64,000 nt of DNA from positions 40,876,922-40,940,921 of the forward strand of contig NC_054743.1 in the NCBI RefSeq assembly GCF_018143015.1, written 5' to 3'. Positions 1 to 64,000 of the stretch are shown here, piece after piece. Position 1 is the first letter of the stretch; each line of letters starts with the position of its first letter. The notes under the pieces were generated by a model. It saw nothing but the letters and a program-made list of their open reading frames with translations. It was not told the DNA's origin and made no database searches. Position numbers and translations under genes: made by a program. Source of the DNA: Lytechinus variegatus. Taxonomy: Eukaryota; Echinodermata; Echinoidea; Temnopleuroida; Toxopneustidae.

Positions 1-1865
1 GAATCCTGATAGAACCACATCCACCACAAATGCATATTTTTTAATCAATTCTGTAAACAACGATATCTAATGAGCTTTCACTTTTTTGAGGAGTGAAAAA
101 TTTACCACCTCTATTATGTACAAGTATAAAACGACTCAGTTTTAACAAGATTATCCTTGAAATACCAATAAGTGCATGCAGCGGAGTGTCGATAACTGCT
201 GAAAATCCATTACGTTTTTGCAAAGTTATTCTGCTACTTATCAGTCAATGTGTATGCGACGAATTTCTATAAAGGGGGGGGGGGAATGAACTGCCTGGTT
301 GTTCTGTTTTAATAACGGAAAACTCTAGAATTTAAGTAAAATAAAATAACATTGTTTTATGAATGTGGATGTTCATGGCCCTGGAAGCAGGGATGCTGGT
401 GGTTATGATCGAAGCAGAACAAAAAAAAATCCTTTGATGGTTGTTCACAAAATGAAGATGGAAGACGGAAGATCGTGTACCTCTACAAAGCTGGGTTGCA
501 ACCGAGGAGAAAAACAAATAAATACTGATATCCTGCATTTACCCAACTCGGTCAAGGTGTAAGCATGACCTGATAATAAAAGGCAGTTAAAAATGACTGT
601 TATTTCGTTTTAAAGGGAATAAAAGGTATTGTAAAATTAGCAACAACAAAAATAGTTAACATTTGGTAATGGTTTGAGAAAAATCCATCATAGACTTTAA
701 TCGTTTTTTGTGACGTCATATGCGAGCAGCTTCAGGGCCCTGGGAACGATTTTGAGTGGGGGTGCCGATCTGTAAGTGTAAAATGAAAAAGGATTTTATT
801 GTATCTTCAGTATATCAACAGAAAAATTATTTTCCTCAAAGAAGTAAATTTGTATGTTCACTGACGTCATTGTTTGCGTTATAGAGTATTCAACATGATC
901 ATGATGATGAAAGATTAATTGAGGGGGGGGGGGTGGAGGTGGCGGAACCGCTAAGCCCTCAGTATAATCAATATCGGGTTTACCTTTTTCCTTTCTGTCA
1001 AAAATAGTTTCACCCTGAAATAACAATCTAATTTATGGTATTTGAATTATCATACTCATCTTTTATCGCTTTATTCCGCTCCATCGTTATACGATTCATC
1101 CCCGTCATGATATCTCCACTTTTCTTTCTCTCTCTTCCTCTCCAGCTCCCCCTTCCTCCTCTCTCTCTTCTTCTCTCGTTTTGTATATTTGACTATTGAA
1201 CCAACATCGGTACAGCGGTAGAAAAATAACAGCAATATATTTCATAAAATTCCACCCCTTCTTTTTTATTTGCTCCCTTCATGACGTAACTGCCTACATT
1301 AGTATTTGGTATATGTACAAAGGTTTTATCAAAATCAGCTAAAAATTGATATCACGATATACAATATACATATCGGCACAAAAACCTTCATCTCAATGTT
1401 TAGGTACAGCTTGGGCAGAGAAAAAAAAATACCCCTATATTCTACTGGCATGTGATGGCAACATATCAGATATCATCCAGAATGGATTTTCAAACTGTCA
1501 AGTTTTCTCATATTTTGACTTCCCATCTAATTTGACTCCCGTTACAGACATTATATCAATAGAATGATGATTAAGTAATATATCTACAAGTAAAAGTATA
1601 CGTAAATCTCACTCAAATTAGTTACACATGCAACAGTGCATGACATCCAAGCTCCCAAATAAAACTCAGAAAATTCAGAGAATTCGTTATTAATATTAGC
1701 TGAACGACCTCAATTTCTTTTGAAATGATAGCCAATTGCATTTTCTTCATTAAGTGGAAAGTCATGAAGATTTTGATGCTTACATAATCTCGAGCAAGTA
1801 GCATAAAAAAATATGATTACAATCACTATGGTTTACATCTACATGTATAATAAACCTACAACCCC
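1..1865. other. Intergenic, no gene recognised
   Basis: AT-rich sequence downstream of tetraspanin copy 1. It holds G-runs near 274 and 922 and two TGACGTCA-type octamer stretches near 710 and 860. A CT-rich patch lies at about 1110-1175. The short frames here have no coding character that I can see. Confidence 0.6.
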
Positions 1866-1867
1866 TA

Positions 1868-2460
1868 TTACACAGAGAGCAAGGCCTCTGAAAACTGCTG
1901 TAAGACCATGAAAATTGCTTGATCTTTCAAAAGTCTTTCAACGAACTTTCAAAGATCTCCGAGGTCTTTTAGGAGTCCTGGTGGATCTTTCAGTGGTCTT
2001 CATGGTTTCCATGAGCACCAAAACCTTTTGAAACGGTTCAAAACAATTTTTCAGCGGTCTTACAGAAAATTGGTCTTTTGGTGGTCCTTCAGCAGTCTTT
2101 CAGTGGCCTTTCGATGAATTTTCAAAGTTCTTATTAGTCTTTCCATGATCTTTCGACAGTCTCTTAGGACTTTGGTGGACATCACTGTAAAGCGCATGAG
2201 GGATCATTGAAAGACCAGGAAAAGTCCATCGAAAGAATTCTGAAAGATCACTTGTGGCATAAAAGATCTCTGATAGACCATTAAAAGATCTCCAAATATG
2301 ACTAGCAGACTAGTCTAAGCCCAGTAAAACAAGAAGTATACCAATCTCTTCTTCAGAGTTCTTTAAGGGGTCTTTCTGAGCTATTCAATAGAGATGACAA
2401 ATTTCAGTAATCTTGAAGACTGCTTTAAGACCTTGCCAATTTTTTTTGTCTTTCGAAGGT
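1868..2460. repeat. Imperfect TCTTTCA-rich repeat, locally inverted
   Basis: About 590 bp densely filled with variants of GGTCTTTCA and GATCTTTCAAA. In the second half the inverse motif (TGAAAGATC) appears, so the block is loosely palindromic overall. The family is unknown to me. It abuts the SINE-like sequence that follows. Confidence 0.5.
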
Positions 2461-2463
2461 CAC

Positions 2464-2640
2464 TCAACCCAGGTGAGGTAAATGGGTACCTGGCAGGAAT
2501 TTATTCCTTGAAACGCAGCGCGCGTAACAGCTGCACTGCTAAAGCCAGGGTAATTATGCTGCATATATTGTAGAGCGCTTAGAGACTTCTGACAAAGTAA
2601 GTGTTAGGCGCTATATAAGCAAGTATAATTATTATTAAAA
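2464..2640 (+). mobile_element. SINE fragment (5'-truncated)
   Basis: The segment begins CCAGGTGAGGTAAATGGGTA and continues through GTAGAGCGCTTAGAGAC to a short ATTATTATT/AAAA tail. This body-plus-simple-tail layout is typical of tRNA-derived SINEs in marine invertebrates. The tRNA-like promoter head is missing, so it is probably 5'-truncated. Confidence 0.55.
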
Positions 2641-2644
2641 GGTC

Positions 2645-4530
2645 TACCCTCTGTGGAATGGGGCGGTAGTACAAAATTACAACAAAAAGCAACAAAAAGC
2701 GTTAATGGCCTCACAATGCGTTTTCCCTTCTTATTCAATGTGAAGCAAAACATGTATTGTTCAAAGCATGCAACATTAATCTTAGTTCCGGTTAAGATAT
2801 CCGTCTTATAGCCATTACCTTCTTTTCTAAAAATACATTAAACTCACTTCATATTTACAATTATTCGAAAATAGTACAGGTGATATAAACAAAGAATAAA
2901 AAGTTGACGACAAGACTGATCACTCTCAGATCGACGGACATAATGTAGACGGAAGGAGAGAATTAATTGGCTTGGATCCACAGCATAATTATGCATGGAG
3001 GAAAACGAAAACGTTTACGATTTGCCGAATAGGTTTGCATTTTTCAACGTCACAACGCAATTCAACTGTCGTCGGCAATAACTATCTGAGTATAAGTTCG
3101 TATCAGGAAATCACACCCTCTAGATTTCAGTTATAAATCTATCCTAGACATACTGTCTACGCATGAAGTTATGTATGGTTTCATTCATTTATTGCTGTAT
3201 TTCTTATCGTAATTAATTTCCATTCTTGTGTGTCAATAACGGATATCATTAATATATTGCATAGGTTTCCACGATAACGTTGAAGCGGCTTGCGTTTATT
3301 AAAAGAAAAGAACATCTTCCAAAAACATATAAGCATTATGTCCACATGCTCACTTATTGTACATCCTTAACCCGCCCCCCTCTTTGTTTGTGTTTAACAT
3401 TATTATGCAAAGACGTCATACGACGTACATACTTAGTATAATCGTGATTTACGCACTTAAAACGAATAAATTAACAGGCACGAATGACTTCAATTAGTAA
3501 GTTTACATTAATGATTAATCAATCATTTAAATTTTCATGGAAATCCGAATTTGCTTGCTCCAGATTATCGACTCTGAAAGAAAAAAAAATAAAGGGAATG
3601 AGTAAGAAAAGAACATTTAATAAATTTTCAATTTCTACAACCATAGAAATATCACAAATCATACGCTCTACATAAGTAATAGATGATACAAAATATGGCG
3701 AGGACCATTGAAAAACCAAATTGCTTTAGAGAATGCCCCAAAAGAGAAAAATAACAAAATTACAGTAATTCAGATAAGGCTATTATAACGGATATGTTTA
3801 AAAAAATGAAGGTAATATGAATTTCAGTTTATAAGATACCAATATACTGGGATAGAGATTTACAAATTTGTGATACGTGTATGGTCGAATCTATGGTGTC
3901 ATTAAAAGTAACCCCGATAATTTTATATTCTTCAATTTAGAAATTACAAGATTTATCAATTATGATATGTGATAAGTCATATGTGGGACTCTCTTGTTCC
4001 TGGATCTAAATATGATATAGTTTTTTTTCGGCTACATTCAGAGATGATTTATTATTTATTATTAATAATTCATACATGTATGCATTATTTTATTTATCTA
4101 TTTATTTATGATGGATTTAGAGGGTGGAATGAATATGTTCGGTGGAATGCGGTGTTCAACGTGACACGCACAGGTAAACATGCACGTTGAATATCTACAA
4201 ACATGTATTTATTTAATCTCTCACCCCCCCCCCCCTCCTCGTCTCAACCCACCTAATAGAAAATGATAGGCAGGTCATTCCTATATCAGACTGGTCTGTG
4301 TTCCATATCCATGAAACATGGAAATTGGTTATCTTTTTCAGCAGGGGCCCCACCGGGCAGCTGAACTATGGGCTATCCAGATTGGGGAATTAAAAGGATC
4401 AGACTGCACTCGTCAACGACAAATGCAACCCTTGCAGCGGCAACAGTCTACAACCCAAGTGATTACAGGAAATAAATTCACCATTTTTTTATGATATAAG
4501 GAAGGAATTTTATTTCTGAATGAGATGTTG
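2645..4530. other. Intergenic, no gene recognised
   Basis: AT-rich sequence just downstream of the tetraspanin copy 1 stop codon, with a C-run near 4226. The 3' UTR of copy 1 should lie at the right edge of this stretch. I see no other exon or repeat of clear type. Confidence 0.5.
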
Positions 4531-4531
4531 C

Positions 4532-7500
4532 TTACCATTTAAATTCCCCCTTCTGTATGCCATCGATTACGCAACAGGTGAAGACCATTGTCAAAATCTG
4601 AAGAAGTCAAGAGAGGGGAGTAATAGATACTATTATCAAAATGGTACACAACAAAAACTGTGGTGTTAACCGGTGTACATAGAGAACCACACCAGTTGTT
4701 TTACACTGGTGTTAAATTGGTGGTGTTGGTTTTTACACCTATAGGTCTTATTACAACACCTTTGGTTGTTACATTTACATTCTTTGGTGTTATGTTCAAT
4801 CTGTAGGGTGTAATTTTTAACACCTCGGGGTGTGGTCCTCTATTAACACCAACTGGTGTCAGTTTTAACACTACATTTTTTACAGTGTATATGTATAGAA
4901 ATGTATGTTTCTGGTGCAAACAAAAGCAAAAACCATATCAATTCAATTCATTACGTGAGAAATATAGCGAGGGATTTCCGCTTCGGCGTTCTATACACAA
5001 TTCATTACCTTTACATGATACTAACTATCGTTCCACGTCGCTCATTATATACACACAATCTATTTCAACAAATTCCATAGGACCTCACTAATAAATAATT
5101 GATTGGGTAAAAAGGTCATTTACAAAACCGGAACAAAAGAGGGGAAAACCCTGAAGGTAATTGTGATTTTATGGTATAATTTATACACAAGTTATTTTTC
5201 TAGAAATGGGTTGGCCTCCTGCAATGTTTCTTCCCACTTTCTTTGGTTCATTTTATGTAAATTATTACAGATGAGAATTGTGATAGATTGTATATTTTGA
5301 TCTCTTTTTCTCTTGAGGATAGATACAAGAAACTTGAAAAACTTGAACCAAACCATCTCAGTAAATCAAGATAGTGGAGCCAACAGTAGTCCAGATTGTA
5401 GGGCAGTTAACCTACTCAAAGAGGGCCTGACTCCTAAATTCCCTCATCCAGAGCCAATCGACTCATCTCCTTTGGGAGTTGAGCCCTCTGCGTTAGGTTT
5501 TGGGAAAACATAACTTCCCAAAGTTATCAACGTCCAATTAGGGCCCCATCTTACAAAGAGTTACGATTTATCCAATCAGTCGTAACTCTATGGAAATCCA
5601 TCAGTGTCATATTTTTGTCTACAAATAATTTACACAATGTCCTTCGTAAACAAAGAAAGTACAGTGAATTTTCAAGATAACATCGAATTTCTGATTATAT
5701 GTCATAGTTAGAAAATATTTTAGAACAAACATGCATTTAACATATGTTGACATTGCTGGCCGTCCATACTTGTGATTGATTGGATAAATCGTAACTCTAT
5801 GGAAATCCATCAATGTCATATTTTTGTCTACAAATAATTTACACAATGTCCTTTAATAGTAAACAGAGAAAAGCACAGTGAATTTTCAAGACAACATCGA
5901 ATTCCTGATTACATGTCATAGTTAAAAAATATTTTAGAACAAACATGCATTTAACATATATTGACATTGCTGGCCGTCCATACTTCTGATTGATTGGATA
6001 AATCGTAACTCTATGGAAATCCATCAGTGTCATATTTTTGTCTACAAATAATTTACACAATGTCCTTTAATAGTAAACAGAGAAAAGCACAGTGAATTTT
6101 CAAGATAACATCGAATTCCTGATTACATGTCATAGAAAATATTTTAGAACAAACATGCATTTAACATTGTTGACATTGCTGGCCGTCCATACTTGTGATT
6201 GATCACATCAATCGTAACTCTTTGTAAGACGGGACCCTGGATTAGGCGAAAACATACACCAGAGTTTGAGTAATGTTGAGACCCGGGGTTGAGACTTACC
6301 TCGAAGACCAAAAGAGCGATACAAACTGCGCCAATGAGAATAAAGTTGTCCTGGACTATATCAATTGATGCTTCAACGCAACCCTAACAGAAATTTATAG
6401 CGATAATGAATAACGATGATATGATATCAATAAAATGATCATAGACAAGTTACCTTTTACAAATAATGACGAGGATAGTCCGCACTTGTACAGCACATTA
6501 TCATCATGATCGCGTTATCTTTACGTGCTTACGAAGGGTTTTGGATTTCATTACTTTGGCTTTAGTCTGACAAGCCATTATGATTGCGCACAGGCATTTC
6601 AAAGAATTTGAAACTTCTGTCAGGTTCCATTCACCTCCTCTGGGTCTAGTGAAGCACAATGTGGACAAATTTCTTGGTGAAGGAATTAAGGCTAATAATG
6701 CTGGGATTCGAACCCACCACCACGACCACAGTCTCATTAAGAAGCGAGAGTCAAAACTACTAGACCTTGACGCTCTTACAACTTACAAACCTCTTCCAAA
6801 CATTGAACAATAACACATTTATGTGTATGGAACAAAAAACATCCATCCTTAAATTTTTCTTGGACCATGTTCATGATTATGTATCGTGGCCTTCTAACCA
6901 GCTTTTCCTCATTTGATATGCATGGAGACATACAGGATGAATTTCCACTTTCTCAGCTAATATGCTGTAGTAGATAGCTGCATTTCAATATTCAAGATCC
7001 TATCTACCGGTGTGCCACAAAGAAGTGTACTCGAGTCGAGCCAGAATTCTTCCCTTCGTTTATTATTGTATATTGAAGAACTGACTTCCCAAGTAGAAAA
7101 TTACCTTTACCTATTTGATGATGACTAAACCCTGCATATTAAACCATTCTAGGTATTCCAAAAGAAAAACACTCACCACGCCATACACAAGATCTGGATT
7201 AAGGGGAAAACCTTTTGTACCCAACTGACATTGCGTTATGTCTGCGTCTGTTACGCAGCACGACTCGGGTACCGCTTCGTTCTGATCACAGTTCTTGCAG
7301 CCTGCGTAGTCTTTGTATCCACTCGCACCACAACACTCGGACTGAAATAAAAACAAAGAGAAGAGAGAGAGAGAGATATAGAATGCAATCCAAACGAAGA
7401 AAGCACCTTCTACCGTAAAAAAACTCATCTACACCCGACAAAAGGAATGCAACAGGTGAGGTTGGACATCTGTTCATCTGACGGTCAATCGGATCGGGTT

Positions 7501-10500
7501 CGCCCTAGCCACTTACCCGCCTCCGTGGGCTAGTGGTTATTCTTGGCAGGGACTTTTGTCTGCACCAAAGTTTTCAAAAGGAAGGATAGGTCTGGGGAAA
7601 TTTTATTTGAGATACACCTACCATTACTTTCTCTCTATATATATATTTCTAATGGACAGAGCGAACAGAAAAGAGAAACCAAGATTTTCAGTTATTTGTC
7701 TGGCAGAGTAAAATGATTTAGGCTAATTTATGTAATAGATGGTCCCTATTGACAAATCATGAAATGCATGAATGTGTAACAATTTTTCAGTTGGCATTTC
7801 CACTAACTTGTTCAATGTGATGCTTCACGTTCTTTCCAGGACAACTTATCAGGTCAAATTACACGTGGCGGCAATTCCTTATTCCCCCTAATTAAAGCGA
7901 CATCGAAAAATTTCGGAAAGCTTAATTGGATCGAGCAACATTGCGGAATTACGAATTGTAAGCTCAGGCTAGGTTGTGACCTTGGCTATAATTCCATGTT
8001 CTAAATTACATATTCTTTTAAAATGGAGACATTTCGCTTCTTTATTTTTGAGACAAAAATATCAAAATTTATTCAGGAAGCGAGACTTATTTTCCGAGAG
8101 AGGATGCAGTTCCCGACGTGAATGTCTGATTAAACCGTTCTTTGGCAGTTGCCATTATTTTTAGAGGAATTTGTAAAAATCTCAAAATGGGTTTGAACAG
8201 AATCCAACAAAATTACCACCAAAGTGTTTGTATATATGAATAAAAGAATATGCGCCAAATATATCTCTGTAGAAAAATTCGTAATTGCTGAAAAATGAGC
8301 AAAGTAAGACCGGAATTCCAATAAATGGGTATTTTTAGAAGCAATATTACTACACTTTCCGCATATTATGTTCTTCTGTGCAAGTGATCATCAGAATAAT
8401 CAATTTTGAGCTAAGATTTCATGAATTTACAAAGATAAGTTTACATCAATGTACCAGAAGCAGATGTATGATAATATTTTGACTGTTTCGCTTGCTTTAA
8501 AAGACTTTCTCATTTAATAATTGTTTGCTGCAACTACTTTATTTTACTTTTTAGTATGATTAATGCAAATATCGATATATCGGTTTCGAATTTTGCATTA
8601 ATCATCTTACCGCTTCTTGGATACCGTCTACTGCTTCCCTAGAGGCATCTGTAATTGGATAAGTTTCATTAATCGTTGTGGTCATTCCTTTCAACATGCT
8701 TTCTTCAATCTGCAAACCAAAAAAAATGGATAATACATTTTCAGGTAAATTGATTAATACCTTGAAAATAAAACACGTTGATACAGTTTTTTAAAGCTAT
8801 ATTCCAAAATTATATTCTGATATATTAGTCCTAGATAAAATTGGAGACTGGGCTTTGCAAAGAAAATGATTGTTTTTAAGCCGAAGAACATTTTTTCTTA
8901 CTTTGATTCTTTCATTGTAATTGTGCCCATGAATATGCATGGCATGCGTTTTATGCCATCTTCTGCTATTTCATCTGACAAATAATTGAAAATTCGAATA
9001 CGAATGCTTAGATTTGGCAGAACTTGATGAACCCATATGGCAGTTACCGGGGGCAATTCATATTCCTGTGATCTTACCTGTTCATTGTAAACGAATGCCA
9101 ATACACCTGCAGTAATCTCACCGCAAATAATTAGCAGCATCAAGAACCAGTACTGCCAAATAAGAAGATTGGATTGAGGCAATGAGAGGTATTTTTTTAA
9201 TTAGAAAACTATAACTTGATTGGCTTTGTGGGGTGAAAAAAATGCCCCTCACCTTAAGAACCAACACACATCACAAACTCGAAAACAAAATCACATCGCC
9301 CATACCCATAACAATTTATGTCCAACGATGTACCCAGAGTGTTCATACAAATATCTTTACACTTTACCCACATGATGCACACACACAAAAACTCCCTATC
9401 TTAGCGAAGGTTTAAAATCTTCTATCAGACAGGCATCATTTTTTAGGATTAGATGAAAAAATGACACATGAATCAGATATAAAAGGAAGCTACATGACGT
9501 CACAAAATATTGTTTTACTCTACTCAGAAGAGATTGTTTAACGTTGACGAAAAAGTGAGATAGGGGACGGAGGTGGAGGTAGGAGAAGAACTTGGAAAAG
9601 AAAAGGAGTTAACGGGGAGACATCTATCCATATTCAGTATATCTATCCATATTCAGTATATTTTTTTTTTACACAGAAAGGAGTGTTGTCCCAGCCGACT
9701 GATTTTCGGGTTAAATCTGAACGGGAAATTAGTAAGAATTTACAAGGAATTTACATAAAAGGTTAAGAAGAATTGGAGAAAAAAATTACATTTATATATG
9801 AATATATATAAATATATATATAACAATCGTTTTTAGGAGAGTTATGGCGCCCTGCAGTTTTCCCACAGGGAAAACTGCAGTCAAATCTTGGTATCTCTTG
9901 GTCCCTTATCCGACACATTTTTTTTTCAATATTCTTATTTTTAAATATAATATATACATATATAAATAATATATTCCATTTTCCCCAACTCACCGTTTTC
10001 AAGAGGCAAACGCCTTCTTTCATTGCACCACAGCACCCGCAGAATCCCACAATGAAAGTGAAACATCCTATGGCTATTGTCAAAGCACAAACAATCACCA
10101 AGGTGTCCTCCGCAAATAGCTCCTGGTAGTCGGCCTGTTTGGCAGTCACGTAGGACCCGACGGTTATAAGGGCGATACCGGTTGCCTGAGGAAACGATGA
10201 TGCAAAGATGATATTATAAAACTCCCAAGAAGGCCAAGAATGTTCTGATTGGTCCGAATCTGATCACATGATATTCAGCGAATTGCATTATTGCATCCAA
10301 AACGTACTTTCCTGCACTCTGACGTCATACCAAAAAATACTATCCTGCACTCTGACGTCAGAGTGCGGGATAGTGCGAGGTCTGGAATTATCTGAATATT
10401 CTAGAATTCATATAAAATATAGCACTTGGGTCAACTCAGTAACATGATGGTTGTATAAAACAAACAATTCACGCATTCTTGTGCATAGAGGACCTAAATA

Positions 10501-12928
10501 ATGAACTCTGTGCTCGACTCCCCAAATGGATATACCGCACTCGATTCTGCGGACCTCGGTGCGGTATTTCCATTGGCTCATCTCGCATATCGTTCATTAT
10601 TTGGCCCTGCAAGCACGCGCTTTCGTGCATTATATGAGTTTAGTTGCAAAAGCGGTTAGGTCCACTTTGGACCATTCCGAGAAAAACAATGTTTTTTTAT
10701 TCTCACTTATTGCAATATTCTTATGAGAAACTAAATTGTCATGATGTCCTACCCTATCATGTGAACATAAAATTGGGTATAAAAGAAATCTACCTGTCTT
10801 CAATTTGTTCTATATATCTTTTAGAAAAATAAAATTGTGGACCTAACCCCTTTTCCAACTAAACTGAAAATATCCCAATCTCTTTTGATTAAAAAGGTGA
10901 TTTTTCCTTGCCACTTTCATTCACGTTTTCATTTAAATTGCAAAATTTCTTTGGTATCAAACAGAGTGGCTAAAAAGTCGAGGTTTTGAGATAGAAAACA
11001 CAAAAAAATATTAAAAATGGACTTAGCCCCTTTTGACAAATGAGTTCCTGAGAAGAGTTTTGTTGCAAAGGGGGTTAGGTTCACTCCAAGAAAATATTTT
11101 TTTCTCCCATATTGCAATATTCTTATGCGAAACTGAACATAAAATTAAGTATAAAAGAAATCTACCTGTCTTCATATTTTTTTATGATATCCTTTTCAAA
11201 TAAAATTGTGTGGACCTAACCCCTTTTGAAAAAAAAAAAATTTCTTTGCCATTTTAGTTAATTTTTTTAATAGGAATTTCAAATTTTCTTTCGTATCATC
11301 TTATAGAGCTACTAAAAATCTATACATTAAGACATAAAAATCAAATTAGATGAAAAATGGACCTAACCCCTTTTGCACGTGAGCTCTTCACATGTATACT
11401 GTTAACATAGTTCATGGCGATGTCCAATTTAACATGACCGTTCGTATTTTTGTCAAAGTGAACCAGCATCTCGAGTAAGCCTGGGGCCAGTAACACACAC
11501 TTAAAAATGTTGGGCAACATACTGTCCACCTAATAATTGGTTAAAAATTTCTGGTTAGTTTTAAACCAATAATGTGTGATTTGGGTGAAAACTACACAGG
11601 ATTTGTAGAAAACTACCCGAAGTTGGATAAATTCTTTAACCAATTGTTGGTTGGACAGTATGTTGCCCAACAATTTAAGAGTGCAGAGTTTTATAGCAAT
11701 CATCATAAAAGAATATATTTACGATTTCATTGACTACATTGAGTAATCAATGGTAAAAACTAAGTGCACGGTCATTTGCTAAAGTTTGTGTTACGGTACC
11801 CTCAATGGGCTCGTTGATTAAAGGGATTTTTTCCTTTATGATTACGATGATGGCAGTAGATCAAATAATGATAACGACAATTGTTATTTTTTCATGCATT
11901 TATGGTAATGGAACGATGAAATAGTGTATTCTGGAAGCAAAATGGATGATGCATATGCACTCTAAAATAATTCCAGATTTTCACAGTCCCATCATTAAGG
12001 CTCTGGTTATACTTGTAGTCCAGGATAGAGAAGTATAACTTTGTTTTTTATATATACAATATTTTTTATGGTTTCTTGTCAATTCGAGGGTGCTGATTAC
12101 GAATCTGAATGATGCCACTTGTGTAACGTTGAGCATTTTCCGCAAATTGGCAAAATCCAATATGGCCGCCAAAATATGCGAATTAACAATAAAACCTTTC
12201 CGCACATTTACTATAAAATACATGAAATTTTGTGACTGGAGTGAAATACTCTCTGAAAAATTATATTTGTGACAATTTTTTTTCATTTTCTGGATATTCA
12301 AAATGGCCGCAATAGGCCCCTGTATACTTTATTATGTACAACATAAATGGGAAAAACTAATTTTCACAAAAATGGGCACTCAATTGCAAGAAATTGCGAT
12401 ATATGAACGAAGTAATGTATGCAAATCATCATTACTAACGAGATATATAATTCATTTGGTCATGTATGGGAACATTGTTGTAGTTTGATATCTAAAATAG
12501 CCGCCACTGGCCCAAACAGTATTTAGAAAAAACAATGTTTAGTAAATTTGTATGGGGCCTATCCCGGACTATAGAGTATTTTCGGGAATACAGTGTGTGT
12601 TTTGGTGTTGTTGTTGTTTTACAAAATTATGTTATAAGCTAATGCTATGTGACAATATCAATGTGCCTAAGAAATATAATAAACGCAAATGTTGTAAACC
12701 TCACTAACTCAACATCCACTTTCTTTCAAATATTGAATCATAAAAACACGCAACCATATCAACATTATATTCAAACATAACAACTGGATATGAATACAAA
12801 CAATTCTATGAATGTCGTTAAGACTACTTCATTGACAAAAAATATAATCAGCTCAAACTTACCCATATGCTAAAGTTGAAGATGAATAAGAAAAGCTTGG
12901 CGATTTTGGGTCCACAGCCGGCAACCAT
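4532..12928 (-). CDS. CD63-like tetraspanin, copy 1 (7 coding exons)
   Basis: Four-pass membrane organiser of the tetraspanin family, expected at the plasma membrane or in endosomes. Exons, in reading order on the minus strand: 12928-12863, 10185-9994, 9152-9078, 8709-8611, 7341-7177, 6383-6300 and 4597-4532 (stop included). All are multiples of three, with GT donors and AG acceptors, giving 248 residues. The start is the ATG of MVAGCGPKIAK, shared by all three copies. TM1 spans about 11-36, TM2 about 53-75 ending in GCCGAMKE, TM3 about 82-108, the large loop about 109-205 and TM4 about 208-236. The loop has CCG at 147-149, PESCC at 169-173, a GC pair at the start of exon 6, and an extra cysteine pair (159, 162) absent from the other copies. 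NET at 125 is a possible glycosylation site. The tail (GEFKW) lacks the tyrosine seen in copies 2 and 3. The last exon, 1.7 kb from exon 6, was recognised by VFTCCVIDGI and is slightly less certain. Confidence 0.9.
4640..4890. mobile_element. MITE-like palindrome, TGGTGTTA family
   Basis: Both halves are built from repeats of GGTGTTA/TAACACC in opposite orientation. The ends are an imperfect inverted repeat (AAAAACTGTGGTGTTAA against the complement of the right end, CACTGTAAAAAATGTAG). It lies in the last intron of tetraspanin copy 1. The CACTGTAAAAA end resembles the element at 13749-13987. Confidence 0.6.
5540..6238. mobile_element. MITE with tandemly expanded interior (three units)
   Basis: The outer ends are a roughly 28-bp inverted repeat. 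The left end reads GGGCCCCATCTTACAAAGAG, and the right end is the complement of GGGTCCCGTCTTACAAAGAG. The interior is three near-identical 209-215 bp units starting at about 5581, 5790 and 6005, each beginning CGTAACTCTATGGAAATCC. Each unit junction also carries an internal copy of the terminal motif ATCGTAACTCT. It lies in the last intron of tetraspanin copy 1. A related end (AACTCTTTGTAAGGCGGGGT) occurs near 55955. Confidence 0.8.
6550..6790 (-). mobile_element. tRNA-derived SINE
   Basis: On the minus strand a B-box-like GGGTTCGAATCCC lies at 6715-6703. An A-box-like AGGTCTAGTAGTT lies about 50 nt upstream of it, in the position expected of an RNA polymerase III promoter. A body of about 140 nt follows. 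It lies in intron 5 of tetraspanin copy 1. It is not a tRNA gene because no cloverleaf with an acceptor stem can be drawn. Confidence 0.65.
10341..10372. promoter_or_regulatory. CRE-centred perfect palindrome
   Basis: The 20-bp perfect palindrome GCACTCTGACGTCAGAGTGC lies at 10347-10366. It extends to 32 bp with one mismatched pair. Its centre is TGACGTCA, the consensus full CRE octamer bound by CREB/ATF factors. A direct copy of its left half (CCTGCACTCTGACGTCA) lies at 10311-10327. Position: intron 1 of tetraspanin copy 1. Function is inference; it may only be a relic of a palindromic element. Confidence 0.45.
10625..11395. repeat. Tandem-duplicated unknown repeat (TGGACCTAACCCCTTTT motif)
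   Basis: Two direct copies of about 350-430 bp, from about 10630 and about 11055. Each opens with GTTGCAAAAGSGGTTAGGT-like sequence, contains ATATTGCAATATTCTTATG and AAAAGAAATCTACCTGTCTT, and closes with TGGACCTAACCCCTTTT. The opening and closing motifs are inverse complements, so each unit has inverted ends. It lies in intron 1 of tetraspanin copy 1. Confidence 0.65.
11496..11683. mobile_element. MITE-like palindrome
   Basis: The left end CACACTTAAAAATGTTGGGC matches the complement of the right end (CACTCTTAAATTGTTGGGC). The match runs on through AACATACTGTCC, giving terminal inverted repeats of about 30 bp around about 130 bp. It lies in intron 1 of tetraspanin copy 1. Confidence 0.75.
12007..12577. 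mobile_element. MITE-like element rich in AAATGGCCGC
   Basis: The ends carry an inverted motif: TAGTCCAGGATAG on the left and CTATCCCGGACTA on the right. The interior holds three copies of an AATGGCCGCC-like motif (near 12163, 12302 and 12498). It lies in intron 1 of tetraspanin copy 1. Confidence 0.6.
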
Positions 12929-13748
12929 TTTGAATTTATTTCTCTACTTACTTTGCCAAAAAATATAAGGAATAGTCAAATACGCACACACAAATTATAT
13001 AGCTTAGTGAATAGCACTCCCAATTCTGAATGAAGTAATTATCACAGATTGTTGTTCGGGTTTTTGCTTTCTTATGGACGTTGTTAGGGATACGGTATGT
13101 GGAGATATGACTCAAGAAGGTCACGTAAATATAACGCAAACAAAATGGGCGTTTCTCCTCTATTTTTTTTTAATCATTAATTTTTAGTGTGAATTATCGC
13201 AACTATTTTCTTCTTTATTCCCTAGTTTCATACGAGAAATTTCAATTTTCAATGGACACCCGAAAACAAATCATCGACTTCAAATTTTATGATTTCTTTC
13301 AAAAAACAATGAGCAAATTGAGTGTCGGAATAAATTGATCCATACTCACAATGGATGTAATTGCCTATAATTTTACTCGTTATTAACGAACTTTTACCTT
13401 TGCCAATTAGATAGTTCGGGGTTTTCCTTATCTTTCCATTTTTGGTTAATGATTCATCTAGGTCAAGTGTTTGCAGATCCATGCAAAATTAATATTTGAT
13501 AGATGCAATAAAGAAAGGGCATATTTGCCCATATAAGCCCGATATAAAACATGCAGATTATGCGAAGGAGAAAGGTGGGGTGACGATTAGAATTAAGTTA
13601 TCAATTTGATGTGCTGAAGTTGATTATCATATTGTTTTAGCCTACACTCTGAGATCAAAATAATGTTGAAAACCTTGCAATATTATTGGAAAAACTTGTC
13701 AACCCTTGTGAAAATGGCTTCAAATTACATTTACTTTCGATGATTGTG

Positions 13749-13987
13749 CACTGTAAAAACTCCGGCGTTGATTTAACACCAGCCCGGAATCTATATCTGT
13801 CCACACCAGAGAAGTATTGAAATAACAGCAGTTTGGAATCAAACCGATGCTATTTTAATACTAATTGGTGCTGTATATATATCTGGGTGTTAGACCAAAA
13901 CCAAACTGGTGTTGTTTAACACTTCTCTGGTGTGGACAGATAGAGATTCCGGGCTGGTGTTATATCAACACCGGAGTTTTTGCAGTG
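13749..13987. mobile_element. MITE-like palindrome (CACTGTAAAAACTCC)
   Basis: A 239-bp element. The left end CACTGTAAAAACTCCGGCGT is matched by the complement of the right end (CACTGCAAAAACTCCGGTGT). The arms stay complementary for more than 60 bp, through AACACCAGCCCGGAATCT and CTGTCCACACCAGAGAAG. Such a sequence folds into one long hairpin. It lies upstream of tetraspanin copy 1. Confidence 0.85.
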
Positions 13988-14165
13988 TGGTAAACAATTA
14001 TGAACAGAGGAATAATGTGGCACATATCCCGGGGGAGGGGAATCTTGTCCAGCATGTTCTGCAAGTGGAACGCGATAGAACACTTTCACCCTACCCCCTT
14101 ATTTAAACGAAATCATATCAAAGTCCAACTTTCACTTTATTTTTCCTTTCCCCTTCTTAATCCTG

Positions 14166-14388
14166 CACTCTAAAAACGGTTTACCCCATAGCGGGTAAAA
14201 TGGGAATGTGCATGTTGGTTGGTTAAAAAGATACTAAATATTTTGCAAATTTTACGCAATGTTGCGTTGAAATTTACCCTTAAAACATGCATTTTGCCCA
14301 ATATGGGGTAAAAAAAAAAATAACCAGCAAACATGCATGTCTCCTTTTTACCCGCTGTTGGGTAAAATTTTACTGTGTTTTAGAGGTG
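14166..14388. mobile_element. MITE-like palindrome (CACTCTAAAA, TTACCC motif)
   Basis: The left end CACTCTAAAAACGGTTTACCC pairs imperfectly with the right end GGGTAAAATTTTACTGTGTT TTAGAGGTG. The interior is rich in GGGTAAA/TTTACCC in both orientations. It lies between tetraspanin copies 1 and 2. Confidence 0.65.
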
Positions 14389-14674
14389 ACTGTTTTTCTC
14401 CACTTCAAGTGTGTGTATTATTCTATCGAGGTTCTTGTTGTACAAAAGGGGTTCAATGACTCCTTATTTTAAGAAGAAAACTGACAAATGAAAGACAGAG
14501 GTTGGATTGGTTAGGTTGTTAAATAAGTTAATTTGTTTTTATGAATGGCCGCCTCCATTTTCACACGTAAAGAAGTTCTCCATCGCTAGACCTACCCATA
14601 TATCATGCTAATAGGAAATTTATCAAACCAAATATTGAAACAGTTATTGGTATGCCATTTACATGGGTGTTACC

Positions 14675-15970
14675 CAGTGGCGTACCGTGGGTCGCGGCAT
14701 TGGGGGGCACCCGCAAAAATTTAGAGTCACTTAGGGAGCGCGCTCATTTGCCAGGTATACTACTGACCTAATATAGACATTTTTTAGATATGCAGTGCCA
14801 TAAAATGGATATTATCTCACTGATTAAATGATGTGAGCGCGAAGCGCGAGCTGAAATTTTTTTATATTCAGACCTAAAAAGGGGCACTATAAGATTTTTT
14901 TGTAATGATACGTACCTGCCTCGCTAAACAGACGATGCGAGCGCGAAGCGCGAGCTGAAATTTTTGTATATACTGACCCCAAACGGGGAATATATTTTAG
15001 GAATCCATTAAGAGTATACATATCTCAGCATAGTCATCTAATGCTAGTACCATCCTTTGCTGATTTTGTTAGAATTACATCCAAACACATTTAGCACTTT
15101 TTGTAGACATGGTTATCATGATTATCATACCCATCTCTAATACAATACTGTGAGCGCGAAGCGCTAGCTGAAAATTTAGGAAATTCAGTCCTGAAGAGTG
15201 GCATTATATGGCTTGTTTGCAGGAATTCACTAAGACCGTACGTATTTCACTAACCAAATGATGCGAGCGCGAAGCGTGAGCTGAAAATTTTTGATATTGA
15301 GATCAGAAAAATGGACATTGAAAGGACTGATTTTAGAATTCATGACGAGCAGACATCTCGCCAGCAACTAATGCGAACGTTAGCACGGACAGGAAATGTT
15401 TTATATTAAGACCTTAAATAGGGCAATCACTTTAAGTAGTCATGAAAAAGAAGAAAATGTTACTACATGAAATAATAATAACTCGAATAGCGAGGAAATA
15501 TTTTTGGTGTACAGTATATTGATTTGAAAACGGGAGGTTTTAGTACAACGGGATTATATATCTCGTTAAACAGTCTATGCGAGCACCAGAAACAATAAAG
15601 ACATAGGCCCTGAGCAAATAATGTTTCATAAAGTTATGAAAAATGCTTCTTATGTAATATAACATAATTATTCAATTCAATTATTTTATTTTCCACTTTC
15701 AATTTCATATTCACAATCATGATACAATTGACAGAGTAACATATTATAATTACATTTGAAGTACATAAAAAATAAATAACATTCTAAAATTACAATTGAC
15801 AATCATCTCTAATATGATATAACATATATAATGAACATAATTTATTCATTCCCACTACGTTTCTCTTCTTTTCCCCCTCTTTTTCTCCTTTTCCCCGTTT
15901 TTTTTTTTTTTTTTTGGCCAGCCGATTGGGGGGCACGTGCCCCCCATGCCCCCCCGTAGTTACGCCACTG
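14675..15970. mobile_element. Non-autonomous hAT-like element with 8-bp target duplication
   Basis: The element runs from CAGTGGCGTACC to GTAGTTACGCCACTG. It is flanked by a perfect 8-bp direct repeat GTGTTACC at 14667-14674 and 15971-15978. An 8-bp duplication with CAG...CTG ends is the signature of the hAT superfamily. Each end has a G- or C-run, and the right end contains the palindrome GGGGGGCACGTGCCCCCC at 15928-15945. The interior has four GCGAAGC boxes (14839, 14943, 15156, 15269) spaced in rough multiples of 105 bp. No transposase frame is present. A LINE-tail-like segment (about 15665-15815) sits inside it. Confidence 0.88.
15665..15815 (-). mobile_element. LINE 3'-end-like segment inside the hAT-like element
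   Basis: The run ATTCAATTCAATTATTTTAT TTTCCACTTTC resembles the 3' end of the CR1-like LINE at 28320-28345 (TTCAATTCAATTCTTTATTT), and the following 130 bp are AT-rich like a LINE 3' UTR. It would be a minus-strand, 5'-truncated insertion. The right boundary is not clear. Confidence 0.4.
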
Positions 15971-16283
15971 GTGTTACCGAAATGTTCCCTCCATCCCGAC
16001 ATGCATAACCTCAAGATTCGCTCTGATATCACGCAATAATGATCAATATAATGCAAATATATTGTTAGAGATAAGATTTTATCAGATTTTGAGAGATGTT
16101 TTTCATATGAAATTAGCATGCACCAAGGTAACAATCGAGAATGCAGCGTGTCTCATTATACCTAAATAGTATCTTGGGTCATCCGTGCTAGCTACCAACA
16201 GGCAATTAAGGGACATCGGGAAAGTTCACTGCCCTAAAGATACATTAATGGTTGATAGAGCGTAAATGGACTTACTCTCTTAC

Positions 16284-16885
16284 AGGTCAAGTCCACCTCA
16301 GAAAAATGTTGATTCGAATCAATAGAGGAAAATCAGACAAGCACAATGCTGAACATTTCATCAAAATCGGATGTAAAATAAGAAAGTTATGACATTTCAA
16401 ATTTTCGTTTATTTTTAACAAAATAGTTATATGAACGAGTCAGTTACATCCATATGAGAGAGTTGATGATGTCACTCACTCACTATTTCTTTTGTTTTTT
16501 ATTGTTTGAATTATACAATATTTCAATTTTTACGAATTTGATGACTAGGACCTCCATGCCTGTAGCACAAAATTTTAAAATAATGGAATTCCACGTGTTC
16601 AGGGAGGAATGAAACTTCATTTCACATGACAATGACGAGAAAATCAAAATATTTCATATTCCATATAATACAATACAAAAGAAATAGTGAGTGATGTCCT
16701 CAGTTCCCTCATTTGCATACCGACCGAGATGTGCATTAGAACTGTTTTGTTAAATGAAGCGAAACTTTAAAATGTCATAACCTTCTCATTTGACATCAGA
16801 TTTTGATGAAATTTTCGGTGTTATGCTTGTTGAAGTTTTCTCTTTTTATTCAAATCAGGGTTTTGTTGGGGTGGACTTGTCCTTT
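16284..16885. mobile_element. MITE with long inverted ends (AAGTCCACC family)
   Basis: The left end AGGTCAAGTCCACCTCA matches the complement of the right end (AAAGGACAAGTCCACCCCA). The arms stay related for about 120 bp: TCATCAAAATCGGATGTAAA on the left against the complement of TTTGACATCAGATTTTGATG on the right. It belongs to the same broad style of element as those at 25952, 42147 and 55994, which also contain ATCAAAATCGGAT-like text. Confidence 0.8.
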
Positions 16886-16899
16886 AATTGCGAGGAGGT

Positions 16900-19765
16900 A
16901 CACTTTTAAAGCGTAGGCTATGATATGCTACGTACATAAAGCTCAAAATCATCATGAGCTTCCTTAGGTTATTCTTTTAGTATTAGTAGTAATATCGCCA
17001 TCACCATTATTATCATAATCATCATCATTTTCATTATCACTATTCACACTAAATAGTGAGCATTAAATTTAATCCCCGCTCTCACATTCTGACCCCTCAC
17101 AAACACGCACCTTTTTTTCAATATGTTTTTTTTTAATCAAGGATTTCTTTCAATTAAATTCAAGATAAGTACAACCAAATTAACAAATCTTAATTTTACA
17201 TCAACAAGACAATGCGGAAATATTTACCAAAAAACTAAAGCAAATAAGGATGGAAGGAAATACCTTTAAAAAAATTGTACATAAAAGATTGGCCTAGCTC
17301 CGACCCTCTATGTAACCTAATAAGTCATAAAATTAATATTGAATGATTTGCAGGAAAAAAATATATAATCATTGTTCCCTAATCCATTTTATATTAAGCT
17401 TCCATTTATATATATAAAACACGCACACATATCCATTTAATAGCCTGGAACACACCCACATAAACTCACACATAAACACACATATACCTTTAAATGCCGT
17501 CTACCGTTGACTTAAAAATTCATCTGAAATTCTAACGCCAAGCGAGGACCCGTCTAAGTAAAATTTCACTGGCGTAATGTCGATACCTCCAAAGGGTGTA
17601 ATGTCACTCGCCAACAGTGGACTTACCACTGCAACGTTATCATTATCGTTATTATTATCATTATTATTATTATTTTTATCATTATTTCATTCTTTTTTTT
17701 TTTTTTGGGGGGGGGGCTTCAGCCATATGCACGTGCAGCCTATTTGCATTCGTTTGCACTGTTTATCTAACCGTGGACAGTTCAAGGTTAAAAGGTGTCC
17801 TCGATTCCAACGTGGTGTTTCAGATATGTCTCGTTTTCGATGTTTTGTAGTGCAAAGTTTAACCTAATAATTACGTAATATAGATTAAAATATGATTTAG
17901 CCAATATCATTTTTCCTCAGTCATTTACAAATCTATTTGGGGCACGCAACACTAGATGTCACCCCCCCCCCCGAACAAAGGATAATCCTGTGCCCCTACG
18001 CCCATGTATCGATAGTTCTTTTCCTCCTTTGGGGCGAGTGTAAGTCGGAAAGTTTATCTACTTCACTTTTCTGCATTATACATCAGTATATACATTCCCA
18101 TCATTCTCTCTTCCATTTTCACCCGTTTCTCTCCCTCTCCCTCCTCTCTCTCACCCTCCTCCATTCATCTCTCTCTCTCTCTTTCCTTCTTCCTCCCTCC
18201 ATCGCTCTCTCTTTTTCTCGGACATAAAATGCATCTTGCATCACCCAAGTTCTCTTCCCTCGCCCCCCTTTTTTGTCTCATTCTTATGTATTCTCCTCGC
18301 AACTCTGGCACTCTAAAACTGCCCACTCTCTTCTATCCCTTTCCAACTTTTCCTCCTTTCACGCTGCCCTCCCGTGTGTGTATGATATTCCTCACTCGAC
18401 AATATCTATCGATCTTATATTAACGCTCAAGAATGATAAAAAAAGTAAAGGAAATAATATAAATGCCTCAACTGCAATGTGTTAACTCGTATATTTGTGA
18501 ACAAACTCAAGTTTCACTATCTCTAAATTAGAAACAAGGAATTAAAAAAATAAAAAAATAATATTGTTTCCTTTTCAAGACAATTGAATTATTTTAATAC
18601 GTTGAACATTTTAAATCCATAAGAGAGCCAATCAAATAGAAGAAGTGAAAGAACAAAAAATATTTACTTCGAAGCTGGTTTAGGTCAAGGATAATTCATG
18701 TTCACTTACATGTAACATGTTTTCTAAGATTCTGATCGATTTAAATATTAGCGCTGAAGTTTTACTGTTGATCTCAAAATCAACATATTCACGATGTAGA
18801 ATTACAGAGGAAAGGTTAAACTTACATAAAGGTAAAATAGTGGAGCAGGTTATAATTATTTCAAAGCCATTCCTGATTTTCTCTTGTTCTTCAAATAAAG
18901 TAATATAAAACAAAATACAAAACAAGTATAGGTATGAAAATAAAGTTCCTTATAAGAAATGACGAGTGTCTCTATTATCTGTCAACTTTTAACCTTTTAA
19001 ACTTCATTTCAAAGTTGATTTTAATTCCCGAATTCTATACAATGCAACAGCAATCATTAGATCAACACTAGTGAAAACATTAATTTATCCATTCGTATAA
19101 AATCCGCAATGTATAGTTTATAACATTAAGATATTTGGATGAGTGGTCATAATTTTTATGAGACATTTGCAAAAGCAATAAATGATGTACATCGGCAATT
19201 TCTCCAAGACTATAAGATGATTATCTTGTTTTCCATGCTGGTTTATTATTATTTTTTTTATATTTTGTCTAACATTTCTCCTTGGTTGTGTGATTATTAT
19301 AATAGATATATCGTATATTTGGTACACATTCGGGTTGTTTGAAAGATTAACGATATTGTATAAATTCCGACACTGCTTGTGAACCAAAGAATTTTTTTTC
19401 TTCAAAATGATGTCATATTTATAATATCAAGTAGCACAATATTGACCGGTCATGACCAGCTTCAATCGAAAAAATGGGGTGTATATTAGAAATATATTAC
19501 TACGAGGGGCAATGAAAAAGTAAAACGCAGGGCCCGCTTGAACAACATACGAAGGGGAACGTATTATTGAAATGGTCCAGTAATACTTGTATGAAATATG
19601 TAAGGAGATGGGTTTAACATAAACTTTGTCTGACATGTCCCATCCAAGCTTGGTTGGAGTTCCGTTTATATTCATATTTGTACAGTTCTATTTTGAGGCG
19701 TCGGTTTTGTTGACCAAGATGAATGAGTGGGACTGTATCACCAACTTCCAAAATGAAAAAAAAAT
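16900..19765. other. Intergenic, simple repeats, no gene recognised
   Basis: This holds an ATC/ATT-rich microsatellite at about 16980-17045, another at about 17635-17690 followed by a T-run and G-run to 17717, and a CT-rich tract at about 18090-18215. From there to the stop codon of tetraspanin copy 2 it is plain AT-rich sequence. The 3' UTR of copy 2 should lie at the right edge. Confidence 0.5.
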
Positions 19766-19768
19766 CTT

Positions 19769-22700
19769 TTATGCGTATTTTTCATAACCGTTGTCGATTC
19801 CTTTTATGACACAGCAAGCAAATACCATCGTTATAATCTGTAAAATGATAGGGAGAAAAAAAAAGAAAAATTTAGTTTTAGCGAGATTTAAGTTGGGTAA
19901 AAATGATCTTGAAGAGCCTTTTATCATAATCGGACTCGAATCATTAAGAAAAAATGACAAGATTGACGCGTCGTATATCTTTTATATTGTTATGTATGCT
20001 TAATACCTTTGTTGGATATCAACGTTGTATAAATAATAATTATAGGCCTTATTCATACAGTTTTATTGATATTTTTCTTGTGATGTATTTATTTTACAGA
20101 GCTAAAAAATTAGCTAAATTGCAATAAATCAAATGGAAAAAAGGTAAGAATATCTTAAATGACAGGATTTTCATTGTGTTAATGAATTGCTTGTCCAGCC
20201 TAAAAATTTTCACATTATTAATATGATCGTCTTTTGATGTATAATACCAAATACCCAACATTCAGATATTTAGATCATTCACAATGATTTGTCAAACAAT
20301 ATCTTTATCTCTGTCTTAATTGATCACGTTGATGGTCCAAAATCCATTCCTTGCTATGAATATCATACAGAGTCATGGTAAACATATTTCAACAATAATA
20401 TTTAACTAAATTTTTGTATACAAAATACACCCCCATATAGACGATAGTAGCATCACATTATGCGTTACTAATTGTAGGTTGGTTTGCAAAGCTTTACAAT
20501 TATACCATACTGTATTTCGCAAAATTGTCACCGAATTGCTTCTTTCATTCTTCTGTTTTCTCAAGTTTTTAAATGTAAGAAAAACTGTGAATGATACTAT
20601 ACCTCAAAAATAAGAAGACCGAACGCTGCTCCTCCTATAGCAAGGTAATGATTCTTGATGGTGTCTTTCGTGGCATGCACACAACCCTTTCAGAAAGAGA
20701 AATATATATATATGTATGTTTACAACTAAAATCAAGAGACTAGAAATAGTATATCACAAAGGTGGAAATAAAGGTTTTAGCTAAAAAATAATGACAAGTC
20801 GCGTAATAAAATGATCTCCTAATGGTTTTAGACACTGATGTTGAAACAATATTTTTGATTGGATGGTATATAATCAAACCAAATTTAAACGTACCGGGTT
20901 CCTCTTTTCAATACTCGGCTATCCTACTTATTCCATTTGCCCCTTAAATCCTTTCATTTTTCCTTCTTTTTTGACACTATCATTTTTTAATATGTTCTTA
21001 TAAAACTTAAAAACCATGCCTCATGTAGCAAAACCTCGACTGTATTACCATGAAGCTTGTAATAGCTCCATGGTATTACTCACTTCTGTCCAGATAGCAC
21101 GTTGATTATAAGGGTTTCCTTTAGGTCCACTGGTATCGCACCCTGGCTCTTTACAGCACGATCCCGGTACAGCCAACCCTTCTTGCAGGTGCTTAGAAGT
21201 CTTATAATCCCCGTATCCAGCAGCACCGCAACAATCAAACTAAAAAAAAATGGTAAGAAATGACAAAGTACGTTAACCTTTTTTTCCATATTACAACTGT
21301 TACTTACTTTTTCTGACCGACAATTGTCATAGCTATAGATATTTTAAAGGATGATTAATATAAACAAGTGGAATGCCTCTGGCCATCTCACCTGCATCAC
21401 GCAGTTCAATATAGCAGCAGTGCTGACTTTGAAAACTACTCTAACTCGCACAAGATGTTCAGTGATACATGGTTACTCTCATGTCCACTTTTTATGAACT
21501 AGACCAATAAACTTACAGAGATATGATGGTTATTCAACAAAAAAACCCAACATGGCCAAAGTTCATTGACCTTACATGACCTTTGACCTTGATCATGTGA
21601 CCTGAAACTCGCACAGGATGTTCAGTGATACTTGATTACTCTAATGTCCAAGTTTCATGAATCAGATCCATAAACTTTCAAAGTTATGATGGTAATTCAA
21701 CAGATACCCCCAATTCGGCCAAAGTTCATTGACCCTAAATGACCTTTGACCTTAATCATGAGACCTGAAACTTGCACAAAATGTTCAGTGATGCTTGATT
21801 ACTATTATGTCCAAGTTTCATGAATCAGATCCATAAACTTTCAAAGTTATGATGGGAATTCAACAGATACCCCCAATTCGGCCAAAGTTCATTGACCCTA
21901 AATGACCTTTGACCTTGGTCATGTGACATAAAACTCATGCAGGATGTTCAGTAATACTTGATTAACCTTATGGCCAAGTTTCATGAACTAGGTCCATATA
22001 CTTTCTAAGTTATGATGTCATTCCAAAAACTTAACCTCAGGTTAAGATTTGATGTTGACGCCGCCGCCGCCGCCGCCGTCGCCGTCGGAAAAGCGGCGCC
22101 TATAGTCTCACTCTGCTATGCAGGTGAGACAAAAATCAAGTTGATATTTTTTGAATAAATGTAGTAGTTTGCAATATATATACATCGAACGTATATCGCC
22201 AGTGCAGCATACACCTCGCCTGAAAAAAGTAAAGGTCAACAAATCAAAATTAGAAATATTAGATTGCATATTTTAGCATATGACGTTCAATATTAAAGCA
22301 ATAATTGAAGCAAAACTTGGCATTAGAATTGAAGAATCTTCTACTTTTCAATTTGGAGCCCTAAAACTCCCCAAAGGCGATGTGGCATGAATGAAAGTCG
22401 TAAATATTAATGGAAAGTTAAAGAAAAATTATAATTTTGAAAAGCACATGTTTGATTTCCTCAAAAAATTATGGAATTCGAATCAGATAGATGTAGTTAA
22501 ATTGAAAAAAAAAATGTTTGGTTAAGCTATTTTACCAACTGGAATGAAGATCTTTAATTACTGTGTTAGTATTCAACACTGCTTTCAGCAAAATGGCCCA
22601 GCAATGAAACATTTCTCAAAATTACAAATTATTTTATCATAATTTTAAGTTACGAAATAAATGTTAAGTTATATTACCGTTTTCTGAACATCATCGATCA

Positions 22701-25700
22701 CTTCGGTTGTGCCTTCTTTCAAACCATAATTCTCATTGATAGACTCCTGCATGCCCTTCGTCATACTATCCTCGATCTATAGAGAGGCAGAGGGAGAGAG
22801 GGGGTGGGAGAATGAGACAGAAGGAAAGAGGAGAGAAGTGTACGAGGGAGTCAAAATGGAGAAAGGGAATAACATACAAAGTTGAAGATGGGGAGGATGA
22901 GAAAGAGGGAAATGTTAAAAAAGAAAGATAAAAAAACAAGTGAAAACGAGGATAAAATTGGATATTTGGATGATTGTAATCATGATCATGATGATGACAA
23001 TGATGATAATAATGATGATGATGATAATACGGATATATAAATGATAATAAAAAAGAAATAGACAAATAAATAAATAGATAGATAAATAAATGAAAAATGA
23101 ATAATAACAATGATGACAATAATACTAATTATAATAATGACAATAATAACATGATCATAATAATAATAATAAAAATGCTTATAACGATAGAAGTGATGAT
23201 AATAATAAAGTTGATAGTATCCATATTAATCATGATTAACAATAATGATAAACAACAATGAATAATAATAATAAAAGTGGACTTTAGATCTTATCTATTC
23301 AATGAAAAGAATACATTTAATTCAATTCAAAATAATAGGAAATCAGAAACAACATTCATTTTGTAGACGACTGCTTAACATGCTTATACAGTGCACGTAA
23401 GAAACGGGACAGTTTGCGCGATTGCTTTAGAATTCTATAAAATTTGTTTCAAAATATTATATCTATATTTAATGTTAATAAATGCTCTTAGATCTTATCT
23501 TTCAAATGCCATTTCAAAAAGTAAATTTTGTTCATACTTAAGAAAACACGGGACGTTTTGTCGGGGGTTCAAAAAGAGGCTTGCGCCAAAATGGCAGAAA
23601 TGAGAACTTTGATTAGACTTTCTCTCAATCTTTCCATTATCTTGCCATAATTTTTTAATTATGCTGTCAAATTTTCTTTACAAATTTATTCATTTACCTG
23701 AATTATCATTTTTTTAATTTGAACTTCTTTTAGCTTTGAATTTTCTTTCATGAATAAGATAAGAAGACTTTTTTGTCAACCCAAGTAAGAAGATTTAAAT
23801 TATTAATTGGGAGAATTTGTAATTATTCAAATCCTTTTATTATGTGAAACAAATTATGTTATGGTATCTTTCAAGGGGTTATTGGGTCCTTCACCAAGTT
23901 TTATTAGGTTCTTGGCAGGACAAACAGGAAAGAACTCATGTCTTTCAATGTCAATGGTGTATTGAGTCAATTGTGAATGTGCAAGATATGGCAGATCGGG
24001 TAAAATTAATGATAAAGTTCTGAAGCGAGCAAGCAATAATTTCCACTTTTTTATTAAAATATCTAATTTTGTGATTTTGACATAATACTCATAAAATGAT
24101 AACACATTTCGTTTTCTATGTTTTCTGTTTCTTTTCTTTCCACTTTTTTTCTTGGTCATGATTTTGTTAATTGGTGGGGGGGCACCCCGAGGCCCCACCC
24201 ACCAGTATGCCACTGTTCAAAGGCACCATAACCTTTGTAGCACGCAATGAAAAGATTTGAAAAAAAAACGCTCTCCAATACTTCGTTTTTTTAGTGTTCT
24301 TGCCTCAAGAAGGAATATTCAAAGCTTAAATAGAAAGTATTAAAGTATTAAAAAGAAATATTCAAGCAAATAAGTAGATTCGGAAATAAACTTTGACCGG
24401 ATAATTCGAAAATTATGACAAAAATAATGAAAAGGTTAAGAGGAAGTCTGCTGATTAGCAAGAAGTCCAACCATCATATTTATCATTTTATGCCAATTTG
24501 TCGCAGGCCTCCTTTTTAACCCCAGACAAAAACATTCCGCGTTCGCTCAAGCATGAACGAAACTAAATTATTTGTTATGGCATTTGAAGGATAAGACTTC
24601 AGAGCACCTATTGACACCAAAATATAGAGATCATAATTTGAAACAAAAATTTCATAGAATTTTCAAATCTGTCCCGTCTTTTTATACGCACTGTATAATG
24701 GGCTGGTTTTTAGAGAATGTATAATTCTGGGATAGTGTTAATGATTACAACGAAAAACAAATACTTACATCACCGCTAAACACAAATGTAACGATCCCCA
24801 AAGAACCTTCAGCCAATACTATCAGCAGAACAAAGAAAAAGTACTGCAGAAAGATAATGCAATAAGATAAGGCATCTTTGGTTAAAAGATGAAATGAGAG
24901 ATTTGTTTTGCCAATATTCAAAGAAATGTACATTACTTACTTGAAAATTGACAAAATAATATTAACCAAACATCCTTATACAAATATTGGGTACATATCG
25001 GATGGATAAAGTCACAGAGCAGCTCCACCATGCAAATAATCGTTATCATTATTGTGATTGATATCATCAGCTTCACCAAAGCTTACCCACCAGCATCACT
25101 ATACCAACATTATCACATGACCACTAAAATTGTCCCAATATATGGTAGTCTTCTTTATTATGTTCATGGTCATCATCAGGATCGTCGTCTTATCCTCCTA
25201 CTCCTCCTCATCATCATCTTTGCCATGCACTTGATCATCATTATCCCCATCATCTTTATCATCATGACCATCAACCTTTCCATCACTACCGTCATCATCA
25301 GCATAAACAATTCAGAAAATCAAAAGGGAGGGGGCGAAGAGATCGAGTTTGTCGACTTAAGCATTTTCTTCATTGAAAACTGAACGTATTTGTTTACAAC
25401 TTTGGTGAATTTATTGAAAATGTTATAGTAAAAAAAAGTTTCAAAATTTCGGGGAGGGGGACTTGCCCCCTTCCCTCAATGCAGCGTCCAGCCTCCTCCC
25501 CCCCCCCATCATGCCAATGACGTTAGATGTTCAAGAAGGCTTTCGTTTGGTGTAAACTTGCCAATTATCATTCTTACCAGTTTAAGAAGGCAAGAGCTCT
25601 CTTTCATGGCGCCACAACATCCTGAGAATCCGACCACAAAAATGAACAAACCGATACCGATAGCGATCCACGATACTGTCAGAATGGCGTTGTCTGCAAA

Positions 25701-27171
25701 GAGATCTTCGTAGTCATTGTGCTTAGCAGCAACATAACTTCCCCCACCAATCAAGACGACACCGCATAGCTGTTAAGTGGAAGAAAAAATGATAGATTTA
25801 TTATATGTCCTTTGGATTTTCCCAAAACTTTCTGCAAATCGATTTTACCTCTGACTTCTGTGTGACAGAATCCATAATCGTGTCTGAATGGATTAAGGTG
25901 TGTTTTACCTGACAAAACATATCAAGACTTCAAAAAAGGAAAACAACAATCTTAAGGGACGATCCGGGATGGAAATATTTATATCTAAATAAACAAAGTA
26001 AAATTCACAGAGTAAAGTGCTGCAAATTTCATCCAAATGTGATAACAAATAGCGAATTTATTGAATTTTAAGATTAAGCAATATATTGTGAAATCAGTTA
26101 TATGCACATAATCATGAATATTCATTAGATGGACTGATTACGTCAGATCCCCACTTTCCATTTTCTTGTGTTATTACATGAAATCAGATTTTTTATTTTT
26201 TTCATACATGTGTGAATGATATGTCTCCCTTGTAATGAAATAAGTTGCAGCAATGAATATCTAATGCACTTTTAACCGGTTGTTATCCCCATATTTCTCG
26301 TTCTTGAAGGGGGAAAAATGAATAAAATTTCAAAGAATAAATGCAAAGAACAAGTGATTATATGACATCATCAGTTTGCTTATTGAATATTCATGACGAC
26401 GTGCCTGAACTGTTTCACCAGAAATGCCATAACTTTGTTGCTTCTTGTCCGATTTTGATCAAAGTTTCAGTGTTTTGGTTGTCTTTTTTTTTTAACTGTT
26501 CAAATCGTAATATTTTCAGGCTGATATACCCCTTTAAAGACTTCTACAACCATTCATCCGTGACAAATTAACGTAATTCAAGAGTTTGAAACTGAAACAC
26601 AATGAAGGCTAAATCACCTCACAACACAGGTGACGAAACAGGCATTTGGGAAATCTTCAATTCAATGCAAGAGAAGAATTCTGAACAGTTTGATCGTCTA
26701 ATTTTTTTAAAGAAATTAATTGTTAAGGTTAGCTTGTGAGTAATCTCAGTGTTTTTATCATATTGTTGGGTTGGAAACTCAAGGCTTATAAACAATGTTT
26801 AACAAATGCTAACACCTAACATGCAATAGGAACTGTTTCTGCTGTCATATTTCCTCCACGGCGCCCGTATTGCGAGTCGAACATTGTCGCGAACGGCGGT
26901 TTTATTCATTTGTAATTTTTTAACGGCTTTTTGACTCGCTGTATGACCGCCATTGAGGAAATACGACGGCGCCATACATGTCAGTACATGACATACATGT
27001 AAACCACCTCAAGTAAATGCTGTACGTATCCATAAGAGTATTATAACTACAATGTTGATATAACTGAACCTACATGATAATGGATAAAGTATAGGCCCTA
27101 CTCACCCAAAGACAGAAGTTAAAGATGAACAGGAAAAGCTTAGCAATCTTTGGCCCACAGCCCGCAACCAT
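19769..27171 (-). CDS. CD63-like tetraspanin, copy 2 (7 coding exons)
   Basis: Second member of the tandem tetraspanin array, 6.8 kb from copy 1 in the same orientation. Exons in reading order: 27171-27106, 25769-25578, 24843-24769, 22776-22678, 21239-21084, 20686-20603 and 19837-19769 (stop included). They encode 246 residues, all introns phase 0. Seen: N-terminus MVAGCGPKIAK, GCCGAMKESSC after TM2, YFFFVLLIVLAEGSLGI in TM3, CCG at 147-149, VPGSCC, and GCVHA opening exon 6. The large loop has six cysteines, the commonest tetraspanin pattern, and no N-glycosylation sequon, unlike copies 1 and 3. The C-terminal tail is GYEKYA, resembling the position of the CD63 GYEVM sorting signal but with Tyr instead of a bulky aliphatic residue at +3. 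Intron 3 carries a mariner-like element, intron 4 a DR1-bearing tandem repeat, and intron 2 an ATC-rich microsatellite. CD63-like is a family assignment from memory of the family; the exact orthologue is not resolved. Confidence 0.93.
21386..22130. repeat. 163-bp tandem repeat with DR1 motifs, bounded by inverted CACCTGCAT ends
   Basis: Four or so tandem units of about 163 bp. Three contain an identical TGACCTTTGACCTT at 21577, 21740 and 21903, spaced exactly 163 bp. Read on the minus strand this is AGGTCAAAGGTCA, a perfect direct repeat with one spacer (DR1), the site bound by RXR/HNF4/PPAR-type nuclear receptors. The block starts with CTCACCTGCAT and ends, after a (GCC)n patch at about 22060-22080, with ATGCAGGTGAG in inverted orientation. 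Diverged relatives lie at about 52640-52870 and 56395-56620. It lies in intron 4 of tetraspanin copy 2. Confidence 0.8.
22975..23290. repeat. ATG/AAT-type microsatellite
   Basis: A run of GATGATAATAATGATG-like and AATAATAATA triplets, partly interrupted. It lies in intron 3 of tetraspanin copy 2. Confidence 0.8.
23389..24693. mobile_element. Tc1/mariner-like remnant with TA flanks
   Basis: The ends CAGTGCACGTAAGAAACGGG and the complement of the right end, CAGTGCGTATAAAAAGACGG, are inverted repeats. The match continues through GGGACAG and AATTCTATRAAATTT for about 65 bp. TATA lies on both outer sides, consistent with a TA target site. No transposase frame remains. A second element end, CCAGTATGCCACTG with adjacent G/C runs (about 24172-24222), is nested inside and matches the hAT-like end type. 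It lies in intron 3 of tetraspanin copy 2. Confidence 0.7.
25030..25310. repeat. ATC-rich microsatellite
   Basis: Degenerate run of ATC/ATT triplets with Ser/Ile/His-rich frames on either strand. It occupies intron 2 of tetraspanin copy 2, the same intron that holds an ATC microsatellite in copy 3. Confidence 0.75.
25952..26537. mobile_element. MITE, TTAAAGGG family
   Basis: The left end TTAAGGGACGATCCGGGATG relates to the complement of the right end (TTTAAAGGGGTATATCAGCC). The interior shares long similarity with 42147-42723, for example GATAACAAATAGCGAATTTA, ATGAATATTCATTAG and the GACGTCA/GACATCATCAG stretches. It lies in intron 1 of tetraspanin copy 2. Confidence 0.75.
26847..26966. mobile_element. 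Short imperfect palindrome, MITE-like
   Basis: The left arm TATTTCCTCCACGGCGCC and GCGAGTCGAA are echoed in inverse on the right by TTTTGACTCGC and GAGGAAATACGACGGCGCC. It is GC-richer than its surroundings. It lies in intron 1 of tetraspanin copy 2. Confidence 0.5.
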
Positions 27172-27174
27172 TTT

Positions 27175-28315
27175 GATTTTCAAATCTAGAGTAGCGACTG
27201 GAACGATCAGAAAAGAGTGAGCATCACAATGACCTTCTAAATTGTCTCAAAGAAAGCAAGATCAAGTGCCTCTGTGACAGTTGTGCCGAGGAGCTTCAAA
27301 CAAACGATTCACATAGTCAGTGTGACCTGCTGGTTATGAACACCTTGCTACATTCAGTTCCAATGCACTATCGGTCTAGCAGAGCGATGATATCGGCATG
27401 TAATGGCGAGGATTAGGTAATTCGATGTTGGACTGGTGTTTTTCCACTGTTTGAAATGCTAAAGGGCAGCTCGTGAGCTCTGCAAAAATTTATCTTAATA
27501 AAAAAACAGGGGGAATCCAAAAGGATTAGATAATCTCAGCCTAAACGTGTCACATTAATGACATTATTTTTTTTTATTAATATTATTTTTATTCCCCTCT
27601 GATTACCCTTCTTGTATACATGTATGTAATTAATCAATTTAAATATAAATTTACATTTGATTATTTGAAGACAACAATTTTCGGTTGTTGTTGCTGTTGC
27701 TGCTGCTCCTACTCCTGCTATTTTCCTACTTCCGCCTGATTTCTTTTCTTTTCAACTCGGTATATTTACTATCGTATTGTTCAAGGGTAACATCAAAGTG
27801 CGTGTGACTGGGGCTATATCAGTCACGAGGCACAAAAAGCTGTCATCATATGCCGCATATGGAACACTGTGTAATTACAATAAACATAATTTTGCACGAG
27901 CCACTATGTTAATATTTGACTTATATTGTCGCAGACTTTTGTACATTAAAAATGCAAAGTACAAAGATCATCATTTATGGATATCTTTGTGCTCTGAATA
28001 AATGATGGGACTGTTTACATGTAAGGCTGTGATAGGGATAATAATGTAGAGAAATAAAAATTGACATCATGGATTTGCCCCCCCCCCCTGCCCACACGCA
28101 CACTTGTTTGTTATACAATTCTCATGGGCCATTTTGATAAAATTGAATGGGGATGTGTGCGTCGAATAGGGTGTGTGTGGATCAGGAATTTAATGATTTT
28201 CTTCTGTTTGAATCGGGGTTTTGTGTATTGGGAGAGTTTGAATGTCGTTGATAAATTATCTACAAGTGATTTCTTTTAAATAATGTATTTGGGGTTATAC
28301 GATTAAAGAAATGAA
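27175..28315. other. Upstream flank of tetraspanin copy 2, no gene recognised
   Basis: The promoter and 5' UTR of copy 2 should lie here, since the gene reads leftward from 27171. I see no convincing TATA box or initiator. The stretch holds a short CTG-rich patch at about 27688-27720 and a C-run at about 28078. Confidence 0.4.
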
Positions 28316-28319
28316 TGAT

Positions 28320-29985
28320 TTCAAATTTCAATTCACTTCAATTCAATTCTTTATTTCATTTCCATTCAAAACATAATAAAATGTAATATAAAGAAGCACA
28401 AATCAAGTACAATTTTATAGGGCATTCTTACTTCGTAAAACAGAAAAAACAGTATAATATAGAGCATAAATGGAAATGAGGGGATCCACTAAAAAGCAAA
28501 GCTTGTAAAGTGTGGATCCCCCTTGGAAATGAAGAGATTATCGTTGACTTATTGTTATATGCGTACATGCATGTAGGAAAGAAAAAGAGAACAAAAGAAA
28601 TCATATTGATGCAAACATAATTACTGAACAGAGCTTTTCACACAAAGATGTCTTCGTTGTAAAGGATATGTTGCGCAAGACAGAAGAAAAAACAGAAAGA
28701 GGGGATGACAAGACATAGAAGACAAGACAAAACAAGAGACAGGACAGTACAAGACAAGATAACTAGTTTTTTAAAAAGGAGGAAAACTAAGAATGGGAAA
28801 GGGCTGACCATGAACAAGCTCGATCTGGTGAAATAACAAAAGATGATGTAACTGGACAATATCAGATGAAAAAAGATAATATCAGATGAAAAAAAAGTTA
28901 AAAATGTAAGGATTATAATCATGATAATGAAGTGTTAATTCCGTTGCGAAGAATTATAGGAATTAAGCAGAATAAGTTTGAGTTTACGTTTGAATAAATT
29001 TAAGGAGACACTGTCTTTAATATAATTAGCAAGTGAGTTCCAGAATTTAGGACCGTTGAATAGGAATGTATTTTTGGCCTGTAAAGTTCTGTAAAGTGGA
29101 ATGTGAAGTTCGTTAGAGTGTCTCGTGGGGTAATTATGATAAAATTGATTTTTAGGGAACATGGCATCAAAAATATGTGTAAGTGCATTATTATTATAAC
29201 TATACATGAAGTTCCCTAACTGTAGTAAATACAGGTCTTTGACTTTCAGCAGTTTACTTTCTATAAAAAGTGGGTCCGTATGAGAACGGAAACATGTACT
29301 AAAAATAATACGAAGTGCTTTGTTTTGTAAAAGCAACAATTTATCTAATAAATATTGATGGGTATCCCAAATAAGAATCCCGTAATCTAAATAAGGCAAG
29401 ATTAAGGATGAGTACAGCATGATCATTGATGTGGAGGGAATGCAAAATTTTAGCCTATTAATAATACCTATATTTCGTGAAATTATTTTGGATATATTTT
29501 CAACATGATTTTTCCAAGAAAGTTTACTGTCAACTGTTATTCCAAGAAATTTGGTGTAAGGTACCATTTGTAATGGGGTGTTATCAAACATAATATTCAC
29601 CGGTAACTTGTCTATGGAATTAATAAATAACATGTATTTTGTTTTGTTAAGGTTCAAGGATAATCGATTGGCTCTTATCCATTCAGTAACATTAATATGT
29701 TCAGAATTGATAATATCAACTAAAGTTTGTGGATTTTGATGAGAAAAAAAAATAAGGTCGAATCATCTGCAAACAAGATAAGGGACAATATTTTGGATGA
29801 TCTACAGAAATCATTTCAATAAATTGTGAAAAGAAGTGGGCCCAATAAGCTACCCTGGGGGACTTCACATTTAACATATTTCAAATTTGAGTTGTGATCT
29901 TTAACAAACACGTATTGTTGTCCGTTGAAGAAGTAGCTCCTGAACCAGTCCAAGGCCTTCCCTCGCACACCATAGTGAGATATTT
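28320..29985 (-). mobile_element. 5'-truncated CR1-like LINE with reverse transcriptase remnant
   Basis: The minus strand encodes the C-terminal part of a non-LTR reverse transcriptase. In order: HYGVRGKALDWFRSY near 29970-29930, VPQGSLLGPLLF near 29875-29830, FADDST at 29772-29755, then an open frame of about 240 codons to 28935 containing FLGITVDSKLSWKNHV and FWNSLANYIKDSVSLNLFK. There is one stop just after the PQGS block and a one-base frame shift in a T-run after FADDST, so it is inactive. The 3' end, at about 28320-28345, is a short TTCAATTCAATT tail. The RT motif order and the simple-repeat tail suit the CR1/L2/Jockey group. It lies between tetraspanin copies 2 and 3. Confidence 0.88.
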
Positions 29986-29989
29986 TTTA

Positions 29990-31145
29990 ATGATTTATTA
30001 TGATTGCACCCCGCAATGGCCTAAAATAAGTTCACTTACTCTTATGTATGGAAAAATATAACTGGAGATATCCATTTTGCCCATACTGATATTTCCTTTT
30101 TTAGTGATTGTTCTTGTGTTTTATCAAAAATTACCTCACCGGTCAAAAACGAGATTCCCAAATGTGGAGGCATGTAAAGCACAGCATATACCAAAATTAA
30201 CACCATATATTGATTCTCTCAATGCCATTTATTTGTGATTTCCTTTAGGGTTAATGATAAAAAGAGCAAATGAATTTATTACTAAACCTAGATTACAATT
30301 TCTATTTCGTTTTCATATTATAAAATACTAATGTACATAATAAATAAAGAATTAAATCATTAGTGAATATGATAAACCTAACATTTTATCTCTGTTATCT
30401 GTAAGTACTTAATCAAATTTGACCTCGATCAAGCTGCCTCTTTCTTTCTCACCCACATCCACTCACTCAAACTGCAAATCCCATCCCCTTATATGTCTCT
30501 CACACACACCCTAAAATCCAAATATATACACGCACAACACACACAGGGTCATGGAAACTTTTTTTGGTGGGGGTGCTGAAATTAATTTGACAAGCCAAAA
30601 AAAAATTTTCACTACAAAATGAAGGCCGAGTCGTTTCCCAAAAAAAAAATTGACAACCCCTCCCCCCCCCAAAAAAATAAATAAAGGTTTCAACACAAAT
30701 GTTTGTCTTTTTACTTACATTTCTAAATTTTGCACACCTAGCAGAGTTCTAGGGCCACGCACATACACTCTTTCATTTCTTCCCTTCCCCCTCTCGAGCA
30801 CATTTCTCGTTCCCTTCTCTCTTTCTTACTAGATCCTTTCTTTTCCTTCTCCGATTTTTATTCCATTCGTGAATTCTGATGCATTATTTTTCATCTTTCT
30901 CTTAATTTAAAAACATTTTCATGAACCAACAATGCATTACCATGTTAATTAAATGTAAAATACATAACAACCACTATTCTTGCATCTTTTGAATAAAAAA
31001 TAATTTATTGTCAATCTCTTTTTTTTCCACACCTCTTGGATAATTGTTATTAAGATTTTTTATAAAACGGGTTCAAGGATGTAGCCAATGGTGAGTGCGT
31101 ATTCAAGTCACGTGTTCATGCTTTAATTATGCGCAACCTTCCAGT
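29990..31145. other. Intergenic, no gene recognised
   Basis: AT-rich sequence. A poly-A/T and G/C-run patch at about 30548-30670 resembles the ends of the hAT-like elements (GGTGGGGGTGCTGAAATT) but no second end was found. CT-rich patches lie at about 30775-30860. Confidence 0.5.
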
Positions 31146-31208
31146 CGTGCATTTTTCGTGCAGCACTGTGCATTTTTTGTGCAGCACTATGCAATTTTTG
31201 TGCAGCAT
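31146..31208. repeat. Short tandem repeat, GTGCATTTTTNGTGCAGCACT
   Basis: Three copies of a unit of about 24 bp, each containing GTGCATTTTT and GTGCAGCAC. Neighbouring copies differ by one or two bases. Confidence 0.75.
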
Positions 31209-31418
31209 TAGTTCCAATAGCACGTAAAAACTGATACGCGTTCAGTAAAAGAGGCTGGCTAGGATTTTGATGCGCTTACTTAGGCGCGCATAGTAGATAC
31301 GCCTGTGATGTCATAATTGATAGTCTTGTGATCTCTTCGTCTGTGCGATCGTACACAAGTTGGAGGGATTTGAACAAGATTTCCATGAAAAATTCTTTTT
31401 GCCGACCCGTTTTATAAA

Positions 31419-31592
31419 ACAATTAATGCACATTTTAAGATTCGTGATGTTAGTGACGATGCGAGCAACTCTCGGGCATTCACAATATTATGCAAAAGCA
31501 CTCGGCGCAAGCGCCTCTTGCTTTCGCATAATTGTAAATACCCTCGAGTGTGCTGCATCGTCATAACACACTTATAAATGTGCATTAATTGT
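31419..31592. mobile_element. MITE-like palindrome (ACAATTAATGCACATTT)
   Basis: Left end ACAATTAATGCACATTTTAAG and right end CTTATAAATGTGCATTAATTGT are near-perfect inverses. The interior pairs too: GATGCGAGCAACTCTCGGG against CCCTCGAGTGTGCTGCATC, around an AGCGGCGCAAGCGCC-like centre. The whole 174 bp can fold on itself. Confidence 0.8.
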
Positions 31593-31599
31593 ATAATAT

Positions 31600-33085
31600 T
31601 GATTTTTCTTATCAAAGACATTCATCGAAAGTACAATAAAAACATTATCATTAGGATAAAATAAATCCTTTATACCGTACATGGTTAATTACAAAATCAA
31701 TAGATGTGACTTTAATAAATTTATCCATCCTCGTTTAGATCTGCTGGTAATAGAAAGAGAACATCATTTATTCCTCCATGGGAAGTAAAATGAATTTCAT
31801 CTTCACATACATCTTTTTTTAGATTGTGCTATACAAATGAAAAAAAAAAACATCAAATGTACAAATTTTCATGTTATTTCTGATGTATAGATACATTTGG
31901 TAATCTGAAGTTTGGGATCCGTATTATGTCTACCCAACATGGAGAAAAAAAATGGGTCTAAATTATTTTAAAATATGTTGCATGAAGTCAGAAACTACTG
32001 GGTCCTAATCAAAGCAACTATAAGGTAGATATAGGTGACTGATATAACAATTGCACACCGATCACTATGTCATTTATACATAGTTTTGTTTAGAGAGACT
32101 CAGAGACTTCATTTCAAAGGTAACTAATCTGATAAAATGCAAGATAATTTTAAATCTGAATGATCACTGTTCCTTGCCACTGAGACTTTTTAAACAGTTC
32201 GATATTAATATGTAATGCTGGAAGTATATATTTTGTATGTTATCATTTGATATCGTGGTTTGATTTATATACAGTCTTGACGTCGGTCGAACATTTTTGG
32301 CAAGTATAGAAAGACTGTAAATGATTACAACTGAATATGAAGCATATAAAACAATGAATCCTTTTTGTTAATCACTTTGACTTAATTCTTATCTGGTTGT
32401 ATTTATACAATGATGTAGATGAAGCAAGAGACAGATATAAGGGCTCAAACGCGACATACATCTACAGACCTATGTACAGACATATTCACAAAGACTTTAC
32501 AGTAATTCTATTTACAGAACCAATTATAAATCTCCACCAAAACTATCCATATCAATAAAACTATTGTCGTGTTTGACTTACTCTTATCAAACTTTTTTTG
32601 TGTTGACAAGATAGCCTCACCATGAAAGAACACCCTCTCCTGATTTTTTTAAAATGAAATTCAACTTTTATTAATTATTATAACATACAAATATATACGG
32701 CTTTTCGCAAAGCCGTGTTTCTTCTTTAAAAGGAATGTAAATTTAGCTTGTTTGATTTGAATTGTCATAAATGTATTCTCTGGAGTTTACCCTCGCCGTT
32801 TCAAGCGTCAATTATTTTCCCTTAGTGAAATGCCCATTAGGGAATACTTATTGTTTGGTGACTAGTTTATTTCATACTTTTAGAAAGCGTTTTCTTCCAG
32901 CTGTAGATTTATATTTAGAGAAAAATGTTCGGGACCCGTAAAAAAAACAGAATTCAAAAGTTTTCGAGAGCAACACAGATAGTGGAAATCCGTAGGATTC
33001 TTTATTGACTCGATGTGAACGTCTTTGCCGACAGTCGATCTCCTTGATATCCTCCTCCACATCTTCGGCTTCAAAGAAATGAAAA
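31600..33085. other. Intergenic, no gene recognised
   Basis: AT-rich sequence downstream of tetraspanin copy 3, where its 3' UTR should lie at the right edge. I see nothing else I can name. Confidence 0.5.
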
Positions 33086-33092
33086 TATTTTT

Positions 33093-36000
33093 CTATGCAT
33101 ATTTATCATATCCATCCTTGTTGATGCCACTAATGACACAGCAAGCAAACACCATAGTTAGGATCTGTAGAAAGAACAGTTAGAAAGAAATAAGATTATT
33201 TCAGTTTCATTTAGAGTACGATAATTTTTTTATTTGATTTTAATTCACAGAGGTAACAAATACATAACATATATTACAATACTTTGGTCATATAATAAGC
33301 AGTATTTAAAGGAATACATGCAGGCGACCGCTATCGTGAGCGTTTAGGCTTGATATTGATGGCGGCCTCATGAAAGGTACATGAGTTTCTAAATTGGTCA
33401 AGTAGGTGCAATGCAGGTGCAGGTGTTGTAGGGAGCAGTTGATGTTTTAATTTGAAGAGTGTGGTGCACAAGATGGGATCATGTATTTTTTTAAAGATTA
33501 TATAAAGATAAGATCAAGGAGTATATTGTTGAGCATGATTTGATATTGTCTGGAAAATTGTTCCAAATATCGGGACCATAATGTCGAATATATTTACAGG
33601 TTATATGTTCCGCATAGTAACCCCAATTTCTTCCAGCCAAAAGAGTCCAGTTATCCGATATATGCATAACAAAATCATAATGAAATTGATAAAATACCAT
33701 AGACATGTACAAAAAATATATGGTCGTACATGTATATGCGACTTGACCATGATTACTAAAATGCCTTTCTATTCCGGATGTGCGTAAAAAATGAACAAAA
33801 TAATTTTTTAAAAAGCCAAACAAATTTCAATTACAAGGGCATAATGAATTGTATTGATTTTCATTTAATTTTTCAAAACATCAACTTTGAATTTTGCTTC
33901 AAAATCATGAGTGATTGTTTTGAAAACATTCTTTTTTCTTCCATTTTCATTTTTCTTGTATTCAAAGGAATTCATCTATATAAGATTGAATTACTCTCTC
34001 AATGACACGTATGTATTTCCCGATTTTTACCATTGTAGTATTGGCTACTGCAATGACATCCGCTCATTGGTTATCATTCTAAGTAGAAAGATAAACTCTG
34101 AAAGCTATTTAGTGCAATCGATATGTCTGTTCACTTTCTTTCTATTTTCCAGTCACGAATTAAAGTTCTAGTCAAACATGACTGTAATAGTTCTAAAATG
34201 GTTATCCAACCATTATAACTAGTTTGTGTTAAGGGAAAGAGGGAAAAGGAGGAAAGACAGAGTAACATACCTCAAAGATGAGAAATCCGAACGCCACAGC
34301 TCCAATTATGATGTAATGATTCTGTATCGTATCTTTTGAAGCGTCCACACAACCCTTGAAAAGAGAGAGAAAACAATATTAAAAAATAGTGATCATGGTG
34401 TTGGGGGTGCATCTTGTCGATTTTAACGTTTAAAAAGCTTTCTCGTTACTTTCATAAGATTTGCGTTTTCTCCTTATACATTTAGTGCCTATGTATACAT
34501 ATGAACTGTAAACTCTTACTCAAATTGATAGTAATCGTCGTATTCATTACAAATACCAACACAACCATACATCACCAATATAAACTTATTTGCGAGTTAA
34601 GAAGGGTGAATCAATTAACAAATTGACGAATAAAATTTGTTAGAGAATGCTTTATATATCGCTTTTGCCCCACATGCCATGTTGTGCACATCAATATTTT
34701 GTCTCATCACCTGGGATGTATGCTGGCAACCACTAGCGTATCTAAGGGGGGGGGGGGCAGAGGGGATAGATTGCCCCCCCTTGATGAGTCACAACTAATG
34801 CAAGGGACGTATCCCTGCCCCCCCCTGACGAGGCACAACTGATCCCTGACGGACCACAACTGGCTCCCTCCTTTGAACTTGAAGACCCTTTTTTCTTTGC
34901 TTGTCACTTTTTTGGCGGACGAATTGCTCCCCTTTAGCAAGTCCTAGGTACGCCACTGCTGGCAACATGATGGTAATCAATCAACGAATACTGTTGTAAA
35001 TATTGATTCATTCAATTAACAGCGCCAGGTAGGAATGACAGAGGTAACGATGGCCTAGGTAAATTTGGCATGCTACACCTACAAGGAAAATGAAACTTTC
35101 CCGTCAATGTCAGTCATGTTGATCTCGATTGGTGCAGGCCTTTCAAGATTGTGAGTAGACGTTCTATTGCTCTACTTAATGGCAAATATACCAATTAGTA
35201 AATAAAGATACAACTCACATCTTTCCAAACAAGATCAGGGTCCGTCGGCTGACCTTTGGCTCCGATCGTGCAGTTGGCAGTGATTCCTGTGGTACTGTTC
35301 TTAGCGCAGCATGATTCGGGTACTGCTCGTCCCGTTTTAAGATGTTCCGAGTACATGTAGTCACTATATCCTTTGGCACCGCAACATTCAAACTGAGAAT
35401 AGGAATGGATAAGACATTAATAAACAAACAAATTGGTCATGAAAGGATATTAAACAATCCAGAACAGGCACTTGTCATTATCATCTATAATTATCATCAT
35501 TATCATTTTGTTCATCGTCATCATCATTGTCGTCGTCATCATTATCGGCATCATCAACAGCAGCAGCAGCATCATAGTCATCAGCCTCATCACCATCTTC
35601 ATCATCATCATCATCACCACCACCACCACCAAAATGATTATGGCTTATCACAAGCATGACAATTGTTTGGAAATTAATCCTGGAATATGTGACAAATGGA
35701 AGTAGCTATTGGGGACTTAATCGTGTTAATCGTATAAATTACAGGACGGAAATCTCCCTGATAAAGCCAAATTCTTCTTTTCAACAATTGACCAACCGTT
35801 CCCCTTCGATGCATGAGGCAACGATAGTCTGAAGTGCATTTCATGGCGTTAATACAACTAAATTGTGTTGGTTCGATGAGGAGAAGAAGACATCACAACC
35901 CTCTTATAACTTAAGAACTAGGTCTATATGCTCCATAAAATTCTATATAAAAATTCTATTTAATGTTTGGTGTTCTTTGGAAGATTCACGTCCTGTAACG

Positions 36001-39000
36001 TTAAATTCTTCATATTTTAAAGGGGCCATACATAAGTTTAAAAACATGTTCGTCTTACCAATTTTTGGATGTCATCTACAGCTTCCGTAGCCCCTTTATT
36101 TAGACCATAGGTTTCGTTAATTGATTGCAGCATACCATCTTCCAAACTCTGCTCAATCTGTTATATGACAATGAAAGATTGATTAATTACACACCTTTCA
36201 CAACTTGCAATACATGGAAATCCATTACAATGAGAGGATTACCCATTAACTACATGGTATCAAAAGCTTGTTGTCATGGTTGTTCCGCCTCATCTACGTT
36301 GGTTACACCATGGACGTATACTCTGAGTAGTGGGTCTATGGTTACACTCACCAGTACATAGTAAAATGCCAGGAATTGTAATAAATCCCCGGAAAATACG
36401 GTTATTTATAATGTCTATAATAATTTTCTCTTCGCCCCAGGTTTCTTTTTCAATTTATTCTTTGCCTGTCTCGAACAATAGACCAGTTCGTAGTTGCTTC
36501 TGGACAATTTTGGTCAAATGACCTTTTTTTTCTTTTCATTATGATAGACAGATTTCAAAGCAAGATATTACGTAAGCTTGCCTTACATAGCAGGATGAAG
36601 AAATTGAATAGACCAGGTGACTAGAATAGCACACAAATGAACACTTTATAAAGGCAATTGTTGCATTCCTACTTTGAATGCATATCATAGTATGTTGCAC
36701 AATGTACTTGGCAAACTGTGAAATACCAGTCGTTAGTGGACGCATTGTTGTTTTTTGCGGATGTAAATGAATACCACTATTCAAAAGAATATATGAATAA
36801 TCAAGATATCAAAGTTGCTGCTTATCTCATTAGATTTTAAACCACATGGTCACTTTAGTACAAATGACCTTCCTCTGATCATGCGTAGAATCTTTTGATC
36901 ATGCGCAGAAAGGAACTACGAACTGGCTTATTCACTATTAAAATTTTCATAAGTTTAATTAGTCCACTTGGTCGATATAATCATTGAATATAAATTCCTT
37001 AAATTCCCATTTTTTAATGGTTTGCGATGACTTTTTTCTTCTGGAATCGAATGAAGAGCCATATGATAAAAAATGCATGCATAATTGCATTAAATCTTAT
37101 TTCTCTGAGAAAACTGCTTCCTTTATAGAATTTATATGGCGCTACCTATGGCGCAGCTTCTCGTATGTGACGTTACCAAACTGAGAACTATGAAAATGAA
37201 TAACGATATTAGTCTCTGGTGGATTTTTTGAAATTCTTCATCAATACGTCTCTCTTTTTTTTTGCTTTTATTAAAACAAACTTCACACCATTCTCCTTCA
37301 CGAATGAATAAATAGACTTACATCATCACTGTAGACAAACGTTAGAATTCCCAAGGCAGCCTCAGCAAGAACGATGATGAGAACAAACATGAAATACTGT
37401 AAAGAGAATAAAAAAATAAATGTCTTAAAATGTAGTTCCACTTTTCAAAATGTTGCTAACGTCTTACAAGTCCATTTGTATTAGATCTAGATTAATTATT
37501 TTTTCTGGTTAACAAAATAGGCCTACAACAAAATCAAAATAACAATGTCAACATGATCATTTTAATCATTATCATTATCTTCATCATTGACACCATCATC
37601 ATCGCCATCATCACCATCATCAACATCCATCATCTTGATCCCAGTCATCACCCTCATCAACATCATCATTATTGTCATCATCATCATCATCATAGTCATC
37701 ATCATCATCATCGTCATCATCATCATCACCATTACCTGCGTCATCACTTTGCGTCTGCTTTATTTGAATTGTTTACGCCCCTTACCATTTTCAGGAGACA
37801 CGAGTTCTCGCCGATGGCCCCGCAGCATCCCGCAAACCCGACAATGAAAATGACGATCCCGATCCCGATCGTCGTCCATGATACTGTCAGGATGGTGTCC
37901 TCTGAGAAGAGATCCACATAGCGTTTGTACTCAGCTGTCACATAAGCGCCTCCAGCGATCAGGGCAATACTGCAAACCTATAGAAGATAATTAGAATAAC
38001 ATTTTCATGGCATATGTTTTCAAGGAAACAATTTATCCATGCCTGTACAAGGCACTACCAAGAAATGTTAAAAATCCTTCAATTCCCCTTTAGAATATGC
38101 AAAACTGCCCCCATGATATGTTCGGTCGTTTCATTCTATCGCTTTCGAATTTCGAACATTATTACGCGTCTTACACCTTCCACCGGAAATAGCTAGGATT
38201 TTAAGAAACATTTTCCTTTATTTGTCTTTTGAATTTTACTTTCGATATAACCCTATAAATATTCATTTCATTAATACCATGAAGTTTAAAGATTCATGCT
38301 TTATTTACATCAGGATATTTCGATTTCAGTAACACAACATCAATATGATACTCATATGATATGAATACACCTTACGCAGATAGGAAAAACTCAAGTAATG
38401 CGAAATGTCGGCAGAACTTGTCTGATATTTTAAAGTAACAAATGCGGTAATTTTGTTGTCATGGAATTCAATGGAAAAAAAATGATCATAAAAAAGATCA
38501 TCTAAAGGCTTTTTGCGGTATAATCTAATTAGCATGACAATTATTACTCCACCCAGCCATGATAAAAAAACAAACACGCTGGCTTTATTTGTTACCCAAC
38601 CACAAACGCACAGAATATAAACGGGATTTCCAGAGTGGTGGGACGGGTGGAGTAGGGATTATAAAGCCGATACCGAAAATATTTTTTTAAAAAAGGAGAA
38701 ATCATTTATTGTTTCAGGTTTGTCTGTGTTTGTACCATTTCCTGCCTACAAGATAAGGAGGTGTGTTAAGACTAACCTGCCATTATACATGTAGGTCTGT
38801 GTGTTTTAGAGACCTATGTGTTCTACATAGTGCTGCTGAAGTTTGATGTAGTGTTAGTTTGTAATAAAATGGAAATTAAACGAACCGGAGTCTGAGGGGG
38901 TATAATGGTACGTAAAGACCATCAGAAAAACTCTTCATTAAGGGGGTGGATTCACCGTTCCACCCCCGCCACCACAGCCTGAACGCACTTACACCAACGC

Positions 39001-39368
39001 GCTTTTTTGCACGTCCTGATGGAAGAGTGTTCTCGTGACTCGGTAAACGATGAAAGCGAAACTAAAGAACAGACCTCGTGATCGTTCATAAATTCTATGA
39101 CGTCACCAAAACACATCCAACAATCATTGATTAGCATAATCTATGTAATCAAAGAAATGGTTTAGTATTCCACCTTAATGATTCAAAGAGCTTAACGCCA
39201 ATAGTGAAAAATACAACCTAATAAAGCAAAAAAGTATAGACCTACACAGTTATAAAAATATGATTGTAAAAAAAATCAATGATTTTATTTAGGTATACTC
39301 ACCCAAAGGCAGAAGTTCAAGATGAACAAAAAGCATTTAGCAATCTTTGGTCCACAACCAGCCACCAT
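33093..39368 (-). CDS. CD63-like tetraspanin, copy 3 (7 coding exons)
   Basis: Third tandem tetraspanin gene, 5.9 kb from copy 2. Exons in reading order: 39368-39303, 37977-37786, 37396-37322, 36157-36059, 35392-35219, 34354-34271 and 33164-33093 (stop included), 253 residues, all introns phase 0 with GT-AG borders. The protein begins MVAGCGPKIAKCF. TM2 ends in GCCGAIGENSC, TM3 is YFMFVLIIVLAEAALGI, the large loop has CCG at 147-149 and VPESCC at about 168-173, and TM4 ends in VFACCVISGI. The loop has six cysteines and three N-glycosylation sequons (Asn 125, 176, 184), the most of the three copies, because exon 5 is longest here (174 nt). The tail is GYDKYA. In exon 6, 20 of 28 residues match copy 2 and 15 of 28 match copy 1, so copies 2 and 3 look like the younger pair. 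Intron 6 holds a LINE fragment and a small hAT-like element lies in intron 5. Confidence 0.93.
33230..33830 (-). mobile_element. LINE 3' fragment
   Basis: A minus-strand frame ends with RNWGYYAEHITCKYIRHYGP then DIWNNFPDNIKSCSTI. This resembles the extreme C-terminus of CR1/Jockey-group reverse transcriptases, where a WN(S/N)LP motif precedes a lysine-rich tail. The rest is AT-rich and resembles a 3' UTR. It lies in intron 6 of tetraspanin copy 3. The 5' boundary is uncertain. Confidence 0.6.
34731..34958. mobile_element. Short hAT-like MITE with 8-bp target duplication
   Basis: A 228-bp element with left end CACTAGCGTATCTA, then a G-run, and right end TAGGTACGCCACTG. It is flanked by a perfect 8-bp direct repeat CTGGCAAC at 34723-34730 and 34959-34966. 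The ends are of the CAGTGGCGTA type found at 14675-15970. It has no GCGAAGC box. It lies in intron 5 of tetraspanin copy 3. Confidence 0.88.
35465..35635. repeat. ATC/CAC-type microsatellite
   Basis: A run of CATCAT, CAGCAG and CACCAC triplets. It lies in intron 4 of tetraspanin copy 3. The histidine- and methionine-rich frames across it are not genes. Confidence 0.85.
37553..37740. repeat. ATC-type microsatellite
   Basis: A nearly continuous CATCATCAT run with some CACCAT interruptions, filling most of intron 2 of tetraspanin copy 3 and ending about 45 bp from exon 2. Confidence 0.88.
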
Positions 39369-39371
39369 TTT

Positions 39372-41015
39372 TATTTGATTGTGATATTTCTAATCCGAAG
39401 TAAGTAAATGTTAATTCCAATGCAGAGCCTTCACTCTTTTCTGTAATGTGTATGAAGGCCTATATTCAACTTGTCTATGATTGGAAACGAATGTGACTGG
39501 AGTTAAAAAGGCGCGCAGAAGTCCTTATATACCAGCAATACCTCACAGAATCACGATACAGCTCCTGCGATCAAGCAGTTTGAACTACAATATGTAGCTG
39601 ATGTAATTTCCCTATATAGGAAGCGATGTAATGACCAGCGTGACTATGATCTGACGATAATATACACATACATGTACATGCATGCGAGGAATAAGCATAT
39701 ATATTACTCGAGTTCAAAGTCCATGTTTGCGAGGGTAGATGTCAAAGTGAAGACATCGTCTAAGTGTGGTTAAATGGATAAGTCTCGGTATGATCACGAC
39801 AATTGGGGTTTCGCACCACAACGCTGAACGAATTTAAGAACACAGTAAATGCATTGAAGAGGCAAATCAAATCCCAACAAACAACTGGGAGGTCTTTGTC
39901 GGAGATTGGTGAACCGTAACAGTAGTCTCTAAGCTGACGAAAATATATTGCAAAATATATCGCTACTGTTTTGATTCGCCAATCGACATAGACTTCTTGA
40001 GTGGCTTTTGTCGTGAAAGGCATTTGCTATGTTCTTAAAGAGCGAAATAAGTGGTACATGTAGTACGAAAACTCCCTAGATATAGCGCTAAGACGCCGTG
40101 ACTTGTGATATACTTGGTGCTCTTTTCCTCTTTATGATAAGATTTTCCATCTATATACTAATCATAATGTGCATGTGTATTTTAATGAAAATCTGGAAGA
40201 ACGACTCTTCAGTCCCATGAATTTACCCTTCTAATTTGTTCCTTATTTGACCCCGATATTCATATAGTAATGAGCGAGGTAGAATTGTTAAGTGACATCA
40301 ATTTAAAATTTGGTGATGTCACCCCTACCTCATAACTCCGAATTAAAAAGCAAGATGGCGGAATTAGGGTTAAGATTTGCGAAAGGCCTCACGAAGAAAA
40401 TATACTTGTCATGATGTATGCTGCAGCTGAGAGTAGGACCTAATGACGACTACGAACAATCTTTCCTTTCGAATCCTTTATCCAAAGTTAATTGGAAACG
40501 TTACGGTTTTGTTTGAAGGAGTCGCACTCATTTCTTCCTTAAAGATGTTAAAACAGACACTTTGTTTCGAGCTCTCACTAGCATCAATTTACACACGGGC
40601 AAATGGTTTATTCCATGAATTATATTAGGCAATTACACATGCTCGAGCGAAATTTTTTTTTTTTTTTGGGGGGGAGGGGGCGAAATCCCGAAGGGGGCAC
40701 AATATTTTTGACAGCGTGAGATACCGAAGCGATCAAGCGGGAGAGGGTGTAGGACCCCCCCCCCACAGTAAGGACTTTGTGTAAAAATGGACTACAAAGT
40801 TGCGTTTCTAAGAGCATTCAAAAATAAATTTCTTGAAATTCAAACATAAAATTCACTACGAAAGACTATACTCACAATCTATGAGAACCTATGAAATCTA
40901 CGCGCAAAACGATCGCTTCGGAATGCGTTTTTGTGTCTGATCAATTAAATTTCCTATATTGACTCAAAATACCAGAAATTACATTTTTCATGCAATATCC
41001 TTTCAGTAATATTTA
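39372..41015. other. Upstream flank of tetraspanin copy 3, no gene recognised
   Basis: The promoter of copy 3 should lie here. No TATA box stands out. A degenerate patch at about 40640-40765 (T-run, G-run, AGCGTGAGATACCGAAGCGA) looks like an eroded hAT-like element of the kind seen at 14675 but I could not define its ends. Confidence 0.45.
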
Positions 41016-41018
41016 TAT

Positions 41019-41158
41019 AATATTGACTGGCCTTGAGGGAGATACCAAATATATTTCCCAAACTAGTCTCATATTGCCCCGAGTCGAAGACGAGGGCAAT
41101 ATGGGTCTAGTGAGGGAAATATTTTTGGTATCTCCCGAAAGTAACGCCAGTCAATATT
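41019..41158. mobile_element. MITE-like palindrome (AATATTGACTGGC)
   Basis: The left half AATATTGACTGGCCTTGAGG, GGGAGATACCAAATATATTT and CCCAAACTAG is mirrored on the right by CTAGTGAGGGAAATATTTTT GGTATCTCCC and GCCAGTCAATATT. The 140 bp fold into one hairpin around ATTGCCCCGAGTCGAAGACG. Confidence 0.82.
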
Positions 41159-42146
41159 ATTATTATTACCTGTTACCTCTTTCTGATTGATAGATCATAT
41201 AACCAAATTGTTTGACTTACCTTGGTCAAGCCTCTAGTGTCAATTCTGCACTTTACCATTATGACGTACTTACAATCGCTCGGATCCAGTGTTGTCTTTA
41301 TTATATTGTTGGTGCGCGGATCCTTATGAAGCGTATCTCTTTATACGCATCCACAAATGCGCTGGGGATTGATGAGCTCGGAATACGGATATTATGGACC
41401 GCTAATTATTGTACGTAGGTGCAGTAGGAAAATTACTCTTTTCGGGGAGGAGGGGTGTACGAATATTATGGTCACTCGTCATTCAGCTGATCGCTGACCG
41501 AGCCATTGTGACGTAGTTTATGTTGAGTTAATCAGTTAGACAGACAAAATACGCGTTTATATCATGTCTCCAAAATGCCTCATTCAGGTAATAATTATAT
41601 GTATATTTACATACACGGACGACGCGAGAGAGCACAATTATCATAATCATCATAATTTTCAAGTAATTCCTGTCAGAACAAGGAGTGTATTAAGCAGAAG
41701 AAGCGCAACAACAAAAACAAAATAAATTCTAATGAATGTCTTTTCAAGTTCAAAATGTCATACTGTTCTGACGTGGCAGACGTCGATAAGCATTGAGATA
41801 CCCATTCTATGCAAATCACTTCTGAAATCAGCATTGGAGAGTCCCTGATTATCCATGCATGGGCAATACATTTCATATTTTATAACTGAAGGAAAAAGAA
41901 ATATGTCATCAAGCTTAATTGTCTAACAATTCAAAACTTTTCTGAAAATCATTAAAGTTTAAAACATTCATTACTTGATTTATGTGTTTCCTTTTGCATG
42001 TTTTGTATGGCTGTGAAGCACTTTTAGATGACCCCTTCAAAATCTTCTTCTTTTTTCCATATTTTCTCGGGAAAATGTGACCATAACTAGGAAATGATGA
42101 TTATCAAATTCCAGGAAATATTCATTTGTAAATAATCATGAACTGA

Positions 42147-42723
42147 TTAAAGGGATTGTCCGGGCTGAAAATATTCATATCCTAATACATAGGGTAGAAT
42201 TCATTGAGCAGAATGCCGAAAATTTTATCAAAATCGGATAACAAATAATAAAGTTATTGACGTTTAAAATTTAGCAATATTTTGTGAAAACAGTCGTCAT
42301 GAATATTTATTAGGTGGGCTGATGATGTCACATCTCCACATTCTGTTTTCTTATGTTATTACATAAAATCATATTTTTTCATTATCTCATACTAGTGTGA
42401 ACAATATGTCTCCCTTATAATGACGTAAGTTGCAGCAATAAATATCTAATGCACTAAATCGGATGTCAATCCAATTTTTCTAGTTCTTGAAGGAAAAAAT
42501 TGAATAAACCTAATAAAATACAAAAGAACAAGTGGAGATGTGACATCATCAGCCGACCTAATGAATATTCATGACGACTGTTTTCACAAATATTGCTTAA
42601 CTTTTAAATTCAATAACTTTGCTATTTGTTATCCGACTTTGATGAAATTTTAAACATTTTGCTCAGTGAATTTTACTCTATTTATTAAACTATAAATACT
42701 TTCAGCCCGGACCATCCCTTTAA
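42147..42723. mobile_element. MITE with TTAA-ended inverted repeats
   Basis: Ends TTAAAGGGATTGTCCGGGCT and the complement of the right end, TTAAAGGGATGGTCCGGGCT, form an inverted repeat of about 29 bp with two mismatches. The arms stay complementary for more than 150 bp. TTAA at both ends could be a piggyBac-type target site but is also part of the inverted repeat, so this cannot be decided here. Relatives: 25952-26537 and 55994-56390. Confidence 0.85.
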
Positions 42724-42724
42724 C

Positions 42725-43990
42725 AAACTACCGCAGTTCATAGTGTACATTATGTAACATTATTAGAAGAAAACAATTACATTCCAATAGCGGATATGGT
42801 TGTCGGTACACCATGTGGAGTTTTCGAAAAAGTGGATAGAGGAAGAAGTGAAATTGATAGGAGAGGAAGTGAACAGTTGATAGTCGAGTATATTTTTTTT
42901 GTTCAAATGCGCGTAGTCCTGAAAAAGACAGTAAACCAGAAAAGGTATAGAAGAGGATTGAGTAGTTGATAGATGAGTACTCCTGCTCTGCACTACATTC
43001 ACCGACTCAGGCTAGCATCTTCTCATTTATCCAATAATCCAACTACTCAAGCCTCTTTAACTCTTTAACCTTTTCTGTTTTACAGTCACTTTCAGATCCC
43101 ATATGTTGCTCCAGTAGCTAGCGTTCACGCGCGTTAGTGATATCGGTTCCGATCTGAGCGTTTCTGGGCAAGTGCGCGTTTGTTAGCCGACACAGCCAGC
43201 ATTGCATTGGTGAACCACATTTAATTTGCCATTCGGTTTTAGTCTGAAATGTATTCATTAAAAGGTTAAACGTTATCACACTGCAGTAAGATGGAAAAGG
43301 GACTTATCAAAGGTATGTTTCACAGAGGGACATGTACGTCAAAAGACGCGAGGCTTACTATGATTATGAAATTTTTTCATTTTTGACAATGGAAATGACA
43401 ATTTTTAGGCAGAAAAGTGCCTTCATCGTTTACATTTGTCTTTGAATAATTTATCATTTTTTTCTATAGGGGAGGAGGGGGGGGGGGCAAAATCTCGTTT
43501 TGCCCCCCACCCCCCCCAAATTTTTTTTTATCGGGGGGGGGGCAAGTGCCCCCCTGCCCCCCCCCCCCCCCGCTTCCGGCGCCCTTGGACACTGTTATGT
43601 CAGTTAGGCTTAATATTGGCCCCAAAATGACGGTTCTTCCTCTTTAACAATCTTATCGCAACCCCACTATGTCGGCTCTTTTATTGTTTTTGATCTATCG
43701 GCAAAATGGTCCATCTGACCATAATATCTACTCATCACTGACCGGCAGTTAAAGATGACGGTTGTGTCACTTATAGTCTGCCAGAGGATCACGTTGGATC
43801 ATGGACTAACGTGCTAGCGGATTGTGATCAGCGAAATAAACACTAGCTTTTAAAACGTCAGTAACGCTTGATTCACTCACCCTCTCACACACATGACACA
43901 CACCCACACACTCTGTAGGGCCCTTAACCGTAAAAGAAATATATCAAATTTTAAAGCCTCAATAATAACACTTGATTCACCCATCCCCCC
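42725..43990. other. Intergenic, G/C-run patch, no gene recognised
   Basis: Plain sequence up to about 43460, then a G/C-run patch (43471-43585) ending CGCTTCCGGCGCCCTTGGAC. This resembles one end of a hAT-like element, but the matching end was not found. Confidence 0.45.
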
Positions 43991-44419
43991 CCCCACACCA
44001 GGCGCGGATCCAGGATTTCGTAGGGAGGGGGCCCAAATTCGACCTGATTTTGGCGCCCCTGTGTACTTTTCGGAAAAATGGCGGCCCCTCCCTCCCCCAG
44101 GCAATCATAAGTGCGTTAAATGCATGTTAAATTATCTTATTTCATAGGCACATGAATCAGGGGCAGATCCAGCCTTCGCCAATAAAGGGCCCAGAATTTT
44201 TGTTTAGCCATAATTTCCCCGATCGGCCGCTCGAAGATGTTTTTTTTTCGTTTGTTTATTTGAAGGGGTAGTCTTCTAAGTCATTTCTTAGCTTTATTAT
44301 TTAAATCAACATAAATGTATAATATCATAATCCTTATTTTATAATGCCTGCGCAAAGTGCGAGCAATTTTTTTTTTGAAATTGTATGTATTTTTTCCTAA
44401 AAATTTGTAAATTCTGAAA

Positions 44420-47400
44420 AAAAGCAATAATTACTGCGAACGCAAAGCGCTAGTAGAAATTTTTGATACACGTTTTGAACCGATCGGAAAGGTAGGCCTA
44501 CCAGTCCTGTTAAAGATTGCATACAGTTAGCTATGAAGACGTTATATATTTCAACAATCAAATAATGCGAGCGCGAAGCGCGATCTTAAAAATTTTGACA
44601 TTTTCTCCATAAAGAATGGAAAATTTTTAATTATTTTTGTAATCATGAACACGATAGCTATACAGTATAACTAAACAATTGATGCGAGCGCGAAGTGCAA
44701 GCGGAAAAATTCTAGATTTAGACCTAAAACGGGACACTCTATTCATGTTTCCTAAATCATGAAAAAGATGAGTAACAGGGGATCTTCCTACATTAATAAT
44801 GCGAGCGCAAAGCGCGAGCAGAAAATGTTTGTATACGTTTTGAACTGATCAAAAAGTTCCTTTTAAGGACTGCTTGCATTTAGCCATGAAGACATTAGAT
44901 ATTTCATCAATCAAATAATGTGAGCGCGAAGCGCGAGCTAAATTTTTTTGACATTTCTACATAAAGAATAGTAAACTTTGATACAATATACTTAATTACA
45001 GAAAAAAAACAATTCGAATCTGTACTGATTCCCAATATTTATCACACACAAATCCATTATTCTATAAACTAAAGACTCTAACAGTATTTGACATAAATAC
45101 ACTTCAAAGTTTACTACTTATGTTTAAGTACGTTATAACATGCTCCCACCTACTTTCATTCCACAATTTTTATTACCTGAATACATCTATTCATTCATAC
45201 TCTGCCTGTAACTCTTCAAAATTCCATTTAATCAACCCCAAACTGCTTATTGCGCAGAGATCCTTATGACACCATGATCCAGATTTGTGGAACTCTCTAC
45301 CAGCAGAGTCTGTAAAACAAACTTCGTCTCTTCATTCATTTAAGACAAACGTTAAATCTATGTTATTTTTAGAATATTTGAAGTAAAATTTTTGTGTCGT
45401 ATCCTTTTTATCGTGAATTTATTCCTCCTTCGATTTAGTTATTACCAATATCTTCATCATGACCACCATCATCTCCATGGCCTTCATCATCATCATCATA
45501 TCACCGTCACCCTCAGCTTTATCATCTTCATTTTTATGCTATAATATTGCATGAATTCATGTTTCGTATTTAAAAATAAATGCCAATTCTGCTTTATAAA
45601 TGTATTAATTCAATTAGTATAAGTTTGGGATTGTCGTTTTTTCAAGCAATTTGCTTATGATGACAATCCTTCTCCTGCAAATTGTGAATATCATATAGTT
45701 TATCATTTTTGTCTAGAATTATTTTTTCAGTACTCTTTATTTATGATTGATGCCAAAAATGCTAACATATTATGTTTATTATGTTGTGAAAAATGTATTA
45801 TACGAATGTTATGGATGCAGAAGAAAATAATAAATCAAGTCAAATTCTAGATTTAGACCTAGAACGGGACACTCTATTCATGTTTCCTAAATCATGAAAA
45901 AAAATGAGTAAGAGGGGATCTTCCTACTTAATAATGCGAGCGCAAAGCGCGAGCAGAAAATGTTTGTATACGTTTGGAACTGATCGAAAAGTGCCTTTTA
46001 AGGACTGCTTGCATTTAGCCATGAAGACATTACATATTTCATGAATCAAATAATGCGAGCGCGAAGAGCGAGCTGAAAATTTTTGACATTTCTACATAAA
46101 GAATGAATAACTTTAATCAGTTTTTGTAATCATGAACAAGATAGCTATATAACTAAACAATTGATGCGAGCGGAACTATTGTAGATTTAGACCTAGAACG
46201 GGACACTATTCATGTTTCCTAAATCATGAAAAAGATGAGTAAGAGGGGATCTTCCTACATTAATAATGCGAGCGCAAAGCACGAGCAGAAAATGTTTGTA
46301 TACGTTTAGAACTGATCGAAAAGTGCCTTTTAGGGACTGCTTGCATTTAGCCATGAAGACATTAGATATTTCATCGATAAAAAAATGCGAGCGCGAAGCG
46401 CGAGCTGAAAATTTTTGACATTTCTACATAAAGAATGGAAAACTTTAATCAGTTTTTTTAATCATGAACAAGATAGCTATATAAATAAACAATTGATGCG
46501 AGCGGAAAATTTTAGTTTTAGACCTAGAACGGGACACTATTCATTTCAAGACATTAGATATTTCATCAATCAAATAATGCGAGCGCGAAGCGCGAGCTGA
46601 AAATTTTTGACATTTCTACATAAAGAATGGAAAACTTTAATCAGTTTTTGTAATCATGAACAAGATAGCTATATAACCAAACAATTGATGCGAGCGCGAA
46701 GTGCGTGCGGAAAATTTTAGTTTTAGACCTAAAACGGGACACTATTCATTTCAAGACATTAGATATTTCATCAATCAAATAATGCGAGCGCGAAGCGCGA
46801 ACTGAAAATTTTTGGCATTTCTACATGTAAATAAAGAATGGATAACTTTAATCAGTTTTTGTAATCATGATCAAGATAGCTATATAACTTAACAATTGAT
46901 GCGAGCAGAAAAATTCTAGATTGAGACCTAGAACGGGACAATATTCATGTTTCCTAAATCATGAAAAAGATGAGCAAGAGGGGATCTTCCTACATTAATA
47001 ATGCAAGCGCAAAGCGCGATTAGAAAATGTTTGTATACGTTTTGAACTGATCGAAAAGTGCCTTTTAAGGACTGCTTGCATTTAGCCATGAAGACTTTAC
47101 ATATATCATCAATCAAATAATGTGAGCGCGAAGCGCGAGCTGAAAATTTTTGACATTTCTACATAAAGAATGGAAAACTTTAATAAGTTTTATATAATCA
47201 TGAACAAGATAGCTATATAACTAAACAATTGATGCGAGCGGAAAAATTATAGATTTAGACCTAAAACGGGACACTATTCATTTTTCCTAAATCATGAAAA
47301 AGATGAGTAAAAGGGGATCTTCCTACATTAATAATGCGAGCGGAAAGCGCGAGCAGAAAATGTTTGTATACGTTTTGAACTGATCGAAAAGTGCCTTTTA

Positions 47401-47725
47401 AGGACTGCTTGCATTTAGCCATGAAGACATTACATATTTCACAATCAATTTATGCGAGCGCGAAACGCGAGCGTAAACAAAACCGAGATTTCAACCTTGT
47501 ACGGGATACTCTATTCATGTTTTGTAAATCATGAAAGGGATGAGAAAGGGGATCTTCTTACATTAATAATACGAGCACAAAGGGCGAGCAGATTTTTTTT
47601 TATATTGTGATCTGAAACTGGATAACTGAATGAAAATGCCCGGGCGTGTTTCAGATTAAGACCTAGAATCTAGGCATTCTAAACAATCTTTTATCATGAA
47701 AATAAAAGCGAGCGCGAAACGCGAG
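44420..47725. repeat. Satellite-like array of GCGAGCGCGAAGCGCGAGC boxes
   Basis: About eighteen copies of a GC-rich box in an AT-rich background, typically preceded by AATAATGC and followed by GAAAATTTTT. Three monomer types can be told apart by what follows: type A (GACATTTCTACATAAAGAAT), type B (TTCTAGATTTAGACC) and type C (GTTTGTATACGTTT). The higher-order period is about 332 bp, measured between type C boxes at 45942 and 46274 and at 47009 and 47342. Between about 46390 and 46900 an A-B two-box unit of about 200 bp is repeated instead. Interrupted by a LINE fragment at about 44990-45838. Confidence 0.88.
44990..45838 (+). mobile_element. LINE 3' fragment inserted in the box array
   Basis: The plus strand has DPDLWNSLPAESVKQTSSLH followed by SFKTNVKSMLFLEYLK and a stop at 45276-45386. 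This is the characteristic C-terminus of CR1/Jockey-group reverse transcriptases. About 450 bp of AT-rich 3' UTR-like sequence follows, ending AATAATAAATC, after which the array resumes in mid-monomer. It is heavily 5'-truncated. Confidence 0.72.
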
Positions 47726-48009
47726 CTTAAAATATTTGATATTCCGATCTGATATTTCAAACACTTTGTAGGAAACTTGTAAGGTGGATATAAATCGCAT
47801 TTGATAAAGAGCTGATATGTTTCATTATTACTTTAATTTTGAGACATAGGACCTTGACATCCTTAGGACATGTTATCATATGAATATGATGACTATATAT
47901 CTTCCTATTTATCTTGCTAAGCGCGAGATCAAACAAAAGTGACAATTTAATTATTAAATTGATATCTTACTATTAATGCATAATGAGGGCGCGGAATCTG
48001 ATGATATTA

Positions 48010-48215
48010 TGGCCTGAACACTGCACCCCTAAATTTCAAATTGAACTCCTAGGGATGCAATTTTGAACCCACATGGTGCAAAAATGAACCCCAACCGCAG
48101 GATTCAATTTTTGAACCCCAAATCAGGGGTTCAATTTTTGAACCCATAGGGTGCTGATTTTGCATCAACCTTTCGGGGTTAAATTTTCTGAACCTTTTTT
48201 TCTTAGTGTGTGCAA
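48010..48215. repeat. TTGAACCC-rich palindromic repeat
   Basis: Repeated TTCAAWTTTTGAACCC-like motifs, with the inverse GGGGTTCAATTTTTGAACCC in the middle. The left end CACTGCACCCCTAA and right end TTTTCTTAGTGTG are weakly inverted. It is probably a MITE of the TGAACCC style. Confidence 0.5.
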
Positions 48216-48429
48216 GTAAACTTCAAAATTTCTGTAAATAATATCTATCAATATATCCATCAGTGTTGTAGTCAAGGCTGAAACCTCCAAGGCCAAGGCT
48301 TTAATACCCAAGACCAAGGCTTCAATCCCCAAGGCCAAGGCCAAGGCATGGAAACCCAAGGCCTAAAAACCTCAAGGCCAAGGCATTTCAAACTTTCAAT
48401 ATATGGGACAATGAGCCAACAACAAGGCG

Positions 48430-49870
48430 GCAGTTCGAATATCAGTTTCGCGCCCCTACATGTAGGTCGATCATCAATTTGGCCCCCCCCCCCCCCGTTC
48501 GAACATCGATTCGGCCCCCAGTTCGAACATCATTTTGGCATCCCTTCGAACTCGATTTGCCTTCCCTAGTTCCAATATCATTTCGCCCCCCTAGCTCGAG
48601 TATCAATTTGGCGCCCCCTAGTTTGAACATCAATTCGGCGCCCCCTTGTTTGAGTATCAATTTGGCGCCCCCTACCGCGAATATCGATTCGGCCCCCCTC
48701 CCAAGTTCGAGTATCAATTTGGTGCCCCCACTTCGAACATTATTTCGGCGCCCTCCTAGTTCGAATATCAGTTCGGCGCCCCTACATGTAGGTCAATCAT
48801 CAATTTGCCCCCCCCCCCGTTCGAACATCAATTCGGCCCCCAGTTCGAACATCATTTTGGCATACCTTCGAACTCAATTTGCCTTCCCTAGTTAGAATAT
48901 CATTTCGCCCCCCTAGTTCGAGTATCAATTTTGCGACCCCCCCCTAGTTTGAACATCAATTCGGCGCCCCCTAGTTTGAGTATCAATTTGGCGCCCCCTA
49001 CCTCGAACCTCGATTCGGCCTCCCTCCCTAGTTCGAGTATCATTTCGGCGCCCTCCTAGTTCGAATATCAATTCGGCGCCCCTACATGTAGGTCCAACAT
49101 TAATTTGGCGCCCCTACATGTAGGTCGATCATCAATTCGCCCCCCCGTTCGAACATAAATTCGGCCCCCAGTTGGAACATCATTTTGGCATCCCTTCGAA
49201 CTCAATTTGCCTTCCCTAGTTCGAATCGCCCCCCCCCCCCCCTAGCTCGAGTATCAATTTTGCGCCCCCCTAGTTCGAACATCATTTTAACATCCCTTCG
49301 AACATCATTTCGGCGCCCTCCAAGATCGAATATCAATTCGGCGCCCCTACATGTAGGTCCAACATCAATTTGGCGCCCCTACATGTAGGTCGATCATCAA
49401 TTCGGCGCCCCTACATGTAGGTCGATCACCAATTCGCCCCCCCCCCCCCCGTTCGAACATAAATTCAGCCCCCAGTTCGAACATCATTTTGGCATCCCTT
49501 CGAACTCAATTTGCCTTCCCTAGTTCGAATATCATTCCCCCTAGCTCGAGTATCAATTTTGCACCCCCTAGTTTGAACATCGATTCGGCCCCCCCCCCCC
49601 AGAGCTCGAACATCGATTCGGCCCCCTCCCAGTTCGAACATCATTTCGGCGCCCTAGCTCGAGTATCAATTTGGCCCCCCTAGTTCGAATACCATTTCGC
49701 CCCCCTCGCTCGAGTATCAATTTGGCGCCCCCTAGTTCCAACATCAATTTGGCGACCCTACGTCGACCATCAATTCGCCCCCCCCCGTTCAAACATCAAT
49801 TCTGCCCCCAGTTTGAACAGCATTTTGACATTCCTTCGAACATCATTTCAGCGCCCTTTTGGTTCGAACA
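48430..49870. repeat. 27-bp monomer satellite (TTCGAACATCAATTCGGCGCC)
   Basis: About fifty monomers of roughly 25-31 bp, each built of GTTCGAA-CATCAATTTGGCG-CCCCCTA variants. The palindromes TTCGAA, GGCGCC and CTCGAG alternate along the array. A higher-order unit of about 300-330 bp is marked by GCCCCTACATGTAGGTCGATC and GGCATCCCTTCGAACTC, seen from about 48451, 48777, 49080 and 49345. The proline/serine-rich frames across it follow the repeat and are not genes. Confidence 0.85.
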
Positions 49871-50745
49871 TCATTTTCTTTCCTCCTCTTCCTCTTTTTT
49901 CTTCTCGTCCTTCCCCTCTTCCTCTCCCCTTTCTTCTCTTCTTTCCCCCTTTCTCTCTTTCTTTTTTTCTTCTCTTCTTTCTTCCATCTTCCTCTTTCTT
50001 CTCCTTTTCCCCTCTTCCTCTCTCTTTTCCCCCCTCTTCCTCTTTTTTCCCCTCCCCTCCCTTTTCTTCTCTTCCTTCCCCCTCTTCCTCTTTTTTCTCT
50101 TTCTTTCCCCTCTTCTTTCCCCCTTTTTTCTTTTCTTTCCCCTCTTCCTTTCCCCTTTTCTTCCCCCTTCTCTCTCTTTTTTCCTCTTCTTTCTTCCCTC
50201 TTCCTCTCTTTCCTTTTTTCTCCTTTTCCCCTCTTCCTCTCTCCCCCCCCTCTTCCTCTTTTTTCTTCTCCCTCCCACTCCCTTTTTCTTCTCTTCCTTC
50301 CCCCTTTTCCTCTTTTTTCTCTTTCTTTCCCCTCTTTTCTCCTCTTCTTTTCTTTCCCCTCTCTTTTTTCTTCTCTTCTTTCCTCTCTCTCCCTCCCCTT
50401 TCTTTTCTTCTCTTCCTCCTTTTCTTTTCTCTTTTTCTTCTCTTCCTTTCCCCTCTTCCCCTCTTTCTCTTTTTTCTCCTTTTCTTTTCCCTCTCTTTTT
50501 CCTTCTCTTTCTTTCCCCTTTTCCTCTCTCTTTTCCTTCCCTTCCTTCCCCCTCTTCCCTTTTCTCCTTTTTTCCCCCCTTTTCTCTCTCTTTTTTCCCC
50601 TCTTCTTTTCCTCCTCTCCCCTCTCTCTTTTCCCTTTTTCTTTTCCCCCCTTTTCCTCTCTTTTTTCTTCCCTTCTTCCTTTCTTCTTTTTTCTTTTCTT
50701 TCCCCTCTTCCCCTCTTTTTCTCTTCTTTCCCTCTCTCTTTTTTT
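49871..50745. repeat. 875-bp polypyrimidine tract
   Basis: Almost pure C/T on the plus strand (TTCTCTTCTTTCCCC-like text), with very few purines. It abuts the C-run end of the 6.8-kb element. All frames on both strands are open because stop codons need both A and T/G, so frames of around 350 codons here have no coding meaning. Confidence 0.92.
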
Positions 50746-50800
50746 AGCCGAAGGGGGGGGGGCCAAGGCCCCCTCGGCCCCCCCATGGATCCGCGCCTGC

Positions 50801-50803
<3 letters not shown>

Positions 50804-50833
<30 letters not shown>
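50804..50833. repeat. (CA)n dinucleotide repeat
   Basis: About fourteen CA units immediately outside the right end of the 6.8-kb element, overlapping its target-site copy. Confidence 0.85.
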
Positions 50834-50836
<3 letters not shown>

Positions 50837-50876
50837 GCTCTACGAGAGAATATGAGATGTTCAGTTTTACAATATA

Positions 50877-52106
50877 GAGTGCGTCCCGCAAAGAAAAAAA
50901 AACGAGATTTATCGATGATTATCATTTCGTGATCATAAATACAATAGACAAATGACCTACCATTTTAAAGCTTAGTCGGAATCTCTTCTTCCATCTGAAA
51001 TTACTAAGATTATTCCTCATTCACGCATGAGTGTGCAAAAACAGTTTGAAGAAAGGATACCAAAGACTCATTTGGCGTATCTGAATTTCAAAAAGAAAAC
51101 CACATGCCTAAAAAGTTCAATATCTGCTCTTTTACTTTATACCTTAATCACATAAAATGTTCAAGAAGTAAAAAAGCTCTGTTTCCTCGAAACAATGCTT
51201 GTATTTCCATAATTTTATTAAATAAACTGTTTTCACCGGTTTCCCACAGAAGCTATCGCACGGTTGATCGTCAAGAAAACTCTCTTTATTTCCTTCCTTC
51301 TGCTTTTCTTAATTTGTCTCTGTATTGTTTTTTTGTTGTTGTTGTACTGTCTAATCGTTTTATGTCTCTTCTGTGTGTGTGTCTGTGTGGGGGGGGGGTG
51401 TTGACTCGAACCCTTTCCCATTTTTTTATTGTAAATTTCATTCAGTTTGATCAATGTTGAGCAATCAATTTTCTACATAACTATTGTATGATTTTGTGAA
51501 TTTATATTGGTTATAAGTGGTTAATTTTTGTTACTGAATTTATCCACTGTAAATGATTATGTTAATACCATGACTATTTGTACGATTATTTGTATAATAA
51601 ATAATTATTTGTCTTTTGTGAACAGTGTTTTTTTAATATTGAATTGTAATATTTTATAATGTACCGTACCATCACTTTTATTGTGAACTTAATAAATATT
51701 ATTTCAAAAAAAAAAAAAACGGAGTGTCGAGTGAGTCTGAACGCTGGTCTGTAAAACCTCTTCATTTCATGACATTATTGAAATTCAAGCCTTATTTCAA
51801 ATAACCAGAACTTTGTTATTTCTTGACCAACCATTTTCTATATTGAGGAATCATATCTAAGAGCAGATATTGATTTTTTTAAATGTGGTTTTCTTTTTGA
51901 AACCCAGATACAGCCCTACATGTGACTTTTTGGTATCCCCTCTACAAATTGTTTTTGCTCACTTATGCGTGAATGAGAAATAATCTCGTGAATGAGAAGT
52001 AATTTCAGATGAAAGATGAGATTCTAAGCTTTACAATGGTAGGTCATTTGTTTGTTTTATTTGTGATTAAGTTATGATAAATCATCGTTTTTCCTGGGAC
52101 GCACTG
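50877..52106. mobile_element. Tc1/mariner-like remnant with about 300-bp inverted repeats
   Basis: Ends GAGTGCGTCCCGCAAAG on the left and TCCTGGGACGCACTG on the right, with TA on both outer sides (50875-50876 and 52107-52108). The arms are complementary over about 220 bp and more weakly for another 80 bp. Shared text includes GACAAATGACCTACCATT, AAATTACTTCTCATTCACG and CAATATCTGCTCTT. No transposase frame is present. A retro-inserted segment (about 51183-51719) occupies the middle. Confidence 0.82.
51183..51719 (+). mobile_element. Poly(A)-ended retro-insertion
   Basis: The segment interrupts the inverted-repeat pairing of the mariner-like element and ends with AATAAA at 51691 followed 9 bases later by a 14-base A-run (51706-51719). 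That is the hallmark of a reverse-transcribed copy of a polyadenylated RNA. The body is AT-rich with no frame I recognise, so it is either a LINE 3' UTR or a retrocopy of an untranslated region. Confidence 0.6.
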
Positions 52107-52394
52107 TATTTGCCTGTTTAATGTTGAATGCAGCGTGAAAATCACAAGGCAGAATATTTTTACGTTACATACCCAACAATAAAATAATTTCCCCTTAAAC
52201 AAACTTCCATAATAATAGGAGCACCTGGCAACGTGGGTACGTGCATGCGCTATACAAATCCTGTATTATTTATTGTTATCATTATTTATAATTTCTTAAC
52301 CAGGAGGAGTTAATTTTTTTACATGAGCGTGTAGTTATACTCTCTGTGTGAATGATACAGACGCATTTTATATCATGATTCAATGAGCAACGCC

Positions 52395-52870
52395 ACGAGT
52401 TGCAAGTGTTGAGACAAAATTTGCGCGGTTCCGAAATTACGCAACATTTTTTAAGTAGGCCTACATATCAGACCCAAACTGCTCAAACATGATTTCGTCT
52501 ACCAAGTCAACGCAAATTGTCTTTTCAATCAAAATCATATCTGTATAATTATTTTTACTTTTGCTGGTTTATATGGATTTTATGCTGTTCACGGTCTCGA
52601 AAGAGTCCCTGACAAAGTTCAATAAACAAGTAGAGCGCCTCTGACAGTCTCACCTGCATTACACGATTCCATATAGCAGCAGTGCTGAAAACTACTTTAA
52701 AATAGATTTTCACAAAAAATATCATTCATATAATGTGCAAAACTACGTTCATTGAAATAAATGACATTTGACCTTGACCATGCGACCTACGACTTGTCAG
52801 TGATACTTAATTACCCCCATATCCATATTTTATAAACTATATCTATAAACTTTGAAAGTTATGACAGCAG
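52395..52870 (+). repeat. Left arm of a 4.4-kb inverted repeat
   Basis: Complementary to 56385-56815. Matching landmarks are GCGCGGTTCCGAAATTACGCAAC, GTCAACGCAAATTGT, GAGTCCCTGACAAAG, GCGCCTCTGACAGTCTCACC and CATATAGCAGCAGTGCTG. The inner part belongs to the DR1-bearing family of 21386-22130, here with a degenerate motif TGACATTTGACCTT. Confidence 0.75.
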
Positions 52871-52879
52871 TCTAATAAC

Positions 52880-54018
52880 TTCCTACAAAAATCCCTCACA
52901 AGAGAACAAAACAGCCCCAACCATGAATACCGATCGACACCCATGGCTTGCCAGTGTGTATATGCTATGAATGTGGTTTACTTTAAATTCTATCAAGATA
53001 ATTATGAAATATGGCGATTTCACCATTTTGTTGACATAGAAGGTGCTCTGTATTATGCAATTGTACTGTTCGTATTATGTATGTTCTTAACTTTGCATTT
53101 AATCAAAATGGATGTGTAATTATTATATTTAATACCTGATACGTATTATGATAAATGTGTTATTCATGTATTCATTGTATCTATTTATCACATTTTTTAT
53201 AGCAAGGCCCAAATGCAAATCAGACTTCTATTTTTTGTACCTATCTTATACGTCTCTTTAGTACAGCCAACACCTCATACATTTAAATAAAGCAGGCACC
53301 GTGCCAACTGGAAATTCCCCGCTCACGTTTCGTCACACCAACAAAAATGACTCACAACGACCGATATTTGAGCCATTGGAAATAACAGAATAGCAACGAT
53401 CGGTTTGGATAAGGTGTGGGTGATGAGACTCGTTTAGCAAGAGCGTTTTTCACTGCCATGTTTTCTCTCTCATTATGCTTACAATTTATTGTTTGGTTGA
53501 AAAAGCATTCTTATCCTGAATGACAAAAAAAACTTGTCTGGCTATTCACTTTACTCAGTAGGCATTTCTACAAATAATATGTGAAATATTGTAAGGGAAA
53601 ACTTCGAACCATTTAGCCTGCATCTCCAAAGCTTGTGACAACTCATTGCGACCACTCGGAAAGGCTTCAGCATCAAAGCATGACAAACGTAAGTAAATAT
53701 CCTCATCTCTAGTTCACCAATCTTATCCTTTGCGGGTTGTGGTTAATTGACTATACTTGATTGAAAACAAAATTATGATCATTGGAAAATAACTAAATAT
53801 CTAGACTTAAGTAGAAAACACTAATTTGTCATGAAACCTGTTTTGGAAACCCTTCAATGTCAAACTTGTTAGATCATCATTCTAACCATCATGATTAATT
53901 CTAGTATCTCGTCAAAGTATCAATACATTATATGATATCAAATTTAGCTCTCAATTCTCTCGAAAAGTCGATGCTATTTAGTATTTTTGTTAATACTTAC
54001 CCCCCCTCCCCGGCTGGC
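52880..54018. other. Intergenic, no gene recognised
   Basis: AT-rich sequence inside the 4.4-kb inverted repeat. The only splice-like signal I noticed is ACAAACGTAAGTAAA at about 53686-53700, which alone is not enough to call an exon. Confidence 0.45.
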
Positions 54019-54026
54019 TGCCCCAC

Positions 54027-55296
54027 TATAGTAGCGTAGCTACGGAAGGCACGTGCCCCCCCAGGTGCCCCCCCCCAGAAAAAATTGGCAGAGCAAAAAA
54101 AAAAGGGGAGAAAGAAGAAAGAAAAAAGGAAAAGAAGGAGAAAGAAAGAAGGAAAGAAGAAGAGGAAGAGGAGTGAATGAAATAATGTGAGGGGAAGACT
54201 TGCAAAAAAAAAATCTTTCATGTTACTTTAAACAAAAATTTGCTTGCGCTTCGCGCCAGAATTGCCTGTTCGATGAGATTCATATCTTGCTCAATAGGCT
54301 GATATGGAGCAAGTTTTGAAGTCAATATACAAAACATATATATTTTTTTTCATTTACAAATTCAAGTGCTATTCAAAATGTCCGTTTTATGGTCTACATA
54401 ATCAACATTTTAAGCTCACGATGCGTGGTGACATTGTTTGATTTGCCAAGATCATATTGTCTACGTGTATTCCATAATGTTCCATGAAACAAATGTATTC
54501 AGAATGCCCAGATTTTATGTCTAAATCTAAAACATGCGCGATAGCCTGCATGTTCTCAGTTATTCAAAATGTACTTGAATTATCCAGTTTCACATCAGAA
54601 TATCAATAATTGTCTGCTCACGCTTCAAGATCTCATTATTAATGATACCCAATTAACTAAATCCTATTTATAATTTACAAAATATGAATAGAGTGTCCTG
54701 CTTTTAGGTCTAAAATCTCAATTGTTTAGTTACATACCTATCCCATTTACTAATGCAAAAAGTGCTTAGAACAACCATTTTTAGGTCGGAATGTCAAAAT
54801 ATTTTGCTAGCGCTTCGCGCTCGCATTATTGAAATACATACCGTCTTCGTGGTTAACTGTAAGCAGTCCTTAACAGATACCTTTTCTATGATGCTAGAAC
54901 AGTTAATACAAATTTCTGCTCGTGCTTGGCGTTCGCAGTAACCATCTAGTTACATACGAATCTTTTTCAGGATCACACATAACATTGCCAAGAATAATAC
55001 ATTTTCAGGACAAAATGCATGAAATTTTTAAAAAATCTCTCGCGCTTCGCGCTCGCACTTTTTATAAGGCTTATAAGATTATTTCATGTTTATGTGTAAG
55101 AATAAAACTAAGAAGTGACTGATCGGGGAAAATATAGGTGAAGATACTTTCTGGCCCCGTTCCCTATCGGCGAAAGTCGGATCCGCCCTTGTGACTCATA
55201 CACACACATTGGAAAAAATGGCCGGTGCCCCCTCCCCCTGAAAAAGCAAGAACCCCTCTGTGCCCCCCTAGGAAAAAAATCCTAGCTACGCCACTG
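54027..55296. mobile_element. hAT-like element with target duplication
   Basis: Left end TAGTAGCGTAGCTACGG and right end CCTAGCTACGCCACTG, the CAGTGGCGTAGCTA type seen at 14675. The flank GCCCCAC occurs on both sides (54020-54026 and 55298-55304), with two extra bases at the left. G/C-runs lie next to both ends. Three intact GCTTCGC boxes (GCGAAGC inverted, at 54248, 54812 and 55044) lie in the interior, so the element sits in reverse relative to the one at 14675. A second end, GGCGAAAGTCGGATCCGCCC at about 55167, is nested inside. Confidence 0.75.
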
Positions 55297-55993
55297 CGCC
55301 CCACTGTTTATAACAAACCTAGAAACCGTCTGTATAGGTTCGATGATAGGGCGGCATCATTGTATTTTAGTCGGGGAGGGGGGAGGATGGCAAATCATGT
55401 AATGCTGATGTCATTTTTCTAAGTTGAGTAACAAGGGTAGGCCTATTATCAGCTCTTTAATTCTGTTTTATTACTTTTAGTGTGCTTTACCAGTGGCGAT
55501 CGTCCACCCATTTCAGTAATTATTATTATTATTTTTTTTTATTTATTACTATTAATTTATCATTTTTGGGGGGATACCCACTTGTTCTTTATATTAAGAA
55601 AAGAGACCTTATCTCGTATTTCAAGTAACAAAATGATATTTTTCAAAAAAATCAAGAGACCTGAAAAAAAGACTTACCGTAAGGTCACTCTAGAATATCA
55701 ATTTTAGTCTCTAGACTAGCTAGAGACTTGATTCTCATCGCGATGACACCGTGCAGTAGCCCGGCTTTTAAAGAGCTGCTGTTGATCCAAACAAACTGAA
55801 CATCAGTGCCATATAATGTCATTTAAGAGGGGAAAACTGAATTGTCAAGAAAATGACGAATGTATGAATATAAATATGTAAAAAAAACGAACATAATGCT
55901 TTTCATATGTTTGACACTGGAGGCTTTCCATAGTGGTAATCATTCAAGTCAAACTCTTTGTAAGGCGGGGTCCTGATCTACCAGATCAAAATG

Positions 55994-56390
55994 TTAAAGG
56001 GAAATTCATATAGTAAAATGCATAGAGCAAAATGCTGAAAATTTGATCAAAATCGGATAACAAAGTTATCGTGGTTATTGAAGTTTACAGTTTTGCATTA
56101 TTCCGGTAAAACAGTTCCAGGCATGTCTTCATGAATATTAATTAGGCAGGTGGGCTGATGATGTGATATCCCTACTTGATCTCTTTTTTAATTACATGAA
56201 ATTACGTTTATTCAAAATTTTTCTTCCAAGAACTAAAACATTTGGATTAACGACTGATTAAGTGCATTAGTTATTTATTGGTGCAACTTATTTCATCATA
56301 ATGGAGACACATCATTTACACATTTATGAAAAACGAAACAATTGTGATTTAATGCAATAACATAGTAAAAGGGAAGTTTTGAAATGTCAT
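55994..56390. mobile_element. Truncated MITE, TTAAAGGG family
   Basis: The left end TTAAAGGGAAATTCATATAG and the interior (GAAAATTTGATCAAAATCGG, CATGAATATTAATTAGG, GGTGGGCTGATGATGTG) match 42147-42723. The right inverted end is missing where the right arm of the 4.4-kb inverted repeat begins. Confidence 0.65.
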
Positions 56391-56815
56391 ATTTGAGAAA
56401 GTATAAGGACCTAGTTCATGAAACTTAGCCAAAAGGGTAATCAAATATTACCAAACATCCTGCTTGAGTTTCAGGTCATATGACTAAGGTCAAAGGTAAT
56501 TCATATTAATATATTTATGAATGGTGTTTTTTGTGAATAATTATCTTATAGTAGTTTTGAAAATCAGTACTGCTGCTATATTGAATCGCGTAATGCAGGT
56601 GAGACTGCCAGAGGCGCCTTACTTGTTTATAGCACTTTGTCAGGGACTTTTTTGAGAACATAAACAGCTTTATACATCTAAGATTTTGGTTGAAAACACA
56701 ATTTGCATTGACTTTGTAGAGGAAATAACGGTTTTGAGCAATTTTTGGTCAGACATGCATGCACTTATATGTTGCGCAATTTCGGAACCGCGTACCCGGG
56801 CGTCGCAAGACTTGA
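56385..56815 (-). repeat. Right arm of a 4.4-kb inverted repeat
   Basis: Complementary to 52395-52870: CAGTACTGCTGCTATATTGA, ATGCAGGTGAGACTGCC, GCGCAATTTCGGAACCGCG. It contains a degenerate DR1-like AAGGTCAAAGGTAA near 56490. Confidence 0.75.
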
Positions 56816-57324
56816 AAGCAGAAAGTTAAAACTAAAAAAAAAACGCGCGTCAAATATATTGCACGAAATGTTGAGGGGGGGGGGGGTCCGAGGCCACAAT
56901 CCTTTATGGGATACTTTGCGATTTTGTATTTGCTGTGCTGGCGTAGCTTTTCAACCATTTACATGTACATGTATCGAAATGACATAGAGATTTGCGTGAC
57001 GTAGCAGACACAGCTAAATACGAGGTAGGGAGAGAAATCACAAAATATGAATCTAGAGCCACATGCCCCGAACATTGAAGCACCAAACATTGCTTGTAAT
57101 GTCTTTTTCAAGTATGCGTTATCGCAATAAAAAAAAGGAAATAGCGAACTTCTCTAACACAACTCCGCTTAAATAAGATGGTGTTATAGAATAACATAGC
57201 CGCTGCAGTGGCGCAAGCCCGGGGGGGGGGGGGCACTCGACCAAAAAAGTGGTAGGGGTGTGCCGCGGGCGAGACAAGAACGGGGGCCTTGGAGAGGGCT
57301 TATTGTAAAAAGGAGGGTTCTCGG

Positions 57325-58201
57325 CAGGGGCGTCGATCCATTTTTCAGATTGGGGGGGCAAAATCATTAATGTTCCAAAGGCGCTCGATCGTACAAAACA
57401 CCCACCCACACACCACACACACACATATCTATAAATATACATATATATATGACTCATGAGACCCAGACACGTATCTCACAAACAAATTAATGCGAGTGCG
57501 AAGCGCGAGCTGATTTTTTTTTTTTAGTATACTGACAGGAAAAGCGTGCCTGTTTAGGACTGTTTGTAGTAACTCATGAGGAGGATACATATCTCACTAC
57601 ACAGATAGTACGAGTGCCGAGAGTGAGCTGAAATTTCCTTATATTCTGACCTGAAAACTTGATATTCTAAGCATTTTTGGTACCAATGATAACATTTGTA
57701 TCTAAAAGAACAATAGATGCGAGCGCGAAGCGCGAGCTGAAAATTTTGATAGTTCGATCTGAAAAAATGACAGTTTAGTGGACGTTTTTGATGAAGAACA
57801 AGATATATATCCAAGAAAAGATGATTGCAAATCGAAGCAGGAGTACTTTCGAGGCTTAGAACTGAAAGTGGGACATTTACATTCACCTATTTAATCATGA
57901 AAAGTATGGGTTTTTGCTACAGAAATGATGCGAGCGCGAAGCGCGAGCTGAAAATTTGTATATTCCAATTTGAAAAGCGAACATTTTGAGCACAATTGAA
58001 ATAAAATAATTGAAAGAAATTGAAAAGCACGATTTTAAATAAAGAACGAGTTGTGTATCACCATCTCGCTTGCTGAACATTACAATCTTGTTTTTTTAAT
58101 GCATATCCGGAATTATTGGGGGGGCAAAATGATATGTTTGCCCCAATATTTTCATTGGTGGGGCGATCGCCCCTCCTGCCCCCCCAGGATCGACGCCTCT
58201 G
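57325..58201. mobile_element. Nested hAT-like element with perfect 8-bp target duplication
   Basis: The ends are CAGGGGCGTCGATCC on the left and GGATCGACGCCTCTG on the right. The perfect 8-bp direct repeat GTTCTCGG lies at 57317-57324 and 58202-58209. G/C-runs sit next to both ends. Three intact GCGAAGC boxes are present at 57498, 57725 and 57936, and a degenerate one near 57618. It is inserted in sequence that itself begins CAGTGGCGCAAGCCCGGGGG (57208), probably an older element of the same style. Confidence 0.9.
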
Positions 58202-58444
58202 GTTCTCGGAACGGGCTTCGGAACCACAATTTTGTGAAAACGGGGGTCCTTGGAACGGATCGCCAGCGTAAGAGTACGTGCGTATATGCACCCCTATGGA
58301 AAACGGGCATGCGTGCATGAAGCAGTTAGCGCGGCCTCCGCCGGGTGCGCTAGCGCAGAGACGATGGTCGGACAACGCTCGGTGGCCGCTTTTCACCGAA
58401 ATTGTAGCAGATCAATGCGACCGGAACGGCGTAATGAAAAATAT

Positions 58445-58645
58445 GCGAAGCTTTGGAGCGGATTTCTTTCTTCTTTTTCTCGATAACAACAAAATGCTAT
58501 GCCTTGGAGCGGCTTACTTTGTTTTTTTTCTCAATAAGACAAAAATGCTATGCCTTGGAACGGAAATGTTGGAGCGGCTTTCTTTGGGTTTTTTTTTCTC
58601 AAAAAGACAAAAAATGCTATGCCTTGGAACGGAAATGTTGGTGTA
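58445..58645. repeat. Minisatellite, ATGCTATGCCTTGGARCGG
   Basis: Three or more units of about 60-75 bp, each with ATGCTATGCCTTGGARCGG, a T-run, CTCAATAAGACAAAAA or similar. The short frames along it simply follow the repeat. Confidence 0.75.
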
Positions 58646-58649
58646 AAAA

Positions 58650-59815
58650 TGGGGGTCCCCTCCGCGGCACATACCCACTAAGCATTATATACTGAGTGCC
58701 GCCCCCACCCCCGGGGGCGCAAGAGACATGCTAGTACCAGCTGTCGAGGCGAAAGAATATGAGTGATCTAAATGAAGGTATGGTCCCCGGCGGGTAGGCC
58801 TTGCAAATGCACGAAACCTGCAAACTTGAAATTTCACTTTCGCTTCGAATCAGGTCTGTGACAATACATTTTTCTCTTTCATTCATTTGACTCATCAAAT
58901 TCCTGTGAACTAGCAATCTTAAATACTGGATCATTCTGAGATATTGAATAAACAAATATTTTTATTCATTTCAGAACGGAAACGAACCAATCAGACAACG
59001 CTTGCTAAATGCGAAGACTTTAATTCGCTCCAGAACACCATGATATGTATTGATGATATTTTGGATACTACGCAGCTCTTGATTTTTCATGTTGTGAAGA
59101 AAGGTGATTATCATTTGGACACGATAGTAATAACTAAAACCTAGACTTTCATTTTAAATTCAACAAATATATCACATTTTGAAAATAAAGCGAACTACAT
59201 GTAATGTTGGGTTCCATGTGGAAAAAATGGATTATTTAAACAATAACTTCAATTGAACTTACACCGCGCTTTTCATGAGATCCATATCAAAGCGCATTAC
59301 AAAGCATACAATGTACAAACAAAAACGAACCAGAAATTATATAACCACAGGTAAAATATTAAATAACTTTAGATAGAGCTACGTTGAGTATGCTTTTATC
59401 GCAAGGTATTTGATCTGAAAATGTATAGGGATAGAAAGAATGGAAAATGGAAGGGAATTGTACAGGCGTGGGGCATAGCTTGAAAAGGACATATCTTAGG
59501 TTATTCATCCCTTAACAATTATATTGCCCTCTTCTTTCAGGTACCCTGTTCTCAGGATTCAGCCTAAGGTTTGTCATCCTCTTCGAAATGGGTAATATCA
59601 TCTTATTCAAAGTCCAAATAGTCAGGTGACCACGTTCGTGTCCCCCCAACATCCCAGATATTCTCAACGGTACTAAAATATCTGGATGCTGTGATCATCT
59701 TGAACTTTGACCGTTGAACCTCTGTTAAGTCCGCAAATAGAATTTAAAAATCCCCGTCGTTATAATTCGTTACGTCATTTCAGCTTTATCCATCACTATT
59801 CTATGAAATAAATTA
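58650..59815. other. Upstream flank of the TRIM-like gene
   Basis: The promoter or 5' UTR of the TRIM-like gene should lie here. A short inverted pair GCGCTTTTCATG/CAAAGCGC at about 59264-59294 resembles a SINE 3' part. No core promoter motif is convincing. Confidence 0.4.
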
Positions 59816-59817
59816 CG

Positions 59818-61917
59818 ATGGCAACTCTAAACACTTTTCTTGATTCTGTTATTTCCGATGAAGTTGAATGTGCAATATGCCTCAGTATGTTGGAAAGACC
59901 GCGAATACTGGAATGCTTGCATAGCTTTTGCGAGAAGTGCTTGGAAAAGTACTTAAAAAGCTCGAAAGATGACTCATCCAGGTCTGGAAAAAGCAACCTG
60001 AAGTGCGCCATCTGCTGTGCACATACTACAATACCTGAAAACGGTGTCCATGGATTGAAACTGGACTACAGAGCTACTCGTTTGGTAGAAGCTCTACGAG
60101 AAAAGGAAACCAGAAAGAGCAAACTTGTGAATTCAGGCAATCACTGCGAGGTTTGTGGATGGACTGCAAGTGTAAAAGCTTCTTCGACTAAGGATTCGAC
60201 TTTTACTTTCTGCAGCGATTGTTGTCAGGTCCTATGTAAACGTTGCACGACAGCACACGCTGGTTTGCGACTCACCAAAACACATGAAGTTGCCAAGATA
60301 TCTGATCTGCTTGCCGGAAAGGTAACAATAAAAAATAAAAACCACCAAATGCACTGTCCAAAACATGTCGACGAAAAACTTAAGATTTTCTGTGTGACCT
60401 GCCTTGAACCCGTCTGCCAAGATTGTACACTGTCTGACCATGCACAAGGAGATCACAAGCTTAAATTACTGAGGGACTACGTCGAGACTATCCGCGAGGA
60501 GCTGAGCTCACGCCAAGAAATGGTATCCAAGAAATATGATGAATTTACAGATTTTCTCAATTCGGTACAAAAACTCCGAAATGATATAACAGACAACGCT
60601 AAGAAGAAAAGCAAAGCCATGGAGAAAGATTATACTGAATTAAATCGAAGGGTGAGAATGACGCAGTTACAAATGGAAAAGGAAGCACAGGACATTCTTG
60701 CTGACCAAGAAAATCAGTTAAATCAACTGATGAGGAAAACAGAACACATGAGATCACTGGCAGATAAGAGCTTGTCTATGTCGAGGAAGCTTCTTGAAAA
60801 CAAGGAAGATCTTGTTGGGTTGTCCTCAATGTACAAAGATCTTAATCAGGCCATGGATAGAACTATAGCTGATAAACCTGACACGGATCAGTTCCAACAG
60901 ATAAAGGAGTCAATCGATGACTTGCACTATCATGCAAAAACAATCGAGGCGAAAATTGGGAAAGTTGTAATGAATTGTGGCTGTAGGGAACGCAGCACTT
61001 TGACAGTAACATGTAACGATGGACCAATAGATGTTCAGTTCTCTCGAGACGGACGAATTTCAGCCATTGTTCATGCTGAAGGCATTACCAATGAATTTAT
61101 GACGCTTTATAAAAGGCTGGCTGGATATTATAATCAGCAACAACAGTATGAATACACACCATGTAGGAAAACTGCTGTGTCTACTGCTATTCGACAGACG
61201 GCTACAAGCTTACCTCACTGTAACGATTTCAGTTGGGTCCGTTTCCTGGATCTGATATACAAAAGCATCAGATGTTTTTCTTCTTTTTCAGACCAACGCT
61301 TCATCATCGCAACCACTGATGCGAAGTTGTACATCCTTGGGGATAAACTGGACCAGATAGATGGTAATTTACCAAATGGACGAAATATCTCTGGTTTGAC
61401 AACAGACAGTGCTGACAATATTTACATCACTGATCGCGACAACCATAAGATATATGTTGTTCGGTCGAGTGGTACACTGAAGGATACAATCGATGTGAAG
61501 GATATTTCACCGACCTGCATCGCTGTCCCTCATATAGAACCAGATTTGATTGCGGTCTTGCACGAACCAGCAACCGTGTCCATTCTAGACCAATCCGGAA
61601 AGGCACTTCGCTCTATCCACGACGATGAATGGAAGGAGGTGGCCATTGGGTGTGATGCTGATCGCTTACTATATGTATTATGGTCAGACGAAGACAGGAA
61701 GAGGACGCTGGAAAGGTACTCCTTTCAGGGGTTGAAGGTGGATACCCTGTTTCAGGGAGAATCACACAGCTGTAATAGTCTCATTTTAGCAGTTCAACCA
61801 ACTGGAGATTCTGTAGCTGCAGTGGTAATTACTAAAACCATTAACTCGTTCTTTGATGGTACTGGTGAAATAATGATTGTGACTCCCAACATGCCCAAAG
61901 ATTCAAAGGCGAATTAG
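59818..61917 (+). CDS. TRIM-like RING/B-box/coiled-coil protein with NHL-like C-terminus
   Basis: A single uninterrupted frame of 699 codons, probably an E3 ubiquitin ligase of the TRIM superfamily. A C3HC4 RING is complete: Cys18, Cys21, Cys33, His35, Cys38, Cys41, Cys63, Cys66. B-box 1 follows (Cys110, Cys113, Cys132/135, Cys140, Cys143, His147, His156). B-box 2 has Cys180, His183, Cys192, Cys195, Cys200, Cys203, His208, His213. Residues about 215-345 are charged and heptad-like, as expected for the TRIM coiled coil. The C-terminal 300 residues contain at least one NHL-like segment (GLTTDSADNIYITDRDNHKI, about 525-544) and other beta-propeller-like strands, so it resembles TRIM2/3/56/71-type proteins rather than SPRY-type. 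The start ATG lies just before the RING, where TRIM proteins normally begin; a three-codon ATG-AAA-TAA lies just upstream. Intronless TRIM genes are common as expanded families in echinoderms (general knowledge). An upstream non-coding exon is possible: an acceptor-like AG lies near 59782. Confidence 0.93.
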   Translation: MATLNTFLDSVISDEVECAICLSMLERPRILECLHSFCEKCLEKYLKSSKDDSSRSGKSNLKCAICCAHTTIPENGVHGLKLDYRATRLVEALREKETRKSKLVNSGNHCEVCGWTASVKASSTKDSTFTFCSDCCQVLCKRCTTAHAGLRLTKTHEVAKISDLLAGKVTIKNKNHQMHCPKHVDEKLKIFCVTCLEPVCQDCTLSDHAQGDHKLKLLRDYVETIREELSSRQEMVSKKYDEFTDFLNSVQKLRNDITDNAKKKSKAMEKDYTELNRRVRMTQLQMEKEAQDILADQENQLNQLMRKTEHMRSLADKSLSMSRKLLENKEDLVGLSSMYKDLNQAMDRTIADKPDTDQFQQIKESIDDLHYHAKTIEAKIGKVVMNCGCRERSTLTVTCNDGPIDVQFSRDGRISAIVHAEGITNEFMTLYKRLAGYYNQQQQYEYTPCRKTAVSTAIRQTATSLPHCNDFSWVRFLDLIYKSIRCFSSFSDQRFIIATTDAKLYILGDKLDQIDGNLPNGRNISGLTTDSADNIYITDRDNHKIYVVRSSGTLKDTIDVKDISPTCIAVPHIEPDLIAVLHEPATVSILDQSGKALRSIHDDEWKEVAIGCDADRLLYVLWSDEDRKRTLERYSFQGLKVDTLFQGESHSCNSLILAVQPTGDSVAAVVITKTINSFFDGTGEIMIVTPNMPKDSKAN

Positions 61918-62915
61918 GTGCCTGACATCAGGAGGTGGCGGCAGTCAGTGGTTTTCAATGTCACATGTGTATGACGGTGCAGGCATTCTACGCGAGTAAA
62001 GCGAAGTAATTGAGTGAGTGCTATTTCGATTTACAAAGCGCATTTCAACTGCACTTATATGCTATATACATGTCTTCGTTTATCACATTTCAAAAATGAA
62101 ATCCACCGAGTGATTCAATAATCAGAATAACGTTTTCCTTGAAATGCAAATTGACTATATATACGCACCACCCTCTCTCAAGCCCTTAGATTTATTGTTA
62201 GTAAGCAATTAATTTAAACTGGATGGGTTATTTTGATTTCTATAGGTAGGCAGTAGGGGCGGGTTGTGTTTGATACAGTATTGGATTTATTTCAGTTTTT
62301 GTAACCTTGGTTTATATCTCAGTAGCAGCGAATGTATAAAACTCTGTGTCCATTTAGGCGAGTAGAGCGACCGACGTACTTGCATAAACTTGAAAACTTT
62401 GGTCATTCTGCGTTGCCATGGTGATGCTCATTTCCCTTCAGGGGGTAGAGTACATCACGTAGGACTATACGAAACCGGCAGGTTCATGAAAATGTGATAC
62501 TTAGTCGGCAGTAATATCAGCCCTATTTTCTGTAACTGTAGGAGAAGTGTTCACCTTCAGTTGTGCAGACCAACATCGTACACAAGAAATGAATGCATGA
62601 ATCAGTCGTCAAAGTAATGGTCTCCTTTTCAGTTGATAATTTGCTAATGATCGATTCACCGCCCGCTCCTTGTAACGCTCGACCGTTTCGCGTAATGTCA
62701 TGCACTCACCCGTTCCGCTCAAAGTAATCGATTTTTCCATTCCTGACAGCGAAACATGCCCGTTTCGTTTGAAAAATCATGGACCGACAGTCTTGATGCC
62801 AATGTGAAAGCAAACTTTCAGCTTCTTCAGGTAGCAAGCCTACTTTGGAAACTTCAAAATTTCGTTGGACTTTGGAAAGAAGACATGATGGATTAACATT
62901 GAATCGACATTGAAC
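61918..62915. other. Downstream flank of the TRIM-like gene, no gene recognised
   Basis: Presumably includes the 3' UTR of the TRIM-like gene. I see no second gene or clear repeat. Confidence 0.45.
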
Positions 62916-62919
62916 ATTA

Positions 62920-63305
62920 GATTGATGAAAAGATGATGGACACCAATGTTGCAGCAACGCTGTAATTGATGACTCGTCCAAAATTGGACCAACGTTACTG
63001 GACAACGTTGGACCGAAGTTGGAAGTATTGTTGGTCAGACGATGCATGCGCGTGCACTTCAAACAATGATGCAACGTTACCTACCAACGTTGAGGCAACG
63101 TCGGCAAAAAATCTGTTCTTAACGTTGTTCAAACGTTTGTCCAACGCTGTAATTCAGTCAACATTGGAATAGCGGTGACATACCTTCTTAAAGCATTGTT
63201 GCCAGACAACGTTGATATAACATTGTAAACTTTGCTAGACTGACGATGTATGCGCGTGCACTCCCATTAATGCCTAAACGTTGCCTACAAACGTATAGCA
63301 ACGTC
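62920..63305. repeat. AACGTTG-rich repeat, two units of about 200 bp
   Basis: Many CAACGTTG-like palindromic heptamers. Two larger units are marked by GACGATGCATGCGCGTGCAC (63037) and GACGATGTATGCGCGTGCAC (about 63242), about 205 bp apart. Confidence 0.7.
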
Positions 63306-63344
63306 ATAATATAATTGGCAATTCAGCCAACAAAGTATGAATCC

Positions 63345-63570
63345 CTTCAAATTTATTACATTTGTGTGTAAAGTCATTATTACATTTGTGGGCGATCAAA
63401 AATTATTACATTTGTGGGTAAAGTGTTATTACATTTGTGGGCTATCAAAAATTATTACATTTGTGGGTAAAGTGTTATTACATTTGTGGGCGTTATTACA
63501 TTTGTGGGTAAAGTGTTATTACATTTGTGGGCGTTATTACATTTGTGGGCGATTATTACATTTGTGGGTG
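63345..63570. repeat. Minisatellite, ATTACATTTGTGGGTAAAGTGTT
   Basis: About eleven copies of TTACATTTGTGGG separated by short spacers (TAAAGTGTTA, CGATCAAAAATTA, CGTTA). Confidence 0.88.
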
Positions 63571-64000
63571 TAACATACCCCCCCCCCACTTTTGGCCCCC
63601 ATCCTCCCAGATTGCATGTCTTCCCTCCTCATCAAGCACTTATTTGACCCCCCCCCCCCCCTTTCCTATATTCCAATCATAGACACTGTTCACACTACAT
63701 TGTATGATCATATGTATTGACTTTTGGGGGGTCATGTTGATTTTGTTACAAAATACATTTTACACATTTTTTTCTTTATCTCTCATACATAGTCATTTAT
63801 GAATGTTAATGGCAGTTTGTTCTTTGACAATACTCGGTTCAGTTTTAAATTTTTATGTTGATATATAGTCCCGGTATATAGTTTACACCAAGTTGTTTTT
63901 ATGTGATGTGGTGTGTGGCTCTGAAATTGTACCTGCCGATGTGTTTGGTTGGTATTTGGTTGGTATCAACATGTGTTTGATTGCTGTATATAGTAAGAAA

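Follow-up and report, generated by a model that had tools for sequence, protein, structure and literature searches.

The box GCGAGCGCGAAGCGCGAGC, a foldback with a three-base GNA centre, is probably a subterminal repeat (STR) shared by a clade of hAT transposons and, most simply, a putative binding site of their transposase. We found it in four hAT-like elements (E1-E4) of the window, i.e., the whole 64-kb stretch (64,000 nucleotides) of Lytechinus variegatus DNA that was analysed. All 25 matches at no more than 3 mismatches lie inside these elements and none outside, so that within the window the earlier note's refuting case, boxes just as frequent elsewhere, does not hold; 100 shuffles gave no match at all. 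The core heptamer GCGAAGC occurs 17 times in the window against 2.1 expected; the copy at 58445 lies outside any element and has no box around it.

Four hAT-like elements and their boxes

The elements and their main features are:

14675..15970, + strand: E1, non-autonomous hAT-like element, TIR CAGTGGCGTA, TSD GTGTTACC
14833, 14937, 15150 and 15263, + strand: the 4 boxes of E1
14937..14955, + strand: representative perfect box, GCGAGCGC-GAA-GCGCGAGC, arms GC, GA/GA and GCGC, triloop GAA
15928..15970, - strand: box-distal end of E1, palindrome GGGGGGCACGTGCCCCCC plus TIR
43999..50799, + strand: E2, non-autonomous hAT-like element, TIR CAGGCGCGGATCC, TSD CCCCACAC
44346-47726, + strand: the 19 boxes of E2 at no more than 5 mismatches, followed by a minisatellite and a pyrimidine tract
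46387..46405, + strand: perfect box in the E2 array
54027..55297, - strand: E3, non-autonomous hAT-like element, right TIR CAGTGGCGTAGCTA, TSD GCCCCACT; 5 boxes at no more than 5 mismatches, on the - strand
57325..58201, + strand: E4, non-autonomous hAT-like element, TIR CAGGGGCGTCGATCC, TSD GTTCTCGG
57492, 57719 and 57930, + strand: the 3 boxes of E4
46579, 57719 and 57930: further perfect boxes

The GA/GA steps of the arms can pair as sheared G.A. Short TIRs of the hAT type have the form CAGNG, and the finding of such TIRs in E1-E4 (the left TIR of E3 is decayed, with TAGTAGCG in place of CAGTGGCG) together with 8-bp TSDs upholds their identification as hAT-like. The TSDs are perfect at the coordinates given for E1, E2 and E4, and in E3 with an offset of one base per end (54028-55297). 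TIR variants do exist, but the description of the termini as different was overstated: E1 and E3 share the same TIR type and, because every TIR of E1-E4 fits CAGNGGCG or CAGGCGCG, these are variants of one pattern. After removal of low-complexity sequence, no stop-to-stop frame of at least 130 aa was found in E1-E4 besides a reading of the minisatellite (48305-48892). The elements are termed non-autonomous because no hAT transposase gene of their own was found. Their sizes (0.9-6.8 kb) set them apart from MITEs, which are non-coding and a few hundred bp long. When array units were searched by their flanks alone, 4 of 4 in E1, 17 of 19 in E2, 1 of 5 in E3 and 3 of 3 in E4 scored above the null maximum; judged by these flanks, the units of E1, E2 and E4 are homologous.

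Copy number, architecture and divergence of the box

The exact box is present 14,565 times (7,467 + 7,098) in the 870-Mb genome. The box read backwards occurs 986 + 901 times, a control that is not independent because the reversed box equals the box moved one base along. IMG/VR returned 36 stretches with one match each. In one open-access library we found no publication on the exact box, and the passages covered on GCGAAGC with transposons were not about hAT ends.

The orientation of the boxes is uniform within each of 10 elements (52 boxes), and their spacing is about 90-137 bp or larger multiples. A G-run/C-run palindrome occupies the box-distal end of 9 of the 10 elements and the box-side end of none. 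Furthermore, in 19 of 29 clusters an inward hAT TIR motif precedes the first box by at most 900 bp, whereas the motif follows the last box in the same sense in 3 of 29. The search for TIRs plus TSDs at 20 box-selected loci yielded complete elements in 5, whereas at the remaining loci the elements are long, nested or cut.

The divergence of box and spacer was analysed on unit sites located with a flank-only PSSM, whose profile was trained on box flanks. A box in register was present at 143 of the 155 sites, a 6-mismatch filter having removed 12 slots and thereby reduced the box divergence. The loop of these 143 slots is GNA in 106 cases, AAA in 35 and other in 2, and its final A is invariant. 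Of the 217 slot mutations, 119 belong to the ten CpG transitions that the box allows. The GCAAAGC variant described earlier is therefore real but need not be a designed change of the loop, since it is one of these ten transitions.

Pairs of in-register units were compared by choosing the partner on one part of the spacer and measuring on another. Between close units, one split gave 14/532 for the box vs 54/2372 for the spacer and 18/494 vs 115/2170, while the other gave 13/456 vs 16/1058 and 39/589 vs 42/1363, with more changes in the box; for three of the four bins of closest pairs the decay of the box equals or exceeds that of the spacer. On the other hand, the most distant pairs gave 41/247 and 24/133 for the box as compared to 228/878 and 50/183 for the spacer, and between distant units the box is kept better than the spacer. 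The proposal that the box is conserved, perhaps by selection, while spacers drift is thus borne out at long range only: at short range boxes diverge about as fast as their spacers, which is in part the outcome that the note had named as speaking against it. Because close pairs display no extra conservation of the box, resident copies decay and the constraint operates at the level of spread.

Transposase-bearing loci

Locus L029 contains a frame of 868 aa, defining family A, with matches to DUF4371 (PF14291, 2.4e-17) and Dimer_Tnp_hAT (PF05699, 1.4e-8); the protein has the hATC dimerisation domain expected of a hAT transposase. No BED domain was detected in it, the top zinc-finger match being zf-C17orf113 (E 0.96). 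A single box sits in each of the nine 3′ flanks fetched for this family, 94-106 bp from the end of the element, so that in a gene-bearing element it falls within the subterminal limit of about 200 bp. The family A box matches at 17 of 19 positions. The flanks of the family A box score like random sequence against the array units (p 0.39 and 0.43 for two copies). A second copy, at C5:45.23-Mb, has the TSD CCGATCGG at both ends (its ends fetched as L043 and L055). The 5′ tip of L029 is lost within a simple repeat, and a search for a TIR+TSD pair found none in L029, L030 and L031; likewise, none was found around the genes of L052, L053 and L054. The family A TIR is CAGTGGCGGCACC, unlike those of E1-E4, whose transposase was not found. 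Judged by eye, the box-distal end of E1 resembles the transposase-5′ end of family A.

Three more hAT loci have 3′-flank foldbacks whose arms differ, although the core (GC-GNA-GC) and the strand are the same. Perfect arms are seen in CCGCGC-GAA-GCGCGG, GTGCGCGC-GTA-GCGCGCAC, ATGTGCGC-GTA-GCGCACAT, GCACGC-GAA-GCGTGC (L056) and TCGAGCGC-GGA-GCGCTCGA (L030), and in all five the GNA is on the gene's minus strand. On the question raised earlier of whether autonomous copies share the box, the outcome is positive: the box itself or an analogue occurs in the 3′ flank of hAT loci that encode a transposase. A GCGNAGC foldback of at least 5 pairs is absent from 14 of 26 transposase 3′ flanks, some of which may end too early.

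Competing explanations and known systems

On the STR reading, a family with a transposase gene (A) carries a single copy about 100 bp inside its 3′ end, and non-autonomous relatives with related hAT TIRs carry 2-19 copies in one orientation, at a spacing of about 110 bp or multiples. As hAT transposases work as multimers that bring several DNA-binding domains together, a string of boxes would probably bind shared or related transposases with greater avidity and let non-coding elements compete for them. Mobilised copies would have had good boxes, which may decay freely once resident; the conservation pattern fits a cis-site required for spread. Three points are inferred: binding by the transposase, duplex DNA as its target, and a gain in mobility from arrays. 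According to the passages covered, BED domains of Hermes bind subterminal repeats asymmetrically between the two ends (PMC10368747), BED proteins derived from hAT elements often favour CGG/CGC and several of them GCGC, and for all four hAT-encoded proteins reported the motifs, some of them AT-rich, match their own subterminal regions (PMC8097297). Self-complementary arms that differ around a three-base GNA loop count against the STR reading, being unexplained by a plain binding site. If the box is indeed a transposase STR, its 14,565 exact copies would suggest that non-coding elements win by multiplying the docking site, which would provide a testable rule for their success.

Single-strand transposases of bacteria recognise folded DNA, and one strand of the box might similarly fold to a GNA mini-hairpin in single-stranded or supercoiled DNA, the fold being recognised by the transposase or by a replication/repair factor. 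A hairpin function is plausible, although we regard it as a rather unlikely account of the box. The consensus contains a GNA loop with at least 2 G-C pairs, and its core GCGNAGC corresponds to a stable heptamer series in which GCGAAGC has a Tm of 78 C, as given in the part of PMC4686876 covered. Among the listed genome places with three arm sequences, GNA is the loop in 163 of 200 (90/100, 35/50 and 38/50), although these places are probably dominated by a few amplified families. For the one arm tested, 3-base centres (229 places) outnumber 4-base centres (14). The final A of the loop is constant, and different perfect arms in hAT 3′ flanks always have GNA on the minus strand of the gene; however, a duplex-reading protein specific for CGNAGCG would yield the same loop and strand, and the loop is AAA in a quarter of the slots. 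Among the reverse-read controls, GCGAGC-N3-GCGAGC gave 831 places (not independent, as it is contained in longer boxes, e.g. in L053), GAGCGC-N3-GCGCTC, itself a foldback, gave 51, and GCACGC-N3-GCGTGC gave 2; the stem control TGAGCAC-N3 occurred at one place and is uninformative on loops.

The arms of the box show 42 and 122 compensatory vs 56 and 53 non-compensatory changes (odds ratio 1.73), the 122 being inflated through a single subfamily whose paired sites lie about 198 bp apart, and compensatory change within the box is weak. Moreover, the box is not more stable than its own shuffles (z 0.24), in a test where shuffled GC-rich 19-mers fold too and tandem sheared G.A is probably unscored; for the GCGAGC-GGA-GCGAGC form hardly any fold is predicted (-0.1 kcal/mol, z 1.28). 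In 337 kb, GC-NNN-GC foldbacks with at least 5 pairs are more frequent with GNA (6/55) than with other loops (7/337, p 0.005), a modest effect at loci picked for boxes or transposases, after removal of near-box sites and merging of identical contexts. GC-rich triloop hairpins outside the box have GNA in 9 of 62 cases, as compared to 3-9 among the 32-43 triloops of each shuffle; hairpins at large thus show no GNA enrichment. Of the hairpin proposed by the earlier note, varying arms with constant complementarity, GNA loop and strand across loci speak for a fold, while the z value and the weak compensation do not.

The arrays could also be passengers, i.e., a tandem repeat that grew by unequal exchange within a single ancestral element and then hitch-hiked, with the box looking conserved through homogenisation. 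Flanks common to the units of E1, E2 and E4 imply that the box is shared to a large extent by descent, and close pairs show no extra box constraint; moreover, satellites arising from transposon-internal repeats are described for Tetris in the passages covered of PMC4079207. Nevertheless, this explanation seems improbable, since homogenisation would act on box and spacer jointly and leaves unexplained the better persistence of the box in distant units, the family A box without flank homology and the analogues at L053 and L056. Binding of a host zinc-finger or chromatin factor (e.g., a domesticated hAT-derived CGG-binding protein), aiding or repressing the elements, is very improbable: domesticated hAT DNA-binding proteins with CGC/GCGC preference are known in other animals, as far as the covered part of PMC8097297 goes, yet such a factor by itself does not account for the constant distance of about 100 bp to the transposase-3′ end. 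A more far-reaching and quite doubtful proposal is that several hAT lineages converged on, or inherited, strand-specific d(GCGNAGC) mini-hairpin end markers of which the fold and not the letters is read: arms, including tandem sheared G.A, would differ while GNA loop, 3-base spacing and strand stay constant, and non-autonomous relatives would multiply the hairpin to capture transposase. If the fold were read, the box would place an extremely compact, stable DNA hairpin in a natural context and reveal hAT end recognition of a new kind, a eukaryotic cut-and-paste counterpart to hairpin-reading transposition.

With the STR reading retained, a close comparison is with Hermes, which in the passages covered has an 8-bp TSD and short TIRs and, as in Tol2, Ac and Tag1, required sites beyond the TIR and asymmetric ends (PMC10368747). 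The repeat of Hermes is, however, the 4-bp AAG(T/C), whereas the site described here is a foldback of 15-19 bp centred on GNA, of which family A has one copy and non-autonomous elements have several. Family A shares DUF4371 and hATC with BuT2 of the Tip group (BuT2, Tip100), a match at the level of domains; the term 'subterminal' is absent from the main text of that source as far as covered (PMC3942097). Tetris/TIR-220 elements are similarly non-coding, moved in trans and provided with internal tandem repeats, but their repeats sit in the TIRs (passages of PMC4079207). E1-E4 differ from hAT MITEs and satellite-formers in their 0.9-6.8 kb length and in having a GC box per unit separated by AT-rich spacers. 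Among hAT MITEs, Mar is reportedly non-coding and mobilised in trans. Bacterial REP/RAYT systems also combine GC-rich palindromic repeats, capable of single-strand stem-loops, with a transposase, and a few of the listed REPs contain GCGNAGC by eye (portion of PMC2817692 covered); as RAYTs are bacterial tyrosine transposases, this is an analogy only. Finally, the box shares with the d(GCGAAGC)/GNA mini-hairpins the exact heptamer core, the GNA loop and the G-C pairs, but these are described, in the part of PMC4686876 covered, as oligonucleotides and parts of aptamers.

The box in the window and the genome

The 64-kb window was scanned for the box, a GC-rich 19-bp foldback motif with a GAA loop between its arms (GCGAGCGCGAAGCGCGAGC, core GCGAAGC). 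At up to three mismatches 25 matches were obtained, all within the four non-autonomous hAT-like elements E1–E4, and none in 100 shuffles of the window, which bears out the earlier note that the four elements have the box in common. Their assignment as hAT-like also holds, as E1–E4 have hAT-type TIRs and 8-bp TSDs (offset by one base at each end in E3). The termini, described there as different, do differ among E1–E4, but their TIRs vary around a single pattern. In the 869.6-Mb genome (33 contigs), exact copies of the box number 7,467 on one strand and 7,098 on the other. The shared box is a real observation of an ordinary kind, namely hAT elements and their non-autonomous relatives; what is unusual is the box motif and its multiplication.

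Features of the window
14675-15970, plus strand, E1
43999-50799, plus strand, E2
54027-55297, minus strand, E3
57325-58201, plus strand, E4
59812-61914, plus strand, TRIM-like open frame (701 aa; RING and B-box zinc fingers), directly right of E4
9766-10263, minus strand, tetraspanin-matching 166-aa open frame
5580-6221, tandem array of 214-bp units, unrelated to the box
21443-22017, tandem array of 163-bp units, unrelated to the box
63349-63568, tandem array of 18-49-bp units, unrelated to the box

E2 also contains, at 48430-50745, a minisatellite with 26-27-bp units (TTCGAACATCAATTTGGCGCCCC type) and, after it, ~0.9 kb of pyrimidine tract; related stretches occur at L018 and L022, two loci elsewhere in the genome. 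Also within E2, positions 45230-45400, in a region common to loci L009 and L027, resemble by eye the terminal part of a non-LTR reverse transcriptase.

Array anatomy and divergence of the box

Ten TIR-bounded elements were compared: E1–E4, the five complete elements out of 20 box-selected loci (L017, L019, L021, L025 and L026; TSDs of L025 and L026 agree at 7 of 8 bases), and L028, included on its TIRs only, without TSD. Each has a single box orientation (52 boxes, up to five mismatches), and a G-run/C-run palindrome, e.g., GGGGGGCACGTGCCCCCC, lies at the box-distal end in 9/10 and at the box-side end in 0/10. An inward hAT TIR motif was found within 900 bp ahead of the first box in 19 of 29 box clusters, and a same-sense motif past the last box in 3; each cluster holds a box at 0-1 mismatch, and 20 of the 21 sources were selected for holding boxes. 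A flank-only profile, trained with the window left out, exceeded all 105,740 window background positions at 4/4 units of E1, 17/19 of E2 and 3/3 of E4, but only at 1/5 units of E3. The arrays are therefore for the most part homologous, even between elements whose ends differ.

The E1-type element L021:3539-4944 bears a perfect hairpin with 9-bp arms and a GAA loop near its box-side TIR; at the matching spot E1 (14736-14745) reads GAGCGCGCTC, with the loop missing. Two inverted 6.7-kb copies, L010:1519-8207 and L013:1787-8492, are 98.5% identical, lie ~65 kb apart on contig C1 and hold one box array each.

The box is in register at 143 of 155 sites located by flanks alone, and CpG transitions account for 119 of 217 mutations at box positions. 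The proposal that the box is conserved while spacers drift stands for the most distant unit pairs, in which the box differs less than the spacer (41/247 v 228/878; 24/133 v 50/183), but fails for close pairs, in which differences are about equal (14/532 v 54/2372; 18/494 v 115/2170) or, in another split, more frequent in the box (13/456 v 16/1058; 39/589 v 42/1363). A site decaying in resident copies and kept in lineages that spread leaves such a pattern.

Boxes and foldbacks beside transposase genes

Scoring 150 of 187 candidates gave 63 Dimer_Tnp_hAT matches; the 3′ side was inspected for 24, and L053 was added via protein search. Family A comprises L029, with an 868-aa frame containing DUF4371 and hATC, and eight further copies, which match this frame at 93-97% over aligned parts, several with stops. 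All nine fetched 3′ flanks, representing one family rather than nine independent cases, contain exactly one box, TCGAGCGCGAAGCGCGAGT, 94-106 bp away from the 3′ terminus of the TIR CAGTGGCGGCACC. The whole element was read for L029 only, whose 5′ tip is lost in simple repeat; the copy at C5:45.23-Mb has the TSD CCGATCGG at both ends. By eye, the family A 5′ end looks like the end of the non-autonomous elements that lies away from the boxes, which places the boxes on the transposase-3′ side. Compared with array units, the single-box flanks score the same as random DNA: the box is common to family A and the arrays, while its surroundings are not.

GCGNAGC foldbacks with at least five pairs occur in 12 of 26 flanks (25 distinct loci, L037 being L052), namely the nine of family A plus L030, L053 and L056, in every case on the minus strand relative to the gene. 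Shuffled flanks gave 0.21 matches per set, and none turned up in the 53.8 kb of window sequence not covered by the elements. L053, whose transposase is 28% identical to that of L029, has ~180-bp tandem units with GCGAGC-GGA-GCGAGC and close variants. L056 carries three perfect hairpins with differing arms (loops GAA, GTA, GAA), and L030 two adjacent ones with 8-bp arms (GTA, GGA); the arms of the GGA hairpin recur on C1 ~0.63 kb from an equal-scoring hAT match, about the same distance as at L030. L050/L054 have GCGAGC-GGA-GTGAGC and a 3′ TIR, CAGGGGCGGATCC, close to that of E2; L050 is missing from the twelve because T for C breaks the core. The position of the foldbacks at these other loci would be subterminal. 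The sequence upstream of the L053 DUF4371 hAT frame (50-1240 and 1550-2100) reads by eye like an OTU protease (GDGNCFFHCV) and also holds a tandem repeat rich in proline; this may be a fused transposase gene.

Binding repeat or fold

Most likely, the box is a subterminal transposase-binding repeat, whose multiplication may confer higher avidity. The reading that the fold itself matters is ranked second, as it better accounts for three features: a GNA centre, a spacing of 3 bases, and arms that change yet stay complementary. GCGAGC-NNN-GCGAGC occurs at 2,434 places (first 100 listed: GNA 90, comprising GAA 36, GTA 29 and GGA 25; ANA 6; other 4), GAGCGC-NNN-GCGCTC at 229 (first 50: GNA 35, ANA 12, other 3), against 14 with a 4-base centre, and GCACGC-NNN-GCGTGC at 620 (first 50: GNA 38, AAA 11, other 1). 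These tallies follow contig order and are not independent; most of the places may come from a small number of amplified families. The ANA loop is the product of a CpG transition on GNA; triloop hairpins in general showed no GNA richness.

Double CpG transitions within the box gave 42 (6T14A) and 122 (7A13T) when pairing was preserved, and 56 (6T13T) and 53 (7A14A) when it was broken; the odds ratio of 1.73 lies about two standard errors out, the 122 includes one subfamily's repeated pairs ~198 bp apart, and the rarest combination, 6T14A, preserves pairing. In that subfamily (G000:C1:5246116/5246314 and similar) both boxes carry the pairing-preserving double change GCGAGCACGAAGTGCGAGC. Tandem sheared G.A pairs are stable in this context. 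DNA folding gave -4.2 kcal/mol for the box (z 0.24) and the same energy for the AAA-loop variant, with a model that probably leaves such pairs unscored.

As a transposase-binding repeat, the box would have counterparts in known systems. In Hermes, BED domains recognise numerous subterminal repeats, and do so asymmetrically between the two ends (PMC10368747). BED proteins of hAT origin frequently favour CGG/CGC or GCGC; for each of the four hAT-encoded proteins in that study, the motif matches the protein's own subterminal regions (PMC8097297).
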